Positions 1-64,000 of a stretch of DNA of 64,000 bases are shown here, one piece after another. The notes below the pieces were generated by a model. That model was not told where the DNA came from. It saw only the letters and a list, made by a program, of their open reading frames with translations, and made no database searches. Within the stretch, counting starts at the first letter, position 1; the number at the start of each line of letters is the position of its first letter. Position numbers and translations under genes: made by a program. This DNA comes from Levilactobacillus lanxiensis (GTDB taxonomy: Bacteria; Bacillota; Bacilli; Lactobacillales; Lactobacillaceae): contig NZ_BOLN01000005.1 of the NCBI RefSeq assembly GCF_016861655.1, positions 62,001-126,000 on the forward strand, written 5' to 3'.

Positions 1-396
1 GACCAGCCCGGTCTTCTCGTGGATGGCATCTGAGTAGCCATCGGCCTTCAATTGGTCCGCAATTTCACTGGTCTGTTTGGACTGCCAAACAACCGCATGG
101 TAAATGGGTTCGCCGGTCTTCTTGTCCCAGATGATCGCCGTTTCCCGTTGGTTGGTGATCCCGATACCCCGGACCTTGTAAGGTTGTACGTCTGAATCGA
201 TTAACGCATCAGAAATAACGGATTGCACTGCATTCCAGATTTCATTTGCGTCATGTTCGACCCAACCTGGTTGCGGGAAGTACTGGTGAAATTCACGCTG
301 TGCCTGTCCCGCAATTTGGCCGTGCCGGTCGAATAAAATAGCCCGGGTACTCGTCGTCCCTTCGTCAATTGCCATCATGTATTGTTGATCACTCAT
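1..396 (-). CDS. glpK: Glycerol kinase, N-terminal part (runs off the window)
   Basis: GlpK phosphorylates glycerol to glycerol 3-phosphate with ATP in the cytoplasm. Only the first 132 codons are present; the gene continues beyond base 1. The translated start reads [20 protein letters not shown], the FGGY-kinase phosphate-binding motif DEGTTSTRA, followed by the HDANEIW and GITNQRET segments typical of glycerol kinases. ATG at 396-394 is preceded by GGAGAG at a normal distance. The kinase family is secure; the glycerol specificity rests on the GITNQRET and WVEHD stretches and cannot be confirmed without the C-terminal half. Confidence 0.9.
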
Positions 397-464
397 CGTT
401 CAACTCTCCATTCATTCGTTCGTTAGCGACGGCCTAATTTTGCCGTGATGTCGCACTTGTTACT

Positions 465-493
465 AGTATACCGAAAACGACCGCGTTAGCCAA
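465..493 (-). promoter_or_regulatory. Sigma-A promoter for glpK
   Basis: Minus strand: -35 TTGGCT (complement of 488-493), 17-nt spacer, -10 TATACT (complement of 465-470). It lies about 70 nt upstream of the glpK start. An AAACGTTT core next to the -35 box resembles a catabolite-control (cre) half pattern, but the match is too weak to call. Confidence 0.6.
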
Positions 494-508
494 ACGTTTT
501 TCAAAATG

Positions 509-550
509 AAACCGCCACCAATACCGGTATATCGGACTTGGTGGCGGTTT
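509..550 (-). terminator. Intrinsic terminator after the tautomerase gene
   Basis: A perfect 12-bp stem (509-520 pairs with 539-550) with an 18-nt loop sits just past the tautomerase stop. On the minus strand it is followed by TTTCATTTT, so it fits a terminator between the tautomerase and glpK. Confidence 0.7.
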
Positions 551-571
551 ATAAGTTTTCGCAAATATTTA

Positions 572-760
572 TTACTTTTCGTCGCTCTTCAAAACGCCGG
601 CCACACCGTAACGGTTAGGCTGCATTTCGCGTAAGATGACGTGCACGTGTTCGGCTGGAGCGCCGGTGTTCTTGGTCACAGCAGTGGTGACGTCTTGAAC
701 CAAGGCCTTCAATTGGTCTTGTGAACGGCCAGCAATCAAATCGATGTTAACAATTGGCAT
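572..760 (-). CDS. 4-oxalocrotonate tautomerase family enzyme
   Basis: A 62-residue protein of the 4-oxalocrotonate tautomerase superfamily, which isomerises enol/keto acids using an N-terminal proline after Met removal. The sequence begins MPIVNID, so Pro2 becomes the catalytic Pro1. The small beta-alpha-beta fold length and the motif VHVILREM match the family; the natural substrate cannot be told. The ATG at 760 has an AGAAGGGAACG ribosome site. The gene is single, with its own promoter (795-823) and terminator (509-550). It is compact and shows no sign of damage. Confidence 0.9.
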   Translation of the reverse strand: MPIVNIDLIAGRSQDQLKALVQDVTTAVTKNTGAPAEHVHVILREMQPNRYGVAGVLKSDEK

Positions 761-794
761 TTAATTTCGTTCCCTTCTGTATGTGAATAGTCAT

Positions 795-823
795 ATTATA
801 CCGGTAAATACCATAAGCGACAA
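795..823 (-). promoter_or_regulatory. Sigma-A promoter for the tautomerase gene
   Basis: Minus strand: -35 TTGTCG (complement of 818-823), exactly 17-nt spacer, perfect -10 TATAAT (complement of 795-800), about 30 nt upstream of the start codon. Confidence 0.75.
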
Positions 824-1124
824 GGTGTTTACACTTTTCAGATGGCAATCCTAGGAAACTAGTTTCTGGGAGAACTCAATTAATCAACGAATTAAATTAA
901 ACATACAAATGTCTAATTTTTCTTCTGATAACTTTTGAAATTTTATGCGGAATGATGACGATATTTGAATTTAAATACATATTTAGCATTTCTTGTCATT
1001 GTCTTCGTCAGAACTTACCAATCCACATAAATTTCTCATACAATCTATAGCAATTTCACTATTCATTTTCTTACTGTATTCATAAAATTGGTCTTCAAAT
1101 CTATTCGCATTTACTTCTAGCTAC
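824..1124. other. AT-rich gap with a possible gene remnant
   Basis: No intact gene seen. On the minus strand a frame of 45 codons is open from about 1120 to 985 (peptide with EDQFYEYSKKMNSEIAIDCM) but it has no ribosome site or upstream start. It directly follows the stop of hsdS cassette a and may be the eroded 3' end of a gene lost when the cassette region formed. The base composition is clearly more AT-rich than the housekeeping regions, like the adjacent RM locus. Confidence 0.3.
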
Positions 1125-1616
1125 TTAAGTCCATCCAAACCGGTTACGTTCATTGGCAACGATAAGGTTATCCACTATAGAACATAAGCTACCAATAGAT
1201 TTTTGTTCCTCAATATGGACTGGAACAATATATTTGTGCTCAGAAACATTTGTCCAATCTGCTCTTGGCATTTTTGTCCCCGAAGTTATATTTGCAACCA
1301 GCTGAAACTCTTTGCTTTGTATTAATGCGTAAACAAAACTTGTTGATATTTTTTCCCTAGGCCTCAAAACCCAGAAATCCCCAACTGCTGTTCCTGAAAA
1401 CTTTGCTAAAAACCATTTCTTTAGATATGGTCGCAATTTACCGTATACTATATCGCCTGCTGTAAAAGCAACTCCCTTCTTCGTAGTTGCATTACAGATA
1501 CCTTTTAATTGACCATATTCAGGAATAACATTTTCGTATTCTACCTGTGGAAAATCGCTTTTATTTTGCCCAGCAGTGATTCTAGTAACTATTTCGCCTA
1601 ACTTACGCTGCTCCCA
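1125..1616 (-). pseudogene. Silent hsdS cassette a (one target recognition domain)
   Basis: This encodes one target recognition domain of a type I specificity subunit, from WEQRKLGE (codon W at 1616-1614) through a unique TRD to HIEEQKSIGSLCSIVDNLIVANER, then a stop after a few unrelated residues. The frame is open further upstream to 1709, but that part is antisense to cassette b and contains no credible ribosome site, so I treat it as promoterless and startless. It is flanked by repeat R1 (TTGGGAGCAGCGTAAG, complement of 1602-1617) and R2 (1150-1166), both also present in the expressed hsdS genes. It most likely acts as donor sequence for recombination into hsdS. Alternative: merely a decayed gene fragment. 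Confidence 0.75.
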
Positions 1617-1672
1617 AACGTAAGGCAAAAATACAACGAAATAACTGGTTTTGCTTGGGAGCAGCGTAAGTT
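1600..1672. repeat. 18-bp inverted repeat R1 between cassettes a and b
   Basis: AACTTACGCTGCTCCCAA at 1600-1617 and its exact inverse TTGGGAGCAGCGTAAGTT at 1655-1672, 37 nt apart. The shared 16-bp core recurs inside both expressed hsdS genes (complement at 3836-3851 and 4526-4541). It encodes the conserved WEQRKL start of each second recognition domain, so crossover there keeps the reading frame. Confidence 0.9.
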
Positions 1673-2210
1673 GGGAGAAGTAAGTCGCATATTTGATGGA
1701 ACCCACCAAACGCCCAATTATCAGCCTAGTGGGGTACCTTTCCTAAGTGTAGAGAATATAAAGACCTTAGACACAAACAAATTTATTTCTAAAAAGGACT
1801 TTGCTGATAATTTTAAAGTGTTCCCCCAAAAGGGTGACATCTTAATGACAAGAATTGGTGATGTAGGAACGCCTCAAGTAGTTAACCGTGAGGGAAATAT
1901 TGCTTACTATGTAAGTTTGGCATTAATTAAACCACAAGTTGATTCATTCTTTTTGAAATATGAAATTGAATCGTCTGAATTTCAAAAGGAATTGTGGAAG
2001 CGAACCCTTCATGTGGCTTTTCCAAAGAAAATAAATAAAATTGATATTGGAAAAATTACAGTAAGCTTTCCCAAGAGAGATGAACAAATTAAGGTTGGAC
2101 ATATCCTTATGTTTTTAGAAGCCCTTATCGTTGCCAATGAACGACAAGGAAAAATCGCACTAATCTTCTCAATGCGATTTTTCAAACTATATTTAACGGA
2201 TTACGTATAA
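1656..2210 (+). pseudogene. Silent hsdS cassette b (one target recognition domain)
   Basis: Plus-strand cassette, opposite to the rest of the RM locus. The frame begins within R1 as WEQRKLGEVSRIFDGTHQ, runs through a complete TRD different from those of the other copies, and reaches EALIVANERQ at repeat R2 (2124-2140), then ends after about 25 unrelated residues at 2210. There is no ATG, ribosome site or promoter before it; the only start option in R1 is a TTG at 1671. Inversion between R1 here and R1 in the truncated hsdS (4526-4541) would fuse this domain in frame to that gene. Best read as a storage cassette of the specificity shufflon. Confidence 0.78.
2150..2182. terminator. Bidirectional terminator between recombinase gene and cassette b
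   Basis: Perfect 10-bp stem AAAAATCGCA/TGCGATTTTT (2150-2159 with 2173-2182). U-runs are available on both strands, so it can end the recombinase transcript (minus) and any transcript through cassette b (plus). It lies within the final codons of cassette b. Confidence 0.65.
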
Positions 2211-2211
2211 T

Positions 2212-3129
2212 TTAGATAAGACTTGCCAAATGTTTCATCACCTTATCATTATCCTGATTCTCCAATTCTTGAATGATATGAATATAAGTTTGTTGGGTGG
2301 TTGTCATATTAGAATGACCTAATCTCCGTGCTACAGATGCAATACTTACGCCAGCGTATAACAACAGTGAGGCGTGTGTGTGTCGTAGCCCATGAACTGA
2401 GATAACTGGCACCTGGGCTCGCTTACACAGCCGTTCCAAATAATGATTAACAGTATCGTTGTAAACCTTACCTTGAACAAATATTGGCTTATCCTCTGGC
2501 AGATGCTTCGTTAGCTGGGAAAATTGAATAACCGTTTGCCAATCTAACGGGATTTTCCTCACTGATGACTCGTTTTTAGTAGGCGCAAATCCACCAAGGG
2601 ACGACTTATAATCCCATGTTTTATCAACGGTTAGTGTCTGATGCGCAAAATCAAACGAATCCGGTGTAACTCCCAACGCCTCCGCAAATCTTAATCCGGT
2701 TTTTGAAATCAGAAGAATAAAATAATCCCAATTCACCTCACCAGCCAAATCTAGTTCGTTCAACAACGCCTGTAGCTCGTACTGGTGTAAAAATTTTATC
2801 TTATGCTGTTGGTGGCTAGTTCCCTTGATAATCGCTTTTCTCGTAGGATCACGTCCAATCATCCCTTCCTCAAGAGCATCCAGTAAGGAGCTCTTTAAAT
2901 GGCGATGAAAGTCCATTGTGGTTTGCCGCTCATGTGTCTCAGCATAATCATTAAGCAATTGCTGATAGGTTAGTCGAGATAGTTCTTCCAGCGTCATGTT
3001 TGGTGCCAATGCAACCAATTGTTTATAGGTCATTTCATATTTTTGATAGGTCACTGGTCGTACCGCCCCCGCCTTATAGAGTTCCATCCATTGCTTAAAA
3101 TACTGACAAAATCGTACATTCTCCGTCAT
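2212..3129 (-). CDS. Tyrosine recombinase linked to the hsdS shufflon
   Basis: A 305-residue XerC/D-like site-specific recombinase. An N-terminal core-binding region (about 1-105) precedes the catalytic domain with Arg147 (TGLR), Lys185, His246-x-x-Arg249 (HGLRH), His272 (LGHSN) and nucleophile Tyr282 (QQTYIHI), so all six expected residues are present. ATG at 3129 has GGGGAGG 8 nt upstream. It sits between the expressed hsdS genes and the silent cassettes, as the recombinase does in the pneumococcal SpnIII (ivr) locus, where it inverts hsdS segments; that role here is inference. It lacks the partner xis and integration-site layout of a prophage, which argues against a phage integrase. It is probably transcribed alone, since a hairpin separates it from hsdS. 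Confidence 0.88.
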   Translation of the reverse strand: MTENVRFCQYFKQWMELYKAGAVRPVTYQKYEMTYKQLVALAPNMTLEELSRLTYQQLLNDYAETHERQTTMDFHRHLKSSLLDALEEGMIGRDPTRKAIIKGTSHQQHKIKFLHQYELQALLNELDLAGEVNWDYFILLISKTGLRFAEALGVTPDSFDFAHQTLTVDKTWDYKSSLGGFAPTKNESSVRKIPLDWQTVIQFSQLTKHLPEDKPIFVQGKVYNDTVNHYLERLCKRAQVPVISVHGLRHTHASLLLYAGVSIASVARRLGHSNMTTTQQTYIHIIQELENQDNDKVMKHLASLI

Positions 3130-3150
3130 TTTATAAACCTCCCCAAAATA

Positions 3151-3189
3151 AATAAGCTATTCAATCACAGATAGACTGAATAACTTATT
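3151..3189 (-). terminator. Terminator after the hsd operon
   Basis: Imperfect 13-bp stem (3151-3163 with 3177-3189, one mismatch) followed on the minus strand by TATTTT. It separates the second hsdS stop from the recombinase ribosome site. Confidence 0.5.
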
Positions 3190-3286
3190 TATAATGAATT
3201 GTTATACAAAATGCGAGTAGATAAAATCGATACTTAAGTTTCCTTTCACCCAAGCAAAGCGAAATTGTCCTTGATACACAAATTAA

Positions 3287-4483
3287 TTAAACAAACATAT
3301 TTTGCATCAAATATTTCTTCAATTGCTTCAGTTCGTCGACCTTTTTCTCATTGGCAACGATAAGCTTACTAAGTAATTTATATGAGCTTGCAATTTCTTT
3401 TTGTTCTTCTAAACTAGGGTAACTTATCATAAAATTTTCAACATCCTTTTTTGTTATATTAGGATCCTTTCGACTACTTGCCGCCAACGGTTTCCACTCA
3501 CTAACTCTGACATTCAATTCAGCCAATAAAAAATATGGGTTTATGTATCCGTTAGGTTCAAAAGCTGACAAAGCCTGGTTAATTGTGGCCGGGAACGTTA
3601 AAATCCCTGTTCTACCGATTTGATTCATTCCACCATACATCGCAAGTAATACACTGTCCTTCTCTAATACATGCAGGCCTTTGAGTCCTGCTTTTGAAAC
3701 AAAAACTTGTGCTGATACAATCTTATAATTATTTAATTCTGTGGTTCTGATCCAAGGGGTCCCGGTTGAAGAGTAGTTTAAAGGGTCCTTTTTGGATGGT
3801 GTTTGTCCGGAATACACTTGATATAATTCCTTGAGCTTACGCTGCTCCCAAGGATCAGAGAAGCCCTTAAACCTCCACTCTACAGAGAATAACCTCTGTA
3901 GAGTTAGCTTTTTACAGTTTCTTAACTGATCAACCTTTTTCTTGTTTAAATCGATAAGGTTATCTACTTGGCTAATTACCAGACCAATCTTTTTCTGTTC
4001 TTTCAGAGCAGGAATGTTGATTTTTTGTTTCAGAAAGTCTTTAGCAACTATACTGGTCATCATTGTCGTTTTTGTTGTCGTTTTTTCCAAAATTCTCCCC
4101 ATAACATTTTCATCATGGATATAATATTTCCAGAAATTCATATCCATATTTATCTTAGGTCGAAAAACCACAAAAACATGGGAAACAATTCCATCCCCAA
4201 GATCATTCAGAACAAACCTACCTGAATGAAAATTTTTGCTTTTATTTCCCTCAAATGCTATATCTCCCTTCTTTAGGAAATTGTACGTCTTTAAATAAGG
4301 TTCTCTAACATCGACACTAGCTTCTTTCCATGACATCGTAGCGACCGAAATGATTTTGTCAGCAGAATAAGTCAGCTGTTTATTTTTTCCTTTTGATTCC
4401 GAAAACAGTTCAGAGAAAGTAACCTTTTCCCAGAAAGTATTACTAAAAAAAAGACGTGGAATTGCTTTGCTTGTAATTTTCAT
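3287..4483 (-). CDS. hsdS: Type I restriction-modification specificity subunit, full length
   Basis: A 398-residue HsdS, the subunit that binds DNA and sets the recognition sequence for the HsdM2S methylase and HsdR2M2S nuclease. Two recognition domains are visible: TRD1 about 15-185 (ending KEQKKIGLVISQVDNLIDLN), a central conserved helix with RFKGFSDPWEQRKL, and TRD2 about 218-385 ending LEEQKEIASSYKLLSKLIVANEKKVDELKQLK. Each half has the normal length. ATG at 4483 lies 25 nt past the stop of the upstream truncated hsdS, with GAGGAAGGA about 13 nt before it, a slightly long spacing. R1 (3836-3851) and R2 (3348-3364) flank TRD2, making it exchangeable with cassettes a and b. This is the only complete S subunit in the present arrangement. 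Confidence 0.88.
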   Translation of the reverse strand: MKITSKAIPRLFFSNTFWEKVTFSELFSESKGKNKQLTYSADKIISVATMSWKEASVDVREPYLKTYNFLKKGDIAFEGNKSKNFHSGRFVLNDLGDGIVSHVFVVFRPKINMDMNFWKYYIHDENVMGRILEKTTTKTTMMTSIVAKDFLKQKINIPALKEQKKIGLVISQVDNLIDLNKKKVDQLRNCKKLTLQRLFSVEWRFKGFSDPWEQRKLKELYQVYSGQTPSKKDPLNYSSTGTPWIRTTELNNYKIVSAQVFVSKAGLKGLHVLEKDSVLLAMYGGMNQIGRTGILTFPATINQALSAFEPNGYINPYFLLAELNVRVSEWKPLAASSRKDPNITKKDVENFMISYPSLEEQKEIASSYKLLSKLIVANEKKVDELKQLKKYLMQNMFV

Positions 4484-4507
4484 AGTAAACTAAAAATCCT
4501 TCCTCAA

Positions 4508-5200
4508 TCAATTTATGTATCCTAGCTTACGCTGCTCCCAAGGGTCAGAAAAGCCTTTGAATCTCCATTTGACGGAAAAAATTTTTTCCACCACAAGATT
4601 CTTTACCGCCTTTAATTCATTAACCCTTCTCTCACTTGCAACGATAAGATTGTCTAGCTTAAATAAAGTATCACCTATTCTTTTCTGCTCATCTTTGTTA
4701 CTTGGGAGCTCAAATGATGTACTCATAAAATCCACTGGAGAAATATTAAGCAATCCATGATTTCTTGCTCCCTCTGCGGCTACTTTAGAAATCTCTCGAT
4801 GCCAGCTTGACGTTTCGTAATATTGAGCTAAGAACTGCGGATCTGCCAAAATACTTTTAAAGGTAATATACAGTGTTGACACTGCCCCAGACTCATAGTT
4901 TTCAAGTCTCTTGACGGTACCAAATGGATAGCCTTTTGAATAACTTTTATTGTACGCAAATTCTCCACGAAGCAATAGAATGTAATTCGTCAGATTTTTA
5001 CTGGCCACGATTTTATTAAAGTAGTCTCTTTGATCGACAAGCCCTAGACCAGCTGAAATTGTAAGTGGCCGTGAAGTTTGTAGCTTGGAGTTCTTTCGGG
5101 TAACTCTATCTGCAACCTCGTTTAATCTTCGTTGCTCCCAAACGCCCTCAAAACCACGAAATCGTACCCGTGGCACTAATCTCTTCTTATCATCTATCAT
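4508..5200 (-). CDS. hsdS: Type I specificity subunit, truncated after the first recognition domain
   Basis: A 230-residue HsdS-like protein with one recognition domain (about 18-190, starting VWEQRRLNEVADRV and ending KDEQKRIGDTLFKLDNLIVASERR) plus the central helix RFKGFSDPWEQRKLG, then stops after only YIN. The break is immediately downstream of repeat R1 (4526-4541), the predicted crossover point. It overlaps hsdM by 4 nt (ATGA type), so it is the primary operon partner of the methylase. Half-size HsdS proteins are known to dimerise and remain active, so this could be functional; alternatively it is an acceptor waiting for a second domain. Its TRD differs from the other copies. Confidence 0.85.
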   Translation of the reverse strand: MIDDKKRLVPRVRFRGFEGVWEQRRLNEVADRVTRKNSKLQTSRPLTISAGLGLVDQRDYFNKIVASKNLTNYILLLRGEFAYNKSYSKGYPFGTVKRLENYESGAVSTLYITFKSILADPQFLAQYYETSSWHREISKVAAEGARNHGLLNISPVDFMSTSFELPSNKDEQKRIGDTLFKLDNLIVASERRVNELKAVKNLVVEKIFSVKWRFKGFSDPWEQRKLGYIN

Positions 5201-6843
5201 TTTAAAATCCTCTTAATAGCCTCAAGCTGCTGCTGAGCGACAGCGTCTTGACCAACCAAATCATCCAGCATATTTCCTAAATCAGACTGTAGGGTCTTAA
5301 TTTCATCATTTGTGCTCTGGATATCTGTGACCAACTTTTCCACATCAACGGGTGGTTCTTCCTCAAAAGTATCCACATAACGTGGGATATTTAGGTTAAA
5401 CTCATTCTCCTTGATTTCTGACAATTCAGCTCTATGAGCGTACTTGTCTACATCTTCACGGGTATTGTAGATCTCGATAATCTTATCAATATCCTCATCC
5501 CGCAAAATGTTTTGATTCTTTCCCTTTTCAAACTGCTGGGAAGCATCGATAAAGAAGATATCCTTCGTTGTCTTATGCTTTGAGAAGACCAGAATCGTTG
5601 TTGGAATTGAAGTGGAATAAAACAACTTGGCTGGCATCCCAATAACTGCATCAAGATAGTTTTTTTCAATCAATGCCTGCCGAATCGTTCCCTCAGCCGC
5701 ACCACGGAACAGCACCCCATGGGGTAAAACGATTGCCATTTTTCCTTCTTCAGAAAGGTGGTAAAGCCCATGCAGTAAGAAGGCAAAGTCCGCTTTAGAA
5801 GCTGGAGCTAACTTGCCATAGTCTTTGAATCGTGGATCTTTTAACTTATTAGCATTATTGTCCCACTTACTTGAGTACGGTGGGTTAGCGACAACGGCAT
5901 CAAAACTACGGGGATGATCCACACCGTCAGAATCAACGCCGTCGGGCCAATCCATTTCCAGCGTATCAGCGTTTCTTAAATCCATGTTTTGATATTCAAC
6001 ACCATGCATCATCAAGTTCATTCGTGCTAAGTTGAAAGTTGTGGTATTCAACTCCTGTCCATGGAAATGCACCCGATCATGATAGCCCTTTTCATTTAAG
6101 GCTTCCTGAACCGTTAATAGTAACGAGCCTGAACCCATTGTCGGGTCATAGACTGTGAACTGCGAACCACCCGATTGAAAATCAGTAGTAACTAAACGTG
6201 CCAGTACCTTAGATACTTCATGTGGTGTATAGAACTCTCCAGCCTTTTTCCCGGAGTTTCCGGCAAACTTAGCGATTAGATATTCGTAGACATCCCCTAA
6301 AATATCATGACCGGCTTTATCATTATATTCAAACTCATCAACTAATTTCACAATACGACTCAACGCCTGACCTCGTGAAACGGTATTATTTCCCAGCCGT
6401 GAATTGCCTAGGTTAACATCATTAAAAATCCCACGGAAGTCCTTTTGCGAATTCGAATTGATTTGCGCATTGGTATTGAACTCATCAAACATATCTTGGA
6501 AATCTGATGGCTTGATATGACCGTTCTTAACTTTATCCGTAATTGTCCGCCAGGTAAATTGCGGGGCGATTGCATAGCCCAATTCACTGGCTGCGTCTTG
6601 CAAGTAATCAGATACTTCATCTTCAGGAACGGCTAAGTACGCGTCATTTAATGTTTGGTTAGGTTGCAGGTCAAATAGCCCGGTCCGTTGCCAATGCATT
6701 TCCTGATGTTCTGACAAATACCGATAAAACATGAACCCTAAAATATAGTTCCGGAATTCACTGGCATCCATGTTCCCTCGTAAATCGTTGGCCATGGCCC
6801 ATAACTGTGATGTAATGTCTTGTGCTTCTTCTCTCTTACTCAT
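5197..6843 (-). CDS. hsdM: Type I restriction-modification methyltransferase subunit
   Basis: A 548-residue N6-adenine methyltransferase acting with HsdS. An N-terminal helical domain (HsdM_N, about 8-140, with RNYILGFMFYRYLSE) precedes the catalytic domain: GEFYTP at 202-207, SAM-binding DPTMGSGS at 233-240 and catalytic NPPY at 320-323. A C-terminal coiled segment follows, as usual for contact with HsdS. The length matches the family and nothing is missing. The start overlaps the hsdR stop by 4 nt and its own stop overlaps hsdS by 4 nt, indicating translational coupling hsdR-hsdM-hsdS. Confidence 0.96.
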   Translation of the reverse strand: MSKREEAQDITSQLWAMANDLRGNMDASEFRNYILGFMFYRYLSEHQEMHWQRTGLFDLQPNQTLNDAYLAVPEDEVSDYLQDAASELGYAIAPQFTWRTITDKVKNGHIKPSDFQDMFDEFNTNAQINSNSQKDFRGIFNDVNLGNSRLGNNTVSRGQALSRIVKLVDEFEYNDKAGHDILGDVYEYLIAKFAGNSGKKAGEFYTPHEVSKVLARLVTTDFQSGGSQFTVYDPTMGSGSLLLTVQEALNEKGYHDRVHFHGQELNTTTFNLARMNLMMHGVEYQNMDLRNADTLEMDWPDGVDSDGVDHPRSFDAVVANPPYSSKWDNNANKLKDPRFKDYGKLAPASKADFAFLLHGLYHLSEEGKMAIVLPHGVLFRGAAEGTIRQALIEKNYLDAVIGMPAKLFYSTSIPTTILVFSKHKTTKDIFFIDASQQFEKGKNQNILRDEDIDKIIEIYNTREDVDKYAHRAELSEIKENEFNLNIPRYVDTFEEEPPVDVEKLVTDIQSTNDEIKTLQSDLGNMLDDLVGQDAVAQQQLEAIKRILK

Positions 6844-9800
6844 AATGGCTCCTTAAATTCTTGATTGATTTGGTCTGCAAATTTCGTCAGCTCAGACCGC
6901 AACTGATTCCGGTACTTAATCTTTGACAACTCACGAATATCATCGTCCTGGGCATCCGTTTGATAATACTTCTGACCACCACTAATAATCTTCGTGACTT
7001 CATTATTTTCGTTTAAATCATCGTTACCAACCACGTGACGGTCCAACACCATATTAATCAGTTCACGCACACCAACAGCATCCAGCAGCCCCCATTTAGT
7101 TCGAAAGGCTAGAATTGCCGTGCGTCGACCGCGCCGGTTATGTTCATCCAAAATGCCCTTAACATCGTCAGACTTAACTGGATATTGGTGAACAATATCG
7201 CCCTCAAATTTCTGATTATGGACATCATCAGCCATCCGCTTTATTTGTCGGCTGTACTGCCGATCTTCCAACTGATCTGCTAAGTCATTGATTCGATGGT
7301 AACTCTTATCCGCAGCTTCTTGATCACCCGAATTACTTTGGTTCAAGAAATTAGCAATAAGCTCTTCCAAGTAATCATAATCAACTTCAACTTCATTGAC
7401 GTGTTCCATCTCTAAGTTGAAGTCTCCATAATCAATTGAATTCGGATTGTCTCCTGTAGTCGACGGTTCAAGGCGGTCCTTAACCCCAATAGCAATCGTA
7501 GAAGTTAACCGAATTTCTTCTTCCTCCGACAAACCAACCTTATTCAATAGATCATCGGGATGGTCATAATCATACTGATCATCCTGCTTTAACAAAGCCA
7601 TATTATGGTTGTACTGCTGTAATAAATTGAACGCCTGCTGCACACTCGCCTTACCAACCGGAATCTGTGTGAATCCGCTAGTTAGTTCATCTAAGTGTGT
7701 TAGCAAATTCTTAGTATCCTTAACTGTCTGTTTGAAGTCAGGAGCGACGACCCCAGTTCCGCCCAAATCTGGTTGGATACTAGCCGAATTACGATCCGCA
7801 TACGTTTGAAGCGCGTCATTCATTAATTTTTCCGTCTGTGCCGGCCAACGATAATTTACAATTCGCCCATACGGTTTCTGTTGCATATCCTGAATCCGAT
7901 TAGTCCGCGAATAAGCTTGAATGAGATTGGCCCCTTGTAGCGTCCGATCCACGTACAAAGTATTTAAGTATGGTGCATCAAATCCCGTTAATAACTGATT
8001 AATGACAATGACTAAATTCAAGTAATCCGACTGGTCATCACTAATCGTTCGATTCAGCCGAGAAACGACATCATCCGTATAGCCACGAACATTATCATCC
8101 CCAAAGGCGGTCCCAAATAGCTTATTGTAAGCCATCATTGCTTCATGCAAGCCCTTATTGTTATCCAGCATAGCACCACCGTTCGTCGTATCCTGACTGA
8201 ACGTTACGGCCACTTTCAAACGCTGTTCTTCGGGCAATTCTGCGTTTCGTCGTTGGAACTCGTCAAAATACTTCATGGCCATCGGCGTCGAACTACCTCC
8301 GCCAACATGTGTCGTCAGCATAGCACTATAACGGCCGTTTACAGAACGGTTCCGCCATTTCTTTAAGATATCCTCAACCACCAGTTTAACGTGGTCGTCG
8401 TTGTCGTCATACACGCCTGAGCCGACAGTATCATCCATGTCTTCTCGAGAAAGATGGTCAATTTTGAAATGAATTTGTTCCTGCGTCCAGTCTGGATGTT
8501 GCTGTTGATAAAACTGCGGCAGGTACTGCTCTTTCAGGACATCTTCGGATAACGTGGTATTGAAGTCTACCTTGAATCCCAAGACATTCCTATCCGCGAT
8601 AGCTTCCCGAATCGTGTAAGCATGAAGCAAATCACCAAAGATTTCTTGCGTTGTCACGCCCTCGAATCTAGGCGTCCCCGTATAACCAACCCAGGCCCCG
8701 TGTGGAAAACCATTTTTAGCCCGTTGTAGCATATCCCCAGCTGTGGACCGATGAGCTTCATCCACAATAAAGACAATATGTTGGTCCGGTTTCTTAAAGT
8801 TAGAGCGTTGAACTAACCGGTCTAACTTTTGAATTGATGTCACAATAATGCCGCCGTGTTGCCGTAATTTTCTAGCAAGCATATTCACGTTGGCTGTATC
8901 TGAAATAATACCATTTTTATTTTCGTCATTGGTATCCGGATCATATGCCGAATAATTATCCGTCGTTTGTTGCGTCAGAGCAATCCGGTCGACCAAGAAG
9001 ACCACTTTATCAACGTTAGGCAAGCGCGAAGCCAACCAGGCCGTTTTGAAACTACTGATAGTTTTCCCCGACCCAGTCGTATGCCAAATATAGCCCAGCT
9101 TCTGGCTATCGTGGTCAAAACTGGCATTCCTGATGCGTTCAATAACCTTGCGCGTCGCATAAACCTGGTATGGCCGCATAACTTTTAGCATTTGATGGTG
9201 CTTGGTCCCATCTAAAATCATGTAACTTGTTGCCATTTGATGGGCCATTGGAATCGACATCATTCTGTTTAGAAAATCACGCCAAGCCATGACCGGTTGA
9301 TTGTTATCTTCACGTTGCCAATGAAAAGCAAAATCTAGATTGAATTTATCTTCAGTGGTGTTCGCCATATAGCGCGTATCGTCTGGCGTCATTCCTACCA
9401 AGATTTGAACCGTCGAATAGATATCCGAAAACTGGTTCTCATGAATATACTGATGCATTTGATTCAAGGCTTCTTTAACGTTTCTTGCGGCCGTCTTTTC
9501 CTCAATCTGAATAATAGGTAATCCATTAATCAGCAAAGTCGTATCAAACCGCCGGCTCCGACAGTTAGCCAATTTGGCCGGTCGCTCAATCTGATTCACA
9601 ACTTGGTAGACCGTTCCTCCAGCACCGACGAAGGCTTGATCAAACACAGTCAAAAAGACGTGTTCCCCTGTGTCGGTATCAATTTCAACCTGGGACACGC
9701 CATTTAGACCATATAAAAATTTTCCGGCCAAGTACGGCGTTTTCAAGTCATCGATTTGATTCTTGACTTGTGCAAACTCCGTAGCACTCAGCGGTTGCTT

Positions 9801-9956
9801 TAATTTATCTTGATTATTACGTTCTAAAATTGTCTTGAAGTTTTGCCACAATTGGTCGGTCGTCTTAATCTCTGGCAAATATTGCCACTGCTTGGAACCA
9901 CCAATCTGTGTCAGATGATCAATTAATCTGTCTTCAAACTCAAGTTCAGCTTCCAT
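6840..9956 (-). CDS. hsdR: Type I restriction endonuclease subunit
   Basis: A 1038-residue HsdR that translocates DNA with ATP and cleaves unmethylated DNA away from the recognition site. The nuclease domain shows D138 and E152-x-K154 (PIIQIEEK) of the PD-(D/E)xK fold. Superfamily 2 motor motifs follow: Walker A TGSGKT at 294-299, DEAH at 399-402, YTGTPR near 425, LLTGFDAP and QAYSRTNRIQ. The C-terminal quarter, rich in acidic residues, likely contacts HsdM. ATG at 9956 is the first gene of the operon. A TATAGT box on the minus strand around 10003-10008 may belong to its promoter, but no good -35 is seen. Confidence 0.96.
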   Translation of the reverse strand: MEAELEFEDRLIDHLTQIGGSKQWQYLPEIKTTDQLWQNFKTILERNNQDKLKQPLSATEFAQVKNQIDDLKTPYLAGKFLYGLNGVSQVEIDTDTGEHVFLTVFDQAFVGAGGTVYQVVNQIERPAKLANCRSRRFDTTLLINGLPIIQIEEKTAARNVKEALNQMHQYIHENQFSDIYSTVQILVGMTPDDTRYMANTTEDKFNLDFAFHWQREDNNQPVMAWRDFLNRMMSIPMAHQMATSYMILDGTKHHQMLKVMRPYQVYATRKVIERIRNASFDHDSQKLGYIWHTTGSGKTISSFKTAWLASRLPNVDKVVFLVDRIALTQQTTDNYSAYDPDTNDENKNGIISDTANVNMLARKLRQHGGIIVTSIQKLDRLVQRSNFKKPDQHIVFIVDEAHRSTAGDMLQRAKNGFPHGAWVGYTGTPRFEGVTTQEIFGDLLHAYTIREAIADRNVLGFKVDFNTTLSEDVLKEQYLPQFYQQQHPDWTQEQIHFKIDHLSREDMDDTVGSGVYDDNDDHVKLVVEDILKKWRNRSVNGRYSAMLTTHVGGGSSTPMAMKYFDEFQRRNAELPEEQRLKVAVTFSQDTTNGGAMLDNNKGLHEAMMAYNKLFGTAFGDDNVRGYTDDVVSRLNRTISDDQSDYLNLVIVINQLLTGFDAPYLNTLYVDRTLQGANLIQAYSRTNRIQDMQQKPYGRIVNYRWPAQTEKLMNDALQTYADRNSASIQPDLGGTGVVAPDFKQTVKDTKNLLTHLDELTSGFTQIPVGKASVQQAFNLLQQYNHNMALLKQDDQYDYDHPDDLLNKVGLSEEEEIRLTSTIAIGVKDRLEPSTTGDNPNSIDYGDFNLEMEHVNEVEVDYDYLEELIANFLNQSNSGDQEAADKSYHRINDLADQLEDRQYSRQIKRMADDVHNQKFEGDIVHQYPVKSDDVKGILDEHNRRGRRTAILAFRTKWGLLDAVGVRELINMVLDRHVVGNDDLNENNEVTKIISGGQKYYQTDAQDDDIRELSKIKYRNQLRSELTKFADQINQEFKEPL

Positions 9957-10041
9957 GTATTTTCACCCTAATTTTCCGATAGCTTCTAAGTATTTACACC
10001 TACTATACCATGTAATAGCTTAGGGAGCACTAGGGTTCTAG

Positions 10042-10938
10042 CTACTTTTTGACGCTTTCTTGCTTCAACTTCAACTGCTCCGTTTCGTTGTAGAAGTTCC
10101 CTTCAATATCCACGGTGTTGACCAGGTTCACGAAGGCGTTGGCGTCGACGTCCTTGACCGCGTGCTCCAGGGCGTACAGTTCATACCGGGAGATGACGGT
10201 CATTAGGACCGCACTATCCTTGCGGCTGTACGCGCCAAACGCTGGCATTACCGTGATGCCGCGAATCAGCGTCTGGTTCAGCTCGTCGATGACAGCGTCC
10301 TGCTTCGTGGTGACGATGAAGGCCGTCAGCTTTTGGTGCCGGGTGTGAATGCTGTCGACAACCCGCGACATTGCATAAATTGAGATGATCGTGTATAAAG
10401 CACTTTCCCAGCCAAATAAAAATCCGGCCAAGATCACGATGCTAAAGTTAATCATCATCATGAGCGTTCCAATCGTCCGGCCGGTGGTCTTCTCCAGTAC
10501 CACGGCGACGATGTCCATGCCCCCGGTCGAGAACCCATTTTTTAAGGGGTAAGCCACACCGATTCCAGTCAGAATTCCGCCAAACAACGCTGCCAACAGG
10601 GAATTGTTGGAAATGTTGTTCACGGGGACGACGATGGCCAGCAGCGAGGTCAGGACCGCCACGGCAATCGAATAGATGGTGAAGCTCCGGCCGACCTTGA
10701 ACCAGCCTAACAGGCCGATGGGGATGTTGAACAGCAGGATGAACCACCCAGTGCTCAGGTGAATGCCACCCATTTCTAATAACGTTGAAATAATCTGGGA
10801 AATCCCGTTGATTCCGGCACTAAATATTTTGCCCGGCACCAGGAATTCGTTCAGGGCGATGGCGGTAATCAGGGCGGACCCAATTAAAATCAAGAGATGC
10901 TTCCCAAATTCACGTCTGCTTTCTAATGTGTTTCTCAT
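10042..10938 (-). CDS. YitT family membrane protein
   Basis: A 298-residue integral membrane protein of the YitT/DUF161 family. Five to six hydrophobic segments occupy residues about 14-195 (for example LLILIGSALITAIALNEFLV and GILTGIGVAYPLKNGFSTGG), then a soluble C-terminal DUF2179 domain (about 215-285) with the GITVMPAFGAYSRKDS segment. The biochemical role of this family is not established. The gene is monocistronic: about 85 nt downstream lies the unrelated hsdR start and upstream is a divergent dipeptidase gene. No features suggest damage. Confidence 0.9.
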   Translation of the reverse strand: MRNTLESRREFGKHLLILIGSALITAIALNEFLVPGKIFSAGINGISQIISTLLEMGGIHLSTGWFILLFNIPIGLLGWFKVGRSFTIYSIAVAVLTSLLAIVVPVNNISNNSLLAALFGGILTGIGVAYPLKNGFSTGGMDIVAVVLEKTTGRTIGTLMMMINFSIVILAGFLFGWESALYTIISIYAMSRVVDSIHTRHQKLTAFIVTTKQDAVIDELNQTLIRGITVMPAFGAYSRKDSAVLMTVISRYELYALEHAVKDVDANAFVNLVNTVDIEGNFYNETEQLKLKQESVKK

Positions 10939-11195
10939 CTTATACTCCTCTCACGCGTTGTGTCGTTTTAATTATTTAACCACAACGACGGGCCGTTGAC
11001 CAGCAATAGGAGGGGCTTTGCCGGGTCAACTAACCACAAAAGCCCCGGAGCGCTTGCAATCTTTCTGCATAAATATTTATTTTTATGAGAATTATAAACA
11101 AAATAATTAAAAACGCCCCGAAATTAATCGAACCTAAAATAAACATGCTAGAATTAGGACTGTAGTCTAATCAAATTTAGAAAGGAGAGCCCCTA

Positions 11196-12611
11196 TTGAA
11201 TTATTCCGCATGTACCAGTATTTTAATTGGTCCTCGGGCCACGGTAGATGGCTCGGTCATCATTGGGCGTAACGAAGACGCCAAGGCCGCTTGGCCCAAG
11301 CATTTCGTCGTTCACCCAGCGAAGACCGCAACCACCCCGCAACAGTTTGTCAGTACCGACAATGGCTTCACCATGCCCTTGCCCCTGACGGCCGCGAAGT
11401 ATACTGCCACCCCCGAATGGACCGACAAGTATGGTCTGTTTGAAGAAGACGGCATCAACGCTTACGGTGTGGCCATGAGCGCCACGGAGAGTACCTACTC
11501 CAACGAACGCGTGCTTGGCGCCGATCCGTTGGTCAAAGACGGTATCGGCGAGGAAGCCATGGTGACCGTGGTGCTGCCCTACGTGAAGACGGCCAGAGAA
11601 GGTGTCTTACGCCTCGGCCAATTGGTCGAAACGTACGGTACCAGCGAGTCCAACGGTATTTTGTTTGCCGACCAGCAGGAAGCCTGGTACCTGGAAACGG
11701 GTGCGGGTCACTACTGGGTCGCTCAGCGGATCCCGGCTAACGGTTACGCCGTCGTTGCCAATCAAATGGCGATTCAAGCCATTGACTTCCACGATGACGC
11801 GAACTTCCTTTACGCCCGGGATCTCCAGAGCTTTGTGGCGACCAACCACTTGAACCCGCACAGTGACCGGTTCATTTGGCGCGACATCTTTGGGACCCAG
11901 GATCAGTCGGATCTGTACTACAATACGCCACGGGTCTGGGACGGCCAACGTCGTTTCACCCCGCAAGTGGCGCAAGAACCGCAATCATTTAAGCTTCCCT
12001 TTATTCAGTACGCCGACCACCTGCTGGCTGTGGACGAGGCCCAGGCCTACCTGGGCAGTCATTTCGAAGGCACACCGTACGATCCGGTGGGGTCCGGTTC
12101 AGCCGCTGAGAAGACCGCGTTCCGGCCAATCAGTTTGGCCAAGACCCAGGAATCACACGTGCTCCAGCTCCGGCCCGACATGGACCCCGCTTTGGCTGGG
12201 ATTCAGTGGCTGGCCATGGGTGTCGCCGCACAAAGCGTCTACGTGCCCTTCTACGCCGGCATCGACAGTACCCCAGAGGCGTACCACTTAGGCGCCGAAA
12301 CCTACGACGACCAGTCTGCTTACTGGGTCTACAAGTTAGTGAGCGTCTTGCTGGATGCTCATTACCACGAAGCTTGGCCAACGGTCAGTGCCGTGCAAAA
12401 GGACCTGCGGATTGCCTTTAAACAGTCCGTGAAACAAACGGATGCCACCGGTCAACGACTGTCTGGCATCGAGCTCAACCATTACTTAACGCAACAGGCG
12501 AACGTGAACGCTGCATTGGGAATTAAGCGCTACCGCGAGCTAGCCGCGACCTTGATCACCAAGGCCACCGACATGGGTCCTTTGAATTATCACCAGGACC
12601 TTAATTTATAA
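11196..12611 (+). CDS. pepDA: C69 family dipeptidase (PepDA type)
   Basis: A 471-residue cytosolic dipeptidase of the N-terminal nucleophile superfamily, peptidase family C69, which releases amino acids from dipeptides. The start MNYSACTSILIGPRATVDGS places the presumed nucleophile Cys6 right after a short leader, followed by the family motif GRNEDAKAAWPKH. I chose the TTG start at 11196 because AAAGGAGAG lies 7 nt upstream and no in-frame ATG fits the Cys position. The adjacent downstream transporter gene is 45 nt away, so peptide breakdown and amino acid transport may be co-expressed. Substrate range cannot be judged from sequence. Confidence 0.9.
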   Translation: MNYSACTSILIGPRATVDGSVIIGRNEDAKAAWPKHFVVHPAKTATTPQQFVSTDNGFTMPLPLTAAKYTATPEWTDKYGLFEEDGINAYGVAMSATESTYSNERVLGADPLVKDGIGEEAMVTVVLPYVKTAREGVLRLGQLVETYGTSESNGILFADQQEAWYLETGAGHYWVAQRIPANGYAVVANQMAIQAIDFHDDANFLYARDLQSFVATNHLNPHSDRFIWRDIFGTQDQSDLYYNTPRVWDGQRRFTPQVAQEPQSFKLPFIQYADHLLAVDEAQAYLGSHFEGTPYDPVGSGSAAEKTAFRPISLAKTQESHVLQLRPDMDPALAGIQWLAMGVAAQSVYVPFYAGIDSTPEAYHLGAETYDDQSAYWVYKLVSVLLDAHYHEAWPTVSAVQKDLRIAFKQSVKQTDATGQRLSGIELNHYLTQQANVNAALGIKRYRELAATLITKATDMGPLNYHQDLNL

Positions 12612-12656
12612 GACGGGTGAACCAATCGTCACCACATATAATGGGAGATATTAAAA

Positions 12657-14168
12657 ATGGATAAGCAAAAGAAGATTGGACTTTCTAGTCTGATCTTAAT
12701 GATCTTCACGGCCATCTACGGCTTTGCCAACACGACGGTCGCCTATGATCAAATGGGTTACGCAAGTATCATTTGGTACATCTTAGCGGCACTCCTCTTC
12801 TTCCTGCCAAGTGCGTTGATGCTGGCGGAATACGGGTCTTCGTTTAAGGAAGCCAAAGGTGGGATTTATTCTTGGTTGGCCGGTTCCATCGGTGAAAAAT
12901 GGGCCTTCATTGGGACCTTCATCTGGTTGTCATCCTGGATCATCTGGATGCTGTCAACCTCGACGAAGGTTTGGATTCCCCTGTCAACACTGATTTCCGG
13001 TTCCGACCAAACGCAAACTTGGTCCTTCTTGGGACTGAGCTCGACGCAAACAATCGGTCTGTTGGGTATCGTGTGGATTCTCGCCGTGACTTTCTTCGCC
13101 TCACGGGGAATCAACTCCATCGCTAAGATTTCCTCATTGGGGGGGATCTTCGTGATGATCCTGACCGGGGTCTTCTTCATCGCCAGTATCGTGATCGTCA
13201 TCTTAAACCACGGTCAACTCGCTGAACCAATCAACGGGATTCACAGCTTCGTGGCCTCGCCAAATCCGCAATTCTCTTCACCAATGGCTCTGCTGTCCTT
13301 CGTGACGTACGCGGTTTTCGCCTATGCCGGGATGGAATCCATGGGGGGCATCACCGACAGTATGGACAAGCCTGAAAAGACCTTCCCTAAAGGGTTGATT
13401 ATTTCAACGATTGCCATTACGATCATGTACTCCCTGTCCATCTTCCTCTGGGGGATCAGTGCCAACTGGACCCAAGTGTTGGGCAAGAGTCAAGTCAACC
13501 TGGGGAACATTACCTACGTGTTGATGAACAACTTGGGGCTGGTCTTGGGTAAAGCCATGGGTCTCTCCGGTGCCGCTTCATTGACGATGGGTCACGTGTT
13601 AGCCCGGTTGACTGGGTTGAGCATGTTCATGGCCTACCTGGGTTCCTTCTTCGTTCTGGTCTACTCACCACTGAAGTCCTTCATCGTGGGGTCTTCACCA
13701 AAACTGTGGCCAGCCCGGATGACGAAGTTGAACAAGGCTGGGATGCCCGGTTACGCAATGTGGGTCCAAGCTATCGTCGTTGCCGTCTTCATCTTCTTGG
13801 TTGCCTTTGGGGGCAACGCGGCTAACGAGTTCTACTTGATCTTGACGGATATGGGGAACGTGTCAACGTCCTTCCCTTACCTGTTCTTGATTGGGGCCTT
13901 CCCATTCTTCAAGCGTCGGACGGACCTGGAACGGCCATTCGTTATCTTCAAGAGTCGCCTGTGGACGAACGTCATTGTGACGGTCGTGCTGGTCATCTTG
14001 GTCGGTGGGATTGGGTTTACCTGTCTCCAACCAATCCTGGACCACGATTACATGACCGCCTTCTGGACGATCATCGGGCCTATCTTCTTCGGGGCAGTCG
14101 CATGGATCTTCTACTACAACGCGCAAAAGCGTGCTTCTAAGGACGAACGCCCTGCTGACGAAAACTAA
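12657..14168 (+). CDS. yjeM: APC-superfamily amino acid transporter, YjeM-like
   Basis: A 503-residue membrane protein with about 12 hydrophobic segments, starting KKIGLSSLILMIFTAIYGFANTTVAY, the form seen in the YjeM branch of the glutamate/gamma-aminobutyrate antiporter family. The segments AEYGSSFKEAKGGIYSWLAG and FAYAGMESMGGITDSMDKPEKTFPKG match the APC helices 2 and 6. The substrate is unproven; an amino acid or GABA-type exchanger is the family expectation. The start ATG follows GGGAGA. It probably shares a transcript with the dipeptidase and ends at a strong terminator. Confidence 0.85.
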   Translation: MDKQKKIGLSSLILMIFTAIYGFANTTVAYDQMGYASIIWYILAALLFFLPSALMLAEYGSSFKEAKGGIYSWLAGSIGEKWAFIGTFIWLSSWIIWMLSTSTKVWIPLSTLISGSDQTQTWSFLGLSSTQTIGLLGIVWILAVTFFASRGINSIAKISSLGGIFVMILTGVFFIASIVIVILNHGQLAEPINGIHSFVASPNPQFSSPMALLSFVTYAVFAYAGMESMGGITDSMDKPEKTFPKGLIISTIAITIMYSLSIFLWGISANWTQVLGKSQVNLGNITYVLMNNLGLVLGKAMGLSGAASLTMGHVLARLTGLSMFMAYLGSFFVLVYSPLKSFIVGSSPKLWPARMTKLNKAGMPGYAMWVQAIVVAVFIFLVAFGGNAANEFYLILTDMGNVSTSFPYLFLIGAFPFFKRRTDLERPFVIFKSRLWTNVIVTVVLVILVGGIGFTCLQPILDHDYMTAFWTIIGPIFFGAVAWIFYYNAQKRASKDERPADEN

Positions 14169-14185
14169 ATTATTTGTGCTTTTTG

Positions 14186-14219
14186 AGGAAACCCTTTTGT
14201 TTTTGGGGTTTCCTTTTTT
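14186..14219 (+). terminator. Terminator of the pepDA-yjeM operon
   Basis: Perfect 9-bp stem AGGAAACCC/GGGTTTCCT (14186-14194 with 14206-14214) followed by six T. Confidence 0.85.
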
Positions 14220-14241
14220 GTTGGCTGATTATGTCCTAAAT

Positions 14242-14274
14242 TAAAAAAAACACGCTGATTTTGTTAATCAACGC
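14242..14274 (-). terminator. Minus-strand terminator beyond the CRISPR remnant
   Basis: Stem 14253-14260 with 14266-14273; the one mismatch becomes a G-U pair on the minus strand, and the hairpin is followed there by eight U. It would end a minus-strand transcript coming from the CRISPR remnant. Confidence 0.5.
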
Positions 14275-14316
14275 GTCACCTACCGATGTGGTGCTACTAA
14301 CTTGTTATAGATGTTA

Positions 14317-14405
14317 AAATCAGCCCTACGTCCGTGGGGAATACTTGCTGGTGCGCATGGTCAGAGATTTAAAGGCGGGATCACCCCCACATCCGTGGGG
14401 AATAC
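14317..14405 (-). CRISPR. Orphan CRISPR remnant: two 28-nt repeats, one 33-nt spacer
   Basis: The repeat at 14378-14405 (ends CCGTGGGGAATAC on plus) and a degenerate copy at 14317-14344 enclose a 33-nt unique spacer (14345-14377). The 28+33 spacing and the CCCCAC/GTGGGG stem are those of type I-E repeats. Their crRNA-sense strand is minus (begins GTATTCCCCAC). The degenerate copy then lies at the leader-distal end, where repeat decay is usual: differences pile up at its 3' part. No cas genes occur in the window, and the sequence beyond 14405 is not an obvious leader. Probably the last piece of a deleted array. Confidence 0.7.
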
Positions 14406-14545
14406 ACTAAACAAACGCTGCCACACCGGGATTCTATTTTTCCAAAAGTACCGTTTTCCTTTAACTTGCCTCTCTAGCATACCTCAGTCCCACCCCGTTA
14501 ACAATCGCTAAAACGCCATCCGCCAAATCCGCAATAAATCTGATA

Positions 14546-14582
14546 ATAAAAAAGCCACCCTCGCTCAACGCGAAGATGGCTT
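14546..14582 (-). terminator. Terminator of kup
   Basis: Stem 14552-14563 with 14571-14582 (two mismatches), followed on the minus strand by a run of U; it directly follows the kup stop codon. Confidence 0.75.
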
Positions 14583-14596
14583 CACACACTCTATCA

Positions 14597-16600
14597 CTAC
14601 TCCACCCGATTCCGCCGCAAAGTCCGGTCGGGCTGATGGCCAATGAACAATGGCACCCGTTCCTCGACCACGTCACTGAAGGCCAGGCCGTACCAGCGCT
14701 GGGGCGACAGTGAAATCCGCTGCAGCAGTAAGCGCCCGCCAATCAGCAGGCGGTCGAGCGTTGGCAAGTCCTCCTGTGCGCCCAGATCCTGAAACTGTTG
14801 ATTCAGCATGACAAATTTGAAATTACCCACGCGACGGCCTGGAATACTGGAATACCGTGGCGTTTGGTCGTCCAGCAACCCTTCCTTTAACAAGTCATTC
14901 ACAATCTGGCGCAAGTAGACGTTCAATCGCTGCGGCTTCTTGAATCCCAGGTACAGCTGCACGTCCATCACACTACGCGACCCCAGCTGCTCCACCGTGT
15001 ACGCGCACTCATACGGCGTATCCGTCTCGTTCACCGTCACGAACCAGTAGACCTTGGCGCGCTTCGGTTGCTGGTCCAAAATGGAGTAGACCGTTGCTCG
15101 CTTGACCGCGTAATCCGGCCCCACGTGCCCGATGTACACCAAATTGGTGGCAAACGGCGGCACCTGGTCGTCCTGGCTCAACGCATCTAGTTGCGGCACA
15201 AAGTCCATCAGCGACACGTTTTCCGCCTCTGCCAAATGGGCATCCCGCCGCAGATTACCCGCGTGCCAGAAAATCATCACGGTCAAAATTGCCAACGTGA
15301 GTAGCACCGTCACGTACCCGCCGTGCACAAATTTTGCCAGGCTGGCCACCAGAAACAAACTTTCCAACAGACCAAACGCCACCACGTACACCTGTGCCAG
15401 GACGTGGTGGCCCCGCTGCAGCAGAAAGGCGTGCAGCAACAGCGTCGTCATCAGCATGGTCAGCGTAATGGCCAGACCGTACGCCGCCTCCATGTGGCTG
15501 GACGTTTGAAAAAACCACACGATGCTCAGCGTCACGGCGCAGAGTAGCCAATTGACCGTACCAACGTACAGTTGACTCTTCACGTTCCCCGGGAATTTAA
15601 TCCGCAGTCGCGGCAACAATTTCAGCCCAATGGCCTCGTGCACCAACGTGTAGGAGCCCGTGATCAACGCCTGCGACGCGATGATGGCCGCAATCGTGGC
15701 AATGACAATCGCAAACCACTGCCAGTGCGCCGGGACCATCGCGTAAAAGGGATTCACCGGATGAGCCGTTGCCAGGGCCGCCCCGTGGCGAATCACCCAC
15801 GCGCCCTGACCCAGATAGCTCAGCATCAGCATGGCGTACACGAACGGCCAGGTGCCGTAAATATTGCGCTTGCCGACCTGCCCCATGTCCGAGTACAGCG
15901 CCTCCGCCCCGGTCGTCGCCAGGAAAACGCTGCCCAGGATGAAGATGCCCTGACGATTGACCGGACTGAAGAGAAAACGCACGGCGTAAACCGGTGATAA
16001 CGCCCGCAACATCCCCGGCACCGTCAGCAAATTTTGCAGACCCATCACCCCAATAAAGCTAAACCAGATCAACATTAACGGGCCAAACGACCAGCCAATC
16101 ATCTGCGTGCCGAAGCGCTGAATCAGAAAGAGCCCCAGCAAGATGCCGGTCACCACCAGCAGGACCCAGCCCTGATTGGCGCTGAAATGCACCGGCCCGA
16201 TAACCTGGCCCTTGAGTCCCTCAATCGCCGAAGTCACTGTCACCGCGGGCGTCAACGTGCCATCCGCTAAAATGGCCGCCCCGCCAATCAGTGCGGGAAC
16301 AATCAGCCACTTGGCCTGCGTCCGCACCAGTGCGTACAAAGCAAAGATGCCGCCTTCATCGCGGTTGTCCGCCCGCATCGCCAGCAAAATATATTTAATC
16401 GTGGTAATCAACATCAGCGTCCAAAAAATCAGGGAGACGCTCCCCAACATGATGGGCGTCGCGGCCGTCATCCCCCGCCGACCCGCCGCATCAATGATCG
16501 CGTTCATGACGTAGAGCGGCGAAGTGCCAATGTCCCCGTAGACGATGCCCAGGGTGATCAACATCCCCAGTCCCGATAGCGTGCGCGTCGTGGTTTTCAT
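14597..16600 (-). CDS. kup: KUP-type potassium uptake transporter
   Basis: A 667-residue KUP/HAK/KT family proton-coupled K+ importer. It begins [28 protein letters not shown], the conserved first helix with GDIGTSPLY, followed by about 12 membrane helices up to residue about 430 and a cytoplasmic C-terminal domain (about 450-667). Length and motifs are complete. ATG at 16600 is preceded by AAGGGAGG. The gene stands alone with a terminator after it and, about 190-300 nt before the start, a strong promoter followed by a hairpin-terminated leader (16791-16935), which suggests premature-termination control. Confidence 0.95.
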
Positions 16601-16790
16601 GGCTCAGACCTCCCTTGAATTCTGATACCAATGATAGCGATTCCGCTGACAAACCCCAAAGATTCAGGGGCAATTACGTTACTCACTAACCGAATTAAGG
16701 GGTAAGCTTGCTTTAGGGGAAACTGTTGTCGCTCGGTGATGGCCCAAAATCAGCCCCCTCAGCGTTTCCGCAACCCTAAAAAAGCGCAAA

Positions 16791-16906
16791 AAAATAGCCC
16801 CTCGTTCCTTGCGAACGAGCGGACTATTTTAAAATCTAAGAAACTCCGGCTTGCTAACCAATCTCTCTGAATCACGTTATTAGCATCTCTTAAACTCTAA
16901 TAGATA
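16791..16906 (-). ncRNA. Hairpin-terminated leader or small RNA upstream of kup
   Basis: From the promoter at 16907-16935, a transcript of about 105 nt would begin near 16899 and reach a hairpin (16791-16797 and 16801-16807 paired with 16824-16830 and 16813-16819), followed by a run of U. This is either an attenuator in the kup 5' leader or a separate small RNA. An AGAGAG stretch and the hairpin recall T-box leaders, but the TGGNACC T-box motif is absent and the RNA is too short. I could not match it to a known riboswitch class. Confidence 0.5.
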
Positions 16907-16935
16907 ACTATACACGTAAATCATCCAATCGTCAA
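16907..16935 (-). promoter_or_regulatory. Strong sigma-A promoter for the kup leader
   Basis: Minus strand: -35 TTGACG (complement of 16930-16935), exactly 17-nt spacer, -10 TATAGT (complement of 16907-16912). One of the best promoters in the window. Confidence 0.8.
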
Positions 16936-17063
16936 GAATTTTTTTGAGATTTCTACCGTTTCCAGCGAATCATCCCCCACTGAACTTACCAAGTCCCCTG
17001 TTCCCACATCATCTACAACGACCATTATAATGAAGCACAATTACATTTGGGGGAGGTAACGCC

Positions 17064-18239
17064 ATGACCCGACTCTTTTACATCCTGTTGGCCGGTGAAA
17101 CGGTCTCTAGTTTTGGGAATAACCTATTTGATATTGCGATTGCTTGGTACCTATACGATTTGACCAAGAGTTCTTTGTTAGTCGGCATTATTTCTGGCGC
17201 ATTCAACTTATTAGTTTTGATGAATCTGATTACCGGTTTTGTCGCCGACCGGCACGTGAAAACGCAACTCATGCGCGGTGTCGACGCCTGCCAAATGCTA
17301 ATCATGGTGGTTGCTGGGACCATCTATGGCCAGCGCACCATCACACTACTACCCTTCATTTTGATTCTTTTTGCCACCCGATTTGTCGGGACCTTCTTTA
17401 ATCCCGCCGAAGATACCTTAATTCCTCAGCTGGTGGCTCGTGAGTCGTTGGCCAAGGCGAACGGCTTGAACCAGGGATGCACCATGGTTGCCCAGATGAT
17501 TGGCATGCTGGTCGGTAGCACGCTGATTGCGTGGGCCTCCCTGGTCGATTTCATGTGGCTCAACGCCGCCACGTTTGGTATCTCGTTGCTCTGTGTCTCC
17601 ATCGTTCACCACCAGCACCATGAAGTCCTCGCCACACCTGCTGCTAGCGACCCGCAGGACCATTGGGATGCCGGTCTCAAATATATCAACCGAACCGCCA
17701 TGCTCCGGGCCATCTGCACGCTGGCCTTGGTCATCAACCTGGCGCTAGGTCCCATCATGAGTCTCAATGTGATTTGGGTCAGAGAGGACCTTCACAGCAC
17801 GAGCTTCGTTTACGGCGTCATGCAGGTGGCCCTCATGATCGGCGTGATTCTCGGCAACGTGGCGGCCGCCGCCCTGAAGATCCCGATCAAGCGTAAAATG
17901 ATTCTTTCCCTCACACTAGTTAGTGTGTCCGTCATGGGAATGGTGGCGCTGCCAACCGTCGCCATGACCTTTATCATGCGTCTGCTCATTGGCCTGGGAG
18001 CTGGAACCATCAACGTGGCCGTTTTCACGCTGATTCAGTCGACCACTCCCACCGGTATCCTAGGCCGCGTCAACGGTGCCATGCTAGCGGCATCTAACCT
18101 GGCCCTCCCCGCCGGCATGATGCTGGGTGGCCTGATTTCTGCCGTGATCGGTGTGAGCGGCGTGCTTCTCGTGGGTGCCATTGCCACACTACTCGCCCTG
18201 CTGGGATTCGCCAGGGTCGCCGTGCCTGAGCTTTCATAA
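17064..18239 (+). CDS. Major facilitator superfamily permease
   Basis: A 391-residue MFS transporter with 12 predicted membrane helices, of the small drug/siderophore-exporter-like type (first helix FYILLAGETVSSFGNNLFDIAIAWYLYDL, then FVADRHVKTQLMRGVD as the loop 2-3 motif, RFVGTFFNPAEDTLIPQLV before helix 5). The substrate cannot be predicted. ATG follows GGGGGAGG at 7 nt. A TATAAT box at 17026-17031 gives a short leader, although its -35 is poor. The gene diverges from kup and is likely monocistronic. Confidence 0.9.
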   Translation: MTRLFYILLAGETVSSFGNNLFDIAIAWYLYDLTKSSLLVGIISGAFNLLVLMNLITGFVADRHVKTQLMRGVDACQMLIMVVAGTIYGQRTITLLPFILILFATRFVGTFFNPAEDTLIPQLVARESLAKANGLNQGCTMVAQMIGMLVGSTLIAWASLVDFMWLNAATFGISLLCVSIVHHQHHEVLATPAASDPQDHWDAGLKYINRTAMLRAICTLALVINLALGPIMSLNVIWVREDLHSTSFVYGVMQVALMIGVILGNVAAAALKIPIKRKMILSLTLVSVSVMGMVALPTVAMTFIMRLLIGLGAGTINVAVFTLIQSTTPTGILGRVNGAMLAASNLALPAGMMLGGLISAVIGVSGVLLVGAIATLLALLGFARVAVPELS

Positions 18240-18321
18240 CCTTTTCGTCCACACCCCCTTGAAATGTTAAGGCGAGAATGGTAGAAAACAAATCTTGAAT
18301 TTTTTAAAGGAGTTGAGCTAA

Positions 18322-18690
18322 ATGCATATTCTTTTTCAAATTAATGCGCTGTTAAGATTTTTACTAGAAATGATAACTCTAATAGCATTAGCTTTTGTAG
18401 GTTTTACAAAATATACGTTACCACTTAATTTACTTATGGGGATTTTAGTACCAATTGTAATTTATGTGATTTGGTCTATTTGTATGGCTCCTTTATCACC
18501 AAACAGAGTGGGCCTACTTTTGAGAGTAACGATTGAGATTATCATTTTTGGCCTCTGTAGTTATATGATAATAACTAAAATATCACTTCGTGTAGGGACT
18601 GTATATGGAGTTATAGTTGCTCTGAATGCAATAATGGCACACATTGGAGAGGGAATATATGGCAGTAGTTTGTCAATTGCCCCTGAATAA
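18322..18690 (+). CDS. Small membrane protein, YrdB/DUF2568 family
   Basis: A 122-residue protein with four hydrophobic helices (about 8-28, 34-52, 64-82, 88-108) and the ICMAPLSPNR loop typical of YrdB/DUF2568. Function unknown. ATG is preceded by AAAGGAG at 8 nt. The gene is markedly more AT-rich than its neighbours. Its last codons (IAPE, stop) overlap the hairpin I assign to the right end of the adjacent IS605-type element, so the C-terminus may have been altered by that insertion. It may have been acquired together with, or before, the element. Confidence 0.75.
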   Translation: MHILFQINALLRFLLEMITLIALAFVGFTKYTLPLNLLMGILVPIVIYVIWSICMAPLSPNRVGLLLRVTIEIIIFGLCSYMIITKISLRVGTVYGVIVALNAIMAHIGEGIYGSSLSIAPE

Positions 18691-18815
18691 ATTCAGAGGC
18701 TTGTCGCTCACGTATCTTGCGATACAGTAGTCCAACATGCCTGTTAAGACACTCCTACTCGTAGTGGCAACATCATCGGGTAATTGACAGCTACCCGTTT
18801 AACTGCCAGGTTTAC
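18680..18815 (-). ncRNA. Candidate omega RNA of the TnpB element
   Basis: Immediately after the tnpB stop, the minus strand has several short hairpins (GGGTAGCTGTCAATTACCC near 18778-18796, TGTATCGCAAGATACG near 18712-18727, and the right-end hairpin 18680-18699). TnpB proteins use an RNA made from the 3' part of the gene and the right end of the element, with the guide read from just outside the end. If so, the guide starts in the flanking sequence below about 18675. Placement by family knowledge; boundaries not determined. Confidence 0.5.
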
Positions 18816-20032
18816 CCAGCAGTCGTTAGCTTCTTAATCTTGGGGTGCTTGACACCATTTAACCAATCTTGTCCAAGCATCTCGATGTTCATGGCCCCCA
18901 ACCGGTCATCGTTACAACGATACTGGCATTGGGTACACCAATACTCGTGAGTCTCGTGATGCCGGTTAGTTTTCTCAACTAGTCCACACTTAGGACAGCG
19001 TTGTGAGGTGAAGGCCGGATTGACTTTCACAACAGCACTTTGAATAGCCTGAGCCTTGTACGTTAAAAAAGATTCCAGCTGGAAAAAGGCCCACGAACGA
19101 TGACTATTGCGTAGCGATTTAGGTAAGTCGTCGGTATTGAATGTCACATTGGTTAGGTCTTCCAAAACAAAAAGCGTATGCGAACCATATACCGCAACGA
19201 GTGTCTTAGCTAACCAATGATTCACATCGGTCATCCAGCGGTTCTCTCGTTGAGCTAGTCGTTTTAACTTTTTCTTGGCAGACTTGGTACCTTTACTTTG
19301 TAGCTGTCGACGGATTTCTAGAAAACCTTTCCGTCTGAGTAAAATCTTTTGACCATCAAAGAATAGCGTCTTTCCCTTACTATCAAAGGCAGTTACGAGA
19401 AACCGTAAACCACGATCAATTCCCACAACCGTAGGATTATCTTTGGCATCGAAATCACTAACTTCCTTTGTGATACCGATGTGCAGAAACCACTTACCTC
19501 GATTGTGGACTAACTTGGCAGTACCGAGCTTCCAGTCCCCAGTAAAGTACTTCTCAAATCCTTTGTCAGTGAATGCTAACTTAGTTCGTTTACCCAGAGT
19601 GGTTATCGATATCTGCCGCATTTTATCCACGAAAGAATAATTACTCTGACGAACCAAGTCTGCTTGTGGTCGCCGAAACTGAATGGGTTTCACCAACCAA
19701 TCCAGATTCCTAGGAACTTGAACCCACTTCTTTTCTTCGTTCTTATAACGGTAAGGATGCTGTTTCATCAGCTCTTGAACGGTCTTGTAGCGAGCCACCA
19801 CTGTCCGAAAAACGGATTGGACCATCTGACTGTTGAGCGATGATTCTTGTCTTAATTTTTTGTACAGCTGGTGATTGATTTTTAACCAACTTAACTGAAA
19901 TTCATGGTCAAAGATCCATTGACTAACAATATTAGCTACACGTTGATATTCCTGTCTCATTGCCAGAAATTGTTCTGCTTGATTCGTGTCCGGATAGAGT
20001 CTCAGTTTGATTGTTCGCCCTAGTTTAACCAA
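18812..20032 (-). CDS. tnpB: RNA-guided nuclease TnpB (IS605 OrfB)
   Basis: A 406-residue TnpB, the ancestor-type relative of Cas12. The RuvC triad is visible as D206 (GIDRGLR), E291 (LEDLTN) and D376 (NDDRLGAMNI), and the zinc finger as C346-P-K-C349 and C366-T-Q-C369, so the enzyme looks intact. The N-terminal domain RTIKLRLYPDTNQAEQF is typical. I accept the TTG start at 20032: GGGGAGG lies 6 nt upstream and the protein then begins MVKLGRT. A TATACT box lies about 30 nt before. It is known that TnpB cuts donor sites to favour element retention; activity here is inferred from intact motifs. Confidence 0.93.
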   Translation of the reverse strand: MVKLGRTIKLRLYPDTNQAEQFLAMRQEYQRVANIVSQWIFDHEFQLSWLKINHQLYKKLRQESSLNSQMVQSVFRTVVARYKTVQELMKQHPYRYKNEEKKWVQVPRNLDWLVKPIQFRRPQADLVRQSNYSFVDKMRQISITTLGKRTKLAFTDKGFEKYFTGDWKLGTAKLVHNRGKWFLHIGITKEVSDFDAKDNPTVVGIDRGLRFLVTAFDSKGKTLFFDGQKILLRRKGFLEIRRQLQSKGTKSAKKKLKRLAQRENRWMTDVNHWLAKTLVAVYGSHTLFVLEDLTNVTFNTDDLPKSLRNSHRSWAFFQLESFLTYKAQAIQSAVVKVNPAFTSQRCPKCGLVEKTNRHHETHEYWCTQCQYRCNDDRLGAMNIEMLGQDWLNGVKHPKIKKLTTAG

Positions 20033-20377
20033 TGGATACCTCCCCTGTAGATTGGATTTAGTATACCATATTCAGCTTCTCGGGGGAACGTATGTTTCAA
20101 AAAAGATTATTAAAGTTCCGGCATTCATCCCGCGATTAAAATCGCAGGTTTTCTGCTTGGTTTTTAATAAAATGGAAAATGTTTATCAAAAATACAAGGG
20201 TAAAAAATTATGCAAATGAAAGTATTAGGCGCTTGAAATGTTAAACCGTTGTTGTATACTTTTAGCTAGAGACAAGTTCTCATCAGATTTTAACACTAGT
20301 CGGTTATCTCAACCCTGGCGTGGGACGTTAGGGTTAGCGGCTGGTGCAACTCTATTCAGGGGAAAGAAGCGGGGAAA
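20033..20377. other. Intergenic region between the IS element and a small membrane protein gene
   Basis: Holds the left end of the IS element with its hairpin, an AT-rich stretch, and then the promoter at 20233-20260. The 5' leader from that promoter is about 110 nt long and includes AACCCTGGCGTGGGACGTTAGGGTT (20309-20333, arms AACCCT/AGGGTT), a possible weak hairpin. No gene seen. Confidence 0.4.
20233..20260 (+). promoter_or_regulatory. Promoter for the 91-residue membrane protein gene
   Basis: -35 TTGAAA (20233-20238), 16-nt spacer, -10 TATACT (20255-20260). Confidence 0.6.
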
Positions 20378-20653
20378 ATGAGTTATCTTTTACGGCCAAG
20401 TCTCAAGGGCCTGTTTCGCATTGGTTTTGTGGATTTTTATGCTTTTCTAATTGTAGCAGTGGCGTTGATAATGAAGGCGCCCCAGCACGTGATGGTTCTG
20501 CTTGGCAGTGGGTTAGCCGTCATCTTTGTGCTGTCGAGTGTTTTAACCATCCTGGGCATGATTTTCAATCGACTCTACCAGGAACCGGAGACCTATTCCA
20601 TCCTAGTTTTACAAGTTGCTTTTAGCATTCTTTTCATCGTCTTATTAACTTAG
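20378..20653 (+). CDS. Small membrane protein, unknown
   Basis: A 91-residue protein with three hydrophobic stretches (about 16-33, 38-63 and 72-90), probably three membrane helices with a short basic N-terminus (RPSLKGLFR). I do not recognise the family. ATG follows GCGGGGAAA, a modest ribosome site, and a promoter lies about 115 nt upstream. Another frame is open over the same stretch but has no membrane or other recognisable pattern, so this frame is preferred. Real but uncharacterised. Confidence 0.6.
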   Translation: MSYLLRPSLKGLFRIGFVDFYAFLIVAVALIMKAPQHVMVLLGSGLAVIFVLSSVLTILGMIFNRLYQEPETYSILVLQVAFSILFIVLLT

Positions 20654-20819
20654 TCATTGAAGGTACGCTGACTCGAATCTGTCAACGTGCCTTTTTAATT
20701 CGACCAACTAGTTAGCTGTAGTTGCCCGTTAATAACCTGACGCACGCAATTGCTAAAGTAGCCACCGAGGGATACACTCTAGAAGAACCACCAACCAACT
20801 AAAAGGAGAATTAGTATCT

Positions 20820-21359
20820 ATGCATAAGCTAACGAAGCAAGCCCTATTGACCGCGACACTGGTGACCCTGACCCTCGGTGGATTAACCGTAACTGGCACG
20901 ACCTCGGCATCCGCTGCCTACGCACCGCGCTACACCGTTCCTACGGCATTGCAGGGTAATTGGTATGCCTACAATGCCAAGGCTAAAAAGTATCAACACA
21001 TCAAACTAACCGCGAAGACGTACCAGTTCTCCGTGGATCACAGCAAGAAAAGTGCCAATTGGAACTTTCCCTATTTGAAAAAGGGCTTCACCCAGTCACC
21101 CACCTTTAAGATCAAGGCCACGGGCGGTAAGGCCTTTACCATGATGAGCGGCAACCACGGCTGGACATCGTTCCTGGCCCACAACGACACGGTCAGTCCC
21201 GACTACAAGGTCACCTCGTTGAAATTCAACGGCAAGAAGCAAAAAGTTCTTCTGGCCTACATCCCAACGGCCGGCAACCAGGAATCCGCCTTGGTTTACA
21301 GCCATCACAAAACGCACACGCAAAAGGTTGTCCACGTAAAATCTAGCAACCTGTATTAA
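20820..21359 (+). CDS. Secreted protein of unknown function
   Basis: A 179-residue exported protein. The N-terminus has a clear signal peptide: basic MHKLTKQ, hydrophobic ALLTATLVTLTLGGLTVTG, and a cleavage site near TTSASA-AYAP (about residue 32-34). The mature part is rich in Lys, Tyr, Trp and Thr (LQGNWYAYNAKAKKYQHIKLT) and has no cysteine, typical of Lactobacillaceae secreted proteins that attach non-covalently or are soluble. AAAAGGAG lies 11 nt before the ATG. I do not recognise a named domain. The gene is single and ends at a strong terminator. Confidence 0.8.
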   Translation: MHKLTKQALLTATLVTLTLGGLTVTGTTSASAAYAPRYTVPTALQGNWYAYNAKAKKYQHIKLTAKTYQFSVDHSKKSANWNFPYLKKGFTQSPTFKIKATGGKAFTMMSGNHGWTSFLAHNDTVSPDYKVTSLKFNGKKQKVLLAYIPTAGNQESALVYSHHKTHTQKVVHVKSSNLY

Positions 21360-21370
21360 CCGCATTAAAA

Positions 21371-21414
21371 AAGCCGGACGCCAGGGTTTAACCACCCCAT
21401 CGCGTCCGGTTTTG
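21371..21414 (+). terminator. Terminator of the secreted protein gene
   Basis: Perfect 8-bp stem CCGGACGC/GCGTCCGG (21374-21381 with 21402-21409) followed by TTTT; the A-run before it lets it also serve the convergent minus-strand gene. Confidence 0.7.
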
Positions 21415-21419
21415 TCTAC

Positions 21420-21902
21420 TCAATTACCCTGTGCCCTCACCCAACGGACCGCCCAAACCAGGAGCGACCACGCCACCAGCACGGGCCCAAGCAGGATCAA
21501 TAGAAACGTCGCCCACAAGTGTTCGGCAAAGACGAGAATCGGGTTCAGAATTTCATCTGTACTCTGCGTCTCACCCACGGTGTACTCCCAGGGATTTGCC
21601 GACACACCGTTCGTGGTCCACTGGCGATTCACGTGGCTGTTGCTCATGTCTTGGTGGTGCAACGTCAACGCGCGGTGTTTGTACGATTCAAAGTGCTCAC
21701 CATTCTTACTGTACATCTCCCGATATTTTCTGCGCAGCCACGGGTAACCGAGGAGCCAACTCAGACTTACCCAGGCGGTAAATCCCGTGATAGGCAGCTC
21801 CCAGCCGGTTCGGGTATGCTCGAGGGCCCCGGCTAATAAGATGCCCAGGATAAACACCCCCTCGAGTAGGGTCCACAAGTACCACCCGATTTGTTTTTTC
21901 AT
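21420..21902 (-). CDS. Membrane protein, unknown, paralogue 1
   Basis: A 160-residue protein from the ATG at 21902, chosen over an upstream in-frame start because GAGGGGG lies 8 nt before it. Predicted helices: WYLWTLLEGVFILGILLAGA (about 6-27), TAWVSLSWLLGYPWL (about 43-57) and LWATFLLILLGPVLVAWSLL near the C-terminus, with a hydrophilic loop (about 60-105) between. The motif YPWLRxK and the segment PWEYTVGETxS are shared with the gene at 24299-24697. I do not recognise the family. The two copies flank the DJ-1 and acyltransferase genes. Confidence 0.7.
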   Translation of the reverse strand: MKKQIGWYLWTLLEGVFILGILLAGALEHTRTGWELPITGFTAWVSLSWLLGYPWLRRKYREMYSKNGEHFESYKHRALTLHHQDMSNSHVNRQWTTNGVSANPWEYTVGETQSTDEILNPILVFAEHLWATFLLILLGPVLVAWSLLVWAVRWVRAQGN

Positions 21903-22006
21903 GATGACTGCCCCCTCGTAACTTGATACCACGGACTGATAACCAGTCGTTAGCTATTAGTCCGCGTTAGGCCACCTGTTTTACAAAGGGCCGCGTTCTA
22001 GCTGAC

Positions 22007-22609
22007 TTACCCGCCAAAATGGTAAGTCAACTCCTCAGCCGTATAGGGCCGATCCGTTCGCTCTGGTTCCAAGAAACGGTCGCCCACCTGAATCCCACAG
22101 GCCCGGGCCGCCGCCATCGCAAACTCGCGGAAGAATTGGAAGCTCGACGTGATAATGCCGTTATCAACTACCACTGGCTGACGCACCAGGTTTTGTTTTG
22201 GAATAAACGGATTCTTGGCGTACGTTTCCTCAAAGATGCCCCCGGTAAACTTGGTATCTGCTAGGAGTCCTGCCTTGGCTAATAGAATTGGCGAGCTCGA
22301 CATCGCCGCAATGATGGGTCGCTTTGTGGCTGTCCGCAGTTGCGCCAGAAAGGCCGCGTTACGGGGATCCGCCAGCGGTTCGTGGTAGTCGTCGATACCG
22401 GGGAGAACCAGGAGGTCGGCTGACAAGAGATCCACCTGTGAAAAGTCCTTTTGCGCTAAGATGGCCAATCCATCTTCCCCTTGATAGGCACGCTGCTCGG
22501 CCCCGACCGTCGTCACTTGCCAATCATCTTCAAAAGCCAAGATTTCAGTTAACGCCGCAATTTCAAAGTTACAAAGCCCTGGGTAGAGCATGACGAGACA
22601 CTGTTTCAT
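22007..22609 (-). CDS. DJ-1/PfpI family protein
   Basis: A 200-residue protein of the DJ-1/ThiJ/PfpI superfamily (members include deglycases, chaperones and transcription co-factors). It starts MKQCLVMLYPGLCNFEIAAL; ATG at 22609 has GGGAGGG upstream, better than the longer frame. The acid residue region FEIAAL and the nucleophile elbow AMSSSPILLAKAGLL are recognisable. The usual elbow cysteine appears replaced by serine (SSS), so the classical Cys-based chemistry may be absent. Likely monocistronic; role unknown. Confidence 0.8.
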   Translation of the reverse strand: MKQCLVMLYPGLCNFEIAALTEILAFEDDWQVTTVGAEQRAYQGEDGLAILAQKDFSQVDLLSADLLVLPGIDDYHEPLADPRNAAFLAQLRTATKRPIIAAMSSSPILLAKAGLLADTKFTGGIFEETYAKNPFIPKQNLVRQPVVVDNGIITSSFQFFREFAMAAARACGIQVGDRFLEPERTDRPYTAEELTYHFGG

Positions 22610-23101
22610 GGTGAATCCCTCCCTTTTGCTTATCATTATATCATGGATTTATCACCAAATTCTAATTCAATTGGATGATACGGCCAATTTGTTTAGGCAA
22701 TGGGCCAACACCTACAAATCAGGTCACCCGTTTTGACTTAAGTATTCAGATTTCATCCCCTTAGGGACACTGACATTTATCGCCCCAAAGGTTACCTTGA
22801 GTTAAGCGCCTGGTCGCACCAGTTTTCCTGCGTGATTGTAATCACGCTCGTTTCTAACTATAATGGTACTTATCCCAAATTAAGAACAGCATACGTTATT
22901 TAAGACTCAAACCGACCAAGTTGGCCAGTCATATCGCCAATTGTTTAAGTTTTAGCCTTAACATTTTAAGAACTTTGTTTACATAAATACCGGTAATAGC
23001 GTGACCCTTGCTAAGCCAACCGCCACACAGCGACCACCCGTCATTCTGGCAAAAGGGCACGTTAGTCTTTCAAACGTTTACGAGGAGAGGTTTTCAGTCA
23101 A
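22610..23101. other. Long 5' region of the acyltransferase gene
   Basis: A 492-nt gap with one clear promoter (22836-22864) and an overlapping palindrome, giving the acyltransferase a leader of about 230 nt. The left 200 nt are otherwise featureless to me. A second possible start region around TTTACATAAATACCGGTAATAG (22979-23000) lacks proper spacing. Confidence 0.4.
22831..22864 (+). promoter_or_regulatory. Promoter with operator-like palindrome before the acyltransferase gene
   Basis: -35 TTGTAA (22836-22841), 17-nt spacer, perfect -10 TATAAT (22859-22864). The perfect palindrome CGTGATTGTAATCACG covers 22831-22846 and contains the -35 box, as expected for a repressor operator. The regulator is not identifiable here. 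Confidence 0.6.
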
Positions 23102-24184
23102 ATGGATTTAATTTTGTTAATCATCATTATCAGTTTCGCAGCATCACTGCGGTATCGTCCAAGCGGCCCGGACGTGGACGACTTGAACCGTCAAACAACC
23201 ACGACCATTAACGGATTGTTCCTATTGTTAGTGGTTTTTAGTCACTTCATGACGTACATCCCCATGCCGCACGACCTGGCTAAGCTCACCCAGATTTGGA
23301 TGCTGGTCAAGGGCCAACTTATTGTGACGACTTTTCTCTTCTTTTCCGGTTACGGCATCTATGTCCAATTTGAAAAACGGGGTCGTAACTATTTAAAAAC
23401 TTTCCCCAAGCATCGGCTGTTGTTCCTGTGGCTAAAATTTGCGGTTGCCGTCACGATCTACCTGGTCATTAGCTTGTTGACCCAGCACGTGGTGACCCTG
23501 CCGCACGTCCTGCTAAGCTACCTGGGACTGGCCACGATTGGGAACAGCGCGTGGTATATCTTCATTATTTTATTTCTCTACCTGTTGACCTACCTGGCAT
23601 GGGAACTCTTTCCAACCAACAATCGCCGGGCCATCGCGTTTATCATCATCGGCAGCGGTGTCTACATGTTCGTTGCCGGTTGGCTCCTGCCAGAATATTA
23701 TGCCAGCACCGTCTTCTGCTACGTCGCGGGGATGCTCTACGCCCACTACAAGGCGGTGATTGAACAGGTGGTTTGTCGAAATTGGTTCCGCTATCTGGCC
23801 GTGGGCGTCAGCGCATTCATCGTATTTGCCGCCAGTTATCTGGTCTGCGCCAAAACATCTGGTCCGATTCGCCTCGTTAGCTATCAAATTGCGGGGATCA
23901 TGTTCGCCTTTTGCTTTGTCTGGTTGGCCATGCGCTTTAAGATCCATAACCCGGTTCTCGCCTACATTGGGGGGCCCGGCATGTTCGCCATTTATATCCT
24001 ACAGCGCATTCCCATGATGCTCTTGAAGCAAACGGGACTGGCCAATCAACCCGTACTTTATTTCATCGCGGTCTTGGCGGCCACCCTGCTGCTAGGCTGG
24101 CTGTTCGATAAGGCTTACGCTGCCGTCTGGTCACGGACAATTGGTCGCCGTAAAATTAGCACGCCGCAACAAGTTCAATCTTAA
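23102..24184 (+). CDS. Membrane acyltransferase, family 3
   Basis: A 360-residue membrane protein of the acyltransferase-3 (OafA/NodX-like) group, which transfers acyl groups to cell-surface carbohydrates. About ten hydrophobic helices are seen. The N-terminal INGLFLLLVVFSHF carries the catalytic-type His within helix 2 as in the family pattern RGxAxLxVVxxH. Later segments GNSAWYIFIILFLYLLTYL and IGGPGMFAIYILQRIPMMLL also fit. ATG follows GAGGAGAGG. Acceptor unknown; peptidoglycan, teichoic acid or exopolysaccharide are possible. No partner genes nearby. Confidence 0.82.
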   Translation: MDLILLIIIISFAASLRYRPSGPDVDDLNRQTTTTINGLFLLLVVFSHFMTYIPMPHDLAKLTQIWMLVKGQLIVTTFLFFSGYGIYVQFEKRGRNYLKTFPKHRLLFLWLKFAVAVTIYLVISLLTQHVVTLPHVLLSYLGLATIGNSAWYIFIILFLYLLTYLAWELFPTNNRRAIAFIIIGSGVYMFVAGWLLPEYYASTVFCYVAGMLYAHYKAVIEQVVCRNWFRYLAVGVSAFIVFAASYLVCAKTSGPIRLVSYQIAGIMFAFCFVWLAMRFKIHNPVLAYIGGPGMFAIYILQRIPMMLLKQTGLANQPVLYFIAVLAATLLLGWLFDKAYAAVWSRTIGRRKISTPQQVQS

Positions 24185-24199
24185 TTTTTTTGGATTTTA

Positions 24200-24247
24200 A
24201 AAATGGCATGGTTCCGATAGTCTTTCGGAGTCATGCCATTTTGTATT
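24200..24247 (+). terminator. Terminator of the acyltransferase gene
   Basis: Stem AAAATGGCATG (24200-24210) with CATGCCATTTT (24232-24242), with an inner TCCGA/TCGGA stem. Confidence 0.75.
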
Positions 24248-24298
24248 TCTTCGTGGGGATTAAAACGCCTAAACTCCGCATGGACAAATCTCATTCAG

Positions 24299-24697
24299 CT
24301 AGTCATGACCTTTTTTTAACAAGGTCATCAGAAGCAACGTGCACGTGACCAGCGGGCCGAACAGGATTAGTAAGAAGCTTACCAATAGATGTTCACCAAA
24401 TATGTAGATAAAACGAAAAATTTCGCCAACACTTCGCGTGCTTCCTATTGCGTATTGCCATGGATACGAGGTAACACCATTTGATGCCATTCTTCTATCT
24501 TTGTCAGACTTCAGAAACAAGTATCCTAATTTACCTCTTAACCAGGGGTAGCATAATAACCAGCTAAGAAATACCCAGGCTGTATAGGGGGTTATCGAAA
24601 TCCGCCAACCATTTTGCGTATGCCAATTAAGCAGAATCATCATTGGAACTGCCCCATAGATCAAGGATAACAAATATCTCAGCACTCTTTTCCGCAT
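24299..24697 (-). CDS. Membrane protein, unknown, paralogue 2
   Basis: A 132-residue protein from ATG at 24697, preferred because GAGGAGAG lies upstream at a suitable distance. It shares with the gene at 21420-21902 the segments TAWVxLSWLLxYPWLRxK, YPWQYAIGSTRS and GEHLLVSFLLILFGPL, so the two are clearly paralogous; this copy lacks about 28 residues of the central loop. Three hydrophobic regions indicate an inner-membrane location. Function unknown. It is more AT-rich than copy 1. Confidence 0.7.
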   Translation of the reverse strand: MRKRVLRYLLSLIYGAVPMMILLNWHTQNGWRISITPYTAWVFLSWLLCYPWLRGKLGYLFLKSDKDRRMASNGVTSYPWQYAIGSTRSVGEIFRFIYIFGEHLLVSFLLILFGPLVTCTLLLMTLLKKGHD

Positions 24698-24814
24698 CTC
24701 AATCTCTCCTCTATCACACCACTTGCTGGGGCCTTCAACCAAATATCTCAGCTTTACGGATACTGAATGCCCAAATTAAAATCAATTTATTTAGCCTTCC
24801 TTAGGCTAGAAAAA

Positions 24815-25069
24815 TCATAGGTCTTCTAGCCTTTTCATCAGGCCCTCATGTTCATCAAATAACCCGTTAGCCGCTTCCAAAACAGTCATTCTAACTTGTT
24901 CGACCTTTCTAAAAGTGACTTTCTTGCCATCCGGGGAGATGATTTTTTCAAAAACAGTCTCACCATCTACGCCAAAAAACTCGCAATCGCTTTTAGAAAG
25001 TTGAAAAGCATACGAATTTCCATTCCTAAATAACTTTACTGGTCCATTCAGCATCTCTGGATCAATCAT
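24815..25069 (-). CDS. AbrB/MazE-like DNA-binding protein without a toxin partner
   Basis: An 84-residue protein with an N-terminal SpoVT-AbrB swapped-hairpin pattern (PVKLFRNGNSYAFQLSKSDCEFFGVD), the fold of MazE/PemI antitoxins and AbrB regulators. ATG at 25069 is preceded by AGAAGG at 8 nt. No MazF/PemK-like toxin gene is found on either side, so it may be a regulator, a relic of a toxin-antitoxin pair, or an antitoxin acting in trans. The C-terminal half (LEAANGLFDEHEGLMKRLEDL) looks helical and acidic, as for toxin binding. Confidence 0.65.
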   Translation of the reverse strand: MIDPEMLNGPVKLFRNGNSYAFQLSKSDCEFFGVDGETVFEKIISPDGKKVTFRKVEQVRMTVLEAANGLFDEHEGLMKRLEDL

Positions 25070-25201
25070 CAAAATGACCTTCTTCTCGCTTATGTGTGTC
25101 CATTATATCGTCTCATCCACACATAAAGCTACATACTAATTCCGTCCCCACTTCGCCAACCCCAATACAGCACTCGGTTATACGAATCAAGGAGACAAAA
25201 T

Positions 25202-25232
25202 AAAAAAGCCAACCACCGAAGTGATTGACTTT
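25202..25232 (-). terminator. Terminator of the rimM-trmD-rplS operon
   Basis: Ten-bp stem with G-U pairs (25207-25216 with 25221-25230), CGAA/TTCG tetraloop, and six U on the minus strand. Confidence 0.85.
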
Positions 25233-25244
25233 CTCTGAATGTCA

Positions 25245-25601
25245 CTAGTTGCGACGGCGTTCTGGGATCCGCGCTGCCTTACCGTTAAGTTCACGGAGGT
25301 AGTAGAGCTTAGCACGACGTACACGACCTTGACGAATAACGTCAATCTTAGCAACACGTGGGGAGTGTAATGGGAAGATCCGTTCCACACCGACACCGTT
25401 ACTGATCTTACGTACCGTGTAAGTTGCTTGGATGCCAGCACCCTTACGCTTGATTACGACACCTTCGAACAATTGGATACGTTCGCGGGTACCTTCGACG
25501 ATCCGGGCGTGAACCCGAACAGTGTCTCCGGCACGGAAGTCTGGAACATCGTCCCGTAATTGTTCTTGGTTGATCTTAGCAATTAAATTGTTTTGGCGCA
25601 T
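25245..25601 (-). CDS. rplS: 50S ribosomal protein L19
   Basis: L19 sits at the 30S-50S interface of the ribosome. The 118-residue protein from ATG at 25601 ([20 protein letters not shown]) has the standard length and the signatures [22 protein letters not shown] and [19 protein letters not shown] longer frame begins 10 codons earlier, but GAAAGGA fits the chosen ATG. It is the last gene of rimM-trmD-rplS, about 130 nt after trmD. Confidence 0.98.
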
Positions 25602-25729
25602 AATGTATTCTATCCTTTCGCCAACATTCATCCTCAGTTTCGACAGCGGAATGTTGTTTCTGTGGCTAAACAGCCAAAAGTAAGTGTATCATATCTAGAA
25701 ATGCCTGTAAAGGTTATTTTCTTGACTCC

Positions 25730-26494
25730 TTACTTTTTACCCTGCTGTTCTTCCTCTTCGATCCGCACGTCCGCTAATAACCGCTTCTGTTCTGCGGTCA
25801 GCTTCCGGTGATCAATCAGGTCTGGGCGTCGTTGGTAGGTCCGCCGTAAGGCTTCTTTTTGTTGCCACTCGGCAATCTTACCGTGGTCGCCACTGGTCAG
25901 GACATCTGGCACCTTCATCCCCCGGAAATCGGCTGGCCGCGTGTATTGCGGGTATTCCAGCAAACCGGATGAGAAGGAATCCCCAGGGGCCGACTCCGAA
26001 TTGCCCAGCACGCCGGGCAATAGGCGCACCGTGGCGTCGATCATGACCATTGAGGCCAATTCTCCACCGGTCAGGACAAAGTCTCCCAGGGAGACCTCAT
26101 CCGTCACCAGCGTACGAATCCGCTCGTCATAGCCCTCATAATGGCCGCACAAGAAGGTTAAATGCTCCTCGTGGGCAAACTCCTCGGCCACGTGCTGAGT
26201 AAACGTCACGCCGGCTGGATCCAGCAGAATCACGCGTCCCTTAGGTAACCCCTCGGCTGCGGCTTGTTCCTGCGTGGCTTTTAATGCGTCAAAGATGGGT
26301 TGGGCCTGCAGCAGCATCCCCGCACCCCCACCAAAGGGGTAGTCGTCGACGTTGCCGTGTTTGTTGGTCGAGTAATCACGAAAATTGGTGACGGGCATGG
26401 TCAGATGCCCATTTTGAATGGCCTTGCCCACGATGGAATCGTGCATGGGGCCGGAAAACATATCGGGAAATAAACTTAACACATCGATGCGCAT
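25730..26494 (-). CDS. trmD: tRNA (guanine37-N1)-methyltransferase
   Basis: TrmD methylates G37 of tRNAs reading CNN codons, preventing frameshifts. The 254-residue protein has [21 protein letters not shown], the trefoil-knot SAM-binding segments [12 protein letters not shown] and [20 protein letters not shown], and the family ending with DLIDHRKLT. The start overlaps the rimM stop by one base (both use 26494), indicating coupling. The C-terminal tail after [10 protein letters not shown] is long and charged. Confidence 0.98.
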
Positions 26495-27012
26495 TACTCG
26501 AGTCCCTCCATCAATTCTACCGTGACCTGACCGGCATCCAAGTCAACCTTTTTAACCACATCGTCAATCTTTGGCAGCAACAGGTCGTCCTTGCCTGGCC
26601 GGTCCACGACCCATACGTCGTTGGCGCCCGGTGACAAGATTTCCTTGATTTCGCCCAGTTCTTCTCCGTCTTCGGTGACGACCTTCAGACCCACGATTTG
26701 GTGATAGTAGTACTCACCCGGTTGGAGGTCGCCGGTTTCTAATTCATTATCCGTGACCTTGAGCGTGCTCTGCTTGTAAATTTCCACGTCGTTGATCGAC
26801 GGCTTGCCTTCAAATCCCAGCAAGTAAAAATTCTTGTGCTTACGCATGGTCGCCACGGTCAGTGTGACGGGCTTGCTTTGGCCCTGCTGAAACGCATAGA
26901 GCGTTGATCCGACCGCAAAGCGACTCTCTGGGAAGTCCGTGGTCGCAATGACACGGACCTCACCCTTGATGCCGTGCGTGTTCACGATGGTCCCTACCGT
27001 ATAATAAGCCAA
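26494..27012 (-). CDS. rimM: 16S rRNA processing factor RimM
   Basis: RimM assists maturation of the 30S head and binds S19. The 172-residue protein shows an N-terminal RimM domain ([20 protein letters not shown]) and a C-terminal PRC-barrel ([24 protein letters not shown]...ANDVWVV). It begins at a TTG codon (27012): GGGAGG lies 8 nt upstream and the next in-frame ATG is far inside the conserved domain. First gene after the terminator following khpA. Confidence 0.97.
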
Positions 27013-27074
27013 ATTTTTTGCCTCCCTAATTTTGAGTAATTTATTTTAGATGTTAATTTCAAATTTTTTATAAC

Positions 27075-27112
27075 AAAAAACTCGAGGAAACGTTGCCGCC
27101 TCACTCGAGTTT
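27075..27112 (-). terminator. Terminator overlapping the khpA stop
   Basis: Nine-bp stem AAACTCGAG/CTCGAGTTT (27078-27086 with 27104-27112) with six U on the minus strand. The final khpA codons and stop lie within its first arm, so rpsP-khpA and rimM-trmD-rplS are partly separate units. Confidence 0.75.
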
Positions 27113-27361
27113 CTGTGCGGGACGGTCATCAATGATGAGCCGTACTCGCTTATTGCCTTGAACGCGAACGCTGTAGACAATCGTTCGGATTGCCTGCGCC
27201 ACGCGGCCTTGTTTACCGATCACCCGTCCGACATCATCGGGGTGAACGGCTAACCGATATTCGTAAAAGCGCTCCGTTTCGACCGGTGTCACCACCAAGT
27301 CCTCGGGATGCTCCACGAGTGGGCTAACAATTGCTAGAATTAATGCCTTAAAATCGGTCAT
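27101..27361 (-). CDS. khpA: KH-domain RNA-binding protein KhpA (YlqC)
   Basis: An 86-residue single-KH-domain RNA-binding protein. The GxxG loop appears as VIGKQGRVAQAIRT (about residues 46-59), which contacts RNA. In streptococci and lactobacilli KhpA pairs with KhpB and affects cell division and RNA metabolism; that role is family knowledge. It starts 9 nt after rpsP, the standard rpsP-ylqC order. Confidence 0.95.
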   Translation of the reverse strand: MTDFKALILAIVSPLVEHPEDLVVTPVETERFYEYRLAVHPDDVGRVIGKQGRVAQAIRTIVYSVRVQGNKRVRLIIDDRPAQKLE

Positions 27362-27370
27362 TGCTAATCA

Positions 27371-27646
27371 CTACTTTTTAGTGTACTTAGCTTCATGATA
27401 TTGCTTCATGATACCAGCGTTGGAGAGTAAAGTCTTAACCGTATCTGAAGGTTGAGCACCATTGTTCAACCAGTTCATGATAGATTCTTCCTTCAACGTG
27501 ATTGAAGCAGGTTGGGTAACTGGATTGTACGTTCCAACTTGTTCGATGAAACGACCGTCACGAGGACTCCGTGAGTCGGCAACCACAATCCGGTAGAATG
27601 GGCGCTTCTTAGAACCCATTCGCTTTAAACGAATCTTAACTGACAT
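27371..27646 (-). CDS. rpsP: 30S ribosomal protein S16
   Basis: A 91-residue S16, an early-binding protein of the small subunit. [40 protein letters not shown] is diagnostic, and the length is normal. It heads the rpsP-khpA unit. In many Firmicutes ffh lies just upstream; here ffh is more than 6 kb away, with an ATPase gene and a MoxR/VWA operon between. Confidence 0.98.
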
Positions 27647-27733
27647 GTAGACACCTCCTGTATTTCTTTCAACGTGTAATAATATACCAGTTTCTGGATA
27701 TGATGTAAAGGGTTTTTTCTTTACACCTTGAAA

Positions 27734-28024
27734 TTAATCGAAATTCCTTTGCAACCAAGCCAGATCATCCCCGGTCAACGACGAACGATTTGTCGTAATC
27801 CAGGCCTGAACGGCGGCATAATCGTCAAAATCGAGTTTAGTCGGCACCACACCGGCCGCCTGCAGGTCCCGCGCAAATTTTAAATCCGCAATTGTCATGG
27901 GTGCGCGGAACAGCGGGTTTTCCTCGGCCCGTGACGCCCACTCGCCGGTCAGGATGGCCCATGCATTGCGGTAGGCCGCATCCTGTTGGATCAAGGAACG
28001 TAATTCGCTAGCCGTTAACATCAT
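27734..28024 (-). CDS. Small acidic protein linked to the MoxR/VWA pair, unknown
   Basis: A 96-residue protein, MLTASELRSLIQQDAAYRNAWAIL, mostly helical by composition, ending SLTGDDLAWLQRNFD. I recognise no domain. Its start overlaps the stop of the VWA gene (ATGA arrangement; a second ATG follows directly), and AGGAGGG precedes, so it is translated with that gene as the third member of a three-gene operon. It may be an accessory factor of the ATPase/VWA machine; this is inferred only from coupling. Confidence 0.7.
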   Translation of the reverse strand: MMLTASELRSLIQQDAAYRNAWAILTGEWASRAEENPLFRAPMTIADLKFARDLQAAGVVPTKLDFDDYAAVQAWITTNRSSLTGDDLAWLQRNFD

Positions 28025-29334
28025 TCATCCCTCCTCAACGCTTGCCACTGCGGGTCGGTAGTCAGGCTGACCACGGTCCCCGGGGCTTGTTTCACAGAAA
28101 ATTGACTGACCGGACTCGTCAGGAGCCAAAGCACCGTCACCGGTAACGTGGGCCGTAGCCGTTCCTCCCCATAGCCATCGGTCAAAATGACAACAATCTG
28201 GTTCGGTCTGCCGGCAAACAAACGGGGCAGCGCATCAAAGACCGCCTGAAACCGGGTGCCACCCCCACCCGTCCGTTGCAGGCGCTGGGGGCGCTTCTCC
28301 AGGGCAAAGCTGTTGGCTGGGTCCACAACCGTATCAAACGGATAAACCGTCACCTGCGCGGGATAAACGGCCAATAACGTGGCCATCTGCCCCAGCAGGT
28401 AACTAATTTCACGATTGCCCATGGATCCGGATTCATCGACAAAGACGGCGACCTGCCGCCAGGTCTGCACGATTTCACCCGGTAAATCCATCCTCACCGG
28501 CTGGCGGCGGTTGAACCGGCCGTAAGCCGCTTGCCGACCCGTGGGCACCTGCCCCAGTCCCCGTTTCAGCAAGGACTGCCAATCCAACGGATGTTGCGCC
28601 GCTGTCGGCGTGAGGGCTGCCTGAATGCTGCCAGACAACGTGCCACGCTGCTTGGTGGACAAATCCGTGCTCACGGCCTGAAAGAGCTGAGAGCGCCATT
28701 GTTCGCGGTTTGTCGCAGCCTGATCAGTCGCGCCCCGCCAGCCGGTGTGGCCATCCTGCGTCACAGCCGAGTCCGTACTCGTCGGGCCACCCAGCTGTCG
28801 GTCCCGCGTGGTGGCCTGTTGCTGGGTCTGCCACTGCCGGAGCTGACGTAAATAAACCGCCGAATCCTGTCGTGGCAAAACGGGTTCGCTCAACGCTGTC
28901 GCGAGTTTGGCACTGGTCACGGCTGACGCCGGAAGATCCGTCAGGTAGTCGTTGACCGCCGCATCCGTGGCCCAACGGACGAGTCCGGCTTGGGTTGACG
29001 TTCGAAGCGCCGTGGCGTAGCGCTCGGGATGCCGCCATAATAAATGCAATACCGTGTGCCGCAGCATCGCTAACCATTGCGGGCCCGTCCAAGTCGTCTG
29101 CGCCAGCGCATCGGGACCCAAGGCCAACTGCCAGTCGCGTTCCGTGGGTACCAGGCCTAACGGCGCACGCTGATTGGCAACGGTCACCGTCACCCGACTC
29201 AACACGTGTCCATAGAACGGGTCGTGCTGCAACAGATACAAGACGGCGTTTCGGTACACTTGCCGAGCCGCAGCCGGTTGATCACTGGGTGTGGCCTGCC
29301 GAAGTCGCTGAAGGTCCTGTGTCAGACTCGTCAT
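28021..29334 (-). CDS. VWA-domain protein with metallopeptidase-like N-terminus (DUF2201 type)
   Basis: A 437-residue protein. The N-terminal part (about 1-270) resembles the DUF2201 putative metallopeptidase-like region (RHTVLHLLWRHPERY, where a zincin HxxxH could lie, is seen at about 92-106). The C-terminal part is a von Willebrand A-like domain with the metal-binding MIDAS-type motif VDESGSMG (D-x-S-x-S) and later LTDGYGEE. MoxR ATPase plus VWA pairs act as chaperone-like machines that insert cofactors or remodel protein complexes; the target here is unknown. It starts 3 nt after the MoxR stop. Confidence 0.82.
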   Translation of the reverse strand: MTSLTQDLQRLRQATPSDQPAAARQVYRNAVLYLLQHDPFYGHVLSRVTVTVANQRAPLGLVPTERDWQLALGPDALAQTTWTGPQWLAMLRHTVLHLLWRHPERYATALRTSTQAGLVRWATDAAVNDYLTDLPASAVTSAKLATALSEPVLPRQDSAVYLRQLRQWQTQQQATTRDRQLGGPTSTDSAVTQDGHTGWRGATDQAATNREQWRSQLFQAVSTDLSTKQRGTLSGSIQAALTPTAAQHPLDWQSLLKRGLGQVPTGRQAAYGRFNRRQPVRMDLPGEIVQTWRQVAVFVDESGSMGNREISYLLGQMATLLAVYPAQVTVYPFDTVVDPANSFALEKRPQRLQRTGGGGTRFQAVFDALPRLFAGRPNQIVVILTDGYGEERLRPTLPVTVLWLLTSPVSQFSVKQAPGTVVSLTTDPQWQALRRDE

Positions 29335-29337
29335 GGC

Positions 29338-30510
29338 CTACACCTCGATTTCGCTACTGCGTTTACCAATCATCGTTAACTGTTGATACAGCGCTGCCAC
29401 ACCGGGGTGATCCTGAGCAGCGGACAGATTTTCCAATAAGTCTGGCTGAGCCGCCATCTGTTGGGCAATCGCGAACTGGCCATCCGGTGGGCACACGCTG
29501 AGCAACGCCGTGAACCGGCTAGCCGTGGCATCGACCGTCAGTGGCCAGTCCGGGCTCGCCAAACAGTTCTGTAAAATCGTCTGTTGCTGTGCGGCGGTTA
29601 GCGTCTGAAAGGTGGTGACCGCGTCCGGTGCCGTCAACGCCTGTTCCACCGTCAGGCCGGGCCGCTGAGTGGTCACGTAGCTGGCAAAGGCCGTCCCCAC
29701 GGTCACGCCTAAGTTTCCCTGAATAATCGCCGTCATCACGGCCGTTTGACTGAAGAGTCCCTGCCGTTCCAACTCACGGAGGGCTCGCGAAACACGCTCC
29801 CAGGCTCGTGGCGTCGGTTGGAGGTCGTCGTCTTCCAAATTATCCGTGGCGACCACGTGTAGATCCGCGGGTGTCTCCTGGAGATAGGCTGTGACCAGCG
29901 GATCAATCCGTGGTTGCCCGTCAACAACAGTCGTCGCCCACGCCAGCCAAGACGGGACGTCGGCCTGCAAAACCAACCGTGTCGTCCGATCGGCAATCGC
30001 CGCATCCCCCGGCGTGACCCCGTAGTGGCTCTGGGCAAATCCCGCCATCGTGGCATCCGGGTTCTCCGCCAAAATCAGGTGCACCTGGTCCGGCAGCGTC
30101 AACGTGTTGATTTGCCGCTGGAGCACCAGGTTCATGAGTTCACTCTGAACGGCCTGCGTGCCCCGGTTGAACTCATCCAAGAACCAAATGATTTCCTGGT
30201 CGGGATGGGCCTCGGCGTAGCGAATCATGGCAACCAGAGTGTGTGAGTAGCCAAACTGCACGTCGGCCAACGACCCATACTTAGCCGTCTGCACAAAGGA
30301 ATCGGCGGTCAACGGCGGCACGGGGATCACCAGGTCACCCTTCTCGACCAAACTCACCACAGTCGTAAACAATTTTGCCTGCCGTCGCTGCGCCAAATCG
30401 GCCACCAGCGCAGACTTCCCGATGCCGGCTTCCCCAACAATCGTGGGCACGGCCCCACTGTTTAAAATAACATCGGCGGCCTGCAAACAAGTCGCATAGG
30501 TTAATGCCAT
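29338..30510 (-). CDS. MoxR-type AAA+ ATPase
   Basis: A 390-residue AAA+ ATPase of the MoxR group. Walker A is GEAGIGKSAL (about 22-31), Walker B IIWFLDEFNRG with following sensor residues (LILAENPD), and an arginine-finger candidate in ADRTTRL. The partner VWA gene follows after 3 nt and a small gene after that, so the three form one operon. ATG at 30510 has AAAGGAG upstream. A hairpin lies immediately before the ribosome site. Substrate unknown. Confidence 0.88.
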   Translation of the reverse strand: MALTYATCLQAADVILNSGAVPTIVGEAGIGKSALVADLAQRRQAKLFTTVVSLVEKGDLVIPVPPLTADSFVQTAKYGSLADVQFGYSHTLVAMIRYAEAHPDQEIIWFLDEFNRGTQAVQSELMNLVLQRQINTLTLPDQVHLILAENPDATMAGFAQSHYGVTPGDAAIADRTTRLVLQADVPSWLAWATTVVDGQPRIDPLVTAYLQETPADLHVVATDNLEDDDLQPTPRAWERVSRALRELERQGLFSQTAVMTAIIQGNLGVTVGTAFASYVTTQRPGLTVEQALTAPDAVTTFQTLTAAQQQTILQNCLASPDWPLTVDATASRFTALLSVCPPDGQFAIAQQMAAQPDLLENLSAAQDHPGVAALYQQLTMIGKRSSEIEV

Positions 30511-30704
30511 CGTCCCAACTCCTTTCGGATACTAGAAAGCCCACTCGAAAAACACACGAGTGGGCAGTTTTTTTGAGTAACTTCAAAATTTATTTTAACT
30601 GGCTAGTGGTAGACAACTTTAGGCTAAACAAGAACGCACGTCGCTTAGATGAGGTTAACCTGTTTCAAGTTCAACGCTACCACACAAACCAATTGTACGC
30701 CCGC
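30511..30704. other. Gap between the MoxR operon and repeat A1
   Basis: Contains the hairpin at 30539-30574 and about 130 nt with no gene or further signal I can identify. Confidence 0.4.
30539..30574 (+). terminator. Hairpin with plus-strand T-run just before the MoxR gene
   Basis: Perfect 9-bp stem GCCCACTCG/CGAGTGGGC (30539-30547 with 30557-30565), then seven T on plus. No plus-strand gene precedes it. On minus it follows the P-type ATPase region and has only a weak U tail (TTTCTAG), so it could end that transcript inefficiently, or fold in the moxR leader. Confidence 0.5.
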
Positions 30705-30905
30705 GGGCTAAACCAGTGTCAGCCGCAGGGTCGGTGAAAATGTGCTTAGCCGTGGGAGTGGCCTTAGCGGTTTACCGCTTAGACCACTGCTATCTTTGAG
30801 ACTCGAGTTAGGAGGCTCAAAGTAAGTCTGGAGACCGCCCTTCGGCTCCAGGCGGCGCCCACCGCGTTCCGGCACATTTTCACCGGTCCGGAGGCGCTGT
30901 TAATC
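30705..30905 (+). repeat. Palindromic element A1 (core A)
   Basis: Frame helix 30732-30745 with 30872-30885 (14 bp, perfect). Inside are three arms: AGTGGCCTTAGCGG/CCGCTTAGACCACT, CTTTGAG/CTCAAAG and CTGGAG/CTCCAG. The left edge GGGCTAAA corresponds to the GGGTTAA end of other copies; the right edge is eroded. Lies between the MoxR operon and the P-type ATPase stop. Confidence 0.8.
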
Positions 30906-30906
30906 T

Positions 30907-33555
30907 TTATTTTAACACGCGGCGCTGGAAGAACTTAACAATTTCCACAATCACGATCATCATAAACGAAGCCACCAGCACGATGGCCCATTGGAAGCCA
31001 TCCAGGTGTGCGACGTGGAACATGCCGTTCAAGCCGGGCACCAGAATCGTCATGGCCAGTAAGGCAAAGGCAATCACGATGGCCCAGTTGAAGAACTTGT
31101 TCTTGAAGAGGCCGACCGTGAAGATCGAGCCGTGAATCGACTTGGAGTTAAAGGCGTGGAACAGTTGAATCAGCCCCAGCGTCGCAAACGCCATGGTTAA
31201 GGCATCGGCGTGGGCCAGGCTGGCCGTTGCGTGAGCCGGGTAGGTCAACGCCAACCAGTAGACGAACAGCGTGATGCCACCCTCTAACAGGCCCTGGTAG
31301 ATGATACCGCCGAAGACGCCACCGGAGAAGAAGTTAGACTTCCGCCCCCGTGGTGGTTGCTTCATGATGTTGCGTTCCATGGGTTCGACCCCCAGCGCAA
31401 TGGCTGGCAGGGTGTCGGTCACCAGGTTGATCCAGAGAATGTGGACCGGCGCCAGAATTTGCCAGCCCAACATGGTCATCATGAACAGGGTCAAGACTTC
31501 CCCTAGGTTGGCGGACAGCAGGTATTGAATGGCCTTTTGAATGTTAGCAAAGACCTTCCGTCCCTCTTCCACGGCGACCACGATGGTGGAGAAATTGTCG
31601 TCGGCCAGAACCATATCACTGGCTCCTTTGGAAACCTCGGTCCCAGTGATACCCATCCCAATCCCAATATCCGCGGCCTTCAGAGCGGGGGCATCGTTGA
31701 CCCCGTCCCCGGTCATGGCAACGACCTTGCCGCGCTTCTGCCAGGCATTGACGATGCGGACCTTGTGCTCGGGGGCGACCCGGGCGTACACCGCGTAGTC
31801 GCTCACTTTCTTAGCAAATGTCGCGTCGTCCATCTCATCGAGTTCGGCTCCGGTAATCACGGCATCGGTCTCACCCTTGTCGATGATACCCAGCCGCACC
31901 GCAATGGCGGCGGCCGTATCGCGGTGGTCCCCGGTGATCATCATTGGCCGAATCCCAGCAGATTTAGCATCCGCCACGGCCTGCGCCACCTCTGGGCGTT
32001 CGGGGTCAATCATGCCGACCATCCCAGCCAGAATCAGGTCATTTTCCACGCTCTCACTGGTCATGTCGGTGGGCACCTGATCCGTGATGCGGTAGGCAAA
32101 CGCCAGGACCCGTAAGGCCTGAGTGGCCATGTTGTGGTTGGTATCTAGGATGTGTTGCCGGTCCGCATCACTCAGCGGGGAAATGGCGCCACCCTTAGAT
32201 AACCGTGTGACGCGCTTTAGCAATTCATCCGGCGCCCCTTTGACGGCAATCAAGAAACGACCGTCCGCTAAGGGATGGACCGTCGACATGAGTTTTCGCT
32301 CGGAATCAAACGGAATCTCCGCGACCCGGGGCATGGCCGTTAAGACCTGGTCAACCGGGTAGTTGCGGTCCATTTGGTACTGCACCAGCGCCGTTTCGGT
32401 GGGGTCACCGGCTAAGCCATCCGGCGTCACCTTGGTATCGTTGCTGAGAATCATGACCTGTGCCAACCGGTCCTCGCGGTCAAAATCAACCGTGTGGGCG
32501 TCGGCTAAACGTAAGTCTTCGTAAACCTTTTCGACGGTCATCTTATTTTGCGTCAACGTCCCGGTCTTATCCGAGGCGATAATGTCGGTGCTTCCCAGCG
32601 TTTCCACGGCGGGCAGCTTCCGGACGATGGCGTGACGTTTAGCCATTCGCTGGGTCCCCAACGCCAAGGTAATCGTCACGATGGCGGGTAACCCTTCTGG
32701 AATCGCGGCCACGGCCAAAGAAATCGCCGTCAGCAGCATGTCGATCAGGCTCTCGGCCTGCCGCCACATCCCCATCGCAAAGACGATGGCCGCAATCACC
32801 AGAATCAAGATGGTCAACGACTTCCCTAACTGGGTCAGGTTGGCCTGGAGCGGCGTGGTAGTCTCATCGGCGGCTTCGATCATACCAGCGATTCGGCCGA
32901 CCTCCGTCTGCATCCCAGTCGCGACCACGACCCCGGTCGCCCGACCATACGTGACATTAGAATTCATAAACGCCATGTTGTGGCGATCACCGATAGGCAG
33001 GTCCGCACCAGTCAGAAGGGCGTCTGCCTTTTCCACGGGCACCGATTCCCCGGTCAGCGCGGATTCTTCGACCTTTAATGAGGCCACGTCGAGCAAACGG
33101 AGGTCGGCGGGAATGATATCACCAGCTTCTAGCAGAACAATGTCCCCCACGACCAGCTCGTCGCTCTTAACGGTCATCACCTGACCGTCTCGGCGAATCG
33201 TGGCGTTGGGCGCCGACATTTCCTTCAGGGCGTTGATGGCTTCCTCAGCCTTGGCCTCCTGAAAGACCCCGAAGATGGCGTTTAACACCACCACGACCAG
33301 GATGATGACGGCATCCACGACCTCACCCGTCAGTCCGGCAATCAGCGCGGCCACCAGCAAGACGATGATCATGAAGTCCTTGAACTGGGCGAAAAATTTC
33401 TGCACCAACGACGTGGTCTTCTGCTGATTCAAGACGTTGTGTCCATTCGTGGTGAGACGTTCCTGTGCGGTTGCCGAGCTTAACCCGCGCTCGCTGGTCT
33501 GCAAGCGCTGGTACAAGTCGGTAACGGTTTCCTGATAAAACGGTAATTTGGCCAT
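30907..33555 (-). CDS. P-type cation-transporting ATPase, probably Mn2+/Ca2+ exporter
   Basis: An 882-residue P2-type ATPase. The phosphorylation site SDKTGTLTQNKM, actuator motif LTGESVPV and hinge MTGDGVNDAPALKAADIGIGMG are all intact, with about ten membrane helices and an N-terminal cation-ATPase domain. By sequence it belongs with PacL/YoaB-like Ca2+/Mn2+ pumps. ATG at 33555 is chosen because AGGAGG lies upstream; the frame extends 12 codons further. The leader carries a yybP-ykoY riboswitch (33658-33773), which is Mn2+-sensing and known to control Mn2+ exporters such as lactococcal YoaB; Mn2+ export is therefore the favoured role. Confidence 0.92.
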   Translation of the reverse strand: MAKLPFYQETVTDLYQRLQTSERGLSSATAQERLTTNGHNVLNQQKTTSLVQKFFAQFKDFMIIVLLVAALIAGLTGEVVDAVIILVVVVLNAIFGVFQEAKAEEAINALKEMSAPNATIRRDGQVMTVKSDELVVGDIVLLEAGDIIPADLRLLDVASLKVEESALTGESVPVEKADALLTGADLPIGDRHNMAFMNSNVTYGRATGVVVATGMQTEVGRIAGMIEAADETTTPLQANLTQLGKSLTILILVIAAIVFAMGMWRQAESLIDMLLTAISLAVAAIPEGLPAIVTITLALGTQRMAKRHAIVRKLPAVETLGSTDIIASDKTGTLTQNKMTVEKVYEDLRLADAHTVDFDREDRLAQVMILSNDTKVTPDGLAGDPTETALVQYQMDRNYPVDQVLTAMPRVAEIPFDSERKLMSTVHPLADGRFLIAVKGAPDELLKRVTRLSKGGAISPLSDADRQHILDTNHNMATQALRVLAFAYRITDQVPTDMTSESVENDLILAGMVGMIDPERPEVAQAVADAKSAGIRPMMITGDHRDTAAAIAVRLGIIDKGETDAVITGAELDEMDDATFAKKVSDYAVYARVAPEHKVRIVNAWQKRGKVVAMTGDGVNDAPALKAADIGIGMGITGTEVSKGASDMVLADDNFSTIVVAVEEGRKVFANIQKAIQYLLSANLGEVLTLFMMTMLGWQILAPVHILWINLVTDTLPAIALGVEPMERNIMKQPPRGRKSNFFSGGVFGGIIYQGLLEGGITLFVYWLALTYPAHATASLAHADALTMAFATLGLIQLFHAFNSKSIHGSIFTVGLFKNKFFNWAIVIAFALLAMTILVPGLNGMFHVAHLDGFQWAIVLVASFMMIVIVEIVKFFQRRVLK

Positions 33556-33599
33556 TTGCCAATTCCTCCTGTGGTGTGCTCGTAAGCCCATCTTTCACC

Positions 33600-33657
33600 C
33601 ATTTTCGGGGGTAAAAAAAGAGACTCACGCGTGCACACAAAATAAATTGTGAACACA
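33600..33657 (-). terminator. Expression-platform terminator of the Mn2+ riboswitch
   Basis: On the minus strand GAGACT from the 3' end of the aptamer P1 helix can pair with AGTCTC about 35 nt later, followed by seven U (plus-strand A-run 33614-33620). A helix GTG/CAC between them extends the stem. Formation competes with P1. Confidence 0.7.
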
Positions 33658-33773
33658 CATAAGTCTCACTATTTAAGGCAATCCCGGATTGGCAACTGGT
33701 TGGACACCAGTTCCAAAGAAATCTTGCTGACGGGTATTGCCGCAGAATCGCTCTGCTAGTTACTCCCTTATGG
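33658..33773 (-). promoter_or_regulatory. yybP-ykoY manganese riboswitch
   Basis: Minus strand begins CATAAGGGAGTAACTAGC and ends TAAATAGTGAGACTTATG. The ATAAG/CTTAT P1 helix, the conserved GGGAGTA entry, the internal loop GGCAATACCCGTCAGC, and the closing AGTGAGAC are the hallmarks of the yybP-ykoY class, in the order known from lactococcal yoaB. The next gene is a P-type cation ATPase, the classic partner. Binding of Mn2+ would stabilise P1 and prevent the downstream terminator, turning the pump on. Confidence 0.85.
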
Positions 33774-33840
33774 TTGCTTTAGGAACAGTATACCGGAATG
33801 ATTTCACCGCGTCTACCCAAAAGGTATTTAAAAGTTAATA

Positions 33841-34063
33841 GGGTTAGCCATAAGACTGGTCTTTGCCCGGCCTCTGGGATGGTGAAAATGAGCCGGAACG
33901 CTGTGGGCGCGCGCCTGGAGCCAAAGGGTGGTCTCCAGGCTTACTTTGAGCCGCTAGGAACCGCGTCTCAAAGATAGCAGTTCCCTAAGTGGCCAAGCCA
34001 CCAAGGGAACTCCCACGGCTAAGCTCATTTTCACCATCCCTGCGGCTAACACTGATTTAACCC
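33841..34063 (-). repeat. Palindromic element A2 (core A, reverse)
   Basis: Frame helix 33876-33893 with 34023-34040, 18 bp without mismatch. Ends GGGTTA (33841-33846) and TTAACCC (34057-34063) are inverted. Three arms: CTGGAG/CTCCAG, CTTTGAG/CTCAAAG and a longer AGTTCCCTaag/AGGGAACT arm. Lies between the riboswitch and the ffh stop codon. Confidence 0.85.
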
Positions 34064-34218
34064 ACATTTCGTTAATCTTTCGTCAGCACAGTTTTTGACT
34101 GCTCAGTCATTATTTTCCGTTAGATAGACGCTTGCCACATCCCCGAATCCAACAAAAAACAGGCCCCAGCACAACGATTACGCATCGTCATCCTCGAACC
34201 TGCTTAGTCTATCAGAAA

Positions 34219-35676
34219 CTATTTCCGCTTCTTGCCCCGTAAACGTTTCTTCTTGTTCTTTTTCATTTGCCGAGTCATGCGGTTCATGGCCATCTTTTGC
34301 ATGCGACCACTGATACCACCGCCCATGCCGCCACCCATTCCTGAGTTGCCCATGAGCTGTTCCATGCCGGACATGTTCCCCTTGGAAACTTGGTTCATCA
34401 TTTTCTTCATTTGGTTAAACTGCTTGATCATTCGGTTCACTTCATGAATTGGCCGACCAGCCCCAGCCGCGATGCGTCGCCGCCGTGAGGGGTTCAGAAC
34501 GTCCGGATTAGTCCGTTCCTGTGGCGTCATGGAGTACACGACCGCCTTCAGGTGATTCATATCCTTGGGGTCGACCTGCGCATTCTTCAGCGCTGGGTTG
34601 TTGGCCATCCCGGGAATCATTTTCATTAACTCATCCATTGGCCCCATCTTTTGAATCTGTTCGATTTGGTCGAGGAAGTCGTTAAAGTCAAAGGAATTTT
34701 CCTGAATCTTTTCGGTTAACTCCTTGGCTTGTTTCTCGTCAAAGTCTTTTTGGGTCTTTTCAATCAGGGAGAGCATATCGCCCATGCCCAAGATTCGGGA
34801 CGCCATCCGGTCAGGGTGGAAGACGTCCAGGTCGGTCATCTTTTCACCTTGCCCGATGAACTTGATTGGCTTACCAGTGACGGAACGAATGGATAAGGCG
34901 GCCCCACCACGGGTATCGCCATCCAACTTGGTCAGAACGACCCCGGTCACGTCGAGCTTGCCGTTGAATCCTTCGGCAGTGGCCACGGCGTTTTGCCCAG
35001 TCATGGCATCAACCGTCAAGAGGATTTCGTCTGGGTGCGCGAGATTCTTGATGTTGGCCAGTTCATCCATCAGCTGTTCGTCAATTTGTAAACGACCAGC
35101 CGTATCGATGATGACGTAGTCGTTGTGGTCCTTTTCCGCTTGGGCTAACCCTTGGCGAACAATTTCCACGGGATCCACGTCGGTGCCCATTTCAAAGACG
35201 GGCACGTCAATGCCGGCAGCCACTTGGACCAATTGGTCGATGGCGGCTGGCCGGTAAACGTCTCCGGCAATCATTAAGGGACGGGCGTTTTCTTCGTTCT
35301 TTAACTTCAACGCCAGCTTACCGGCAGTCGTCGTTTTCCCGGCCCCTTGAAGCCCAACCATCATGATGATCGTTGGAATCTTAGCCGACTTGTTCAGGGG
35401 AACGGCTTCGTCACCCATCGTCTTAGTCAGTTCTTCGTCAACGATCTTCACAATTTGTTGTGCAGGGTTTAAGCCTTCGAGAACGTCGGCGCCCATTGCC
35501 CGGTCGCGGACCTGCTTAACGAAGTCTTTGACCACGGTAAAGTTAACGTCGGCTTCCAGCAAGGCCAGCCGGATTTCTCGCATGGTTTCGCGTAAATCAC
35601 TTTCGGAGACCTTGCCTTTTCCCCGAAGTTTGCGCATTGCGTTTTGTAGTCGTTCAGTTAATCCTTCAAACGCCAT
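34219..35676 (-). CDS. ffh: Signal recognition particle protein Ffh
   Basis: A 485-residue SRP54 GTPase that binds signal sequences and the SRP RNA and targets ribosomes to FtsY. N domain about 1-85; G domain with GLQGAGKTTTAGKLA, DVYRPAAIDQL, DTAGRLQID and TKLDGDTRGGAA; M domain rich in methionine with SGMEQLMGNSGMGGGMGGG and a basic tail. ATG at 35676 is preferred, since AGGTGG lies 8 nt upstream; an earlier GTG would overlap that site. About 20 nt after ylxM, as is normal. Confidence 0.98.
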   Translation of the reverse strand: MAFEGLTERLQNAMRKLRGKGKVSESDLRETMREIRLALLEADVNFTVVKDFVKQVRDRAMGADVLEGLNPAQQIVKIVDEELTKTMGDEAVPLNKSAKIPTIIMMVGLQGAGKTTTAGKLALKLKNEENARPLMIAGDVYRPAAIDQLVQVAAGIDVPVFEMGTDVDPVEIVRQGLAQAEKDHNDYVIIDTAGRLQIDEQLMDELANIKNLAHPDEILLTVDAMTGQNAVATAEGFNGKLDVTGVVLTKLDGDTRGGAALSIRSVTGKPIKFIGQGEKMTDLDVFHPDRMASRILGMGDMLSLIEKTQKDFDEKQAKELTEKIQENSFDFNDFLDQIEQIQKMGPMDELMKMIPGMANNPALKNAQVDPKDMNHLKAVVYSMTPQERTNPDVLNPSRRRRIAAGAGRPIHEVNRMIKQFNQMKKMMNQVSKGNMSGMEQLMGNSGMGGGMGGGISGRMQKMAMNRMTRQMKKNKKKRLRGKKRK

Positions 35677-35695
35677 TCGTATTGCCACCTAACTT

Positions 35696-36037
35696 TCATT
35701 GTTCTTCTAGATTTTCGAGACCCGCCACCAGCCGATTCAACTTGGCATCGTGCGGGTAATTGGCCGCCACGTAAGACTGAATCTCATCAGCCTGGTCGTT
35801 GCGCGCCGTGAATTCTTGGTAGAGGTGCAGCTTGCCCTCATAATCTTCGAGGATTTTTTCCGTCCGTCGCAGATTATCGTAAACCGCTTGCCGACTGACG
35901 TTAAACTCTTCGGCGATTTCGCCCAAAGAGTAGTCGTCGCCATAGTACAGCTGCATATAATTATTTTGCTTTGCGGTCAGTAGCGGCTGGTAGAACGCAA
36001 ATAAGGAATTAATTCGATAATTTTTTTCAATCTCCAT
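35696..36037 (-). CDS. ylxM: YlxM family helix-turn-helix protein
   Basis: A 113-residue protein of the UPF0122/YlxM family, found next to ffh in Firmicutes and thought to affect SRP function. It starts [20 protein letters not shown] with GGAGG upstream; the frame is open 8 codons more. The sigma-70 region 4-like helix-turn-helix is visible as [25 protein letters not shown]. Transcribed with ffh; separated from ftsY by a terminator. Confidence 0.95.
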
Positions 36038-36149
36038 GCTTGGTCCTCCAGTTCGTGTCACACTCTACCAGAATACCGATTTTTAGCGGTTTCGTCAATT
36101 TTTTTCGCTGATTTTGGGTAATCTGGTGACGAGCCGACCTTACCGCAAA

Positions 36150-36190
36150 ATAAAAACGACCCCACCAACTTTCATCGGCGGGGTCGTTTC
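36150..36190 (-). terminator. Terminator after ftsY
   Basis: Ten-bp stem AAACGACCCC/GGGGTCGTTT (36154-36163 with 36180-36189) with extra partial pairs, U-rich tail on minus. Confidence 0.85.
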
Positions 36191-36196
36191 CTTTAG

Positions 36197-37783
36197 CTAA
36201 GCTTTTTTATCCAACGCCTTCACGTCGATCAAGCCCTTGAACAAGCCGTAAACAAACTCGTTCGGGTCGAATGGCCGTAAGTCAGAAATCTGTTCGCCCA
36301 ACCCAATAAACTTCACGGGGACGTGGAGCTCGTTGCGAATGGCTAACACGATTCCCCCACGAGCGGTTCCGTCCAGTTTGGTCAGAACGATGCCGGTCAC
36401 GGCGGTAGATTCCTTAAACAATTTTGCTTGCGTCAAGGCATTTTGCCCCGTCGTTGCGTCCAGCACCAGGAGAACTTCATGCGGCGCGCTGGGAATTTCA
36501 CGGGTAATGATCCGCTTCATCTTTTCCAGTTCGTTCATCAAGTTGACCTTGTTCTGTAACCGACCAGCGGTGTCGACAAAGAGAATGTCGTAGTCCTCTT
36601 CCTTGGCCTTCTTAACGGCATCAAACACCACGGCAGCTGGGTCGGATTGCGGCTTCCCTTTGACAATGTCCACGTCCGCGCGTTTGGCCCAGACGTCTAA
36701 CTGTTCGGTTGCCCCGGCCCGGAACGTGTCGGCAGCGGCCAACAAGACCTTCTTGCCAGCCTGGTGGTACCGGTTGGCCATCTTCCCAATGGTGGTCGTC
36801 TTACCGACCCCGTTGACCCCAACGAACAGGATCACGGTTGGGCCATCAGTTGCCATGTTCAGCGCGGTGCTCTCCTCGTCGTTACCGGCGGCGTCATAAA
36901 TCTCAACCAACTTCTCAACCACAACGTTTTGCACGTCGGCAGACTTCTTGGCGTTTTGTAGCTTGACCTCGTCACGCAACTCATCGCTGAGCTTCACGGC
37001 CATGTCAAAGCCCACGTCGGCACCAATCAGGGTTTCTTCCAAATCATCAAAGAAACTCTCATCCACGTGCCGGAAGTTAGCCAATAAAGCGTTCAACCGT
37101 TGGCCAAAGGTCGTCCGGGTCTTTTCCAAACCCTTATCGTACAATTGTTCATCAGTTGGTTCTGCGGGTTCGGTTGAAGCGGACTCCGTCGTCTCTGCCG
37201 CAGTTGCTTTTGGTTCTTCAGCTGTGACTGCTTCTGGTTCTGCTTCACTTGGTTCTACTTCATCGGCTTTAGTCGTTTCAGTTTCTGCCGTTTCAGCTTC
37301 ATCAGTCGGCGCAGTTGCGGCGGGTTGGTCGGTGGCTTCAGCTGCTACTGACGCGGCTGGAGCTTCACTGGCTGCCGGTTCAGTAACCGTTTCATCCTCG
37401 GATGGCGCCTCAGAGGCGACCGACGCCGCTGGTTCAACAACGGGTTGGGCCTCACTAGCCGCTGAGTCTGGTGCTGACGTTGCCACGACGCCTGCTACGC
37501 TGCTTGATGCGGCTGGTTCGGCTGGTGCCTCGGCCGCTGAACTAGTCGCAACTGGTGCTTCGCTGGCCGCCACAGAGCTTTCGTCAGGCGTTTCAGTCGC
37601 TGCTGAGTCTGGCGTTTCCGCTGCCGAGGTCGCTGTGACCGGTGCCGCACTAGAGGCGGCTACGGGCGCTTCACTAGCGGGTGTGGCTGCTGCAGAAGAG
37701 TCTACGGCAGCCTCACTGCTGGCTGGTGCCTCGCTGGCCGGCTCCTTTTTAGCACGCCGGCGAAAAATATCAAATAATCCCAT
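36197..37783 (-). CDS. ftsY: SRP receptor GTPase FtsY with long A/S/E-rich N-terminus
   Basis: A 528-residue receptor for SRP at the membrane. NG domain (about 215-528) has GVNGVGKTTTIGKMA, DTFRAGATEQL, DTAGRLQNKVNLM and TKLDGTARGGI. It is preceded by about 200 residues of low complexity dominated by Ala, Ser, Glu, Pro, Thr and Val. An acidic N-terminal A domain is normal for FtsY, but this one is long. Start overlaps the smc stop by one base (TAATG). The starting residues MGLFDIFRRRAKKE carry the conserved amphipathic membrane-binding segment. Confidence 0.97.
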   Translation of the reverse strand: MGLFDIFRRRAKKEPASEAPASSEAAVDSSAAATPASEAPVAASSAAPVTATSAAETPDSAATETPDESSVAASEAPVATSSAAEAPAEPAASSSVAGVVATSAPDSAASEAQPVVEPAASVASEAPSEDETVTEPAASEAPAASVAAEATDQPAATAPTDEAETAETETTKADEVEPSEAEPEAVTAEEPKATAAETTESASTEPAEPTDEQLYDKGLEKTRTTFGQRLNALLANFRHVDESFFDDLEETLIGADVGFDMAVKLSDELRDEVKLQNAKKSADVQNVVVEKLVEIYDAAGNDEESTALNMATDGPTVILFVGVNGVGKTTTIGKMANRYHQAGKKVLLAAADTFRAGATEQLDVWAKRADVDIVKGKPQSDPAAVVFDAVKKAKEEDYDILFVDTAGRLQNKVNLMNELEKMKRIITREIPSAPHEVLLVLDATTGQNALTQAKLFKESTAVTGIVLTKLDGTARGGIVLAIRNELHVPVKFIGLGEQISDLRPFDPNEFVYGLFKGLIDVKALDKKA

Positions 37784-40700
37784 TAGGATTGCTTCCTTTC
37801 CTGAGTGGTTTCTTGGTCCAGGTCGACGGCGACCATCTTAGAGACGCCGGATTCCTGCATCGTCACCCCGTAAAGGATATCGGCTTGCACCATGGTTTCC
37901 TTCCGATGGGTGATGACGATAAATTGCGTTTGATCTTGGAATTGGTGAATGTAGCGGGCAAACCGGGTCACGTTGGCCGGATCAAGTGCCGCCTCCACCT
38001 CATCCAGAATACAGAATGGCACGGGTTGAACCTGTAAAATGGCAAATAAAAGCGTGATGGCCGTCAACGCCCGTTCCCCCCCGGAAAGGAGCCCCATATT
38101 CTGGAACTTCTTGCCAGGCGGCTGAGCCATGATGTCGACCCCCGTCGTCAGCAGGTCGGTCGGGTCGGTCAAAACGAGTTCGGCCTTGCCCCCACCAAAC
38201 ATCTGCTTGAACGTGGCCGTAAATTTTGCGGCAATCTGGTCAAAACTGGCCTTGAACCGGCGCTTGACCTGCCCATCCAACTCGGTCATGGTCGCGGTCA
38301 ACTGTTCCTTGGCCGTGACCAGATCGTCACGTTGTTGGGTCAGAAAGTCGTAGCGTTCCTTGACCTCTTTGTATTCATCGATGGCGTTGAGGTTGACCGG
38401 ACCGATTTCATCCAGCCCCCGCTTCAACAGCTTGAGTTGCACGGCCAGTTCATCGGCGGGCAATTCACTGATGTCTTGTTCGGCTGCGGCTAAACTCAGC
38501 TGGTATTTCTCAGCCAACTGGTTCTGTTGCTGGTCGATCAAGGCGGCTAACCGGGCCTGTTGGACCTGGGCTTGTTGTAAATCATCGTTGGCCAGTTGCA
38601 GTAAGCCACTGGTCCGTTGATTGGCCGTCTCGGCGGCTTCCAGGTCATCGTTGACCGTGGTCAATTGCGCATTGGCCTGGTCCAGGTCTGTTTGCACCGT
38701 CTCACGGTCTGCTTGGGCCTGCTCTAATTGCGCTTGCGCATCGGCTGGCGTCAACGTGGCCTGTTGCTTGAGGTCGGCCAAGCCGGTGGTCACCGTCTTG
38801 GCGGTGGCCTCATCAGCGGTCACATCCTCTTGCAACGCCTTGATGGTCTCGCATTGTTGTTGGTGACGTTCCTTGGCGCCCGCCAACCACGTTTGCTTAG
38901 CCGTCAAGGCCGCTTGCTTTTGCGACTGCTCGGCCGTGACCATCGAAATTTTCTGTTGCAGGTCAGTGATGGCTTTTTCGGTCGCCACAACCTGTTGTTC
39001 ACCCGTTGTGATCTTTTGGGCTAACTGGCTGCCTTGGTCATCCGCATCGCTGTCCTGAGCCTGTTGAATTTCCAACTCGGCGGCTTTCACTTGCCGATTG
39101 GCCTGTTCTAAAGTCGTCTGGGCATTAGCCAGCTGATCGTCTAATTGCCGACACTGTGGTTGCAGGGTGTTAATCGTGCTCTGAAAGCCCTGGCTTCGCT
39201 GTTCGCTAGCCGTCAAGGCCGTTCGTTGCGCTTTAATTTTAGCTTCCTGTTCGGTCAGGGATTTTTGCATCTGGGCAATAGTGGTCTGCAGCTGTTGAAG
39301 TTCCTGTTGTTGCCGGAGCACGCTGCTGTGGCTCTGCCGGGATTGGCCCCCGGTAATGGCCCCACTGGCACTGACCACGTCACCCGCCAGACTGACCACG
39401 CGATACCGGTGGTGAATCCGTTGGCTGATGGCGACCGCCGTATCCAGATTAGCGGCAAAAATAGTGGTGCCTAATAGGTAATCCAAAATAATGGCGGCGG
39501 ATTGATCAATGCTGATCAGCTCGCTCCCGACACCCAGATACCCCGTCATGCTGTGCACCTGTTGCAGGGTGTTGCGGTCAATTTGCCGGCCGCGCACCGT
39601 GCTCAATGGCAGAAAGGTGGCCCGCCCAGCGCGGTGCTCGCGCAGGTAGCCGACCGCGGCCTTGGCCGTCGTTTCATCGTCGACCACGACCTGTTGCAGC
39701 TGGCCACCCAACGCGTATTCAACGGCGCTGGTATAGCGTTCGGGGACCTGTAACAGCTCGGAAACCGCCCCGAGGAGTCCCCGGAAATGGTCTCGTTGCT
39801 TTAAGATAGCCCGAACTCCCTGATAAAAGCCACCGTATTCTGCGGAGGAAGCCTGTTGACTAGCTACCTTGGTTTGGGCGCGCTGGTAGACCTCCAAAGC
39901 GGCTTGCCAGTTGTGTTGTAGGGTTTGATACTCTTTTTGATGGTGTTGATACTGCCCGGCTTCGGCATCCAGTCCCTGTTCCGCTTCATTTAACGCTGAT
40001 TTTTGACTGGTGGCCTGGGTCGTTAAGGTTTGGACCTCAGCCTGGGCGGACTGCGCCCGTTCCTGGAGCTCGGTCAATTGCTGTGCGACCCGTTGCCCCC
40101 GCTGTTGCAGGCGCTCCTGGTTTTGCTGCAAATACTGCCGTTGATTACGCCAGTTGGCAACGTCTTGCTTCTGATCGAAGTAGGTCGTCCGCAAGTTTTC
40201 GAGGTCCTTACGCAATCCCGCAATCACTTGGGGATCCGTGGCCTGGGTCAGCTCACGGGCTTCCTTCTTCGCCGTCTTCATGGCGTCCGTCAGCTCGGCA
40301 ACCGAGGCCTCAGCCTTAGTCAATGCCTCGCGATTAGTGGTCATCTGCGCCTGCAAGGTCGTCAGTTGTTGCTCTAAGCGCTGACGTTGCTCGTCTTGGT
40401 GCTTTTGCTGCTCACCGGACAGGTTGACCTGCCCCTGACGCTGCTCCACCAGCTGCGTTGCCGCCACCAATTTGGCCTGCAGGCCATCCTTGGTCGCCAG
40501 CAGCGTTGTCTGTTGTTGTTTGAGGTCATTGACGGTCGTCGTCTGGGCTTTCTCGGCAGCCTGATGCGTGGTGACCTGGTCCTGTTTCTCGGTGACCTGG
40601 GCATCCGCCGTCTGCTTCTGCGTCATCTCGGTGTGGAGTTGCCGCACCAGTTGCGTCCGGTCCAGCAGGGCAAATTTTTCCTGCTGATCCAGATAGTCCT

Positions 40701-41337
40701 GAGCGAGATTACTCTGCTCCTCTAACGGCTGTACGCGGCCTTCCAGCTCGGCGATGATGTCCTCGACCCGGTGTAAATACGCCGTGGTGTCGTCCAGTTC
40801 ACGCTGCGCCTTTTCCTTGTGCTTTCGGTATTTATAAACGCCCGCGACCTCTTCAATGATGTTGCGTCGGTCTTCGGGCTTGCTGTTGAAAATGGCCTCG
40901 ACGCGCCCCTGAGAAATAATGGAGAAGGAGTCTTGTCCCATCCCTGAATCCATCAGGAGTTCCGTGATGTCCTTCAACCGGCAACTTTGCCCGTTCAATT
41001 GGTAATCCGAGTCGCCGGACCGGTAGAGCACCCGGCTAATGGTCAACTCGGTGTAATCACTTTTTAAATAGTGGTCGCTGTTGTCCAGCGTAATCGAAAC
41101 GGCTGCCCGGTTCAACGGGTGCCGGTCGGCTGAACCCGCAAAGATCACGTCGGGCATCTTACTGCCCCGCAGGCTCTTCGCGGACTGTTCCCCCAAGACC
41201 CACCGAACCGCTTCGGAAATATTACTTTTACCGCTCCCATTGGGGCCGACGATGCCGGTCATCCCCGGCAAAAAGTCAATTCGGGTTTTATCCGCGAAGG
41301 ACTTGAACCCGCTAATTTCTAATGTCTTTAACCGCAT
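37783..41337 (-). CDS. smc: Chromosome segregation ATPase Smc
   Basis: A 1184-residue SMC protein that with ScpA/ScpB organises and segregates the chromosome. Walker A GPNGSGKSN near residue 32, long coiled coils (about 170-500 and 670-1010, rich in Gln, Ala and Thr), central hinge (about 505-660, GGFYQGVRAILKQRDHFRGLLGAV), signature LLSGGERALTAI and Walker B FCILDEVEAALD near the C-terminus. Complete length. It follows rnc by 12 nt and overlaps ftsY, the conserved rnc-smc-ftsY order. Confidence 0.98.
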   Translation of the reverse strand: MRLKTLEISGFKSFADKTRIDFLPGMTGIVGPNGSGKSNISEAVRWVLGEQSAKSLRGSKMPDVIFAGSADRHPLNRAAVSITLDNSDHYLKSDYTELTISRVLYRSGDSDYQLNGQSCRLKDITELLMDSGMGQDSFSIISQGRVEAIFNSKPEDRRNIIEEVAGVYKYRKHKEKAQRELDDTTAYLHRVEDIIAELEGRVQPLEEQSNLAQDYLDQQEKFALLDRTQLVRQLHTEMTQKQTADAQVTEKQDQVTTHQAAEKAQTTTVNDLKQQQTTLLATKDGLQAKLVAATQLVEQRQGQVNLSGEQQKHQDEQRQRLEQQLTTLQAQMTTNREALTKAEASVAELTDAMKTAKKEARELTQATDPQVIAGLRKDLENLRTTYFDQKQDVANWRNQRQYLQQNQERLQQRGQRVAQQLTELQERAQSAQAEVQTLTTQATSQKSALNEAEQGLDAEAGQYQHHQKEYQTLQHNWQAALEVYQRAQTKVASQQASSAEYGGFYQGVRAILKQRDHFRGLLGAVSELLQVPERYTSAVEYALGGQLQQVVVDDETTAKAAVGYLREHRAGRATFLPLSTVRGRQIDRNTLQQVHSMTGYLGVGSELISIDQSAAIILDYLLGTTIFAANLDTAVAISQRIHHRYRVVSLAGDVVSASGAITGGQSRQSHSSVLRQQQELQQLQTTIAQMQKSLTEQEAKIKAQRTALTASEQRSQGFQSTINTLQPQCRQLDDQLANAQTTLEQANRQVKAAELEIQQAQDSDADDQGSQLAQKITTGEQQVVATEKAITDLQQKISMVTAEQSQKQAALTAKQTWLAGAKERHQQQCETIKALQEDVTADEATAKTVTTGLADLKQQATLTPADAQAQLEQAQADRETVQTDLDQANAQLTTVNDDLEAAETANQRTSGLLQLANDDLQQAQVQQARLAALIDQQQNQLAEKYQLSLAAAEQDISELPADELAVQLKLLKRGLDEIGPVNLNAIDEYKEVKERYDFLTQQRDDLVTAKEQLTATMTELDGQVKRRFKASFDQIAAKFTATFKQMFGGGKAELVLTDPTDLLTTGVDIMAQPPGKKFQNMGLLSGGERALTAITLLFAILQVQPVPFCILDEVEAALDPANVTRFARYIHQFQDQTQFIVITHRKETMVQADILYGVTMQESGVSKMVAVDLDQETTQERKQS

Positions 41338-41349
41338 CGTTAGTCATCC

Positions 41350-42045
41350 TTACTCTACTTTCAGATTCTCCAGCGCATGCCGCGCCGCATTTTGTTCCGC
41401 ATGCTTCTTCGAATGGCCGTGGCCTTCGCCTAGCTGCTTGTCGTTCACGTAAACGGCCACCATAAAGGCCCGGTCGTTGTCGGGACCCTCTTCATCTAAT
41501 AATCGATATTCGATGTTCACGGGTCCATTTTGTTGGACGAGTTCTTGTAATTCCGTCTTGTGATCAAAGAATTCATCGAAACGGCCTTCGTCTAGCTTAG
41601 GGAAGACCACTTTCGTGACAAATGGCACAACCTTTTCCAGTCCCTGATCCATGTACAGAGCACCAACAAAGGATTCGAAGATATCACAGAGCAGGGAATC
41701 CCGTTGCCGAGCCTGCGCCTTTTCCTCACCCTTGCCTAAGCGAATGTACTGGTCAAAGTGGCATTCACGAGCGAAACTCGCAAAACTTTGTTCGTTGACC
41801 ATGGCAGCCCGTAGCCGCGTCAACCGGCCTTGCGGCATTTTGGGGTACCGGCGGAAAATGTAATTGGAGACAACCAATTGCATCACAGCGTCACCTAAGA
41901 ATTCGATGCGTTCGTAAAATTTCAGCCCCTGGTTCGGGTGTTCATTCACATATGAGGCCTGAGTAAACGCCTCGTCAAGCAACGACTGATCTTTAAAATG
42001 TATATCATAGTTTTCTGCTAATTCTTGATTTAATCCAGCAATCAC
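41350..42045 (-). CDS. rnc: Ribonuclease III
   Basis: A 231-residue double-strand-specific endoribonuclease for rRNA and mRNA processing. Catalytic signature ERIEFLGDAVMQLVVSNYIF with the acidic residues intact (also LLCDIFESFVGALY), followed by a double-stranded RNA-binding domain (about 160-228, DHKTELQELVQQNG...KKHAEQNAARHALE). First gene of rnc-smc-ftsY. Its leader, to a possible TATAAT box (complement of 42485-42490), contains palindromic element B1. RNase III could act on such structured RNA; that is speculation. Confidence 0.97.
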   Translation of the reverse strand: MIAGLNQELAENYDIHFKDQSLLDEAFTQASYVNEHPNQGLKFYERIEFLGDAVMQLVVSNYIFRRYPKMPQGRLTRLRAAMVNEQSFASFARECHFDQYIRLGKGEEKAQARQRDSLLCDIFESFVGALYMDQGLEKVVPFVTKVVFPKLDEGRFDEFFDHKTELQELVQQNGPVNIEYRLLDEEGPDNDRAFMVAVYVNDKQLGEGHGHSKKHAEQNAARHALENLKVE

Positions 42046-42072
42046 GCGCTAATTCCCTCATTTCTTCAATAC

Positions 42073-42288
42073 GTTGGGTGTTCCTCGATTCGCCTGCGGC
42101 TGCCAGGACCACCACCCTATGGGACACGGTCAAAGCCTGAGAAGCGGTCTTTGACCTCAAGCTGAAGCTTCACAAAAACCGTGAATCTACAGCTTGGCCC
42201 GTGTTCTAAGGCTAGGAAGTTCACCTAACCTAAGAACACCGTCACAGGGTGGTGGCCCTGACCTCCTCCGGCTAAGGCAACACCCAAC
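42073..42288 (+). repeat. Palindromic element B1 (core B, divergent)
   Basis: Outer helix 42073-42081 with 42280-42288 (9 bp) and second helix CCACCACCCT/AGGGTGGTGG (42109-42118 with 42246-42255). Three arms: GGTCAAAG/CTTTGACC (42128-42135 with 42149-42156), CAAGCTG/CAGCTTG (42158-42164 with 42190-42196) with an inner TTCAC/GTGAA, and GTGTTCT/AGAACAC (42201-42207 with 42233-42239). Same three-arm plan as other copies but different sequence. Lies just upstream of rnc. Confidence 0.75.
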
Positions 42289-42587
42289 AAGCTCTCAATC
42301 TAACTAAATGGCCAACTGGTCCGCATCTAAGGCATGGATCCCCGTAATCCGACTGCTGACAGTTACCCTGGTCACCCAACTTAATTTTCTTGATATTGGT
42401 TACTTTAATTAATGTCTTCCTAACACGGGTTATCCCCAAATGTTACTGGCTTATTACCCAATCCAAAAGACACACACAGTCACTATTATACCTGAATCCA
42501 GCCGTTTTCACTGGAAATCACACAGAATTTTCACGAGAAAATAATTCTGGTGGTGGACTGGCTTCCTGACTGGGAAATATTTCCAGA

Positions 42588-42632
42588 TTGAAAAAGCCCG
42601 GGACGACTTAACCTGCGGCCCGGACTCGCTCA
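42588..42632 (-). terminator. Terminator of acpP
   Basis: On minus AGTCCGGGC pairs with GTCCCGGGCT (some wobble) and is followed by five U, directly after the acpP stop. Confidence 0.65.
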
Positions 42633-42638
42633 AATAAC

Positions 42639-42890
42639 TTATTTTTCTTGGTTTTGGTGGGCGTCGATGTAATCGACCACTTCACCAATGGTGTTCAGCT
42701 TTTCAGCATCTTCATCCGAAATTTCAGCGCCAAACGTGTCTTCCAGTTCCAAGACGAATTCCACGAAATCAATGGAATCGGCGTCTAAGTCCTGCTTGAA
42801 GTTCAGTTGTTCGTTGATGGTATCTCGGTCAGCCTCAAAACGGTCGGCAATAATGTCGGCAATCTTGTCAAAAATTTCTGCTTTTGTCAT
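42639..42890 (-). CDS. acpP: Acyl carrier protein
   Basis: An 83-residue acidic carrier of fatty acyl intermediates. The phosphopantetheine site is in FKQDLDADSIDFVEFVLELED (Ser near residue 38; ADSID in place of the usual ADSLD). Helices and acidity are typical. ATG at 42890 follows GAGGG. In many Firmicutes it follows plsX-fabD-fabG; here plsX is upstream on the same strand but separated by about 0.9 kb holding three palindromic elements, so the two are probably independently transcribed. Confidence 0.95.
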   Translation of the reverse strand: MTKAEIFDKIADIIADRFEADRDTINEQLNFKQDLDADSIDFVEFVLELEDTFGAEISDEDAEKLNTIGEVVDYIDAHQNQEK

Positions 42891-42964
42891 TGTAATCCCT
42901 CGCTCACAGTATTCAAATAGTAGTCTAACCGTTTTGCCGGTCCTTGTCTAGCCAATTAATCATC

Positions 42965-43179
42965 CGGGTTAAGCTGGTTGTTTCTTCCGCCTCCGGGCTG
43001 GTGAAAATGGGCCGTGGCGCTGTGGGCGCCCGTCTGGAGCCAAAGTTCGGTCTCCAGACTTACTTTGAGCCGAAGCCCACATCTCAAAGATAGCAGTTGC
43101 CTAAGCGGTAAACCGCTAAGGCAACTCCCACGGCTGAGCTCATTTTCACCAGCCCTGCGGCTCACACTCATTTAACCCG
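42965..43179 (-). repeat. Palindromic element A3 (core A, reverse)
   Basis: Ends CGGGTTAA (42965-42972) and TTAACCCG (43172-43179) form an exact 8-bp terminal inverted repeat. Frame helix 42995-43009 with 43141-43155 (15 bp, perfect). Arms: GTCTGGAG/CTCCAGAC, CTTTGAG/CTCAAAG, and AGTTGCCTaAGCGGT/ACCGCTaAGGCAACT. The cleanest copy for defining the boundaries. Lies upstream of acpP. Confidence 0.88.
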
Positions 43180-43324
43180 TGTCGTGCATGTTCTCGGATT
43201 CATGTTGCCAGGTAATCACCTGACGACTGCATCTCTCGCATCAAGAAAGTTTCCTGACGCGAATGCCTACACAGGCTAAACCACGCCAAACCGTAAGAAC
43301 GTGAAACACGGGTGACGTCACCGT
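43180..43324. other. Spacer between A3 and B2 with a flank repeated before A4
   Basis: No gene. The stretch from CATCAAGA (43239) to about 43295, including GGCTAAACCACGCC, is similar to 43541-43600 in front of A4, about 302 nt further on. Confidence 0.5.
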
Positions 43325-43501
43325 CAGTGACCAGAGGCGGCGCTGTGTCGGTGGTCTAGGCTGAGGTTTCTCCACTCAGCCTAGACCACGGGACGACCTT
43401 TGAGACCGCCGCTCAGGCTCAAAGTCGAGGTGGAAGCCTGCTCCTCCGGCTGGAACCGTTCCCCACAGCAGGGCAACTTGAATCCGCCGCCGGGAACGGT
43501 T
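43325..43501 (-). repeat. Palindromic element B2 (core B, reverse)
   Basis: Long arm GTGGTCTAGGCTGAG/CTCAGCCTAGACCAC (43351-43365 with 43375-43389, 15 bp perfect), CTTTGAG/CTCAAAG arm (43398-43404 with 43418-43424), closing GCTGTG/CACAGC (43342-43347 with 43464-43469) and AACCGTTCCC/GGGAACGGTT (43455-43464 with 43492-43501). The TCACCTTGATCC part of the outer helix seen in other core-B copies is missing here. Confidence 0.82.
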
Positions 43502-43574
43502 GCGATGACACCGGCCCATACCATTCTGGCAATCAGCTGACATCAAGAGAGGCTCCCGATATGAACACCTAAAT

Positions 43575-43793
43575 GGGCTAAACAACGCTAAGCCGTGAGG
43601 GCGAGAAAAATGGGCTCAGCCGGGGGATTTCTTGTTTGACGTTAAAACGTCAAACAAGAAATGGTGACTTTGAGACTCGCTCTTAGAGGCTCAAAGCAAG
43701 CCCAGAGACCGCCCTTTGGCTCTGGGCGTCCTGCCCCCAGCGTTCCGGCCCACTTTTCTCGCCCGGTAAGGCGACTCAACGGTCGTTTAACCC
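43575..43793 (+). repeat. Palindromic element A4 (core A)
   Basis: Ends GGGCTAA (43575-43581) and TTAACCC (43787-43793). Frame helix 43599-43615 with 43748-43764 (17 bp, one mismatch). The first arm is a perfect 17-bp palindrome ATTTCTTGTTTGACGTT/AACGTCAAACAAGAAAT with a two-base loop, unlike any other copy in sequence. CTTTGAG/CTCAAAG and GCCCAGAG/CTCTGGGC arms follow. Ends 11 nt before the plsX stop codon. Confidence 0.87.
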
Positions 43794-43804
43794 ATTATAG
43801 GCGT

Positions 43805-44839
43805 TTACTTCAGGGACTCCTTGAGGGCACTCATTTGCTCGCCGTGTTCGGCAAAGTAAGTGACTAACTGGTCCGCACTCTTGCTGGCAATCAATTCATG
43901 GATTTGACCAATCGTGTTCTTAACGGTTGGTGCCTTGGTGGAACCATGGGTCTTAACGACCGGCGCCTTCAAGCCCAAGAGCACGGCCCCACCATATTGG
44001 GAGTAGTCCATGGCGCTCTGAACGTTGCGGAAGACTGGCTTCAACATGCTGGCCCCGATTTTACCGCCCAGACCGCCGCTCATGATTTCACCCTTGATCA
44101 GTTTTAACATGGACAGTGCAGTGCCTTCGATGGCCTTCAACGTGGCGTTTCCAGTAAACCCATCGGTCACGACCACATCCGCCGCCCCATTCAGTAATTC
44201 ACGGGATTCAACGTTGCCGACAAAATTAATTTCGTCCATCGCAGACAGTGCTTCGTGGATGGCCCGGTGATTCTTGTCACCCTTGTCCGCTTCCGTCCCG
44301 TTGTTTAACAGGCCGACGCGGGGGTTCTCCACGTGCATGACGGATTGGGCATAGTACTGGCCCATGATGGCGTATTGGACGACGTTAAATGGCTTGGTAT
44401 CGGCGTTGGCCCCCACGTCCAGCATCACAAAGCTCGATTGGTCTGGCTTTTGTAAGACGGGTAAGGTGGTCGTCAAGCCGGGCCGATCGATACCCTTGAT
44501 TCGGCCGACAATCAGCAGCCCGGCAGCCAAGACGGCCCCGGTATTCCCAGCGGAGAAAAAGGCATCCGCCTCCCCCTCACGGACGGCCGTGGCGGCCAGT
44601 ACGATGCTGGAATTTTTCTTCCGCCGTACGGCACGAACGGGTTCGTCCTCCATGGCAATCACTTCTGGCGCTGGCATCAATTTGATGCGGGTGCTGTCCT
44701 GTAATAGCGGTTGGACCTTTTCTTCTTGACCGTACAGTAAAAATTCAATGTCTGGGTACGCGTCACGGGCTAATTCGATGCCCTTAACGATTTCAGCGGG
44801 CGCATAGTCGCCGCCCATTGCATCTACAGCAATTTTCAT
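43805..44839 (-). CDS. plsX: Phosphate acyltransferase PlsX
   Basis: A 344-residue enzyme making acyl-phosphate from acyl-ACP, the first step of phospholipid synthesis in most Gram-positives. It starts MKIAVDAMGGDYAP and contains FFSAGNTGAVLAAG, DVGANADTKP, LLNNGTEADKG and TDGFTGNATLKAIEG, all PlsX signatures. Full length. It follows recG by 16 nt, so recG-plsX are co-transcribed. Confidence 0.97.
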   Translation of the reverse strand: MKIAVDAMGGDYAPAEIVKGIELARDAYPDIEFLLYGQEEKVQPLLQDSTRIKLMPAPEVIAMEDEPVRAVRRKKNSSIVLAATAVREGEADAFFSAGNTGAVLAAGLLIVGRIKGIDRPGLTTTLPVLQKPDQSSFVMLDVGANADTKPFNVVQYAIMGQYYAQSVMHVENPRVGLLNNGTEADKGDKNHRAIHEALSAMDEINFVGNVESRELLNGAADVVVTDGFTGNATLKAIEGTALSMLKLIKGEIMSGGLGGKIGASMLKPVFRNVQSAMDYSQYGGAVLLGLKAPVVKTHGSTKAPTVKNTIGQIHELIASKSADQLVTYFAEHGEQMSALKESLK

Positions 44840-44855
44840 GAGTAATCTCCTTTGG

Positions 44856-46889
44856 CTAATCCATGGTGGTGTTGCGGTGCGCGGTGGTGCTGAGAAACGC
44901 TGCCAGGGCCAGGTTATCGTCCTTGTCCGCCCAATTTGGTGACGCGACGGTTTCCTTAGCGGCCTGTTGTGCCGCGCTTAAAATGTTGAGGTCGGCCACG
45001 GGATCACCCACCTTAAAGTCAGGGACCCCGGACTGCTTTCTTCCCAGAATATCACCTGGGCCCCGCAATTCCAAGTCCTTTTGTGACAGCACAAACCCGT
45101 CATTGGTACTGGTCATGGTCGTCATTCGTTCGACGGCTAATTGATTTTTGGGGTCAGCAATTAAAATACAAGCGGATGCCCGCGTTCCCCGACCAACCCG
45201 GCCCCGCAATTGGTGCAGCTGGGCCAAGCCAAAGTGGTCGGCGTCATAGATCATCATCAGTGTGGCATTGGGCACATCGACCCCGACTTCAATCACGGTC
45301 GTGGCAACCAACACCTGAAATTCATTGGCCTTGAACGCATCCATAATGGCATTCTTCTCGTCATCTTTCATCCGACCATGTAGCAGGCCTACCTTATAGG
45401 TCGGTTCAAATTCTTCTTTAAATCGTTCGTAAATGGCCTCGGCATTTTTCATGTCGACGGCTTCGGATTCCTCAATCAGGGGCGTGACCACGTAGGCTTG
45501 TGAGCCCGTGCTCAATTCCGCCTTGACCTGACGCAACGTGGCGTCGACCTGATTGCTGCGAATCCAGGTGGTCTTGATGGGTTGCCGACCGGCGGGAAGC
45601 TCGTTAATGACCGAGACATCCATTTCACCGTACGCGGTGATCGCGAGGGTTCGAGGAATTGGCGTGGCCGTCATGGCTAGCACATCGGGCTGCTGGCCCT
45701 TTTCCCGTAACGCCTGGCGTTGGTTCACCCCGAAACGGTGTTGCTCATCGATCACGGCTAAGCCCAGGTCATGGTAGTCGACTTCGGGCTGAATCAGCGC
45801 ATGGGTCCCAATCAAGAGATCCACACCGCCCTGCTTGATCTGCGGTAACAGGGTCTTGCGGGCCGCGGCCTTGGTCGCCCCAGTTAAGAGGGCCACGTTG
45901 ACTGGAAAATCAGCAAACAACTTGGCCAGATTATTGGCGTGTTGTTCGGCTAAAATTTCGGTGGGTGCCATCAAGGCCGCCTGGGCCCCCGCGGTAATCG
46001 CGGCGTACATGGCAATGGCGGCGACGACGGTCTTCCCACTCCCGACATCCCCTTGCAGGAGCCGATTCATGTGGACCGGTCGTTTCAAATCAAAACAAAT
46101 TTCGTTGACAACTTTCTTTTGCGCACCGGTCAACTCATACGGCAGTGAATCGATAAACGCCTTGAGCTTGGCCAAATCGTAGTGTAAGGCCTGGCCATGT
46201 AAGGTGTGGTCCTGTTCTCGTACGATTTGTAAACGTAGTTCAAACAGATAAAACTCCTCAAACTTGGCCGTCCGGCGGGCTGCTTGGGCCGCGTTGGCGT
46301 CGGCTGGAAAATGCATGTCGTGAATCATTTGCTTGCGGTGGAGCAAGCGGTACTGGTCGCGTAAGCCCTCGGGAATCAGGTCGACAATCACCGGTTCATA
46401 GGCGTCAAACGCGGATTCGACCAATTTTTGAATCGTGCCCTGCCGGATTTCCTTGTTGGCCGGGTAAATGGACCCCATGCCACTGTCGGCACTGGCCAAA
46501 ATTTTCATCCCCGCCAGGCTCTGCCGTTTGGCATCGAAACGCCCGTAGACCACAATTTCATTGCCGACCTCGAGCTTATCCTTTAACCAGGGTTGATTGA
46601 AAAAGGTCACCGGAATCACGGTGTGTTCATCCAATAACAACCGGAAATTCAACCGATTTTTCTTTCGACCAAACCGTGTCAAGACTGGTGCTCCAGCAAC
46701 CGTTCCCTTCAAGGTCACCTTGGCCTGGTCGGTTAATTCGGCCGGGTCCTTGGCCTGTAGGTCTTCGTAACGGAAGGGAAAGTAGGTCAATAAATCATTA
46801 ATATTTTCAATGTCGAGACTCTTGAGCGCCTGAACCCGCTTGGGGCCAACCCCCGCTAAGGCGGCGACGCTATCGCTTAAACTTGTCAT
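44856..46889 (-). CDS. recG: ATP-dependent DNA helicase RecG
   Basis: A 677-residue branch-migration helicase that regresses stalled forks. N-terminal wedge domain (about 1-150), then superfamily 2 motifs: QGDVGSGKTVVA, DEQHRFGV, TATPIPRTLA, and QLRGRVGRG. ATG at 46889 has GGGAGG 7 nt before; the frame is open 6 codons further upstream. First gene of recG-plsX; a terminator follows fakA just upstream. Confidence 0.97.
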   Translation of the reverse strand: MTSLSDSVAALAGVGPKRVQALKSLDIENINDLLTYFPFRYEDLQAKDPAELTDQAKVTLKGTVAGAPVLTRFGRKKNRLNFRLLLDEHTVIPVTFFNQPWLKDKLEVGNEIVVYGRFDAKRQSLAGMKILASADSGMGSIYPANKEIRQGTIQKLVESAFDAYEPVIVDLIPEGLRDQYRLLHRKQMIHDMHFPADANAAQAARRTAKFEEFYLFELRLQIVREQDHTLHGQALHYDLAKLKAFIDSLPYELTGAQKKVVNEICFDLKRPVHMNRLLQGDVGSGKTVVAAIAMYAAITAGAQAALMAPTEILAEQHANNLAKLFADFPVNVALLTGATKAAARKTLLPQIKQGGVDLLIGTHALIQPEVDYHDLGLAVIDEQHRFGVNQRQALREKGQQPDVLAMTATPIPRTLAITAYGEMDVSVINELPAGRQPIKTTWIRSNQVDATLRQVKAELSTGSQAYVVTPLIEESEAVDMKNAEAIYERFKEEFEPTYKVGLLHGRMKDDEKNAIMDAFKANEFQVLVATTVIEVGVDVPNATLMMIYDADHFGLAQLHQLRGRVGRGTRASACILIADPKNQLAVERMTTMTSTNDGFVLSQKDLELRGPGDILGRKQSGVPDFKVGDPVADLNILSAAQQAAKETVASPNWADKDDNLALAAFLSTTAHRNTTMD

Positions 46890-46918
46890 GTGCTTCCCTC
46901 CCGTCACTGGTGATAGCG

Positions 46919-46952
46919 AAAAAAAGACTGGACCATTAGCCCAATCTTTTTT
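46919..46952 (-). terminator. Terminator of the gls24-fakA operon
   Basis: Nine-bp stem (46923-46931 with 46941-46949, one wobble) and seven U on minus. Confidence 0.8.
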
Positions 46953-46962
46953 CGTTTACCGG

Positions 46963-48654
46963 TTATTCAACCGAAATCAAGAATGGGTAAACCGGTTGGT
47001 CCCCTTCATGAACTTCTGTTTCTAAATCATCATCCAACGCTTCGACCTGTTGTTGCAATTGTTCCGCAACCTCGGCCGTCGTGTCAGAACCGTAAATAAT
47101 CGTAATGATTTCACTCTCATCATCGAGCATGGCCTTCACCGTGTCCACGGCGGTCTTTAACAGATCGGCGTCGGTCACTTTGATGGTCCCGTCAACGATG
47201 CCCATGAAGTTCCCTTCCTTGATGTCAAACCCATCGAGTTGGGTATCGCGAATCGCGTGGGTCACTTGACCACTCTTCACGGCGCTCAGATTATCTTCCA
47301 TGGCTTCTTGGTTTTCTGCCAATTCAGCATCTGGATTGTAACCGAGCATGGCCGTCATCCCTTGCGAAACCGTCTTGGAATGGACGATAACGGCTGGAAC
47401 GTCAGCGACCTTAGCGGCTTGTTCAGCGGCTAAGAAAATGTTTTTGTTGTTAGGCAACACAATGGCCCGTTTGGCTTGGCTTTGGTTGATGGCATCCACA
47501 ATATCCTGCGTACTTGGATTCATGGTTTGCCCACCGTTGACCACGTGGGTCACGCCTAAGCTCTTGAACAACGTCCCGAGACCTTCACCGGCGGCAATCG
47601 CAATGATGGCCGTATCGGCAGGGGCTTCGTCGGTTGCTGTGGCCACCGGAGCGGCTCCAGTTTCTTCATCGTGTTCCATGATGGTCTCCTGTTGCATCCG
47701 CATGTTATCAACCTTGACCTTGGCTAAATCACCAAATTCTTGGCCCCAGGCGATAACCTTACCAGGGTGTTCCGTGTGGACGTGAACCTTGACGATTTCT
47801 TCATCGTTCACGACCAACAGGGAATCCCCTAAATCAGCGAGATACTTGTAGAAGGTATCGTAATCAAAGTCGTGGTCAACTTGTTTCCCACGACCGATAC
47901 GAACCATGATTTCGGTACAGTAACCGTACTTGATGCTGTTAGGATCTAATTTTCCCTGAACACTCTGATGGTGCGCAGCGTCGATCATTTCGTCCATTTC
48001 AGCATCGTCTGGCTTGTAGTCGCCCTCTTCAGAGACGCGGCCGTTCAGGGAGTCGTTGAAGGCTTCCAGCACAAAGGTCAACCCTTGGCCACCGGAATCC
48101 ACAACGCCCACCTGCTTCAAGACAGGCAGTAAGTCTGGCGTGGTTGCCAAAGCAGCCTTGGCCGCTTCAAAAACGGCGTCCATGACAGCTAAGACGTCAT
48201 CGGACTCCTTAGCCGTGTTTAAGCCCGCCTGAGCGCCTTCACGAACAACAGTCAGGATAGTTCCCTCTGTTGGCTTCATAACGGCCTTATAGGCGGTCTC
48301 TGCGCCGGCTGCGAAGCCATCGGCCAAATCTTGGGCCGTCAGCGTTTGCTTGTCAGCTAACTTTTTGGAAAAACCACGGAAAATTTGGGACAGGATCACA
48401 CCGGAATTTCCCCGGGCGCCCATCAGTAAGCCCTTGGCCAAAGCCACGGCCAGGACACCGACCGCCGTGCTATCAGCATCGCGTTCGTACTTGGCCCCAC
48501 TTTGTAAGGACAGGCTCATGTTGGTCCCAGTATCCCCATCAGGAACTGGGAAGACGTTCAATGAATTAATAAAATCAGCGTTTTGGTTTAGCTTTTGCGA
48601 GGCGGCTTGGACCATCTTACCAAACTCAAGATTAGTAATTTCTGTTACTTTCAA
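46963..48654 (-). CDS. fakA: DAK2-domain fatty acid kinase-type protein (FakA/YloV)
   Basis: A 563-residue protein with an N-terminal DAK2 ATP-binding domain (about 10-200, NVFPVPDGDTGTNMSLSL and GARGNSGVILSQIFRG) and a C-terminal DegV-like region. In staphylococci this protein (FakA) phosphorylates fatty acids carried by FakB before PlsX/PlsY use; the neighbouring plsX fits. Standard length. It follows gls24 after 32 nt. Confidence 0.93.
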   Translation of the reverse strand: MKVTEITNLEFGKMVQAASQKLNQNADFINSLNVFPVPDGDTGTNMSLSLQSGAKYERDADSTAVGVLAVALAKGLLMGARGNSGVILSQIFRGFSKKLADKQTLTAQDLADGFAAGAETAYKAVMKPTEGTILTVVREGAQAGLNTAKESDDVLAVMDAVFEAAKAALATTPDLLPVLKQVGVVDSGGQGLTFVLEAFNDSLNGRVSEEGDYKPDDAEMDEMIDAAHHQSVQGKLDPNSIKYGYCTEIMVRIGRGKQVDHDFDYDTFYKYLADLGDSLLVVNDEEIVKVHVHTEHPGKVIAWGQEFGDLAKVKVDNMRMQQETIMEHDEETGAAPVATATDEAPADTAIIAIAAGEGLGTLFKSLGVTHVVNGGQTMNPSTQDIVDAINQSQAKRAIVLPNNKNIFLAAEQAAKVADVPAVIVHSKTVSQGMTAMLGYNPDAELAENQEAMEDNLSAVKSGQVTHAIRDTQLDGFDIKEGNFMGIVDGTIKVTDADLLKTAVDTVKAMLDDESEIITIIYGSDTTAEVAEQLQQQVEALDDDLETEVHEGDQPVYPFLISVE

Positions 48655-48686
48655 CTAAGTTTCCTCCTTGATTTCAGTACGACTGG

Positions 48687-49049
48687 CTAATCAGCCAATA
48701 CCCGCACCCCTTGTACGATGACGTTCACTGAGTTTGCGGTAACCCCCAGCATTGTTTCTAGGTTATATTTAACTTTAGACTGGACGCTGCGTGACACTTC
48801 GGAAATCTTGGTTCCGTAGCTGGCAATCACGTACACGTCAATGGCAACCCCGTTCTCTTCTTGGCGAACGACGACCCCGCGGGCATAATTCTCCCGCCGT
48901 AAAATATCGTTAACGTTGTCACGGATCTGATTCTTACTTGCCATGCCCACGACACCATAGTTATCAGTCGCGGCTCCCCCAACAACGGTCGCAATCACTT
49001 CATTGGTAATATCAATTGTTCCGTACTGAGTTTTAATCTTTACGGCCAT
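48687..49049 (-). CDS. Asp23/Gls24 family protein (YloU)
   Basis: A 120-residue protein of the Asp23/Gls24 family, cell-envelope-stress related and often upstream of fakA. Conserved GVVGMASKNQ, VVRQEENGVAIDVYVIASYGTKISEVSRSVQ and VNVIVQGVRV segments. Peripheral membrane association is known for some members. ATG has GGAGG 8-10 nt upstream. First gene of the two-gene unit with fakA; it diverges from rpmB. Confidence 0.93.
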   Translation of the reverse strand: MAVKIKTQYGTIDITNEVIATVVGGAATDNYGVVGMASKNQIRDNVNDILRRENYARGVVVRQEENGVAIDVYVIASYGTKISEVSRSVQSKVKYNLETMLGVTANSVNVIVQGVRVLAD

Positions 49050-49190
49050 GGAAATAGCCTCCTTGTCTGGATATAGAATCTTTAACAGAAATTAATCTTA
49101 CCACAACCCAAGCAAAAATAGAAATAGGAACTCTGAAATGCTTGTTCTTACGGTAAATAAGTGTCAAGTAAATTTCCTTGAAAGAAAACA

Positions 49191-49219
49191 TTGCTTTCCA
49201 CAAAATTGTATGGTAAATT
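49191..49219 (+). promoter_or_regulatory. Promoter for rpmB
   Basis: -35 TTGCTT (49191-49196), 17-nt spacer, -10 TAAATT (49214-49219). Confidence 0.6.
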
Positions 49220-49282
49220 ATTCAGGTGAGTAAAAAGCACTGCTTTTTAAAAGTAATGAATCCATAAAGGAGGGTTTACGCC

Positions 49283-49468
49283 ATGGCAAAGGATTTTCTC
49301 AACGGCAAGCGGACGCGCTTCGGTAACAAGCGTTCTCACGCTTTGAATTCAAGTCGTCGCGCTTGGAAGCCGAACTTACAAAAGGTTCGCATCTTAGTGG
49401 ACGGTAAGCCGAAAAAAGTCTGGATTTCAGCTCGGACTTTGAAGTCAGGTAAGGTTACGCGTGTCTAG
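49283..49468 (+). CDS. rpmB: 50S ribosomal protein L28
   Basis: A 61-residue L28 of the cysteine-free type. [37 protein letters not shown] is diagnostic. AAAGGAGGG precedes. One of only two plus-strand genes in the right half; monocistronic with its own promoter and terminator. Confidence 0.97.
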
Positions 49469-49490
49469 TTTCTAGATATGATTAATCTTG

Positions 49491-49527
49491 AAAGCACTAA
49501 TCAGCATTTGCTGGTTGGTGCTTTTTT
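49491..49527 (+). terminator. Terminator of rpmB
   Basis: Sixteen-bp stem with wobbles (49491-49506 with 49509-49524) and a six-T run. Confidence 0.9.
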
Positions 49528-49708
49528 ATTCACTTTTTTCGTATCGAGTCCCTTACTGATTGGATTCATTAACAGTTACTTCTATATGGTAGTTTACCAT
49601 TGTTCATCTGGACGAAACAGTGATTGCCCTTGCTGGCCCCCAACGACGCTTCTTGCTAAGATAGACCTATCAGTCCTACCCTAAAATTAAATTCGGAGGT
49701 TCTCCCCC

Positions 49709-50140
49709 ATGCTTACCCATACCTTGGCCACACCGGCCGATTATCCTCGACTCACGGCCATTTGGACGCGTTCGGTGACGGCGACCCACCATTTCTTAAG
49801 CCTAGCTGACCGTGAAGCCATTCAGCGTGACTTGCCCCGATATTTTGCGCAGGTCACACTGTGGCGATGGCAACTGGACGGACACCTGATTGGTTTCACT
49901 GGCATGGCTGGCAGCGACCTGGCCATGCTCTTCTTGGACCCAACCTACTTCCGCCACGGCTACGGTCAACAGATCATCCGTATCCTGATGAAAACAGCGA
50001 ATCTCCAGACGGTCACGGTGAACGCGCAAAATCCGGGCGCCTTGGCCTTTTACCAGCGTCAGGGATTTAAGATTATTTCTCAAAATCCCCTCGACGCGGA
50101 CGGGCGCCCTTACCCGATCATCAATTTGTCTCTGACTTAA
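49709..50140 (+). CDS. GNAT family N-acetyltransferase
   Basis: A 143-residue GCN5-related acetyltransferase, close in pattern to YjaB. Acetyl-CoA binding motif A is LDPTYFRHGYGQQIIRILM, followed by NAQNPGALAFYQRQGFKIISQ (motif B). The substrate is unknown. CGGAGG lies upstream of ATG at 49709. Alone on the plus strand within a minus-strand block; terminator after it. Confidence 0.88.
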   Translation: MLTHTLATPADYPRLTAIWTRSVTATHHFLSLADREAIQRDLPRYFAQVTLWRWQLDGHLIGFTGMAGSDLAMLFLDPTYFRHGYGQQIIRILMKTANLQTVTVNAQNPGALAFYQRQGFKIISQNPLDADGRPYPIINLSLT

Positions 50141-50154
50141 AATTTTTCCCAAAT

Positions 50155-50205
50155 AAATAAGACACACAAAATTCTTTTTACGGAATTTTGTGTGTCTTAT
50201 TTTTA
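50155..50205. terminator. Bidirectional terminator between the GNAT gene and thiN
   Basis: Perfect 20-bp stem (50155-50174 with 50183-50202), with T-rich tails on both strands; it serves both convergent genes. Confidence 0.92.
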
Positions 50206-50246
50206 ATTTCAGTAAAAACTTAGTACTTATCTCAGACCAGTAACCC

Positions 50247-50921
50247 TTACTCGTGCCGAGCCTCGTAGGTGTCACAGCTTTGGATGACGCAGAGCACGCC
50301 CGTGTCGAACTGAAATTCCCCGGTATCGCCAACAAACTCGTTGCTGGCAAAGGAAATCGGGTACGGAATCGGTTCGTCATGGAGCTGGTACTTCTCATCG
50401 ATCAAGCTGAGATGGTCGATGGGCGTCAACGGCACAAAGGCCAGGTAATTCTTGTCGGGTTCCTTCTTCAACGTATAATGACCCGGTAAATAGTACGTAA
50501 TCGTATTCTGTTTATCAATCAACCGAATTCGACTCGCATACAACTTGTACTGGGGTTCCAACACGATAAAGAGGTTCGCCAAAAAGTGATCCAGCCGACC
50601 GCCCGTCGCACCATAAATGTCGACGTTGTCAGCCCCGTAGTCACCAAAGGCCACGGAGACCGCCATCTGCGTATCGGTAAAATCTTTTTCGGGCTGCGAC
50701 TGTCGAATGTCTTTGACATTGCGCCGCACCCGTTGTAATTCCGGTGCCGCCAGGGAATCAAAATCCCCAATGGCCGCCACCGGTTGCACATTGTGATCGA
50801 TTAACCGTAAAGTCCCCCGATCAACGCCAATCCAGGGGCCAACGATTTTCTCAGTGAGGTCTGCCGGCCAGTTGGCCTTGGGACCCCCCACTAACAGATT
50901 ATACGTTCCGCCCCGGGGCAT
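50247..50921 (-). CDS. thiN: Thiamine diphosphokinase
   Basis: A 224-residue enzyme converting thiamine to thiamine diphosphate. Recognisable are GIDRG-like GVDRGTLRLIDH, GDFDSL and GATGGRLDHFLANL. I place the start at ATG 50921, overlapping the rpe stop by one base; the longer open frame upstream is only the overlap with rpe. Last gene of the prkC-type cluster rsgA-rpe-thiN, as in Bacillus (yloQ-rpe-yloS). Confidence 0.93.
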   Translation of the reverse strand: MPRGGTYNLLVGGPKANWPADLTEKIVGPWIGVDRGTLRLIDHNVQPVAAIGDFDSLAAPELQRVRRNVKDIRQSQPEKDFTDTQMAVSVAFGDYGADNVDIYGATGGRLDHFLANLFIVLEPQYKLYASRIRLIDKQNTITYYLPGHYTLKKEPDKNYLAFVPLTPIDHLSLIDEKYQLHDEPIPYPISFASNEFVGDTGEFQFDTGVLCVIQSCDTYEARHE

Positions 50922-51574
50922 TATTTTGTTGCGTCCTTCAGGGCTTGAATCCGGGCAGCTGGGTCTTCGGCGTTGAAGACGTATGAACCAGCAACCGCAA
51001 CCGTAGCACCGGCCTTGGCACAATCAACAACGGTTTGATCGTTGACCCCACCATCGACTTCGATATCAAAGTCGTAACCCTTGGCCTTCTTGATGGCATC
51101 CAATTCGGCAATCTTGGCAACCGTGCTGTGTAAGAACTTCTGACCACCAAAGCCAGGGTTGACCGTCATAACCAATACTTGGCCGACCATGTCCAGAACG
51201 GGTTCGATCATGGAAACGGGCGTCCCAGGGTTGATAACAACTTCTGGCGTTGCACCGGCGTTTTGAATCATTTGTAAGGCCCGGTGAATGTGTGGCGTTG
51301 CTTCAACGTGGACACCAATGATGTCGGCGCCAGCCTTGGCAAAGTCTTCAACGTAACGTTCTGGATTTTGGACCATCATGTGAACGTCTAAGACCATCTT
51401 AGTGATTGGCCGAATTGCCTTGACCCAACCGGGACCGTAAGACAGGGCTGGGACGAAGTTACCGTCCATGATATCGATGTGTAAGACTTCAGCACCGGCT
51501 TGGTCGACCTTTTCGATGTCTGGTTGGAGGTTCACGTAATCTGCACTTAAAATTGAAGGCGCTACTTTAATCAT
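50921..51574 (-). CDS. rpe: Ribulose-phosphate 3-epimerase
   Basis: A 217-residue TIM-barrel epimerase linking ribulose 5-phosphate and xylulose 5-phosphate. MIKVAPSILSADYVNL, HIDIMDGNFVPALSYG, DVHMMVQNPERYV and VMTVNPGFGGQKF contain the metal-binding His/Asp residues. Intact. It follows rsgA by 12 nt. Confidence 0.97.
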   Translation of the reverse strand: MIKVAPSILSADYVNLQPDIEKVDQAGAEVLHIDIMDGNFVPALSYGPGWVKAIRPITKMVLDVHMMVQNPERYVEDFAKAGADIIGVHVEATPHIHRALQMIQNAGATPEVVINPGTPVSMIEPVLDMVGQVLVMTVNPGFGGQKFLHSTVAKIAELDAIKKAKGYDFDIEVDGGVNDQTVVDCAKAGATVAVAGSYVFNAEDPAARIQALKDATK

Positions 51575-51586
51575 AAAATCTCTTCC

Positions 51587-52483
51587 TCATTTCTTCTTGT
51601 TATAAATTGGTTTTTGATTCTTTAACAACGTAAGTAATTGTAAATAATTATCGTACCGACTCTGCAGGAAGTCCCCGTTCGTCAACCCGTCCTTAACGGC
51701 ACAGCCTGGTTCATTCACGTGGACACACCCACGGAACCGACAGTCACTAGCCACGTTCAAAAATTCTGGGAAGTAGTGACACAGGTCACGGTAATCGATC
51801 GTCAACGTTTCATACGAGGAGAACCCTGGCGTATCAGCCACTAGGCCACCCGCAATCGGCATCAGACTCACCTTCCGCGTGGTATGTTTCCCCCGGTTTA
51901 ACGCGGTCGAGATTTCTCCCGTCGCTAACGCCAGGTCCGGCGAAATGTGATTCAACAGCGTGGATTTCCCCGCCCCGGTCTGACCCATGATGACGGTCTC
52001 TTGGCCCTTTAACGTGGCCTTGAGTTGGTCAAGACCCTCTGTGGCAAACGGTTCCCGGGTCAGACAAACTGTGTACCCAATCTTCCGGTAACCGGCCGCC
52101 AAGGTTTCAAACTCCTGGTAGCGGGCATCGTCGATCAAGTCGGTCTTCGTGAAATAAATCACGGGAGTAATGTCACTGACCTCTAACGCAATCAGTTGAC
52201 GATCCAGTAGGCCGGTCGAAAACTCAGGTGACGCCACGGCCGTAACCACGACGCCCTGATCAACGTTAGCCACGGGTGGCCGCGTTAATTCGTTATCCCG
52301 CGGTAAAATCTCCAGCACATAGCCTTCCTTAGGTGACGTACTTTCAAAGGTTACCCGGTCGCCCACGAGCGGCGTGATCTTGCGTTTCCGAAAGTTTCCC
52401 CGTGCGCGCGTCCGGTAAGTTTGGCCCTCACTGTAGATATCATAAAAGCCACTGAGTGATTGACGAATCTGTCCTTCTGACAT
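51587..52483 (-). CDS. rsgA: Ribosome small-subunit GTPase RsgA
   Basis: A 298-residue circularly permuted GTPase that checks late 30S assembly. N-terminal OB fold (about 1-70), then G4 FTKTDL before G1 GQTGAGKSTLLNHI and G3 DTPGFSS, the permuted order. Zinc-binding C-terminus C-x4-C-VHVNEPGCAVK. Standard length. ATG at 52483 follows AGGAGG. Upstream lies a 700-nt gap with two palindromic elements before prkC. Confidence 0.97.
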   Translation of the reverse strand: MSEGQIRQSLSGFYDIYSEGQTYRTRARGNFRKRKITPLVGDRVTFESTSPKEGYVLEILPRDNELTRPPVANVDQGVVVTAVASPEFSTGLLDRQLIALEVSDITPVIYFTKTDLIDDARYQEFETLAAGYRKIGYTVCLTREPFATEGLDQLKATLKGQETVIMGQTGAGKSTLLNHISPDLALATGEISTALNRGKHTTRKVSLMPIAGGLVADTPGFSSYETLTIDYRDLCHYFPEFLNVASDCRFRGCVHVNEPGCAVKDGLTNGDFLQSRYDNYLQLLTLLKNQKPIYNKKK

Positions 52484-52599
52484 GCAGCACCTCCTTTAAA
52501 CTCTTTCCTTTCAGTTTACACTAATTTGCAGTTCGGCACTAGTTTTCCTGCAGATTGTGTTAGTTCAATTGTCAGCAAGGCTAAAAATATGTGGTGAAT
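52484..52599. other. Gap upstream of rsgA
   Basis: No gene. A TAAAAATATGTGG-type AT-rich stretch leads into B3; no convincing promoter found on the minus strand. Confidence 0.3.
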
Positions 52600-52790
52600 G
52601 ACGACCGTTCCCGCCGGTAGGCTCAAGCGGTCCTGCTGTGGGGAACGGTGCCAGCCTGAGGAGCAGTCTGCCACCTCGCCTTTGAGCCCCCAAAACGGTC
52701 TCAAAGGTCGTCCCGTGCTCTAGACTGAGAAGCCCACTCAGTCAAGACCACCGACACAGCTGTTCACCTTGACCCGCCTCTGGTCACTGA
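52600..52790 (+). repeat. Palindromic element B3 (core B)
   Basis: ACCGTTCCC/GGGAACGGT (52604-52612 with 52641-52649), GCTGTG/CACAGC (52635-52640 with 52755-52760), outer TCAAG/CTTGA (52623-52627 with 52768-52772), CCTTTGAG/CTCAAAGG arm (52679-52686 with 52700-52707) and GACTGAG/CTCAGTC arm (52723-52729 with 52737-52743). The last arm is shorter than in B2 or B4. Confidence 0.8.
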
Positions 52791-52895
52791 CATGGACCCC
52801 GTATTCTCACTAGTTTGGTGCTGGCAGTGGACTATCGACTATTGACTGACCCATCGTCATACTCGTGTCTAACGACAATTACATTTTTACGTTGC

Positions 52896-52940
52896 ATCAA
52901 AAAACTCGGTCCCACCAACTAAGGTAAGCACCGAGTTCTA
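52896..52940 (-). terminator. Terminator downstream of prkC
   Basis: Stem AACTCGGT/ACCGAGTT (52903-52910 with 52930-52937) followed by six U on minus. It lies beyond A5, so a prkC transcript would include A5. Confidence 0.7.
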
Positions 52941-52980
52941 ATTACTAATTAAAGTTAACCCCTACAGACAGTCCCAAGCA

Positions 52981-53182
52981 CTAACACCGTGTTAGCCGTG
53001 AGGGTGGCCAAAATGGGCTCAGCCGTGGGAATTCTCTTAGTAGCTTGGCTACTTAGAGAATTGGTATCTTTGAGACGTGACTTTCGGCTCAAAGTAAGCC
53101 TAGAGACCGCTCTTTGGCTCTAGGCGCCCGCCCACAGCGTTCCGGCCCATTTTGGCCACCCGGTAAGGCGAAACAACGTGTG
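52981..53182 (+). repeat. Palindromic element A5 (core A)
   Basis: Frame helix 53002-53018 with 53145-53161 (17 bp, perfect; sequence GGGTGGCCAAAATGGGC differs from other copies but keeps pairing). First arm AATTCTCTtAGTAGC/GCTACTtAGAGAATT, then TTTGAG/CTCAAA and CCTAGAG/CTCTAGG. The right end abuts the prkC stop (53183-53185). Confidence 0.87.
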
Positions 53183-55213
53183 TTAGTTCTTAGTGACGTG
53201 GCTGTCGGAAGCGATGACGTGGCCGTCTCTGACCACCTTATACGCCCCCGCCTTGCCAGACGCCACGGTGAATGGCAGCGTTACGCTGGTATCCGCCGTG
53301 ATCGTCATCTGCTTGTAGATGGTGCTCAACGAGTGGTCCTGATCCTTCAGGTAGATCTGAACCAAGTTCGACGCCGACGAGCTACTGCTACTGCTGCTCT
53401 CATCGCTGTCGTCGCTTTCACTCTCGCTGTCGCTATTATCAAATGGAATCTTAACGTTCACGCTGAACTGATCGACGCTGGAGCTACTCTCGCTCTCCGC
53501 GCCCCGTGACAGGGTCAAGGTGACCTCGTCACCCTCCTGCACAACGGCGCCCTCACCAGGAGACTGCTTGATGACGCGGCCCTTGGTAACGTCGCTGGAG
53601 TAGGCGTAGTCAAACGCCAGGTTCAGGTTGTGATTGGTCGCGTAGCTCTGGGCTTGGGCCTTGGTTTTATCCGTCAGGTCCGCGAGCGTCACGGTTGCCG
53701 ATCCGGTCGACACCGTAAAGGTTATGTCCGTCCGTGACGGCACGACCCGTTCGCCAGCGTTCACACTCTGTTGCATGATTTTGCCGGCCGGAACGCTGGT
53801 TGAATGCACGGACTCCCGATGAACGGTAAATCCCAGGGCCTCCAACTTAGCGGCGGTGCTGGCGTACGAATCACCCTGATAATCGGCTAGCTTGTAGCGC
53901 TTAGGACCCGTGCTGATCCACAAATCTACGACCGTCTCGCGTTTGAGCTGGGTCCCGGACCGGGGCTCCGTTCGCACGACTCGGTTCACTTTGACCTTGG
54001 AACTAGCCGTCTTGTGGACCTTGCCAACGCTCAGATAGGCGTCCTGCATCCGCGATTTGGCCACGGTTTCGGTTCGCCCAGTCACATCGGGCACACTGGT
54101 CATCTGTGGCCGGAAGAGCGCCATGCCAATCAGAATGCCGGCAACCAGTAAAAGTACAACGAGGCCGGCCAGCAGAAATTTACGCCGTCGCGGATGCCGG
54201 GTCTTCTTACGACCCTTCTTGTCAACTTTTTGCGGCGTCTCTTCGTCATCGGCCTTGGCCGCTGGCTTGGAATCCGCCTTCGTGGCCGCTTCGGCCGCAA
54301 CGGGCGCGGCCGAGCTCAATGCGCTGAGGGGCAAGACCTTGGTCTCCCCATCATCGTCCTGAACGGGCGTAAATTTGCGTTCACCCGCCCGCTTGGGGGA
54401 CAGCGAGGTTTTTAAATCAGCTGCCATACTCGCGGCATCTACGTACCGGTCTTCCGGCCGTTTGGATGTGGCCTTGAGGACCACGTTTTCCAAGGCTTGG
54501 GGAATCCGCGGGTCGATCTCACGGACGGACGGAATCTCCGATTGGAAATGCTTCAAGGCAATTGAAACGGCGGTTTCACCCTCGAAGGGCACCGTGCCCG
54601 TTAACAGTTCATACAAAATGATGCCGAGTGAATAGATGTCGGATTTCTTGGTCGCCATCCCCCCACGGGCCTGTTCTGGTGACAAATAGTGCACCGAACC
54701 CAGGACCGTGTTGGTCTGCGTCAGACTGTGTTCCGACAACGCCACGGCAATCCCAAAGTCGGTAATTTTGGCGACTCTGTTTTGATCGATCAAAATGTTT
54801 TGTGGCTTCAGATCCCGGTGAATAATGTTGTGTTCATGGGCCGTTTGGACCGCACTCAGGATCTGCTCCATGATTTGAATCACTTCTTGATAGGCAATGG
54901 GAAAGTGGTCCTTGATGTAAGCCTTGAGGTCGGTCCCCTCGACGTACTCCATGACCAGGTACTGCATCCCATTTTCCTCGCCCACGTCATAGACCTGAAC
55001 GATGTTCGGATTGACCAGCTCGGTCGCTGCTAACGCCTCGCGCTGAAACCGACGAATCGTGCTGGGATCGTCCCGCAGATCCAGCCGTAACAGCTTCACG
55101 GAGACGTCCCGGTCTAAAATCAGATCGTGAGCTAAATAAACGTTGGCCATGCCACCCTCGCCCAAAGCCCGGACGATGCGGTACCGGCCGCTCAGCGTAT
55201 ACCCCGTCCGCAT
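53183..55213 (-). CDS. prkC: PASTA-domain serine/threonine protein kinase
   Basis: A 676-residue membrane kinase that senses peptidoglycan fragments/lipid II and controls wall synthesis and division. Kinase domain about 10-275 with GEGGMANVYLA, VKLL, catalytic HRDLKPQNIL and DFGIAVA. A cytoplasmic basic linker (RKKTRHPRRRKF) leads to the membrane helix LLAGLVVLLLVAGILIGMALF (about 348-370), then about three extracellular PASTA repeats and a Ser-rich segment (SDSESESDDSDESSSSSSSS, about 592-611) before a C-terminal beta region. It overlaps stp by one base. Complete. Confidence 0.96.
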   Translation of the reverse strand: MRTGYTLSGRYRIVRALGEGGMANVYLAHDLILDRDVSVKLLRLDLRDDPSTIRRFQREALAATELVNPNIVQVYDVGEENGMQYLVMEYVEGTDLKAYIKDHFPIAYQEVIQIMEQILSAVQTAHEHNIIHRDLKPQNILIDQNRVAKITDFGIAVALSEHSLTQTNTVLGSVHYLSPEQARGGMATKKSDIYSLGIILYELLTGTVPFEGETAVSIALKHFQSEIPSVREIDPRIPQALENVVLKATSKRPEDRYVDAASMAADLKTSLSPKRAGERKFTPVQDDDGETKVLPLSALSSAAPVAAEAATKADSKPAAKADDEETPQKVDKKGRKKTRHPRRRKFLLAGLVVLLLVAGILIGMALFRPQMTSVPDVTGRTETVAKSRMQDAYLSVGKVHKTASSKVKVNRVVRTEPRSGTQLKRETVVDLWISTGPKRYKLADYQGDSYASTAAKLEALGFTVHRESVHSTSVPAGKIMQQSVNAGERVVPSRTDITFTVSTGSATVTLADLTDKTKAQAQSYATNHNLNLAFDYAYSSDVTKGRVIKQSPGEGAVVQEGDEVTLTLSRGAESESSSSVDQFSVNVKIPFDNSDSESESDDSDESSSSSSSSASNLVQIYLKDQDHSLSTIYKQMTITADTSVTLPFTVASGKAGAYKVVRDGHVIASDSHVTKN

Positions 55214-55959
55214 TAGCCAGCCACCTCCCGTGAGAAGTTGGTCAGTAACAAGACGGTGATGTTGTCCAGCCCACCAGCGGCATTGGCCATGTCGATCAGC
55301 TGATCACATTTTTCCTTGGGCGTCTGGTCACTGGTCAGGACGGCCTGAATCTGGTGGTCGTCCACCATGTTGGTCAGCCCGTCGGTACACAGCAACAGCT
55401 GGTCACCCAACACTAACGGATACGTGTTGAGGTCAAAGCGCGCGTCGTCCGAGATTCCTAGTGAGCGAATGATCACGTTCTTCTGGGGATGGTGACGGGC
55501 GGCCTGACGGCTGATTTCACCGCGTTTGACCAACTCGTTGACCAGCGAATGGTCCTCGGTCAGCTGCCGCAACTCGTCGTCTCGCATCAGGTAGGCCCGC
55601 GAATCACCAATGTTGGCGATGACGACCTCTTCTGTGAAATACAGAGCAGCGACAAGTGTCGTCCCCATCCCGTTCAAATCGGCGAATTGGTTGGATTTGT
55701 CAATAATTGACTGGTTCTCCGCGGTAATCTCCGTGGCAATCCACTGACGAGCCGCATCCGGCGTGGTTAACTTGGTCTGTTCAAACTCGTGGCCCAGGTG
55801 GGAAACGGCCATGGCACTGGCAACGTCGCCACCCTGATGGCCACCGATGCCGTCGGCGATGATGGCGAGGTGTTTCCCTGCCTGGTTCGTGAACACATCC
55901 ACGTAGTCTTCATTATCATTGCGTTGTTTTCCAATTGACGTGCGGTATGCCACTTCCAT
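55213..55959 (-). CDS. stp: PP2C-type protein phosphatase, PrkC partner
   Basis: A 248-residue Mn2+-dependent phosphatase that reverses PrkC phosphorylation. Motifs NEDYVDVF, ADGIGGHQGGDVAS, IGDSRAYL, CTDGLTNMV and GGLDNITVLLL supply the metal-binding aspartates. Its stop overlaps the prkC start, ensuring balanced expression. The 12-nt gap after rsmB places it in the fmt-rsmB-stp-prkC operon. Confidence 0.97.
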   Translation of the reverse strand: MEVAYRTSIGKQRNDNEDYVDVFTNQAGKHLAIIADGIGGHQGGDVASAMAVSHLGHEFEQTKLTTPDAARQWIATEITAENQSIIDKSNQFADLNGMGTTLVAALYFTEEVVIANIGDSRAYLMRDDELRQLTEDHSLVNELVKRGEISRQAARHHPQKNVIIRSLGISDDARFDLNTYPLVLGDQLLLCTDGLTNMVDDHQIQAVLTSDQTPKEKCDQLIDMANAAGGLDNITVLLLTNFSREVAG

Positions 55960-55971
55960 GGCTGGTCACCT

Positions 55972-57315
55972 CTACTTCTTTTTCCGGAAGGCACTGACGA
56001 AGAACCCGTCAGAGTCGAAATCATCTGGGTAGATGTTCAACGTATCCGTGTCCCGGTCGCCCTTGACGTTTAATTTAGTGGTTACCCGCATGGACTCGAA
56101 GTCGGGATGGGCAGCCAAGAACTTCGCTGCGACATCTGCGTTTTCCGTGTCCAAAATGGTGCAGGTACTGTAAACCAAGATCCCATTTGGCTTTAATTTT
56201 TGACTGACAACGTCCAAGATCCCCAGCTGAACCTTTTGCAGCTGTTGGATGTCTTGTGGCGTCTTTTCGTAACGAATTTCTGGTTTCCGCCGAATCAGGC
56301 CCAGTCCAGAACAAGGGGCATCGACTAAGATACGGTCAAATTCCTTGTGGGGGAACCGGTCATCAATGTTGCGGGCGTCTAAGGCCACGGCATCGACCCG
56401 GTCGGCTACGTGCATCCGTTCGGCATTTCTGTCGATCAAGTCAACCTTCTTGGGATGCAGATCCAAGGCGGTAACTTTCCCACCGGAATGCGCGTCCAGC
56501 AAGGCAGCAATCTGGGTCGTCTTGCCCCCAGGTGCGGCACAGGCATCGAGCACTTGGTCCCCAGGACGGACCTGTAAGGCCTCCACTGGTAACATCGCAC
56601 TCTCATCTTGGATCGTCAGCTCGCCAGTTTCAAAGACATTGCTTTGGTTAGCTGCCTTATCGTCCAAACGGAAGGCGTCGGCGGCAACTACACTAGGCGT
56701 GACCGTGTATCCCTGGTCCTTTAAGGATTGTTCAACTTCTTCGGTCGTGGCCACGGCGGTATTGACCCGCACAGACTGGGCGGCCGGTTGATTGATCGTT
56801 TCTAAAATGCTGACGGCCTTGTCGTCGCCAACTTGCTTTTGAATCGCCGTAACCAGCCATTCTGGCACGGAGTATTCCAGACTCAACCGTTTCGTTGGGT
56901 CTTCAATTTTGCTCAAATCGGGTAAGCCTTGCCGGTCAATGGCGTGCAAGACCCCGGTCACAAAGCGCCGAATGCCTTCGTGGCCCCGGTCCTTGGCCAA
57001 TTGAATGGCTTCGTTAAAGATGGCCCGCTTGGGAACCCGGTCCAAATATAATTCTTGGTATAACGCCACCAGTAAGGTCATTTTGACCCAAGGTAAGACC
57101 TTCTGGTTGGGCTTGATGAAGCCTTCCAGGTAGTATTCCAACGTTAATTGGTGTTGGATCGTCCCGTAAACCAGGTTGGTCACAAACCGCCGGTCGACGT
57201 CACTCAAGTTGTTATTTTCTAAGGTTTGTTCCAATTGTAAGTTTGAGTAAGCCCCATTGGATACCCGTGTCAGTGCTTCAACCGCTAAAGCCCGCGGTGT
57301 ATTATTTTTTGTCAT
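55972..57315 (-). CDS. rsmB: 16S rRNA (cytosine967-C5)-methyltransferase
   Basis: A 447-residue rRNA methylase (RsmB/Sun). NusB-like N-terminal RNA-binding domain (about 1-140), then SAM motif DACAAPGGKTTQIA and catalytic DAPCSGLGLIRRKPE with second Cys in YSTCTI. Full length. It overlaps fmt by one base (57315), the conserved fmt-rsmB-stp-prkC order. Confidence 0.97.
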   Translation of the reverse strand: MTKNNTPRALAVEALTRVSNGAYSNLQLEQTLENNNLSDVDRRFVTNLVYGTIQHQLTLEYYLEGFIKPNQKVLPWVKMTLLVALYQELYLDRVPKRAIFNEAIQLAKDRGHEGIRRFVTGVLHAIDRQGLPDLSKIEDPTKRLSLEYSVPEWLVTAIQKQVGDDKAVSILETINQPAAQSVRVNTAVATTEEVEQSLKDQGYTVTPSVVAADAFRLDDKAANQSNVFETGELTIQDESAMLPVEALQVRPGDQVLDACAAPGGKTTQIAALLDAHSGGKVTALDLHPKKVDLIDRNAERMHVADRVDAVALDARNIDDRFPHKEFDRILVDAPCSGLGLIRRKPEIRYEKTPQDIQQLQKVQLGILDVVSQKLKPNGILVYSTCTILDTENADVAAKFLAAHPDFESMRVTTKLNVKGDRDTDTLNIYPDDFDSDGFFVSAFRKKK

Positions 57316-58259
57316 TATTCAGCCACCTGTTCGCCTATTGTCAGTGCGTCGCTCGTCCCGTTCAAGAAGTCCGTGATACTTAGCTTGGGCTTCCCGGCCG
57401 GTTGAATCTCGTCAAGGCCTAAGACCCCGTGTTCTCCCGTGGCAATCGCCAGGTGGTGCTTGTCATGGCTGACCAAGGCGCCCGGTTGTAAGTCGGTCGT
57501 CTCGTCCAGCACGGTCACCTGCCACAGCTTGGTCCGCACGCCATTTAAGTAAATATGGGCGATAGGGGCCGGCCGTAATGCCCGGACCTTGCAGTCGATC
57601 AAATGGGCACTCAGGTTCAAATCAATGCGTTCTTCATCGGACTTGATGGTTGGTGAGAACGTGACCTGGTCCTCATCCTGAGGAACCGGCGTAATTTCAC
57701 CGGCCAACAGCTTCGGTAAGGTCTCTAGCAATAAGTCGCGACCCAGCAGGCTCAGCTTGTCAAACATGGAGCCAACATCATCTTGATCCGTGATTGGCAT
57801 GGCTTTTTGGGCCAAAACCGCACCGGCATCCATTTTCTTTTCCATGAACATGATGGAAACCCCGGTCTCCTTGTCACCATTCATGATGGCATAGTGAACG
57901 GGCGCGCCACCACGGTACTTAGGCAGCAAGGACGCGTGAACGTTGACCGCCGCCACCTTGGCTGCCTTAAGCAGCTTGGTTGGCAAAAATTGGCCAAAGG
58001 CCGCCGTGACAATTAAATCTGGTGCTAATTCAATGGCCCGCGCCATTTCGTCACTACCGGAAATCTTTTGTGGTTGGAGCACTTCGATTCCATTTTCAAC
58101 GGCGACCTGCTTAACGGGGGATGCCGTTAAGACGTGCTTCCGCCCAACTTTACGGTCCGGTTGAGTCACAACGGCTAAGACGTCATAGCCGTTCTTGATT
58201 AAACTACTGAGGATAGGCGCCGAAAACGCCGGCGTGCCCATGAAGATTACTGAAGTCAT
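57315..58259 (-). CDS. fmt: Methionyl-tRNA formyltransferase
   Basis: A 314-residue enzyme formylating initiator tRNA. MTSVIFMGTPAFSAPILSSL, formyl donor-binding HASLLPKYRGGAPVHYAIMNGD and EKKMDAGAVL are diagnostic. ATG at 58259 is chosen since the family begins here; another ATG four codons upstream exists, and neither has a strong ribosome site. Upstream, B4 lies in the leader and priA is about 0.9 kb away. Confidence 0.96.
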   Translation of the reverse strand: MTSVIFMGTPAFSAPILSSLIKNGYDVLAVVTQPDRKVGRKHVLTASPVKQVAVENGIEVLQPQKISGSDEMARAIELAPDLIVTAAFGQFLPTKLLKAAKVAAVNVHASLLPKYRGGAPVHYAIMNGDKETGVSIMFMEKKMDAGAVLAQKAMPITDQDDVGSMFDKLSLLGRDLLLETLPKLLAGEITPVPQDEDQVTFSPTIKSDEERIDLNLSAHLIDCKVRALRPAPIAHIYLNGVRTKLWQVTVLDETTDLQPGALVSHDKHHLAIATGEHGVLGLDEIQPAGKPKLSITDFLNGTSDALTIGEQVAE

Positions 58260-58357
58260 GCAATGCACCATACTTTCTGTTTTAACATTTGGTTTGAATT
58301 TTAACTGGTTATACTTGTGTTTAATTTGCCTTGTTGGGTGACTAACAATGATGAGTT

Positions 58358-58550
58358 ATTCCCGTTCCCGGCAGCGGATTCAAGGTGCCCTGCTGTGGGG
58401 AACGGTTCCAGCCTAAGAAACGGGCTTCCACCTCGCCTTGAAACCTCGCTAAACCCGCGAGTTTCCAAGGTCGTCCCATGTTCTAAGCTGAGAAATTCAC
58501 TCAGCTAAGAACATCGACACAGCTGGTCACCTTGATCCGCCTCTGGTCAC
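58358..58550 (+). repeat. Palindromic element B4 (core B)
   Basis: Outer TCAAGGTG/CACCTTGA (58380-58387 with 58528-58535), GCTGTG/CACAGC, arm CCTTGAAACCTCG with CGAGTTTCCAAGG (58436-58448 with 58458-58470), long arm ATGTTCTaAGCTGAG/CTCAGCTaAGAACAT (58478-58492 with 58500-58514), and an alternative CCGTTCCC/GGGAACGG pairing (58362-58369 with 58398-58405) that crosses the outer helix. Upstream of fmt. Confidence 0.85.
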
Positions 58551-58732
58551 TCAGACTGGCTCGTGCATTTTGCTTTGAGTCAATCAATCACTGGCTAGAA
58601 CTGTTAATTCAACGCTAATCCAATTGAAAAATGAATGACTCGAATCAGAGACAATCCACTCATCTAACAATTGAAGACCGCGAACAAATCAGGCAACCTT
58701 CCCCCCAATCAGAATCAACTGACACTGTTGTC

Positions 58733-58855
58733 GGGTTAACACCGTGTCAGCCGCAGGGCTGGGAAAACTGGGCCGGTCGTGGCAGTGACCAGAGGTGAGC
58801 CAAGGTGCCTTGAGCTCGCCGGCGGGAACGGACGCGAGTAGGCCCAGTTTTGTTC
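58733..58855 (-). repeat. Miniature palindromic element A7 (frame helix with collapsed core B)
   Basis: Left end GGGTTAAC (58733-58740). Frame helix AAAACTGGGCC/GGCCCAGTTTT (58764-58774 with 58841-58851). Inside, only the edges of a reverse core B remain (AGTGACCAGAGG at left, CGGCGGGAACGG at right) around CAAGGTGCCTTG; the three arms are gone. A separate 11-bp hairpin (58853-58863 with 58882-58892) follows. Confidence 0.75.
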
Positions 58856-58938
58856 GTGAATTTCTGTTCATCCACCATTGAAAATTCACGAATCACACAG
58901 CAACCTCCCACTAATTAGAATCAACTGACACTGTTGTG

Positions 58939-59145
58939 GGGTTAACGCCGTGTTAGCCGCAGGGCTGGTGAAAATGGGCTCAGCCGTGGGAGTTGCCTTA
59001 GCGGGTTTCCCGCTTAGGCAACTGCTATCTTTGAGACTCGCTTCTCAGAGGCTCAAAGTAAGTCTGGAGACCGCCCTTCGGCTCCAGACGTGCGCCCACA
59101 GCGCCACGGCCCATTTTCACCAGCCTGGAGGCGCGGGCAACGACA
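58939..59145 (+). repeat. Palindromic element A6 (core A)
   Basis: Left end GGGTTAAC (58939-58946). Frame helix 58963-58979 with 59109-59125 (17 bp, perfect). Arms: AGTTGCCTTAGCGGG/CCCGCTTAGGCAACT (one G-T pair), CTTTGAG/CTCAAAG and GTCTGGAG/CTCCAGAC. The 46 nt before the element repeat those before A7 (58694 and 58901). Ends just before the priA stop. Confidence 0.88.
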
Positions 59146-59153
59146 AGCACAAC

Positions 59154-61571
59154 CTACATAAAGTTCATTGGTTCTGAATCGATGGTGATGGCTAAGCCGT
59201 GGCGGGCCGGAATCTGTGCCGCCTGCCGGATTTTCTCCAGCAACGGCCGCAATTGCGGTTCCCGTTTATATTTAATCACAACTTGATAATAATACTTCCG
59301 CTTGACCCGCGCAATCGCCTTGGGCGTGGGACCCAGAACAATGGCGTCCTTGCTCAAGCCCTTTTGCAGGGTGCCGACGATTTGGTACATGGCTTTGGCA
59401 GCCGTGGCCTCGTCCTCGTGACTGGCGGTCAGCTGCACGGCAAAGTAATACGGCGGGTAATTTCCCTGGTGCCGCATATGCATTTCCGTGACGAAGAAGC
59501 GTTCATAATCCTGTTGTTGTGCCAATTCAATGGCATAGTGGTCCGGGTTGAACGTCTGGATAAAGACCTCGCCAGGCTTTTCCGCCCGGCCGGCCCGACC
59601 ACTGACCTGTGTCAGTAGCTGGAAGGTCCGCTCGCTGGCCCGGAAATCCGGTAAGCCCAGCGCGGTGTCCGCGTTTAAGACCCCGACCAACGTGACGTTG
59701 GGGAAGTCGAGTCCCTTGGCAATCATTTGGGTCCCCAGCAAAATGTCTGCCTGGTGATCGCCAAATTGCCGCAGAATCTTTTCGTGGGCACCCTTGCGCC
59801 GCGTGGAGTCCACGTCCATCCGTAAGATGCGCGCCGTTGGAAATTCCTTTTGCAGGGCCGTTTCCACCTTCTGCGTCCCGGTCCCATAGTAGCGAATCTT
59901 GCGGCTATGGCAGTTGGGGCAGATGTGGGGAATGGCTTCCTCGTGCCCACAGTAATGGCATTTCATGGTGTGGGTATCCATGTGGAGCGTGAGTGAAATA
60001 TCACAGTTGGGACATTTCAGCACGAACCCACAGTCCCGGCACATCACAAACGACGAGTATCCCCGCCGATTCAACATCAGAACCATCTGTTCGTGGCGGT
60101 CGAGCCGTTCCTGAATCGCCGTTAACAGTGGCTGGGAGAAGTCCCCGTCCGCGCGCTGCTTCACTTCTTCACGCATGTCAACGATGTGGACCGTTGGCAG
60201 TGGATGGTCGTTGACCCGTTTCGCCAAAAGTAACCGGGTGTACAACCCCTTGGCAGCGCGGGCGCGCGTCTCTAAGGACGGCGTGGCGCTCCCCAGGACA
60301 ACGGGGCAATGATTGTACTTTCCCCGCCATAAGGCCACGTCACGGGCGTGGTACCGAGGATTTTCATCCTGTTTATAACTACTTTCATGTTCCTCATCCA
60401 TGATAATGATGCCGAGGTTTCTCACCGGGGCAAAGATGGCGGAACGCGCGCCGACGACCACGGTGGCTTCACCCTGATCGATACGCCGCCACTCATCATA
60501 CTGTTCGCCCTTAGACAAACCACTGTGCAAGACCGCCACGCGCTGGCCGAAACGGGCCTTCACCCGGTTGACCATCTGGGGGGTCAGCGCAATTTCAGGG
60601 ACCATCATCAGGGCCGTGCGGTGTTGCTGGAGGGCAACGGCAATGCTTTGTAAATAAACTTCGGTCTTGCCACTCCCGGTCACCCCTTCGACCAGGAAGT
60701 TTTCGGTTCGCTGCTCATCGACCGCCTTGGTAATAGCGGTCACGGCCACCTGCTGCTCAGCGTTTAACTTTAGCGGCTTCGTGGGGGTAACGGGTTGGTG
60801 AAACGGATCACGATAAACTTCCAACGGTTGCTTCGTCAGCCAGCCCTTGTCAGCGGCGGTCGTCATGACGGCGGTGCTGACCCCCGTGGCGTGACTGACT
60901 TGGCTTTGGGCCACTAATTTATCCGGGTCCATCGTTTGTAAATAGGCTAACAACTCCGCCTGCTTTGGCGCCCGTTTGGCCACCTCCGCTTGAATCTCCT
61001 GAAGTTTGGCAACGGGAAGCGCCGGTTTGATGCCGGTCGTGGTCTTGGCCGCGGCCTTACTGGTGACCTGATACGTCACCTCGACCTTCCCCGCACGCTG
61101 CAGCCGCAGAAGCCCCGCCAACGTTGTGTCGGCTAATTTACTGGTATCAAACGCCCGCGGTGCCCCATCCGGAAAATAGGTCGCCATTTCCTGATCCGTC
61201 AGCGGCACGGTCGGTTGAATCTGCCGTTCGGTCTGAGCCTTTAACAGGCTGGGCAACATGGTCTGGATACACGTGATGCGAAAGGCATAGGTCGTGTCGG
61301 CCAGCCAAGCGGCCAACTGTTGCAGCTCAGTCGTTAAAATGGGCGCGAGATCCAGGACGGATTGAATCGGTTTCAGTTGCCCGTCAAAATTCGTTACATC
61401 ACTAAGGCCGACCACCACGCCGGAAACGACTCGGTGACCGCGACCAAAGGGTACCGTGACCCGCATCCCGACCTGAACCTGATTTTCCAGGTCGGCGGGA
61501 ATTGCGTAAGAATAAGGTTCGTTCGTCTGCATCGTTGGCACGTCAACAATAATTTGGCCAATCTGGGCCAT
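59154..61571 (-). CDS. priA: Primosomal protein N' (replication restart helicase)
   Basis: An 805-residue helicase that reloads the replisome at broken forks. N-terminal DNA-binding domain (about 1-105), then GVTGSGKTEVYL (Walker A), DEEHESSYKQ, zinc cluster CRDCGFVLKCPNCDISL...CHYCGHE...CPNCHS, and DxLLGTQMIAKGLDF and GRAGR motifs. Complete. It follows coaBC by 19 nt, the standard gmk-rpoZ-coaBC-priA-fmt order. Confidence 0.97.
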   Translation of the reverse strand: MAQIGQIIVDVPTMQTNEPYSYAIPADLENQVQVGMRVTVPFGRGHRVVSGVVVGLSDVTNFDGQLKPIQSVLDLAPILTTELQQLAAWLADTTYAFRITCIQTMLPSLLKAQTERQIQPTVPLTDQEMATYFPDGAPRAFDTSKLADTTLAGLLRLQRAGKVEVTYQVTSKAAAKTTTGIKPALPVAKLQEIQAEVAKRAPKQAELLAYLQTMDPDKLVAQSQVSHATGVSTAVMTTAADKGWLTKQPLEVYRDPFHQPVTPTKPLKLNAEQQVAVTAITKAVDEQRTENFLVEGVTGSGKTEVYLQSIAVALQQHRTALMMVPEIALTPQMVNRVKARFGQRVAVLHSGLSKGEQYDEWRRIDQGEATVVVGARSAIFAPVRNLGIIIMDEEHESSYKQDENPRYHARDVALWRGKYNHCPVVLGSATPSLETRARAAKGLYTRLLLAKRVNDHPLPTVHIVDMREEVKQRADGDFSQPLLTAIQERLDRHEQMVLMLNRRGYSSFVMCRDCGFVLKCPNCDISLTLHMDTHTMKCHYCGHEEAIPHICPNCHSRKIRYYGTGTQKVETALQKEFPTARILRMDVDSTRRKGAHEKILRQFGDHQADILLGTQMIAKGLDFPNVTLVGVLNADTALGLPDFRASERTFQLLTQVSGRAGRAEKPGEVFIQTFNPDHYAIELAQQQDYERFFVTEMHMRHQGNYPPYYFAVQLTASHEDEATAAKAMYQIVGTLQKGLSKDAIVLGPTPKAIARVKRKYYYQVVIKYKREPQLRPLLEKIRQAAQIPARHGLAITIDSEPMNFM

Positions 61572-61590
61572 GGTCTGTCACCTCGCTTGC

Positions 61591-62802
61591 TTACTTGTCT
61601 GCTAATAATTGGGCGACCCGGTCGACTAGGGCCCGGGCAATCACCGTTTTGCTGGTCTTGGGCGTCTGATCCGTCACACCATCTGGCAGAATGAAGGTGA
61701 CCTGATTGTCATCCCCATTAAACCCAATGTCGCTACGGGAGACGTCGTTGGCGGCCAACAGGTCTAAGGACTTGCTGGCCAGTTTCTTTTGGCCGTTAGC
61801 CAGTAAATTCTGCGTCTCCGCGGCAAAACCGACCGTGACCTGGTGCGGCTGCTTAATGGCCGCAACTTGTTTCAAAATATCGGGTGTCTTTTTAAGTTTT
61901 AAAATAAATTCATCATTGCCAGTCGTCTTTTTAATTTTTTGATCAGCCGTAACTTCCGGTTGAAAATCAGCGACCGCGGCCGCCATCACTAAGGCGTCGG
62001 CCTGAGGAAAACGCGCCAACACGGCTTGTGACAAATCGGTCGTGCTTTGGATGGGCACGACCGTCACGCTGGCCGGTGCCGCCAGCTTCGTGGGTGCCGT
62101 GATCAACGTGACCTCGGCACCGGCCTCACGAGCGGCGGTAGCGACCGCATAGCCCATTTTGCCAGAGGAGTCGTTGGTCAGGAAACGGACAGGGTCTAAC
62201 CGTTCGCGAGTCCCACCAGCGGTCACGAGGATCCGCCGACCGACCAGCGTCTGGGGCGTAAACACACCCAGCTGCTCCACCTGAGCAACGATATCGGCAG
62301 GCTCGGGGAAGCGGCCCTGACCGGAATAGCCCTCCGCCAGTTTGCCAGTGGCCGGGGCCAGGACGTGCACCCCATCGGCAATCAGTTGCTGGCGATTCCG
62401 CTGCGTCGCGGGTGCTTGCCACATATGGGTGTTCATGGCCGGCACAACGATCTTGGGGGCGGCGGTCGCCAACCAGGTTGCACTGGCAGCGTCGTCGGCC
62501 TGACCATTGGCAAATTGGGCCATGAGGTTCGCGGATGCTGGCGCGGCAATGGCCAGGTCGGTCCAATCGGCCAGCTCAACGTGGGCAATTTGCCCGTTGG
62601 CCTGCCACCAGGACTCGTCCGTGAGCACGGGTGCCTTGGTCAGGGCCGCAAAGGTTGCCGCCGTGACAAACTTGGCGGCCCCCGCTGTCAGAACAACGCG
62701 AACCGTGGCGCCGGTCCGTTGTAGGTCACGGGCTAGGAGTGCGGCCTTATAAGCGGCCACACTGCCACCGACCGTTAACGTAATGTGTTTGTCTTCTAGC
62801 AT
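61591..62802 (-). CDS. coaBC: Coenzyme A biosynthesis bifunctional protein CoaBC
   Basis: A 403-residue fusion: phosphopantothenoylcysteine decarboxylase (CoaC, about 1-180; flavin fold, VGGSVAAYKAALLARDL, PAMNTHMW) and phosphopantothenate-cysteine ligase (CoaB, about 185-403; ILVTAGGTRERLDPVRFLTN, KKTPDIL). ATG at 62802 has GGAGG just before; the open frame extends 54 codons upstream through B5 but that part is repeat sequence, not protein. Separated from rpoZ by B5. Confidence 0.96.
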   Translation of the reverse strand: MLEDKHITLTVGGSVAAYKAALLARDLQRTGATVRVVLTAGAAKFVTAATFAALTKAPVLTDESWWQANGQIAHVELADWTDLAIAAPASANLMAQFANGQADDAASATWLATAAPKIVVPAMNTHMWQAPATQRNRQQLIADGVHVLAPATGKLAEGYSGQGRFPEPADIVAQVEQLGVFTPQTLVGRRILVTAGGTRERLDPVRFLTNDSSGKMGYAVATAAREAGAEVTLITAPTKLAAPASVTVVPIQSTTDLSQAVLARFPQADALVMAAAVADFQPEVTADQKIKKTTGNDEFILKLKKTPDILKQVAAIKQPHQVTVGFAAETQNLLANGQKKLASKSLDLLAANDVSRSDIGFNGDDNQVTFILPDGVTDQTPKTSKTVIARALVDRVAQLLADK

Positions 62803-62856
62803 TGCTTTCCCTCCAATTATATCATCTGCACTTGAGGCGAAGGAAACCATCGTCAC

Positions 62857-63114
62857 AAGGCTAGTGAAAATAAACCTAGACTGATCAATGACTGCCGTTC
62901 CCGACGGCGGGTTCAACCTGTCCTGCTGTGGGGCCCGGTTCCAGCCTGAGAAACGGGCTTCCACCTCGCCTTGAAACCTCGCTGAAGTTCACGAGTTTCC
63001 AAGGTTGGCCCATGGCCTAAGCTGAGCAGTTCACTCAGCTAACGCCATCGACACAGCTGACCAGGTTGACCCGCCTCTGGTCACTCACATTGATGGCTAA
63101 TTTTCACTAGCCTT
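62857..63114 (+). repeat. Palindromic element B5 (core B inside an A-type frame)
   Basis: Frame helix AAGGCTAGTGAAAAT/ATTTTCACTAGCCTT (62857-62871 with 63100-63114, perfect 15 bp), very like the core-A frame. Core B inside: TCAACCTG/CAGGTTGA (62913-62920 with 63062-63069), CCTTGAAACCTCG arm and an ATGGC...AGCTGAG/CTCAGCT...GCCAT arm. The CCGTTCCC/GGGAACGG pair is broken here (GGGCCCGG). Confidence 0.87.
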
Positions 63115-63344
63115 GCAGGCGACAATCGTTTCTTTCGCATCCACTGACTAAGCTATTATCCAGTCATTTAAATTTTCTGTACCGGATTTGGTTAAATGAA
63201 ACGACTTTTCAGAAACCGGCATCAAGTATACCTTATTCGTAAGGACCACCTAAAGAATATGGCTCAACCTGTCACAATTTCTCTAAACTGATAAAAAAGG
63301 CCAGATTACCCAACGGCAACCTGGTCTTTCCTGAACCGCCAAAG
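63115..63344. other. Gap between B5 and rpoZ
   Basis: Holds the rpoZ terminator (63293-63329) and about 175 nt with no gene or clear signal. Confidence 0.5.
63293..63329 (-). terminator. Terminator of gmk-rpoZ
   Basis: Stem 63298-63311 with 63314-63327 (some mismatches), six U on minus. Confidence 0.75.
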
Positions 63345-63560
63345 TTAGGCGTCCAGATCCTTTTCGTCCGGATCAATCATTAAGGCACCGGCAGCGATTT
63401 CTTCCAGTGCGCGACCAATCGTCTTGGGCGACTTGTAATCGGTCAAGAGTGGCTTAGCGCCGGCGTCCAACTCGTGGGCCCGCTTGCTAGCCAGCATAAT
63501 CAAAGAATAACGTGAATCAACTTGTGCTAATAAATCATCAACTGAGGGATAGAGTAACAT
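63345..63560 (-). CDS. rpoZ: RNA polymerase omega subunit
   Basis: A 71-residue omega subunit that helps assemble RNA polymerase. [32 protein letters not shown] carries the conserved SRYSLI..ASKRAREL segment. Length normal. Starts 2 nt after the gmk stop. Confidence 0.97.
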
Positions 63561-63562
63561 TT

Positions 63563-64000
63563 TTATTCGTCTCCAATCATTTGTTCGTAATCCGGCATAA
63601 CCCGGGTTACCCGTAAACGTTCACTGCGGATGATCATTTGAATCCGGTCGACGGCTTGGCTGACTTCGTCGTTTACCACGGCGTAATCATAGTTGCGCAT
63701 CATCCGAATTTCACCCACGGCCTTCTTGATTCGTTTGTTAATGACGTCCATGGCGTCAGTGCCCCGACCAATCAGGCGGTGCTTTAATTCCATCAAATCA
63801 GGTGGCGTTAGGAAAACGAAGACAGCGTCGGGACAATTGGCACGAACCTGCATGGCCCCGTTGACTTCGATTTCCAAGAAGACGTCCTTACCCTCATCAA
63901 GGGTCTCATTAACATATTTTAACGGGGTACCGTAGTAGTTGTCAACATACTTGGCGTACTCCAGCATCTCACCGTTACGGATATTTTCCTCAAATTCTTC
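63563..64000 (-). CDS. gmk: Guanylate kinase, C-terminal part (runs off the window)
   Basis: Guanylate kinase phosphorylates GMP to GDP. The 145 residues present include [32 protein letters not shown] (GMP-binding region and the EIEVxGA motif) and [21 protein letters not shown] (lid). The N-terminal P-loop lies beyond base 64000. Next gene in the operon is rpoZ. Confidence 0.96.

Follow-up and report, generated by a model that had tools for sequence, protein, structure and literature searches.

A dense family of three-armed intergenic elements in Levilactobacillus and other Lactobacillaceae, with exchange of cores inside locus-specific frames

How REP, ERIC and similar bacterial repeats spread and are maintained is an old question. 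The units of the REP/BIME/REPIN system are described as 20-40 bp long, with GTAG/CGTC tags and a RAYT transposase (PMC3733652), and ERIC is named among the imperfect-palindrome repeats (PMC2267715). For the Bacillus cereus group, the account of the intergenic families bcr1-bcr18 reports conserved RNA folds in some of them and transcription of, at most, about half of the copies, all 18 families together amounting to 165 and 155 copies in two strains (PMC3446304). The motif MRSC-65-2 is presented as a high-copy structured motif with covariation and a single long stem, and the same source treats inconsistent orientation to genes as a mark of its candidate category of mobile or repeat sequences (PMC11109978); the strings 'lactobacill' and 'lacti' are absent from the text of that paper.

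Here we describe, in Levilactobacillus lanxiensis, a chromosomal, non-coding family of elements of about 155-310 bp per copy, each composed of a locus-specific outer stem (the frame) and a three-arm core of type A or B. An earlier note on a 64-kb stretch of this genome (the window, by which the whole stretch analyzed is meant) had reported twelve such elements, none of them before 30.6 kb; iterative nhmmer, in which the profile search is repeated, recovered all twelve, as seven frame-type and five B-type elements, and likewise found none in that first part (Table 1); its hits for B1, A5 and B4 start at 42091, 52980 and 58369. Elements occupy 3.9% of the window, at one copy per 5.3 kb, and 6.3% of the element-rich, 400-kb contig C2 of the same genome (123 copies, one per 3.3 kb), that is, about 4-6% over the stretches counted; extrapolation from these stretches suggests about 500-900 copies per genome. 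Among the best 40 candidates scored, one A query from the window matched 39 other genomic places at E < 1e-50, and one B query did likewise. Recent spread is implied by the number of A copies that closely resemble one another.

The model of the A core matches 33 of the 35 Levilactobacillus genomes and 71 of 251 Lactobacillaceae genomes, in 13 of 40 genera, which supports, on the scale of the genus and the family, the earlier proposal of a superfamily with one plan; the copies are one old family of self-folding Lactobacillaceae elements. The note knew of no described family of this kind, and our searches agree: Rfam 15 at the gathering score gave no match in the window or in four loci of other genera (for 58300-59200, the best E-value was only 2.6), and no published description was found in the accessible part of the open-licence literature. 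Carriage by plasmids or phages was rejected, the searches of both having yielded no element match. Two details of the earlier description are revised. Ends of the form GGGTTAA/TTAACCC had been assigned to complete A copies, but of 137 A copies no more than 15 were found to have the form GGGNNAA/TTAACCC, and the outer pairing, although real, is mostly locus-specific; and A7, taken for a miniature A, is reassigned in Table 1 as its sequence reads.

Table 1. Elements of the family in the window and parts of the reference copy A6 (window positions)
Feature	Composition	Position	Strand	Remark
A1	frame + core A	30696..30915	+	sense strand +; FR end abuts stop codon of minus-strand ORF 30907-33591
A2	frame + core A	33822..34075	-	polarity exception: FL end closer to gene
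B1	divergent B core with own stem	42089..42275	-	B+ hit; sense strand -
A3	frame + core A	42954..43185	-	profile search
B2	core B	43331..43492	+	profile search
A4	frame + core A, unusual long arm	43565..43809	+	FR end at stop codon of ORF 43805-44839 (presumably plsX)
B3	core B	52584..52813	-	first member of -+ pair with A5
A5	frame + core A	52978..53177	+	FR end 6-9 bp from ORF 53183-55213
B4	core B	58349..58576	-	first of -++ run
A7	frame around internally deleted B core	58706..58852	+	end by eye; profile hit 58706-58796
A6	core A in intact frame (reference copy)	58911..59168	+	profile hit overlaps stop codon of ORF 59154-61571
A6 closing helix	frame	left 58962..58980, right ~59108-59126	+	single-sequence fold
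A6 arm 1	long, variable	58986..59028	+	fold + core model
A6 arm 2	CTTTGAG...CTCAAAG with bulge motif	59029..59058	+	fold + core model
A6 arm 3	bulge motif AGACCGC...GGCT as in arm 2	59062..59089	+	fold + core model
B5	core B within A-type frame	62848..63145	-	profile search

The model of core A comprises 155 positions with 48 pairs in three arms. Compared with shuffles, the fold of 58939-59140 has a z of -7.8 and that of the reverse strand of 58345-58590 a z of -5.3. Changes on both sides of a pair with retention of pairing affect 22 of the 48 pairs in A and 25 of 40 in B, numbers that none of 500 shuffles reached in either case; these shuffles ignore relatedness, and slid controls, which retain it, drop to 26-50% paired. 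In other genera, 41 of the 48 pairs are doubly changed, and the motifs and bulges are conserved. The fold is a three-way junction and is backed by compensatory change, including change across genera. The A and B profiles match each other in iterative nhmmer and, as already noticed, share their arm order when read in opposite directions; the two cores are homologous, in opposite orientation. The sequence of the frame varies by locus with its pairing retained, and pairing of the flanks extends beyond the conserved ends.

The strands are not equivalent. Wobble pairs in A number 109 GT versus 48 AC and those in B, on the sense strand, 57 GT versus 23 AC, the sense strand being A+/B-; this strand folds better than its complement in 87 of 137 copies of A and in 166 of 182 of B. 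Such enrichment on one strand suggests that the elements take a single-stranded form, DNA or RNA: together with the compensatory changes it fits a structured RNA, and single-stranded DNA would give the identical signal. Relative to the C-rich strand, A copies are oriented 99:50 (p 7e-5), in raw counts that include gene orientation, and 49:33 in the 20 extra stretches alone (p 0.10, not significant), whereas B shows no bias (69:64).

The placement of the elements follows a polarity rule. The FR end is the one closest to the gene in 117 of 131 elements, and neighboring elements are arranged -+ in 78 of 140 pairs and +- in none, a likeness to REP-type repeats, which group in inverted pairs. The space on the FL side exceeds expectation (median residual gap 283 versus 81 bp in C2) and is not shared between loci, a comparison of spacers with more than 60 unmasked bases among 282 elements giving one weak pair; neither property is predicted by simple transposition, and the idea that an inverted pair forms a cargo-carrying transposon was rejected on the lack of common spacers. 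Insertion into intrinsic terminators seems improbable, given that no T-run lies directly beyond the paired flank; the antisense T-run excess and the gene-end comparison, given below, do not decide this point.

Between two sister species, cores A and B are exchanged while the locus-specific outer frame stays (C2:179711 A versus G16:41015 B; C2:276681 B versus G16:137462 A). Two further swaps, as read from alignments, are accompanied by a duplicated flank, namely, C2:199827, with B opposite a collapsed B plus A in G16, and, in the reverse direction, C2:216637. In the window, the flank and left frame of A7 recur before A6 (58700 versus 58906, 88% over 74 bp), and in 47 of 62 tandem pairs the weaker copy is on the FL side (p 6e-5). 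Some gaps are filled or empty depending on the species; of 51 element-bearing gaps compared in two species, 47 are occupied in both and only 4 are one-sided. No clean de novo insertion was seen among the one-sided gaps aligned; of these two, one resembles a deletion and the second allows no clear reading. One element was apparently lost at direct repeats. As for the elements in the window, the gap of A3 has no element in L. cerevisiae (L010), the counterpart of A2 in L. wangkuiensis (L009) carries an internal deletion, and the latter species has no A4 as an A element, B2 there continuing straight into the right arm of the A4 frame.

We tentatively read these observations, at somewhat less than even confidence, as the traces of a selfish chromosomal hairpin family that spreads by copy-and-replace. 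Where an element already resides, the hairpin of one strand (A+/B-) would stall or break the DNA; the end on the gene side would use frame homology to copy core and right frame of a different element, and the local flank and left frame would be copied again before the ends are joined. The product would consist of flank, frame and decaying old core, followed by flank, frame, new core and gene, and deletion between the repeated flanks could then yield a clean core swap. In favor of this reading are the fold and its compensatory changes, also between orthologues (see below), the core swaps, the one-sided decay in tandem pairs, the strand signals with the bias of A towards the C-rich strand, the negative plasmid and phage searches and the gaps filled in some species and empty in others. 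We infer the break-and-copy step solely from such end products, and copy-and-replace has against it the filler of about 30-45 bp seen by eye at some junctions, the lack of a clean de novo insertion, the breakage of 22 of the 39 pairs changed on one side between orthologues, the wide and unshared space on the FL side and the limits of the orientation bias. Conceivably, although we are rather doubtful, the elements represent a new class: a three-way junction active on one strand that would spread without a known transposase or reverse transcriptase, replace kin cores inside locus-specific frames, keep the same end towards the gene and make up about 4-6% of the sampled stretches.

Alternatively, selection might keep the elements beside genes as structured RNA or DNA sites with a function, in the 3' ends or 5' leaders of mRNAs or as cruciforms bound by proteins, and gene conversion would be incidental; we consider this unlikely on the whole. 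Compensatory change at single loci fits such sites: in 36 orthologous same-type copies from two species, 37 of 1153 pairs are changed on both sides and all 37 are still paired, and paired sites diverge by 4.9%, against 10.6% for unpaired ones. A function would explain the conserved stems just as well, which to that extent counts against the selfish reading. The motifs and bulges kept across genera, the occupation of nearly all compared gaps in both species and the proximity of the FR end to the stop codon (median 24 bp) point in the same direction. So does an excess of antisense-side T-runs and outward terminator-like sites: A-runs on the sense strand, which are T-runs for the transcript of the neighboring gene, outnumber T-runs in most flank bins, the antisense excess being mild and a sense-strand excess of T-runs in the flanks being absent, and terminator-like sites point away from rather than towards the element in 19 versus 8 of 136 A and 24 versus 18 of 181 B copies. 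However, orientation to transcription in co-directional gaps is not fixed (same versus opposite, 25 and 42 in C2, 26 and 34 in G16, 4 and 4 in the window), which weakens the case for a strand-fixed mRNA element. Promoter-like sites are not enriched (9 versus 13 in 227), and a spacer promoter driving the sense strand was rejected accordingly; terminator-like sites show no clear difference for genes whose 3' end bears an element, the search lengths being unequal; many gaps contain an element in some species and are empty in others; and the very many copies each lie beside different genes.

A MITE-like non-autonomous transposon, an option raised in the earlier note, would account for the multiple copies in both orientations, the outer inverted repeats, the strand bias of A and the strict -+ pairing, if a putative transposase recognized the bulged arms and the -+ pairs were transposon ends. 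We find this distinctly improbable. A target duplication of 3-10 bp was found in none of 15 testable copies (2-bp identity at the ends occurred in 3 of 15, versus 0.75 expected), and duplication of the gene end as a long target was rejected after 67 loci showed long flanking repeats only in one tandem array. The members of the 58 -+ pairs of our own set are of unlike type in 31, and, as noted, the spacers are not common to loci. The Y1 transposase (PF01797), the only type examined, is present in 23 of the 35 Levilactobacillus genomes and absent from 12, including three (G029, G002, G003) with at least 83 element matches each; conversely, G012, which like G024 has no R1 match, has five PF01797. 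A RAYT-type transposase was therefore rejected as a required driver. At two Y1 loci that we take to be IS605-like (L139, L140), there was no A-profile match and one weak B match about 1 kb from one of them.

A SINE-like non-autonomous retroelement, with a reverse transcriptase copying the sense RNA, appears very improbable: the one-strand wobble signal, the one-sided decay in tandem pairs and the single RVT_1 match in the L. lanxiensis genome are in its favor, but RVT_1 is found in only 10 of the 35 genus genomes and is absent from the element-rich G016, G002 and G006, so a reverse transcriptase as a required driver was rejected. That the elements are passive relics, old palindromes paired by replication slippage (palindrome correction) alone and no longer spreading, is scarcely credible, since the locus-specific paired stems of unrelated sequence and the apparent loss at direct repeats are outweighed by the retention of motifs across genera and the recent spread implied by the similar A copies.

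The intergenic repeat load is very dense for a bacterium, and it is found in often-sequenced food bacteria. The polarity rule, together with core swapping, provides a testable handle on how bacterial non-coding hairpins spread and persist, and should the fold function as an RNA or as a site for a protein, it would be at work next to hundreds of genes simultaneously. Among the known systems, ERIC is similar in consisting of imperfect, intergenic palindromes and differs, as described, in being a repeat of Enterobacteria with one long stem. The REP/BIME/REPIN repeats, as described, are likewise high-copy chromosomal intergenic hairpins (PMC3733652), from which the elements reported here, three-way junctions of 155-310 bp that do not need a Y1 transposase, are set apart by length and arms. 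The bcr1-bcr18 families are also intergenic repeats of a Gram-positive group, and are compared here by their description: the accessible text of their account mentions neither a three-arm core nor core swapping (PMC3446304). MRSC-65-2, as presented in its source, shares high copy number, structure, covariation and inconsistent orientation with the present family, and differs in having one long stem where the elements of the Lactobacillaceae have three arms.

Profile searches recovered all twelve of the elements that the earlier note had placed at 30.7 to 63.1 kb; the sequence ahead of them yielded no element. They make up 3.9% of the window. This stretch belongs to contig 5 of a Levilactobacillus draft genome of 3.03 Mb, and the PlsX that it encodes has 99% identity to the L. 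wangkuiensis and L. mulengensis proteins (plsX, acpP, recG and the other gene names are labels from reading the sequence, not from a family search). On contig C2 of the same genome, picked as a sample for its many matches and its richness in elements (33 of the 150 own-genome matches on 15% of the genome), 123 elements occupy 6.3% of an unbroken 400 kb. In the sister genome G016 (PlsX 100% identical to that of L. mulengensis), a sample of 370 kb, largely matching this region, has 107 (6.3%). With R1, a covariance model of core A built from 38 sequences with 155 positions, all 150 scored own-genome candidates matched (at least 150 matches; 1730 first-look candidates). Extrapolation from the window and C2 gives 570 to 930 copies per genome; we adopt 500-900 as a rough estimate. 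Density is very uneven: positions 1-30600 of the window have no element, and the final 120 kb of the C2 sample (280-400 kb) just 11.

A closing helix with three arms was predicted by RNAalifold for core A and core B alike. Given these structures, 98.2% of cells are paired in A and 92.9% in B, with 135 and 143 doubly changed cells versus 31 and 34 in shuffles; the B structure scored is the prediction on the B sense strand, in which one of the 40 pairs forms in merely one of 41 rows. With slid structures, pairing of either core falls to 26-50%. Arms 2 and 3 have in common a hairpin, AGACCGC...GGCT, with one bulged base. Because the A and B profiles match one another in opposite orientations, A+ is equivalent to B-, here named the sense strand.

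Wobble was counted only at pairs found in the folds of both strands, so that neither strand is favored, in 137 of 174 profile hits for A and 182 of 240 for B, short or weak hits having been dropped. The A copies contain 109 GT and 48 AC cells (14 vs 7 pair columns) and the B copies, read on B+, 23 and 57 (4 vs 14), that is, the same GT excess on the sense strand, these cells being non-independent and including sister genome copies. The sense strand gives the stronger consensus fold (-52.9 vs -43.8 kcal/mol for A, -44.4 vs -19.9 for B) and also the stronger single-copy fold in 87/137 A and 166/182 B copies. Together, wobble and fold strength point to a single-stranded form, which could be either RNA or DNA; strand-biased mutation would be a milder account of the one-strand signal.

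Within Levilactobacillus, R1 matched in 33 of 35 genomes (at most 86 candidates scored per genome), with low counts in G004 (6) and in G008 (8; genome 72% complete) and no match to this A-core model in G012 and G024. Under strict filters, with at most 12 candidates scored, matches were found in 71 of 251 Lactobacillaceae genomes and 13 of 40 genera, including the own genus, and in an order-level sample, where the families of non-matching genomes are mostly not listed, in 4 of 198 genomes, all from the own family. By PlsX comparison, some hosts lie near Secundilactobacillus, Pediococcus, Loigolactobacillus, Paucilactobacillus, Periweissella and Limosilactobacillus. Of 80 named plsX loci, 12 had matches in their surroundings (11 from Levilactobacillus and one, L025, labelled Lactobacillus sp.), and therefore copies outside Levilactobacillus are sparser or more diverged. 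The 33 copies from other genera (20 stretches from 15 genomes, selected for having matches) have 96.2% of cells paired and 41 of 48 pairs doubly changed, in an alignment that was fitted to the model and of which slid versions score at most 0.10 versus 0.66. In these copies (rows L229-L248), the arm 2 columns are empty in 9 of 33 and the arm 3 columns in at least 9.

Of the C2 elements, 119/123 lie outside ORFs called by a simple script. Their orientation relative to transcription is not fixed: in co-directional gaps, same and opposite orientations number 25 and 42 in C2, 26 and 34 in G016, and 4 and 4 in the window. The end nearest to a gene, in turn, is the right one (FR) for 117 of the 131 elements of the own genome, and for 61 of the 64 within 40 bp of a gene; window element A2 is an exception. 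The median distance from FR to the stop codon is 24 bp, or 6 bp where one element is alone in its gap, and medians on the left (FL) side are 208-446 bp. FR likewise prevails over FL in other Levilactobacillus species (24 vs 3) and other genera (21 vs 9). Neighbors less than 500 bp apart in the own and sister genomes, which share ancestry, the own set being partly selected for A matches, comprise 78 -+, 45 ++, 17 -- and no +- pairs (58/31/12/0 and 20/14/5/0, respectively), with four or more of the like-oriented pairs (++ or --) being fragments of a single element; +- is also absent from the other Levilactobacillus (nine -+, one ++) and other-genera (nine -+) sets. The A orientation leans toward the C-rich strand (99:50, and 49:33 with p 0.10 when only the extra stretches are counted), the G-rich strand being the leading one; B orientation shows no such lean (69:64).

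Among 207 gaps compared between C2 and G016, 51 contain an element in either genome and 47 in both; in 17 of the latter the two genomes have unequal numbers of elements. Two of the four one-sided gaps were aligned, one resembling a deletion and one ambiguous. Around plsX, across 20 loci from Levilactobacillus and one near relative, gaps that are occupied in some loci are empty in others. In tandem pairs, the FL-side copy is the weaker one in 47 of 62 (46/58 after removal of four in which both members belong to a single element), and the flank is repeated in 30 of 62 (local score of at least 13, used without a random control). Comparison of 36 same-type copies with one-to-one orthology showed change in 76 of 1153 pairs. 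Both sides changed in 37, each of which still pairs; one side changed in 39, of which 22 are broken. Several double changes cluster in a single copy, a pattern consistent with whole-arm exchange.

Loci of individual elements, exchanges and neighboring features
Location	Counterpart	Observation
C2:179711	G16:41015	core A in one species, B in the other; locus-specific frame and orientation kept
C2:276681	G16:137462	same
C2:199827	G016	framed B in own genome; collapsed B, flank copy and A in G016
C2:216637	G016	situation at C2:199827 reversed, as alignments read
window 58700/58906		change of the C2:199827 kind
window 43331-43809	L. wangkuiensis	change of the C2:199827 kind
C2:81143		reduced form, single arm within a new paired frame helix (by eye)
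C2:67278		same
C2:140085		same
C2:226801	G016 C12:86873	own genome seems to have lost element between CTTCC repeats at palindrome foot
window plsX-recG ORF gap, 16 bp	L043 (labelled L. brevis CD0817)	1026 bp and three elements in L043
L243 (G237) 223-1057		-+ pair around ~580 bp spacer; apparent ORF seems to run into right-hand element (by eye)
C2:168653 (L140)	C4:22648 (L139)	Y1 transposase loci resembling each other, IS605-like as read; weak B element ~1 kb from one

The end products seen fit a copy-and-replace cycle. This would start with a break or stall at the resident hairpin; the core and gene-side frame would then be copied from another copy through frame homology, the local flank and left frame would be copied a second time, and the ends would be joined. 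Later, the old copy may be lost between the repeated flanks. Such a cycle would explain the old-then-new order, the repeated locus-specific flank and the clean swaps; it would not account for the polarity or for how a site is first reached.

Neither a Y1 transposase nor a reverse transcriptase, the two enzymes examined, is required. The A and B queries found no match among 72,556 plasmid records, nor did the A query among 50,697 phage records; Rfam 15 gave none at the gathering score. The papers searched, PMC2267715, PMC3733652, PMC3496567, PMC11109978, PMC12306157 and PMC3446304 among them, yielded no description in lactobacilli. By the tests that define these classes, the family belongs neither with REP/RAYT repeats nor, so far, with MITEs; it works in the same manner as dispersed structured repeats that are already known.
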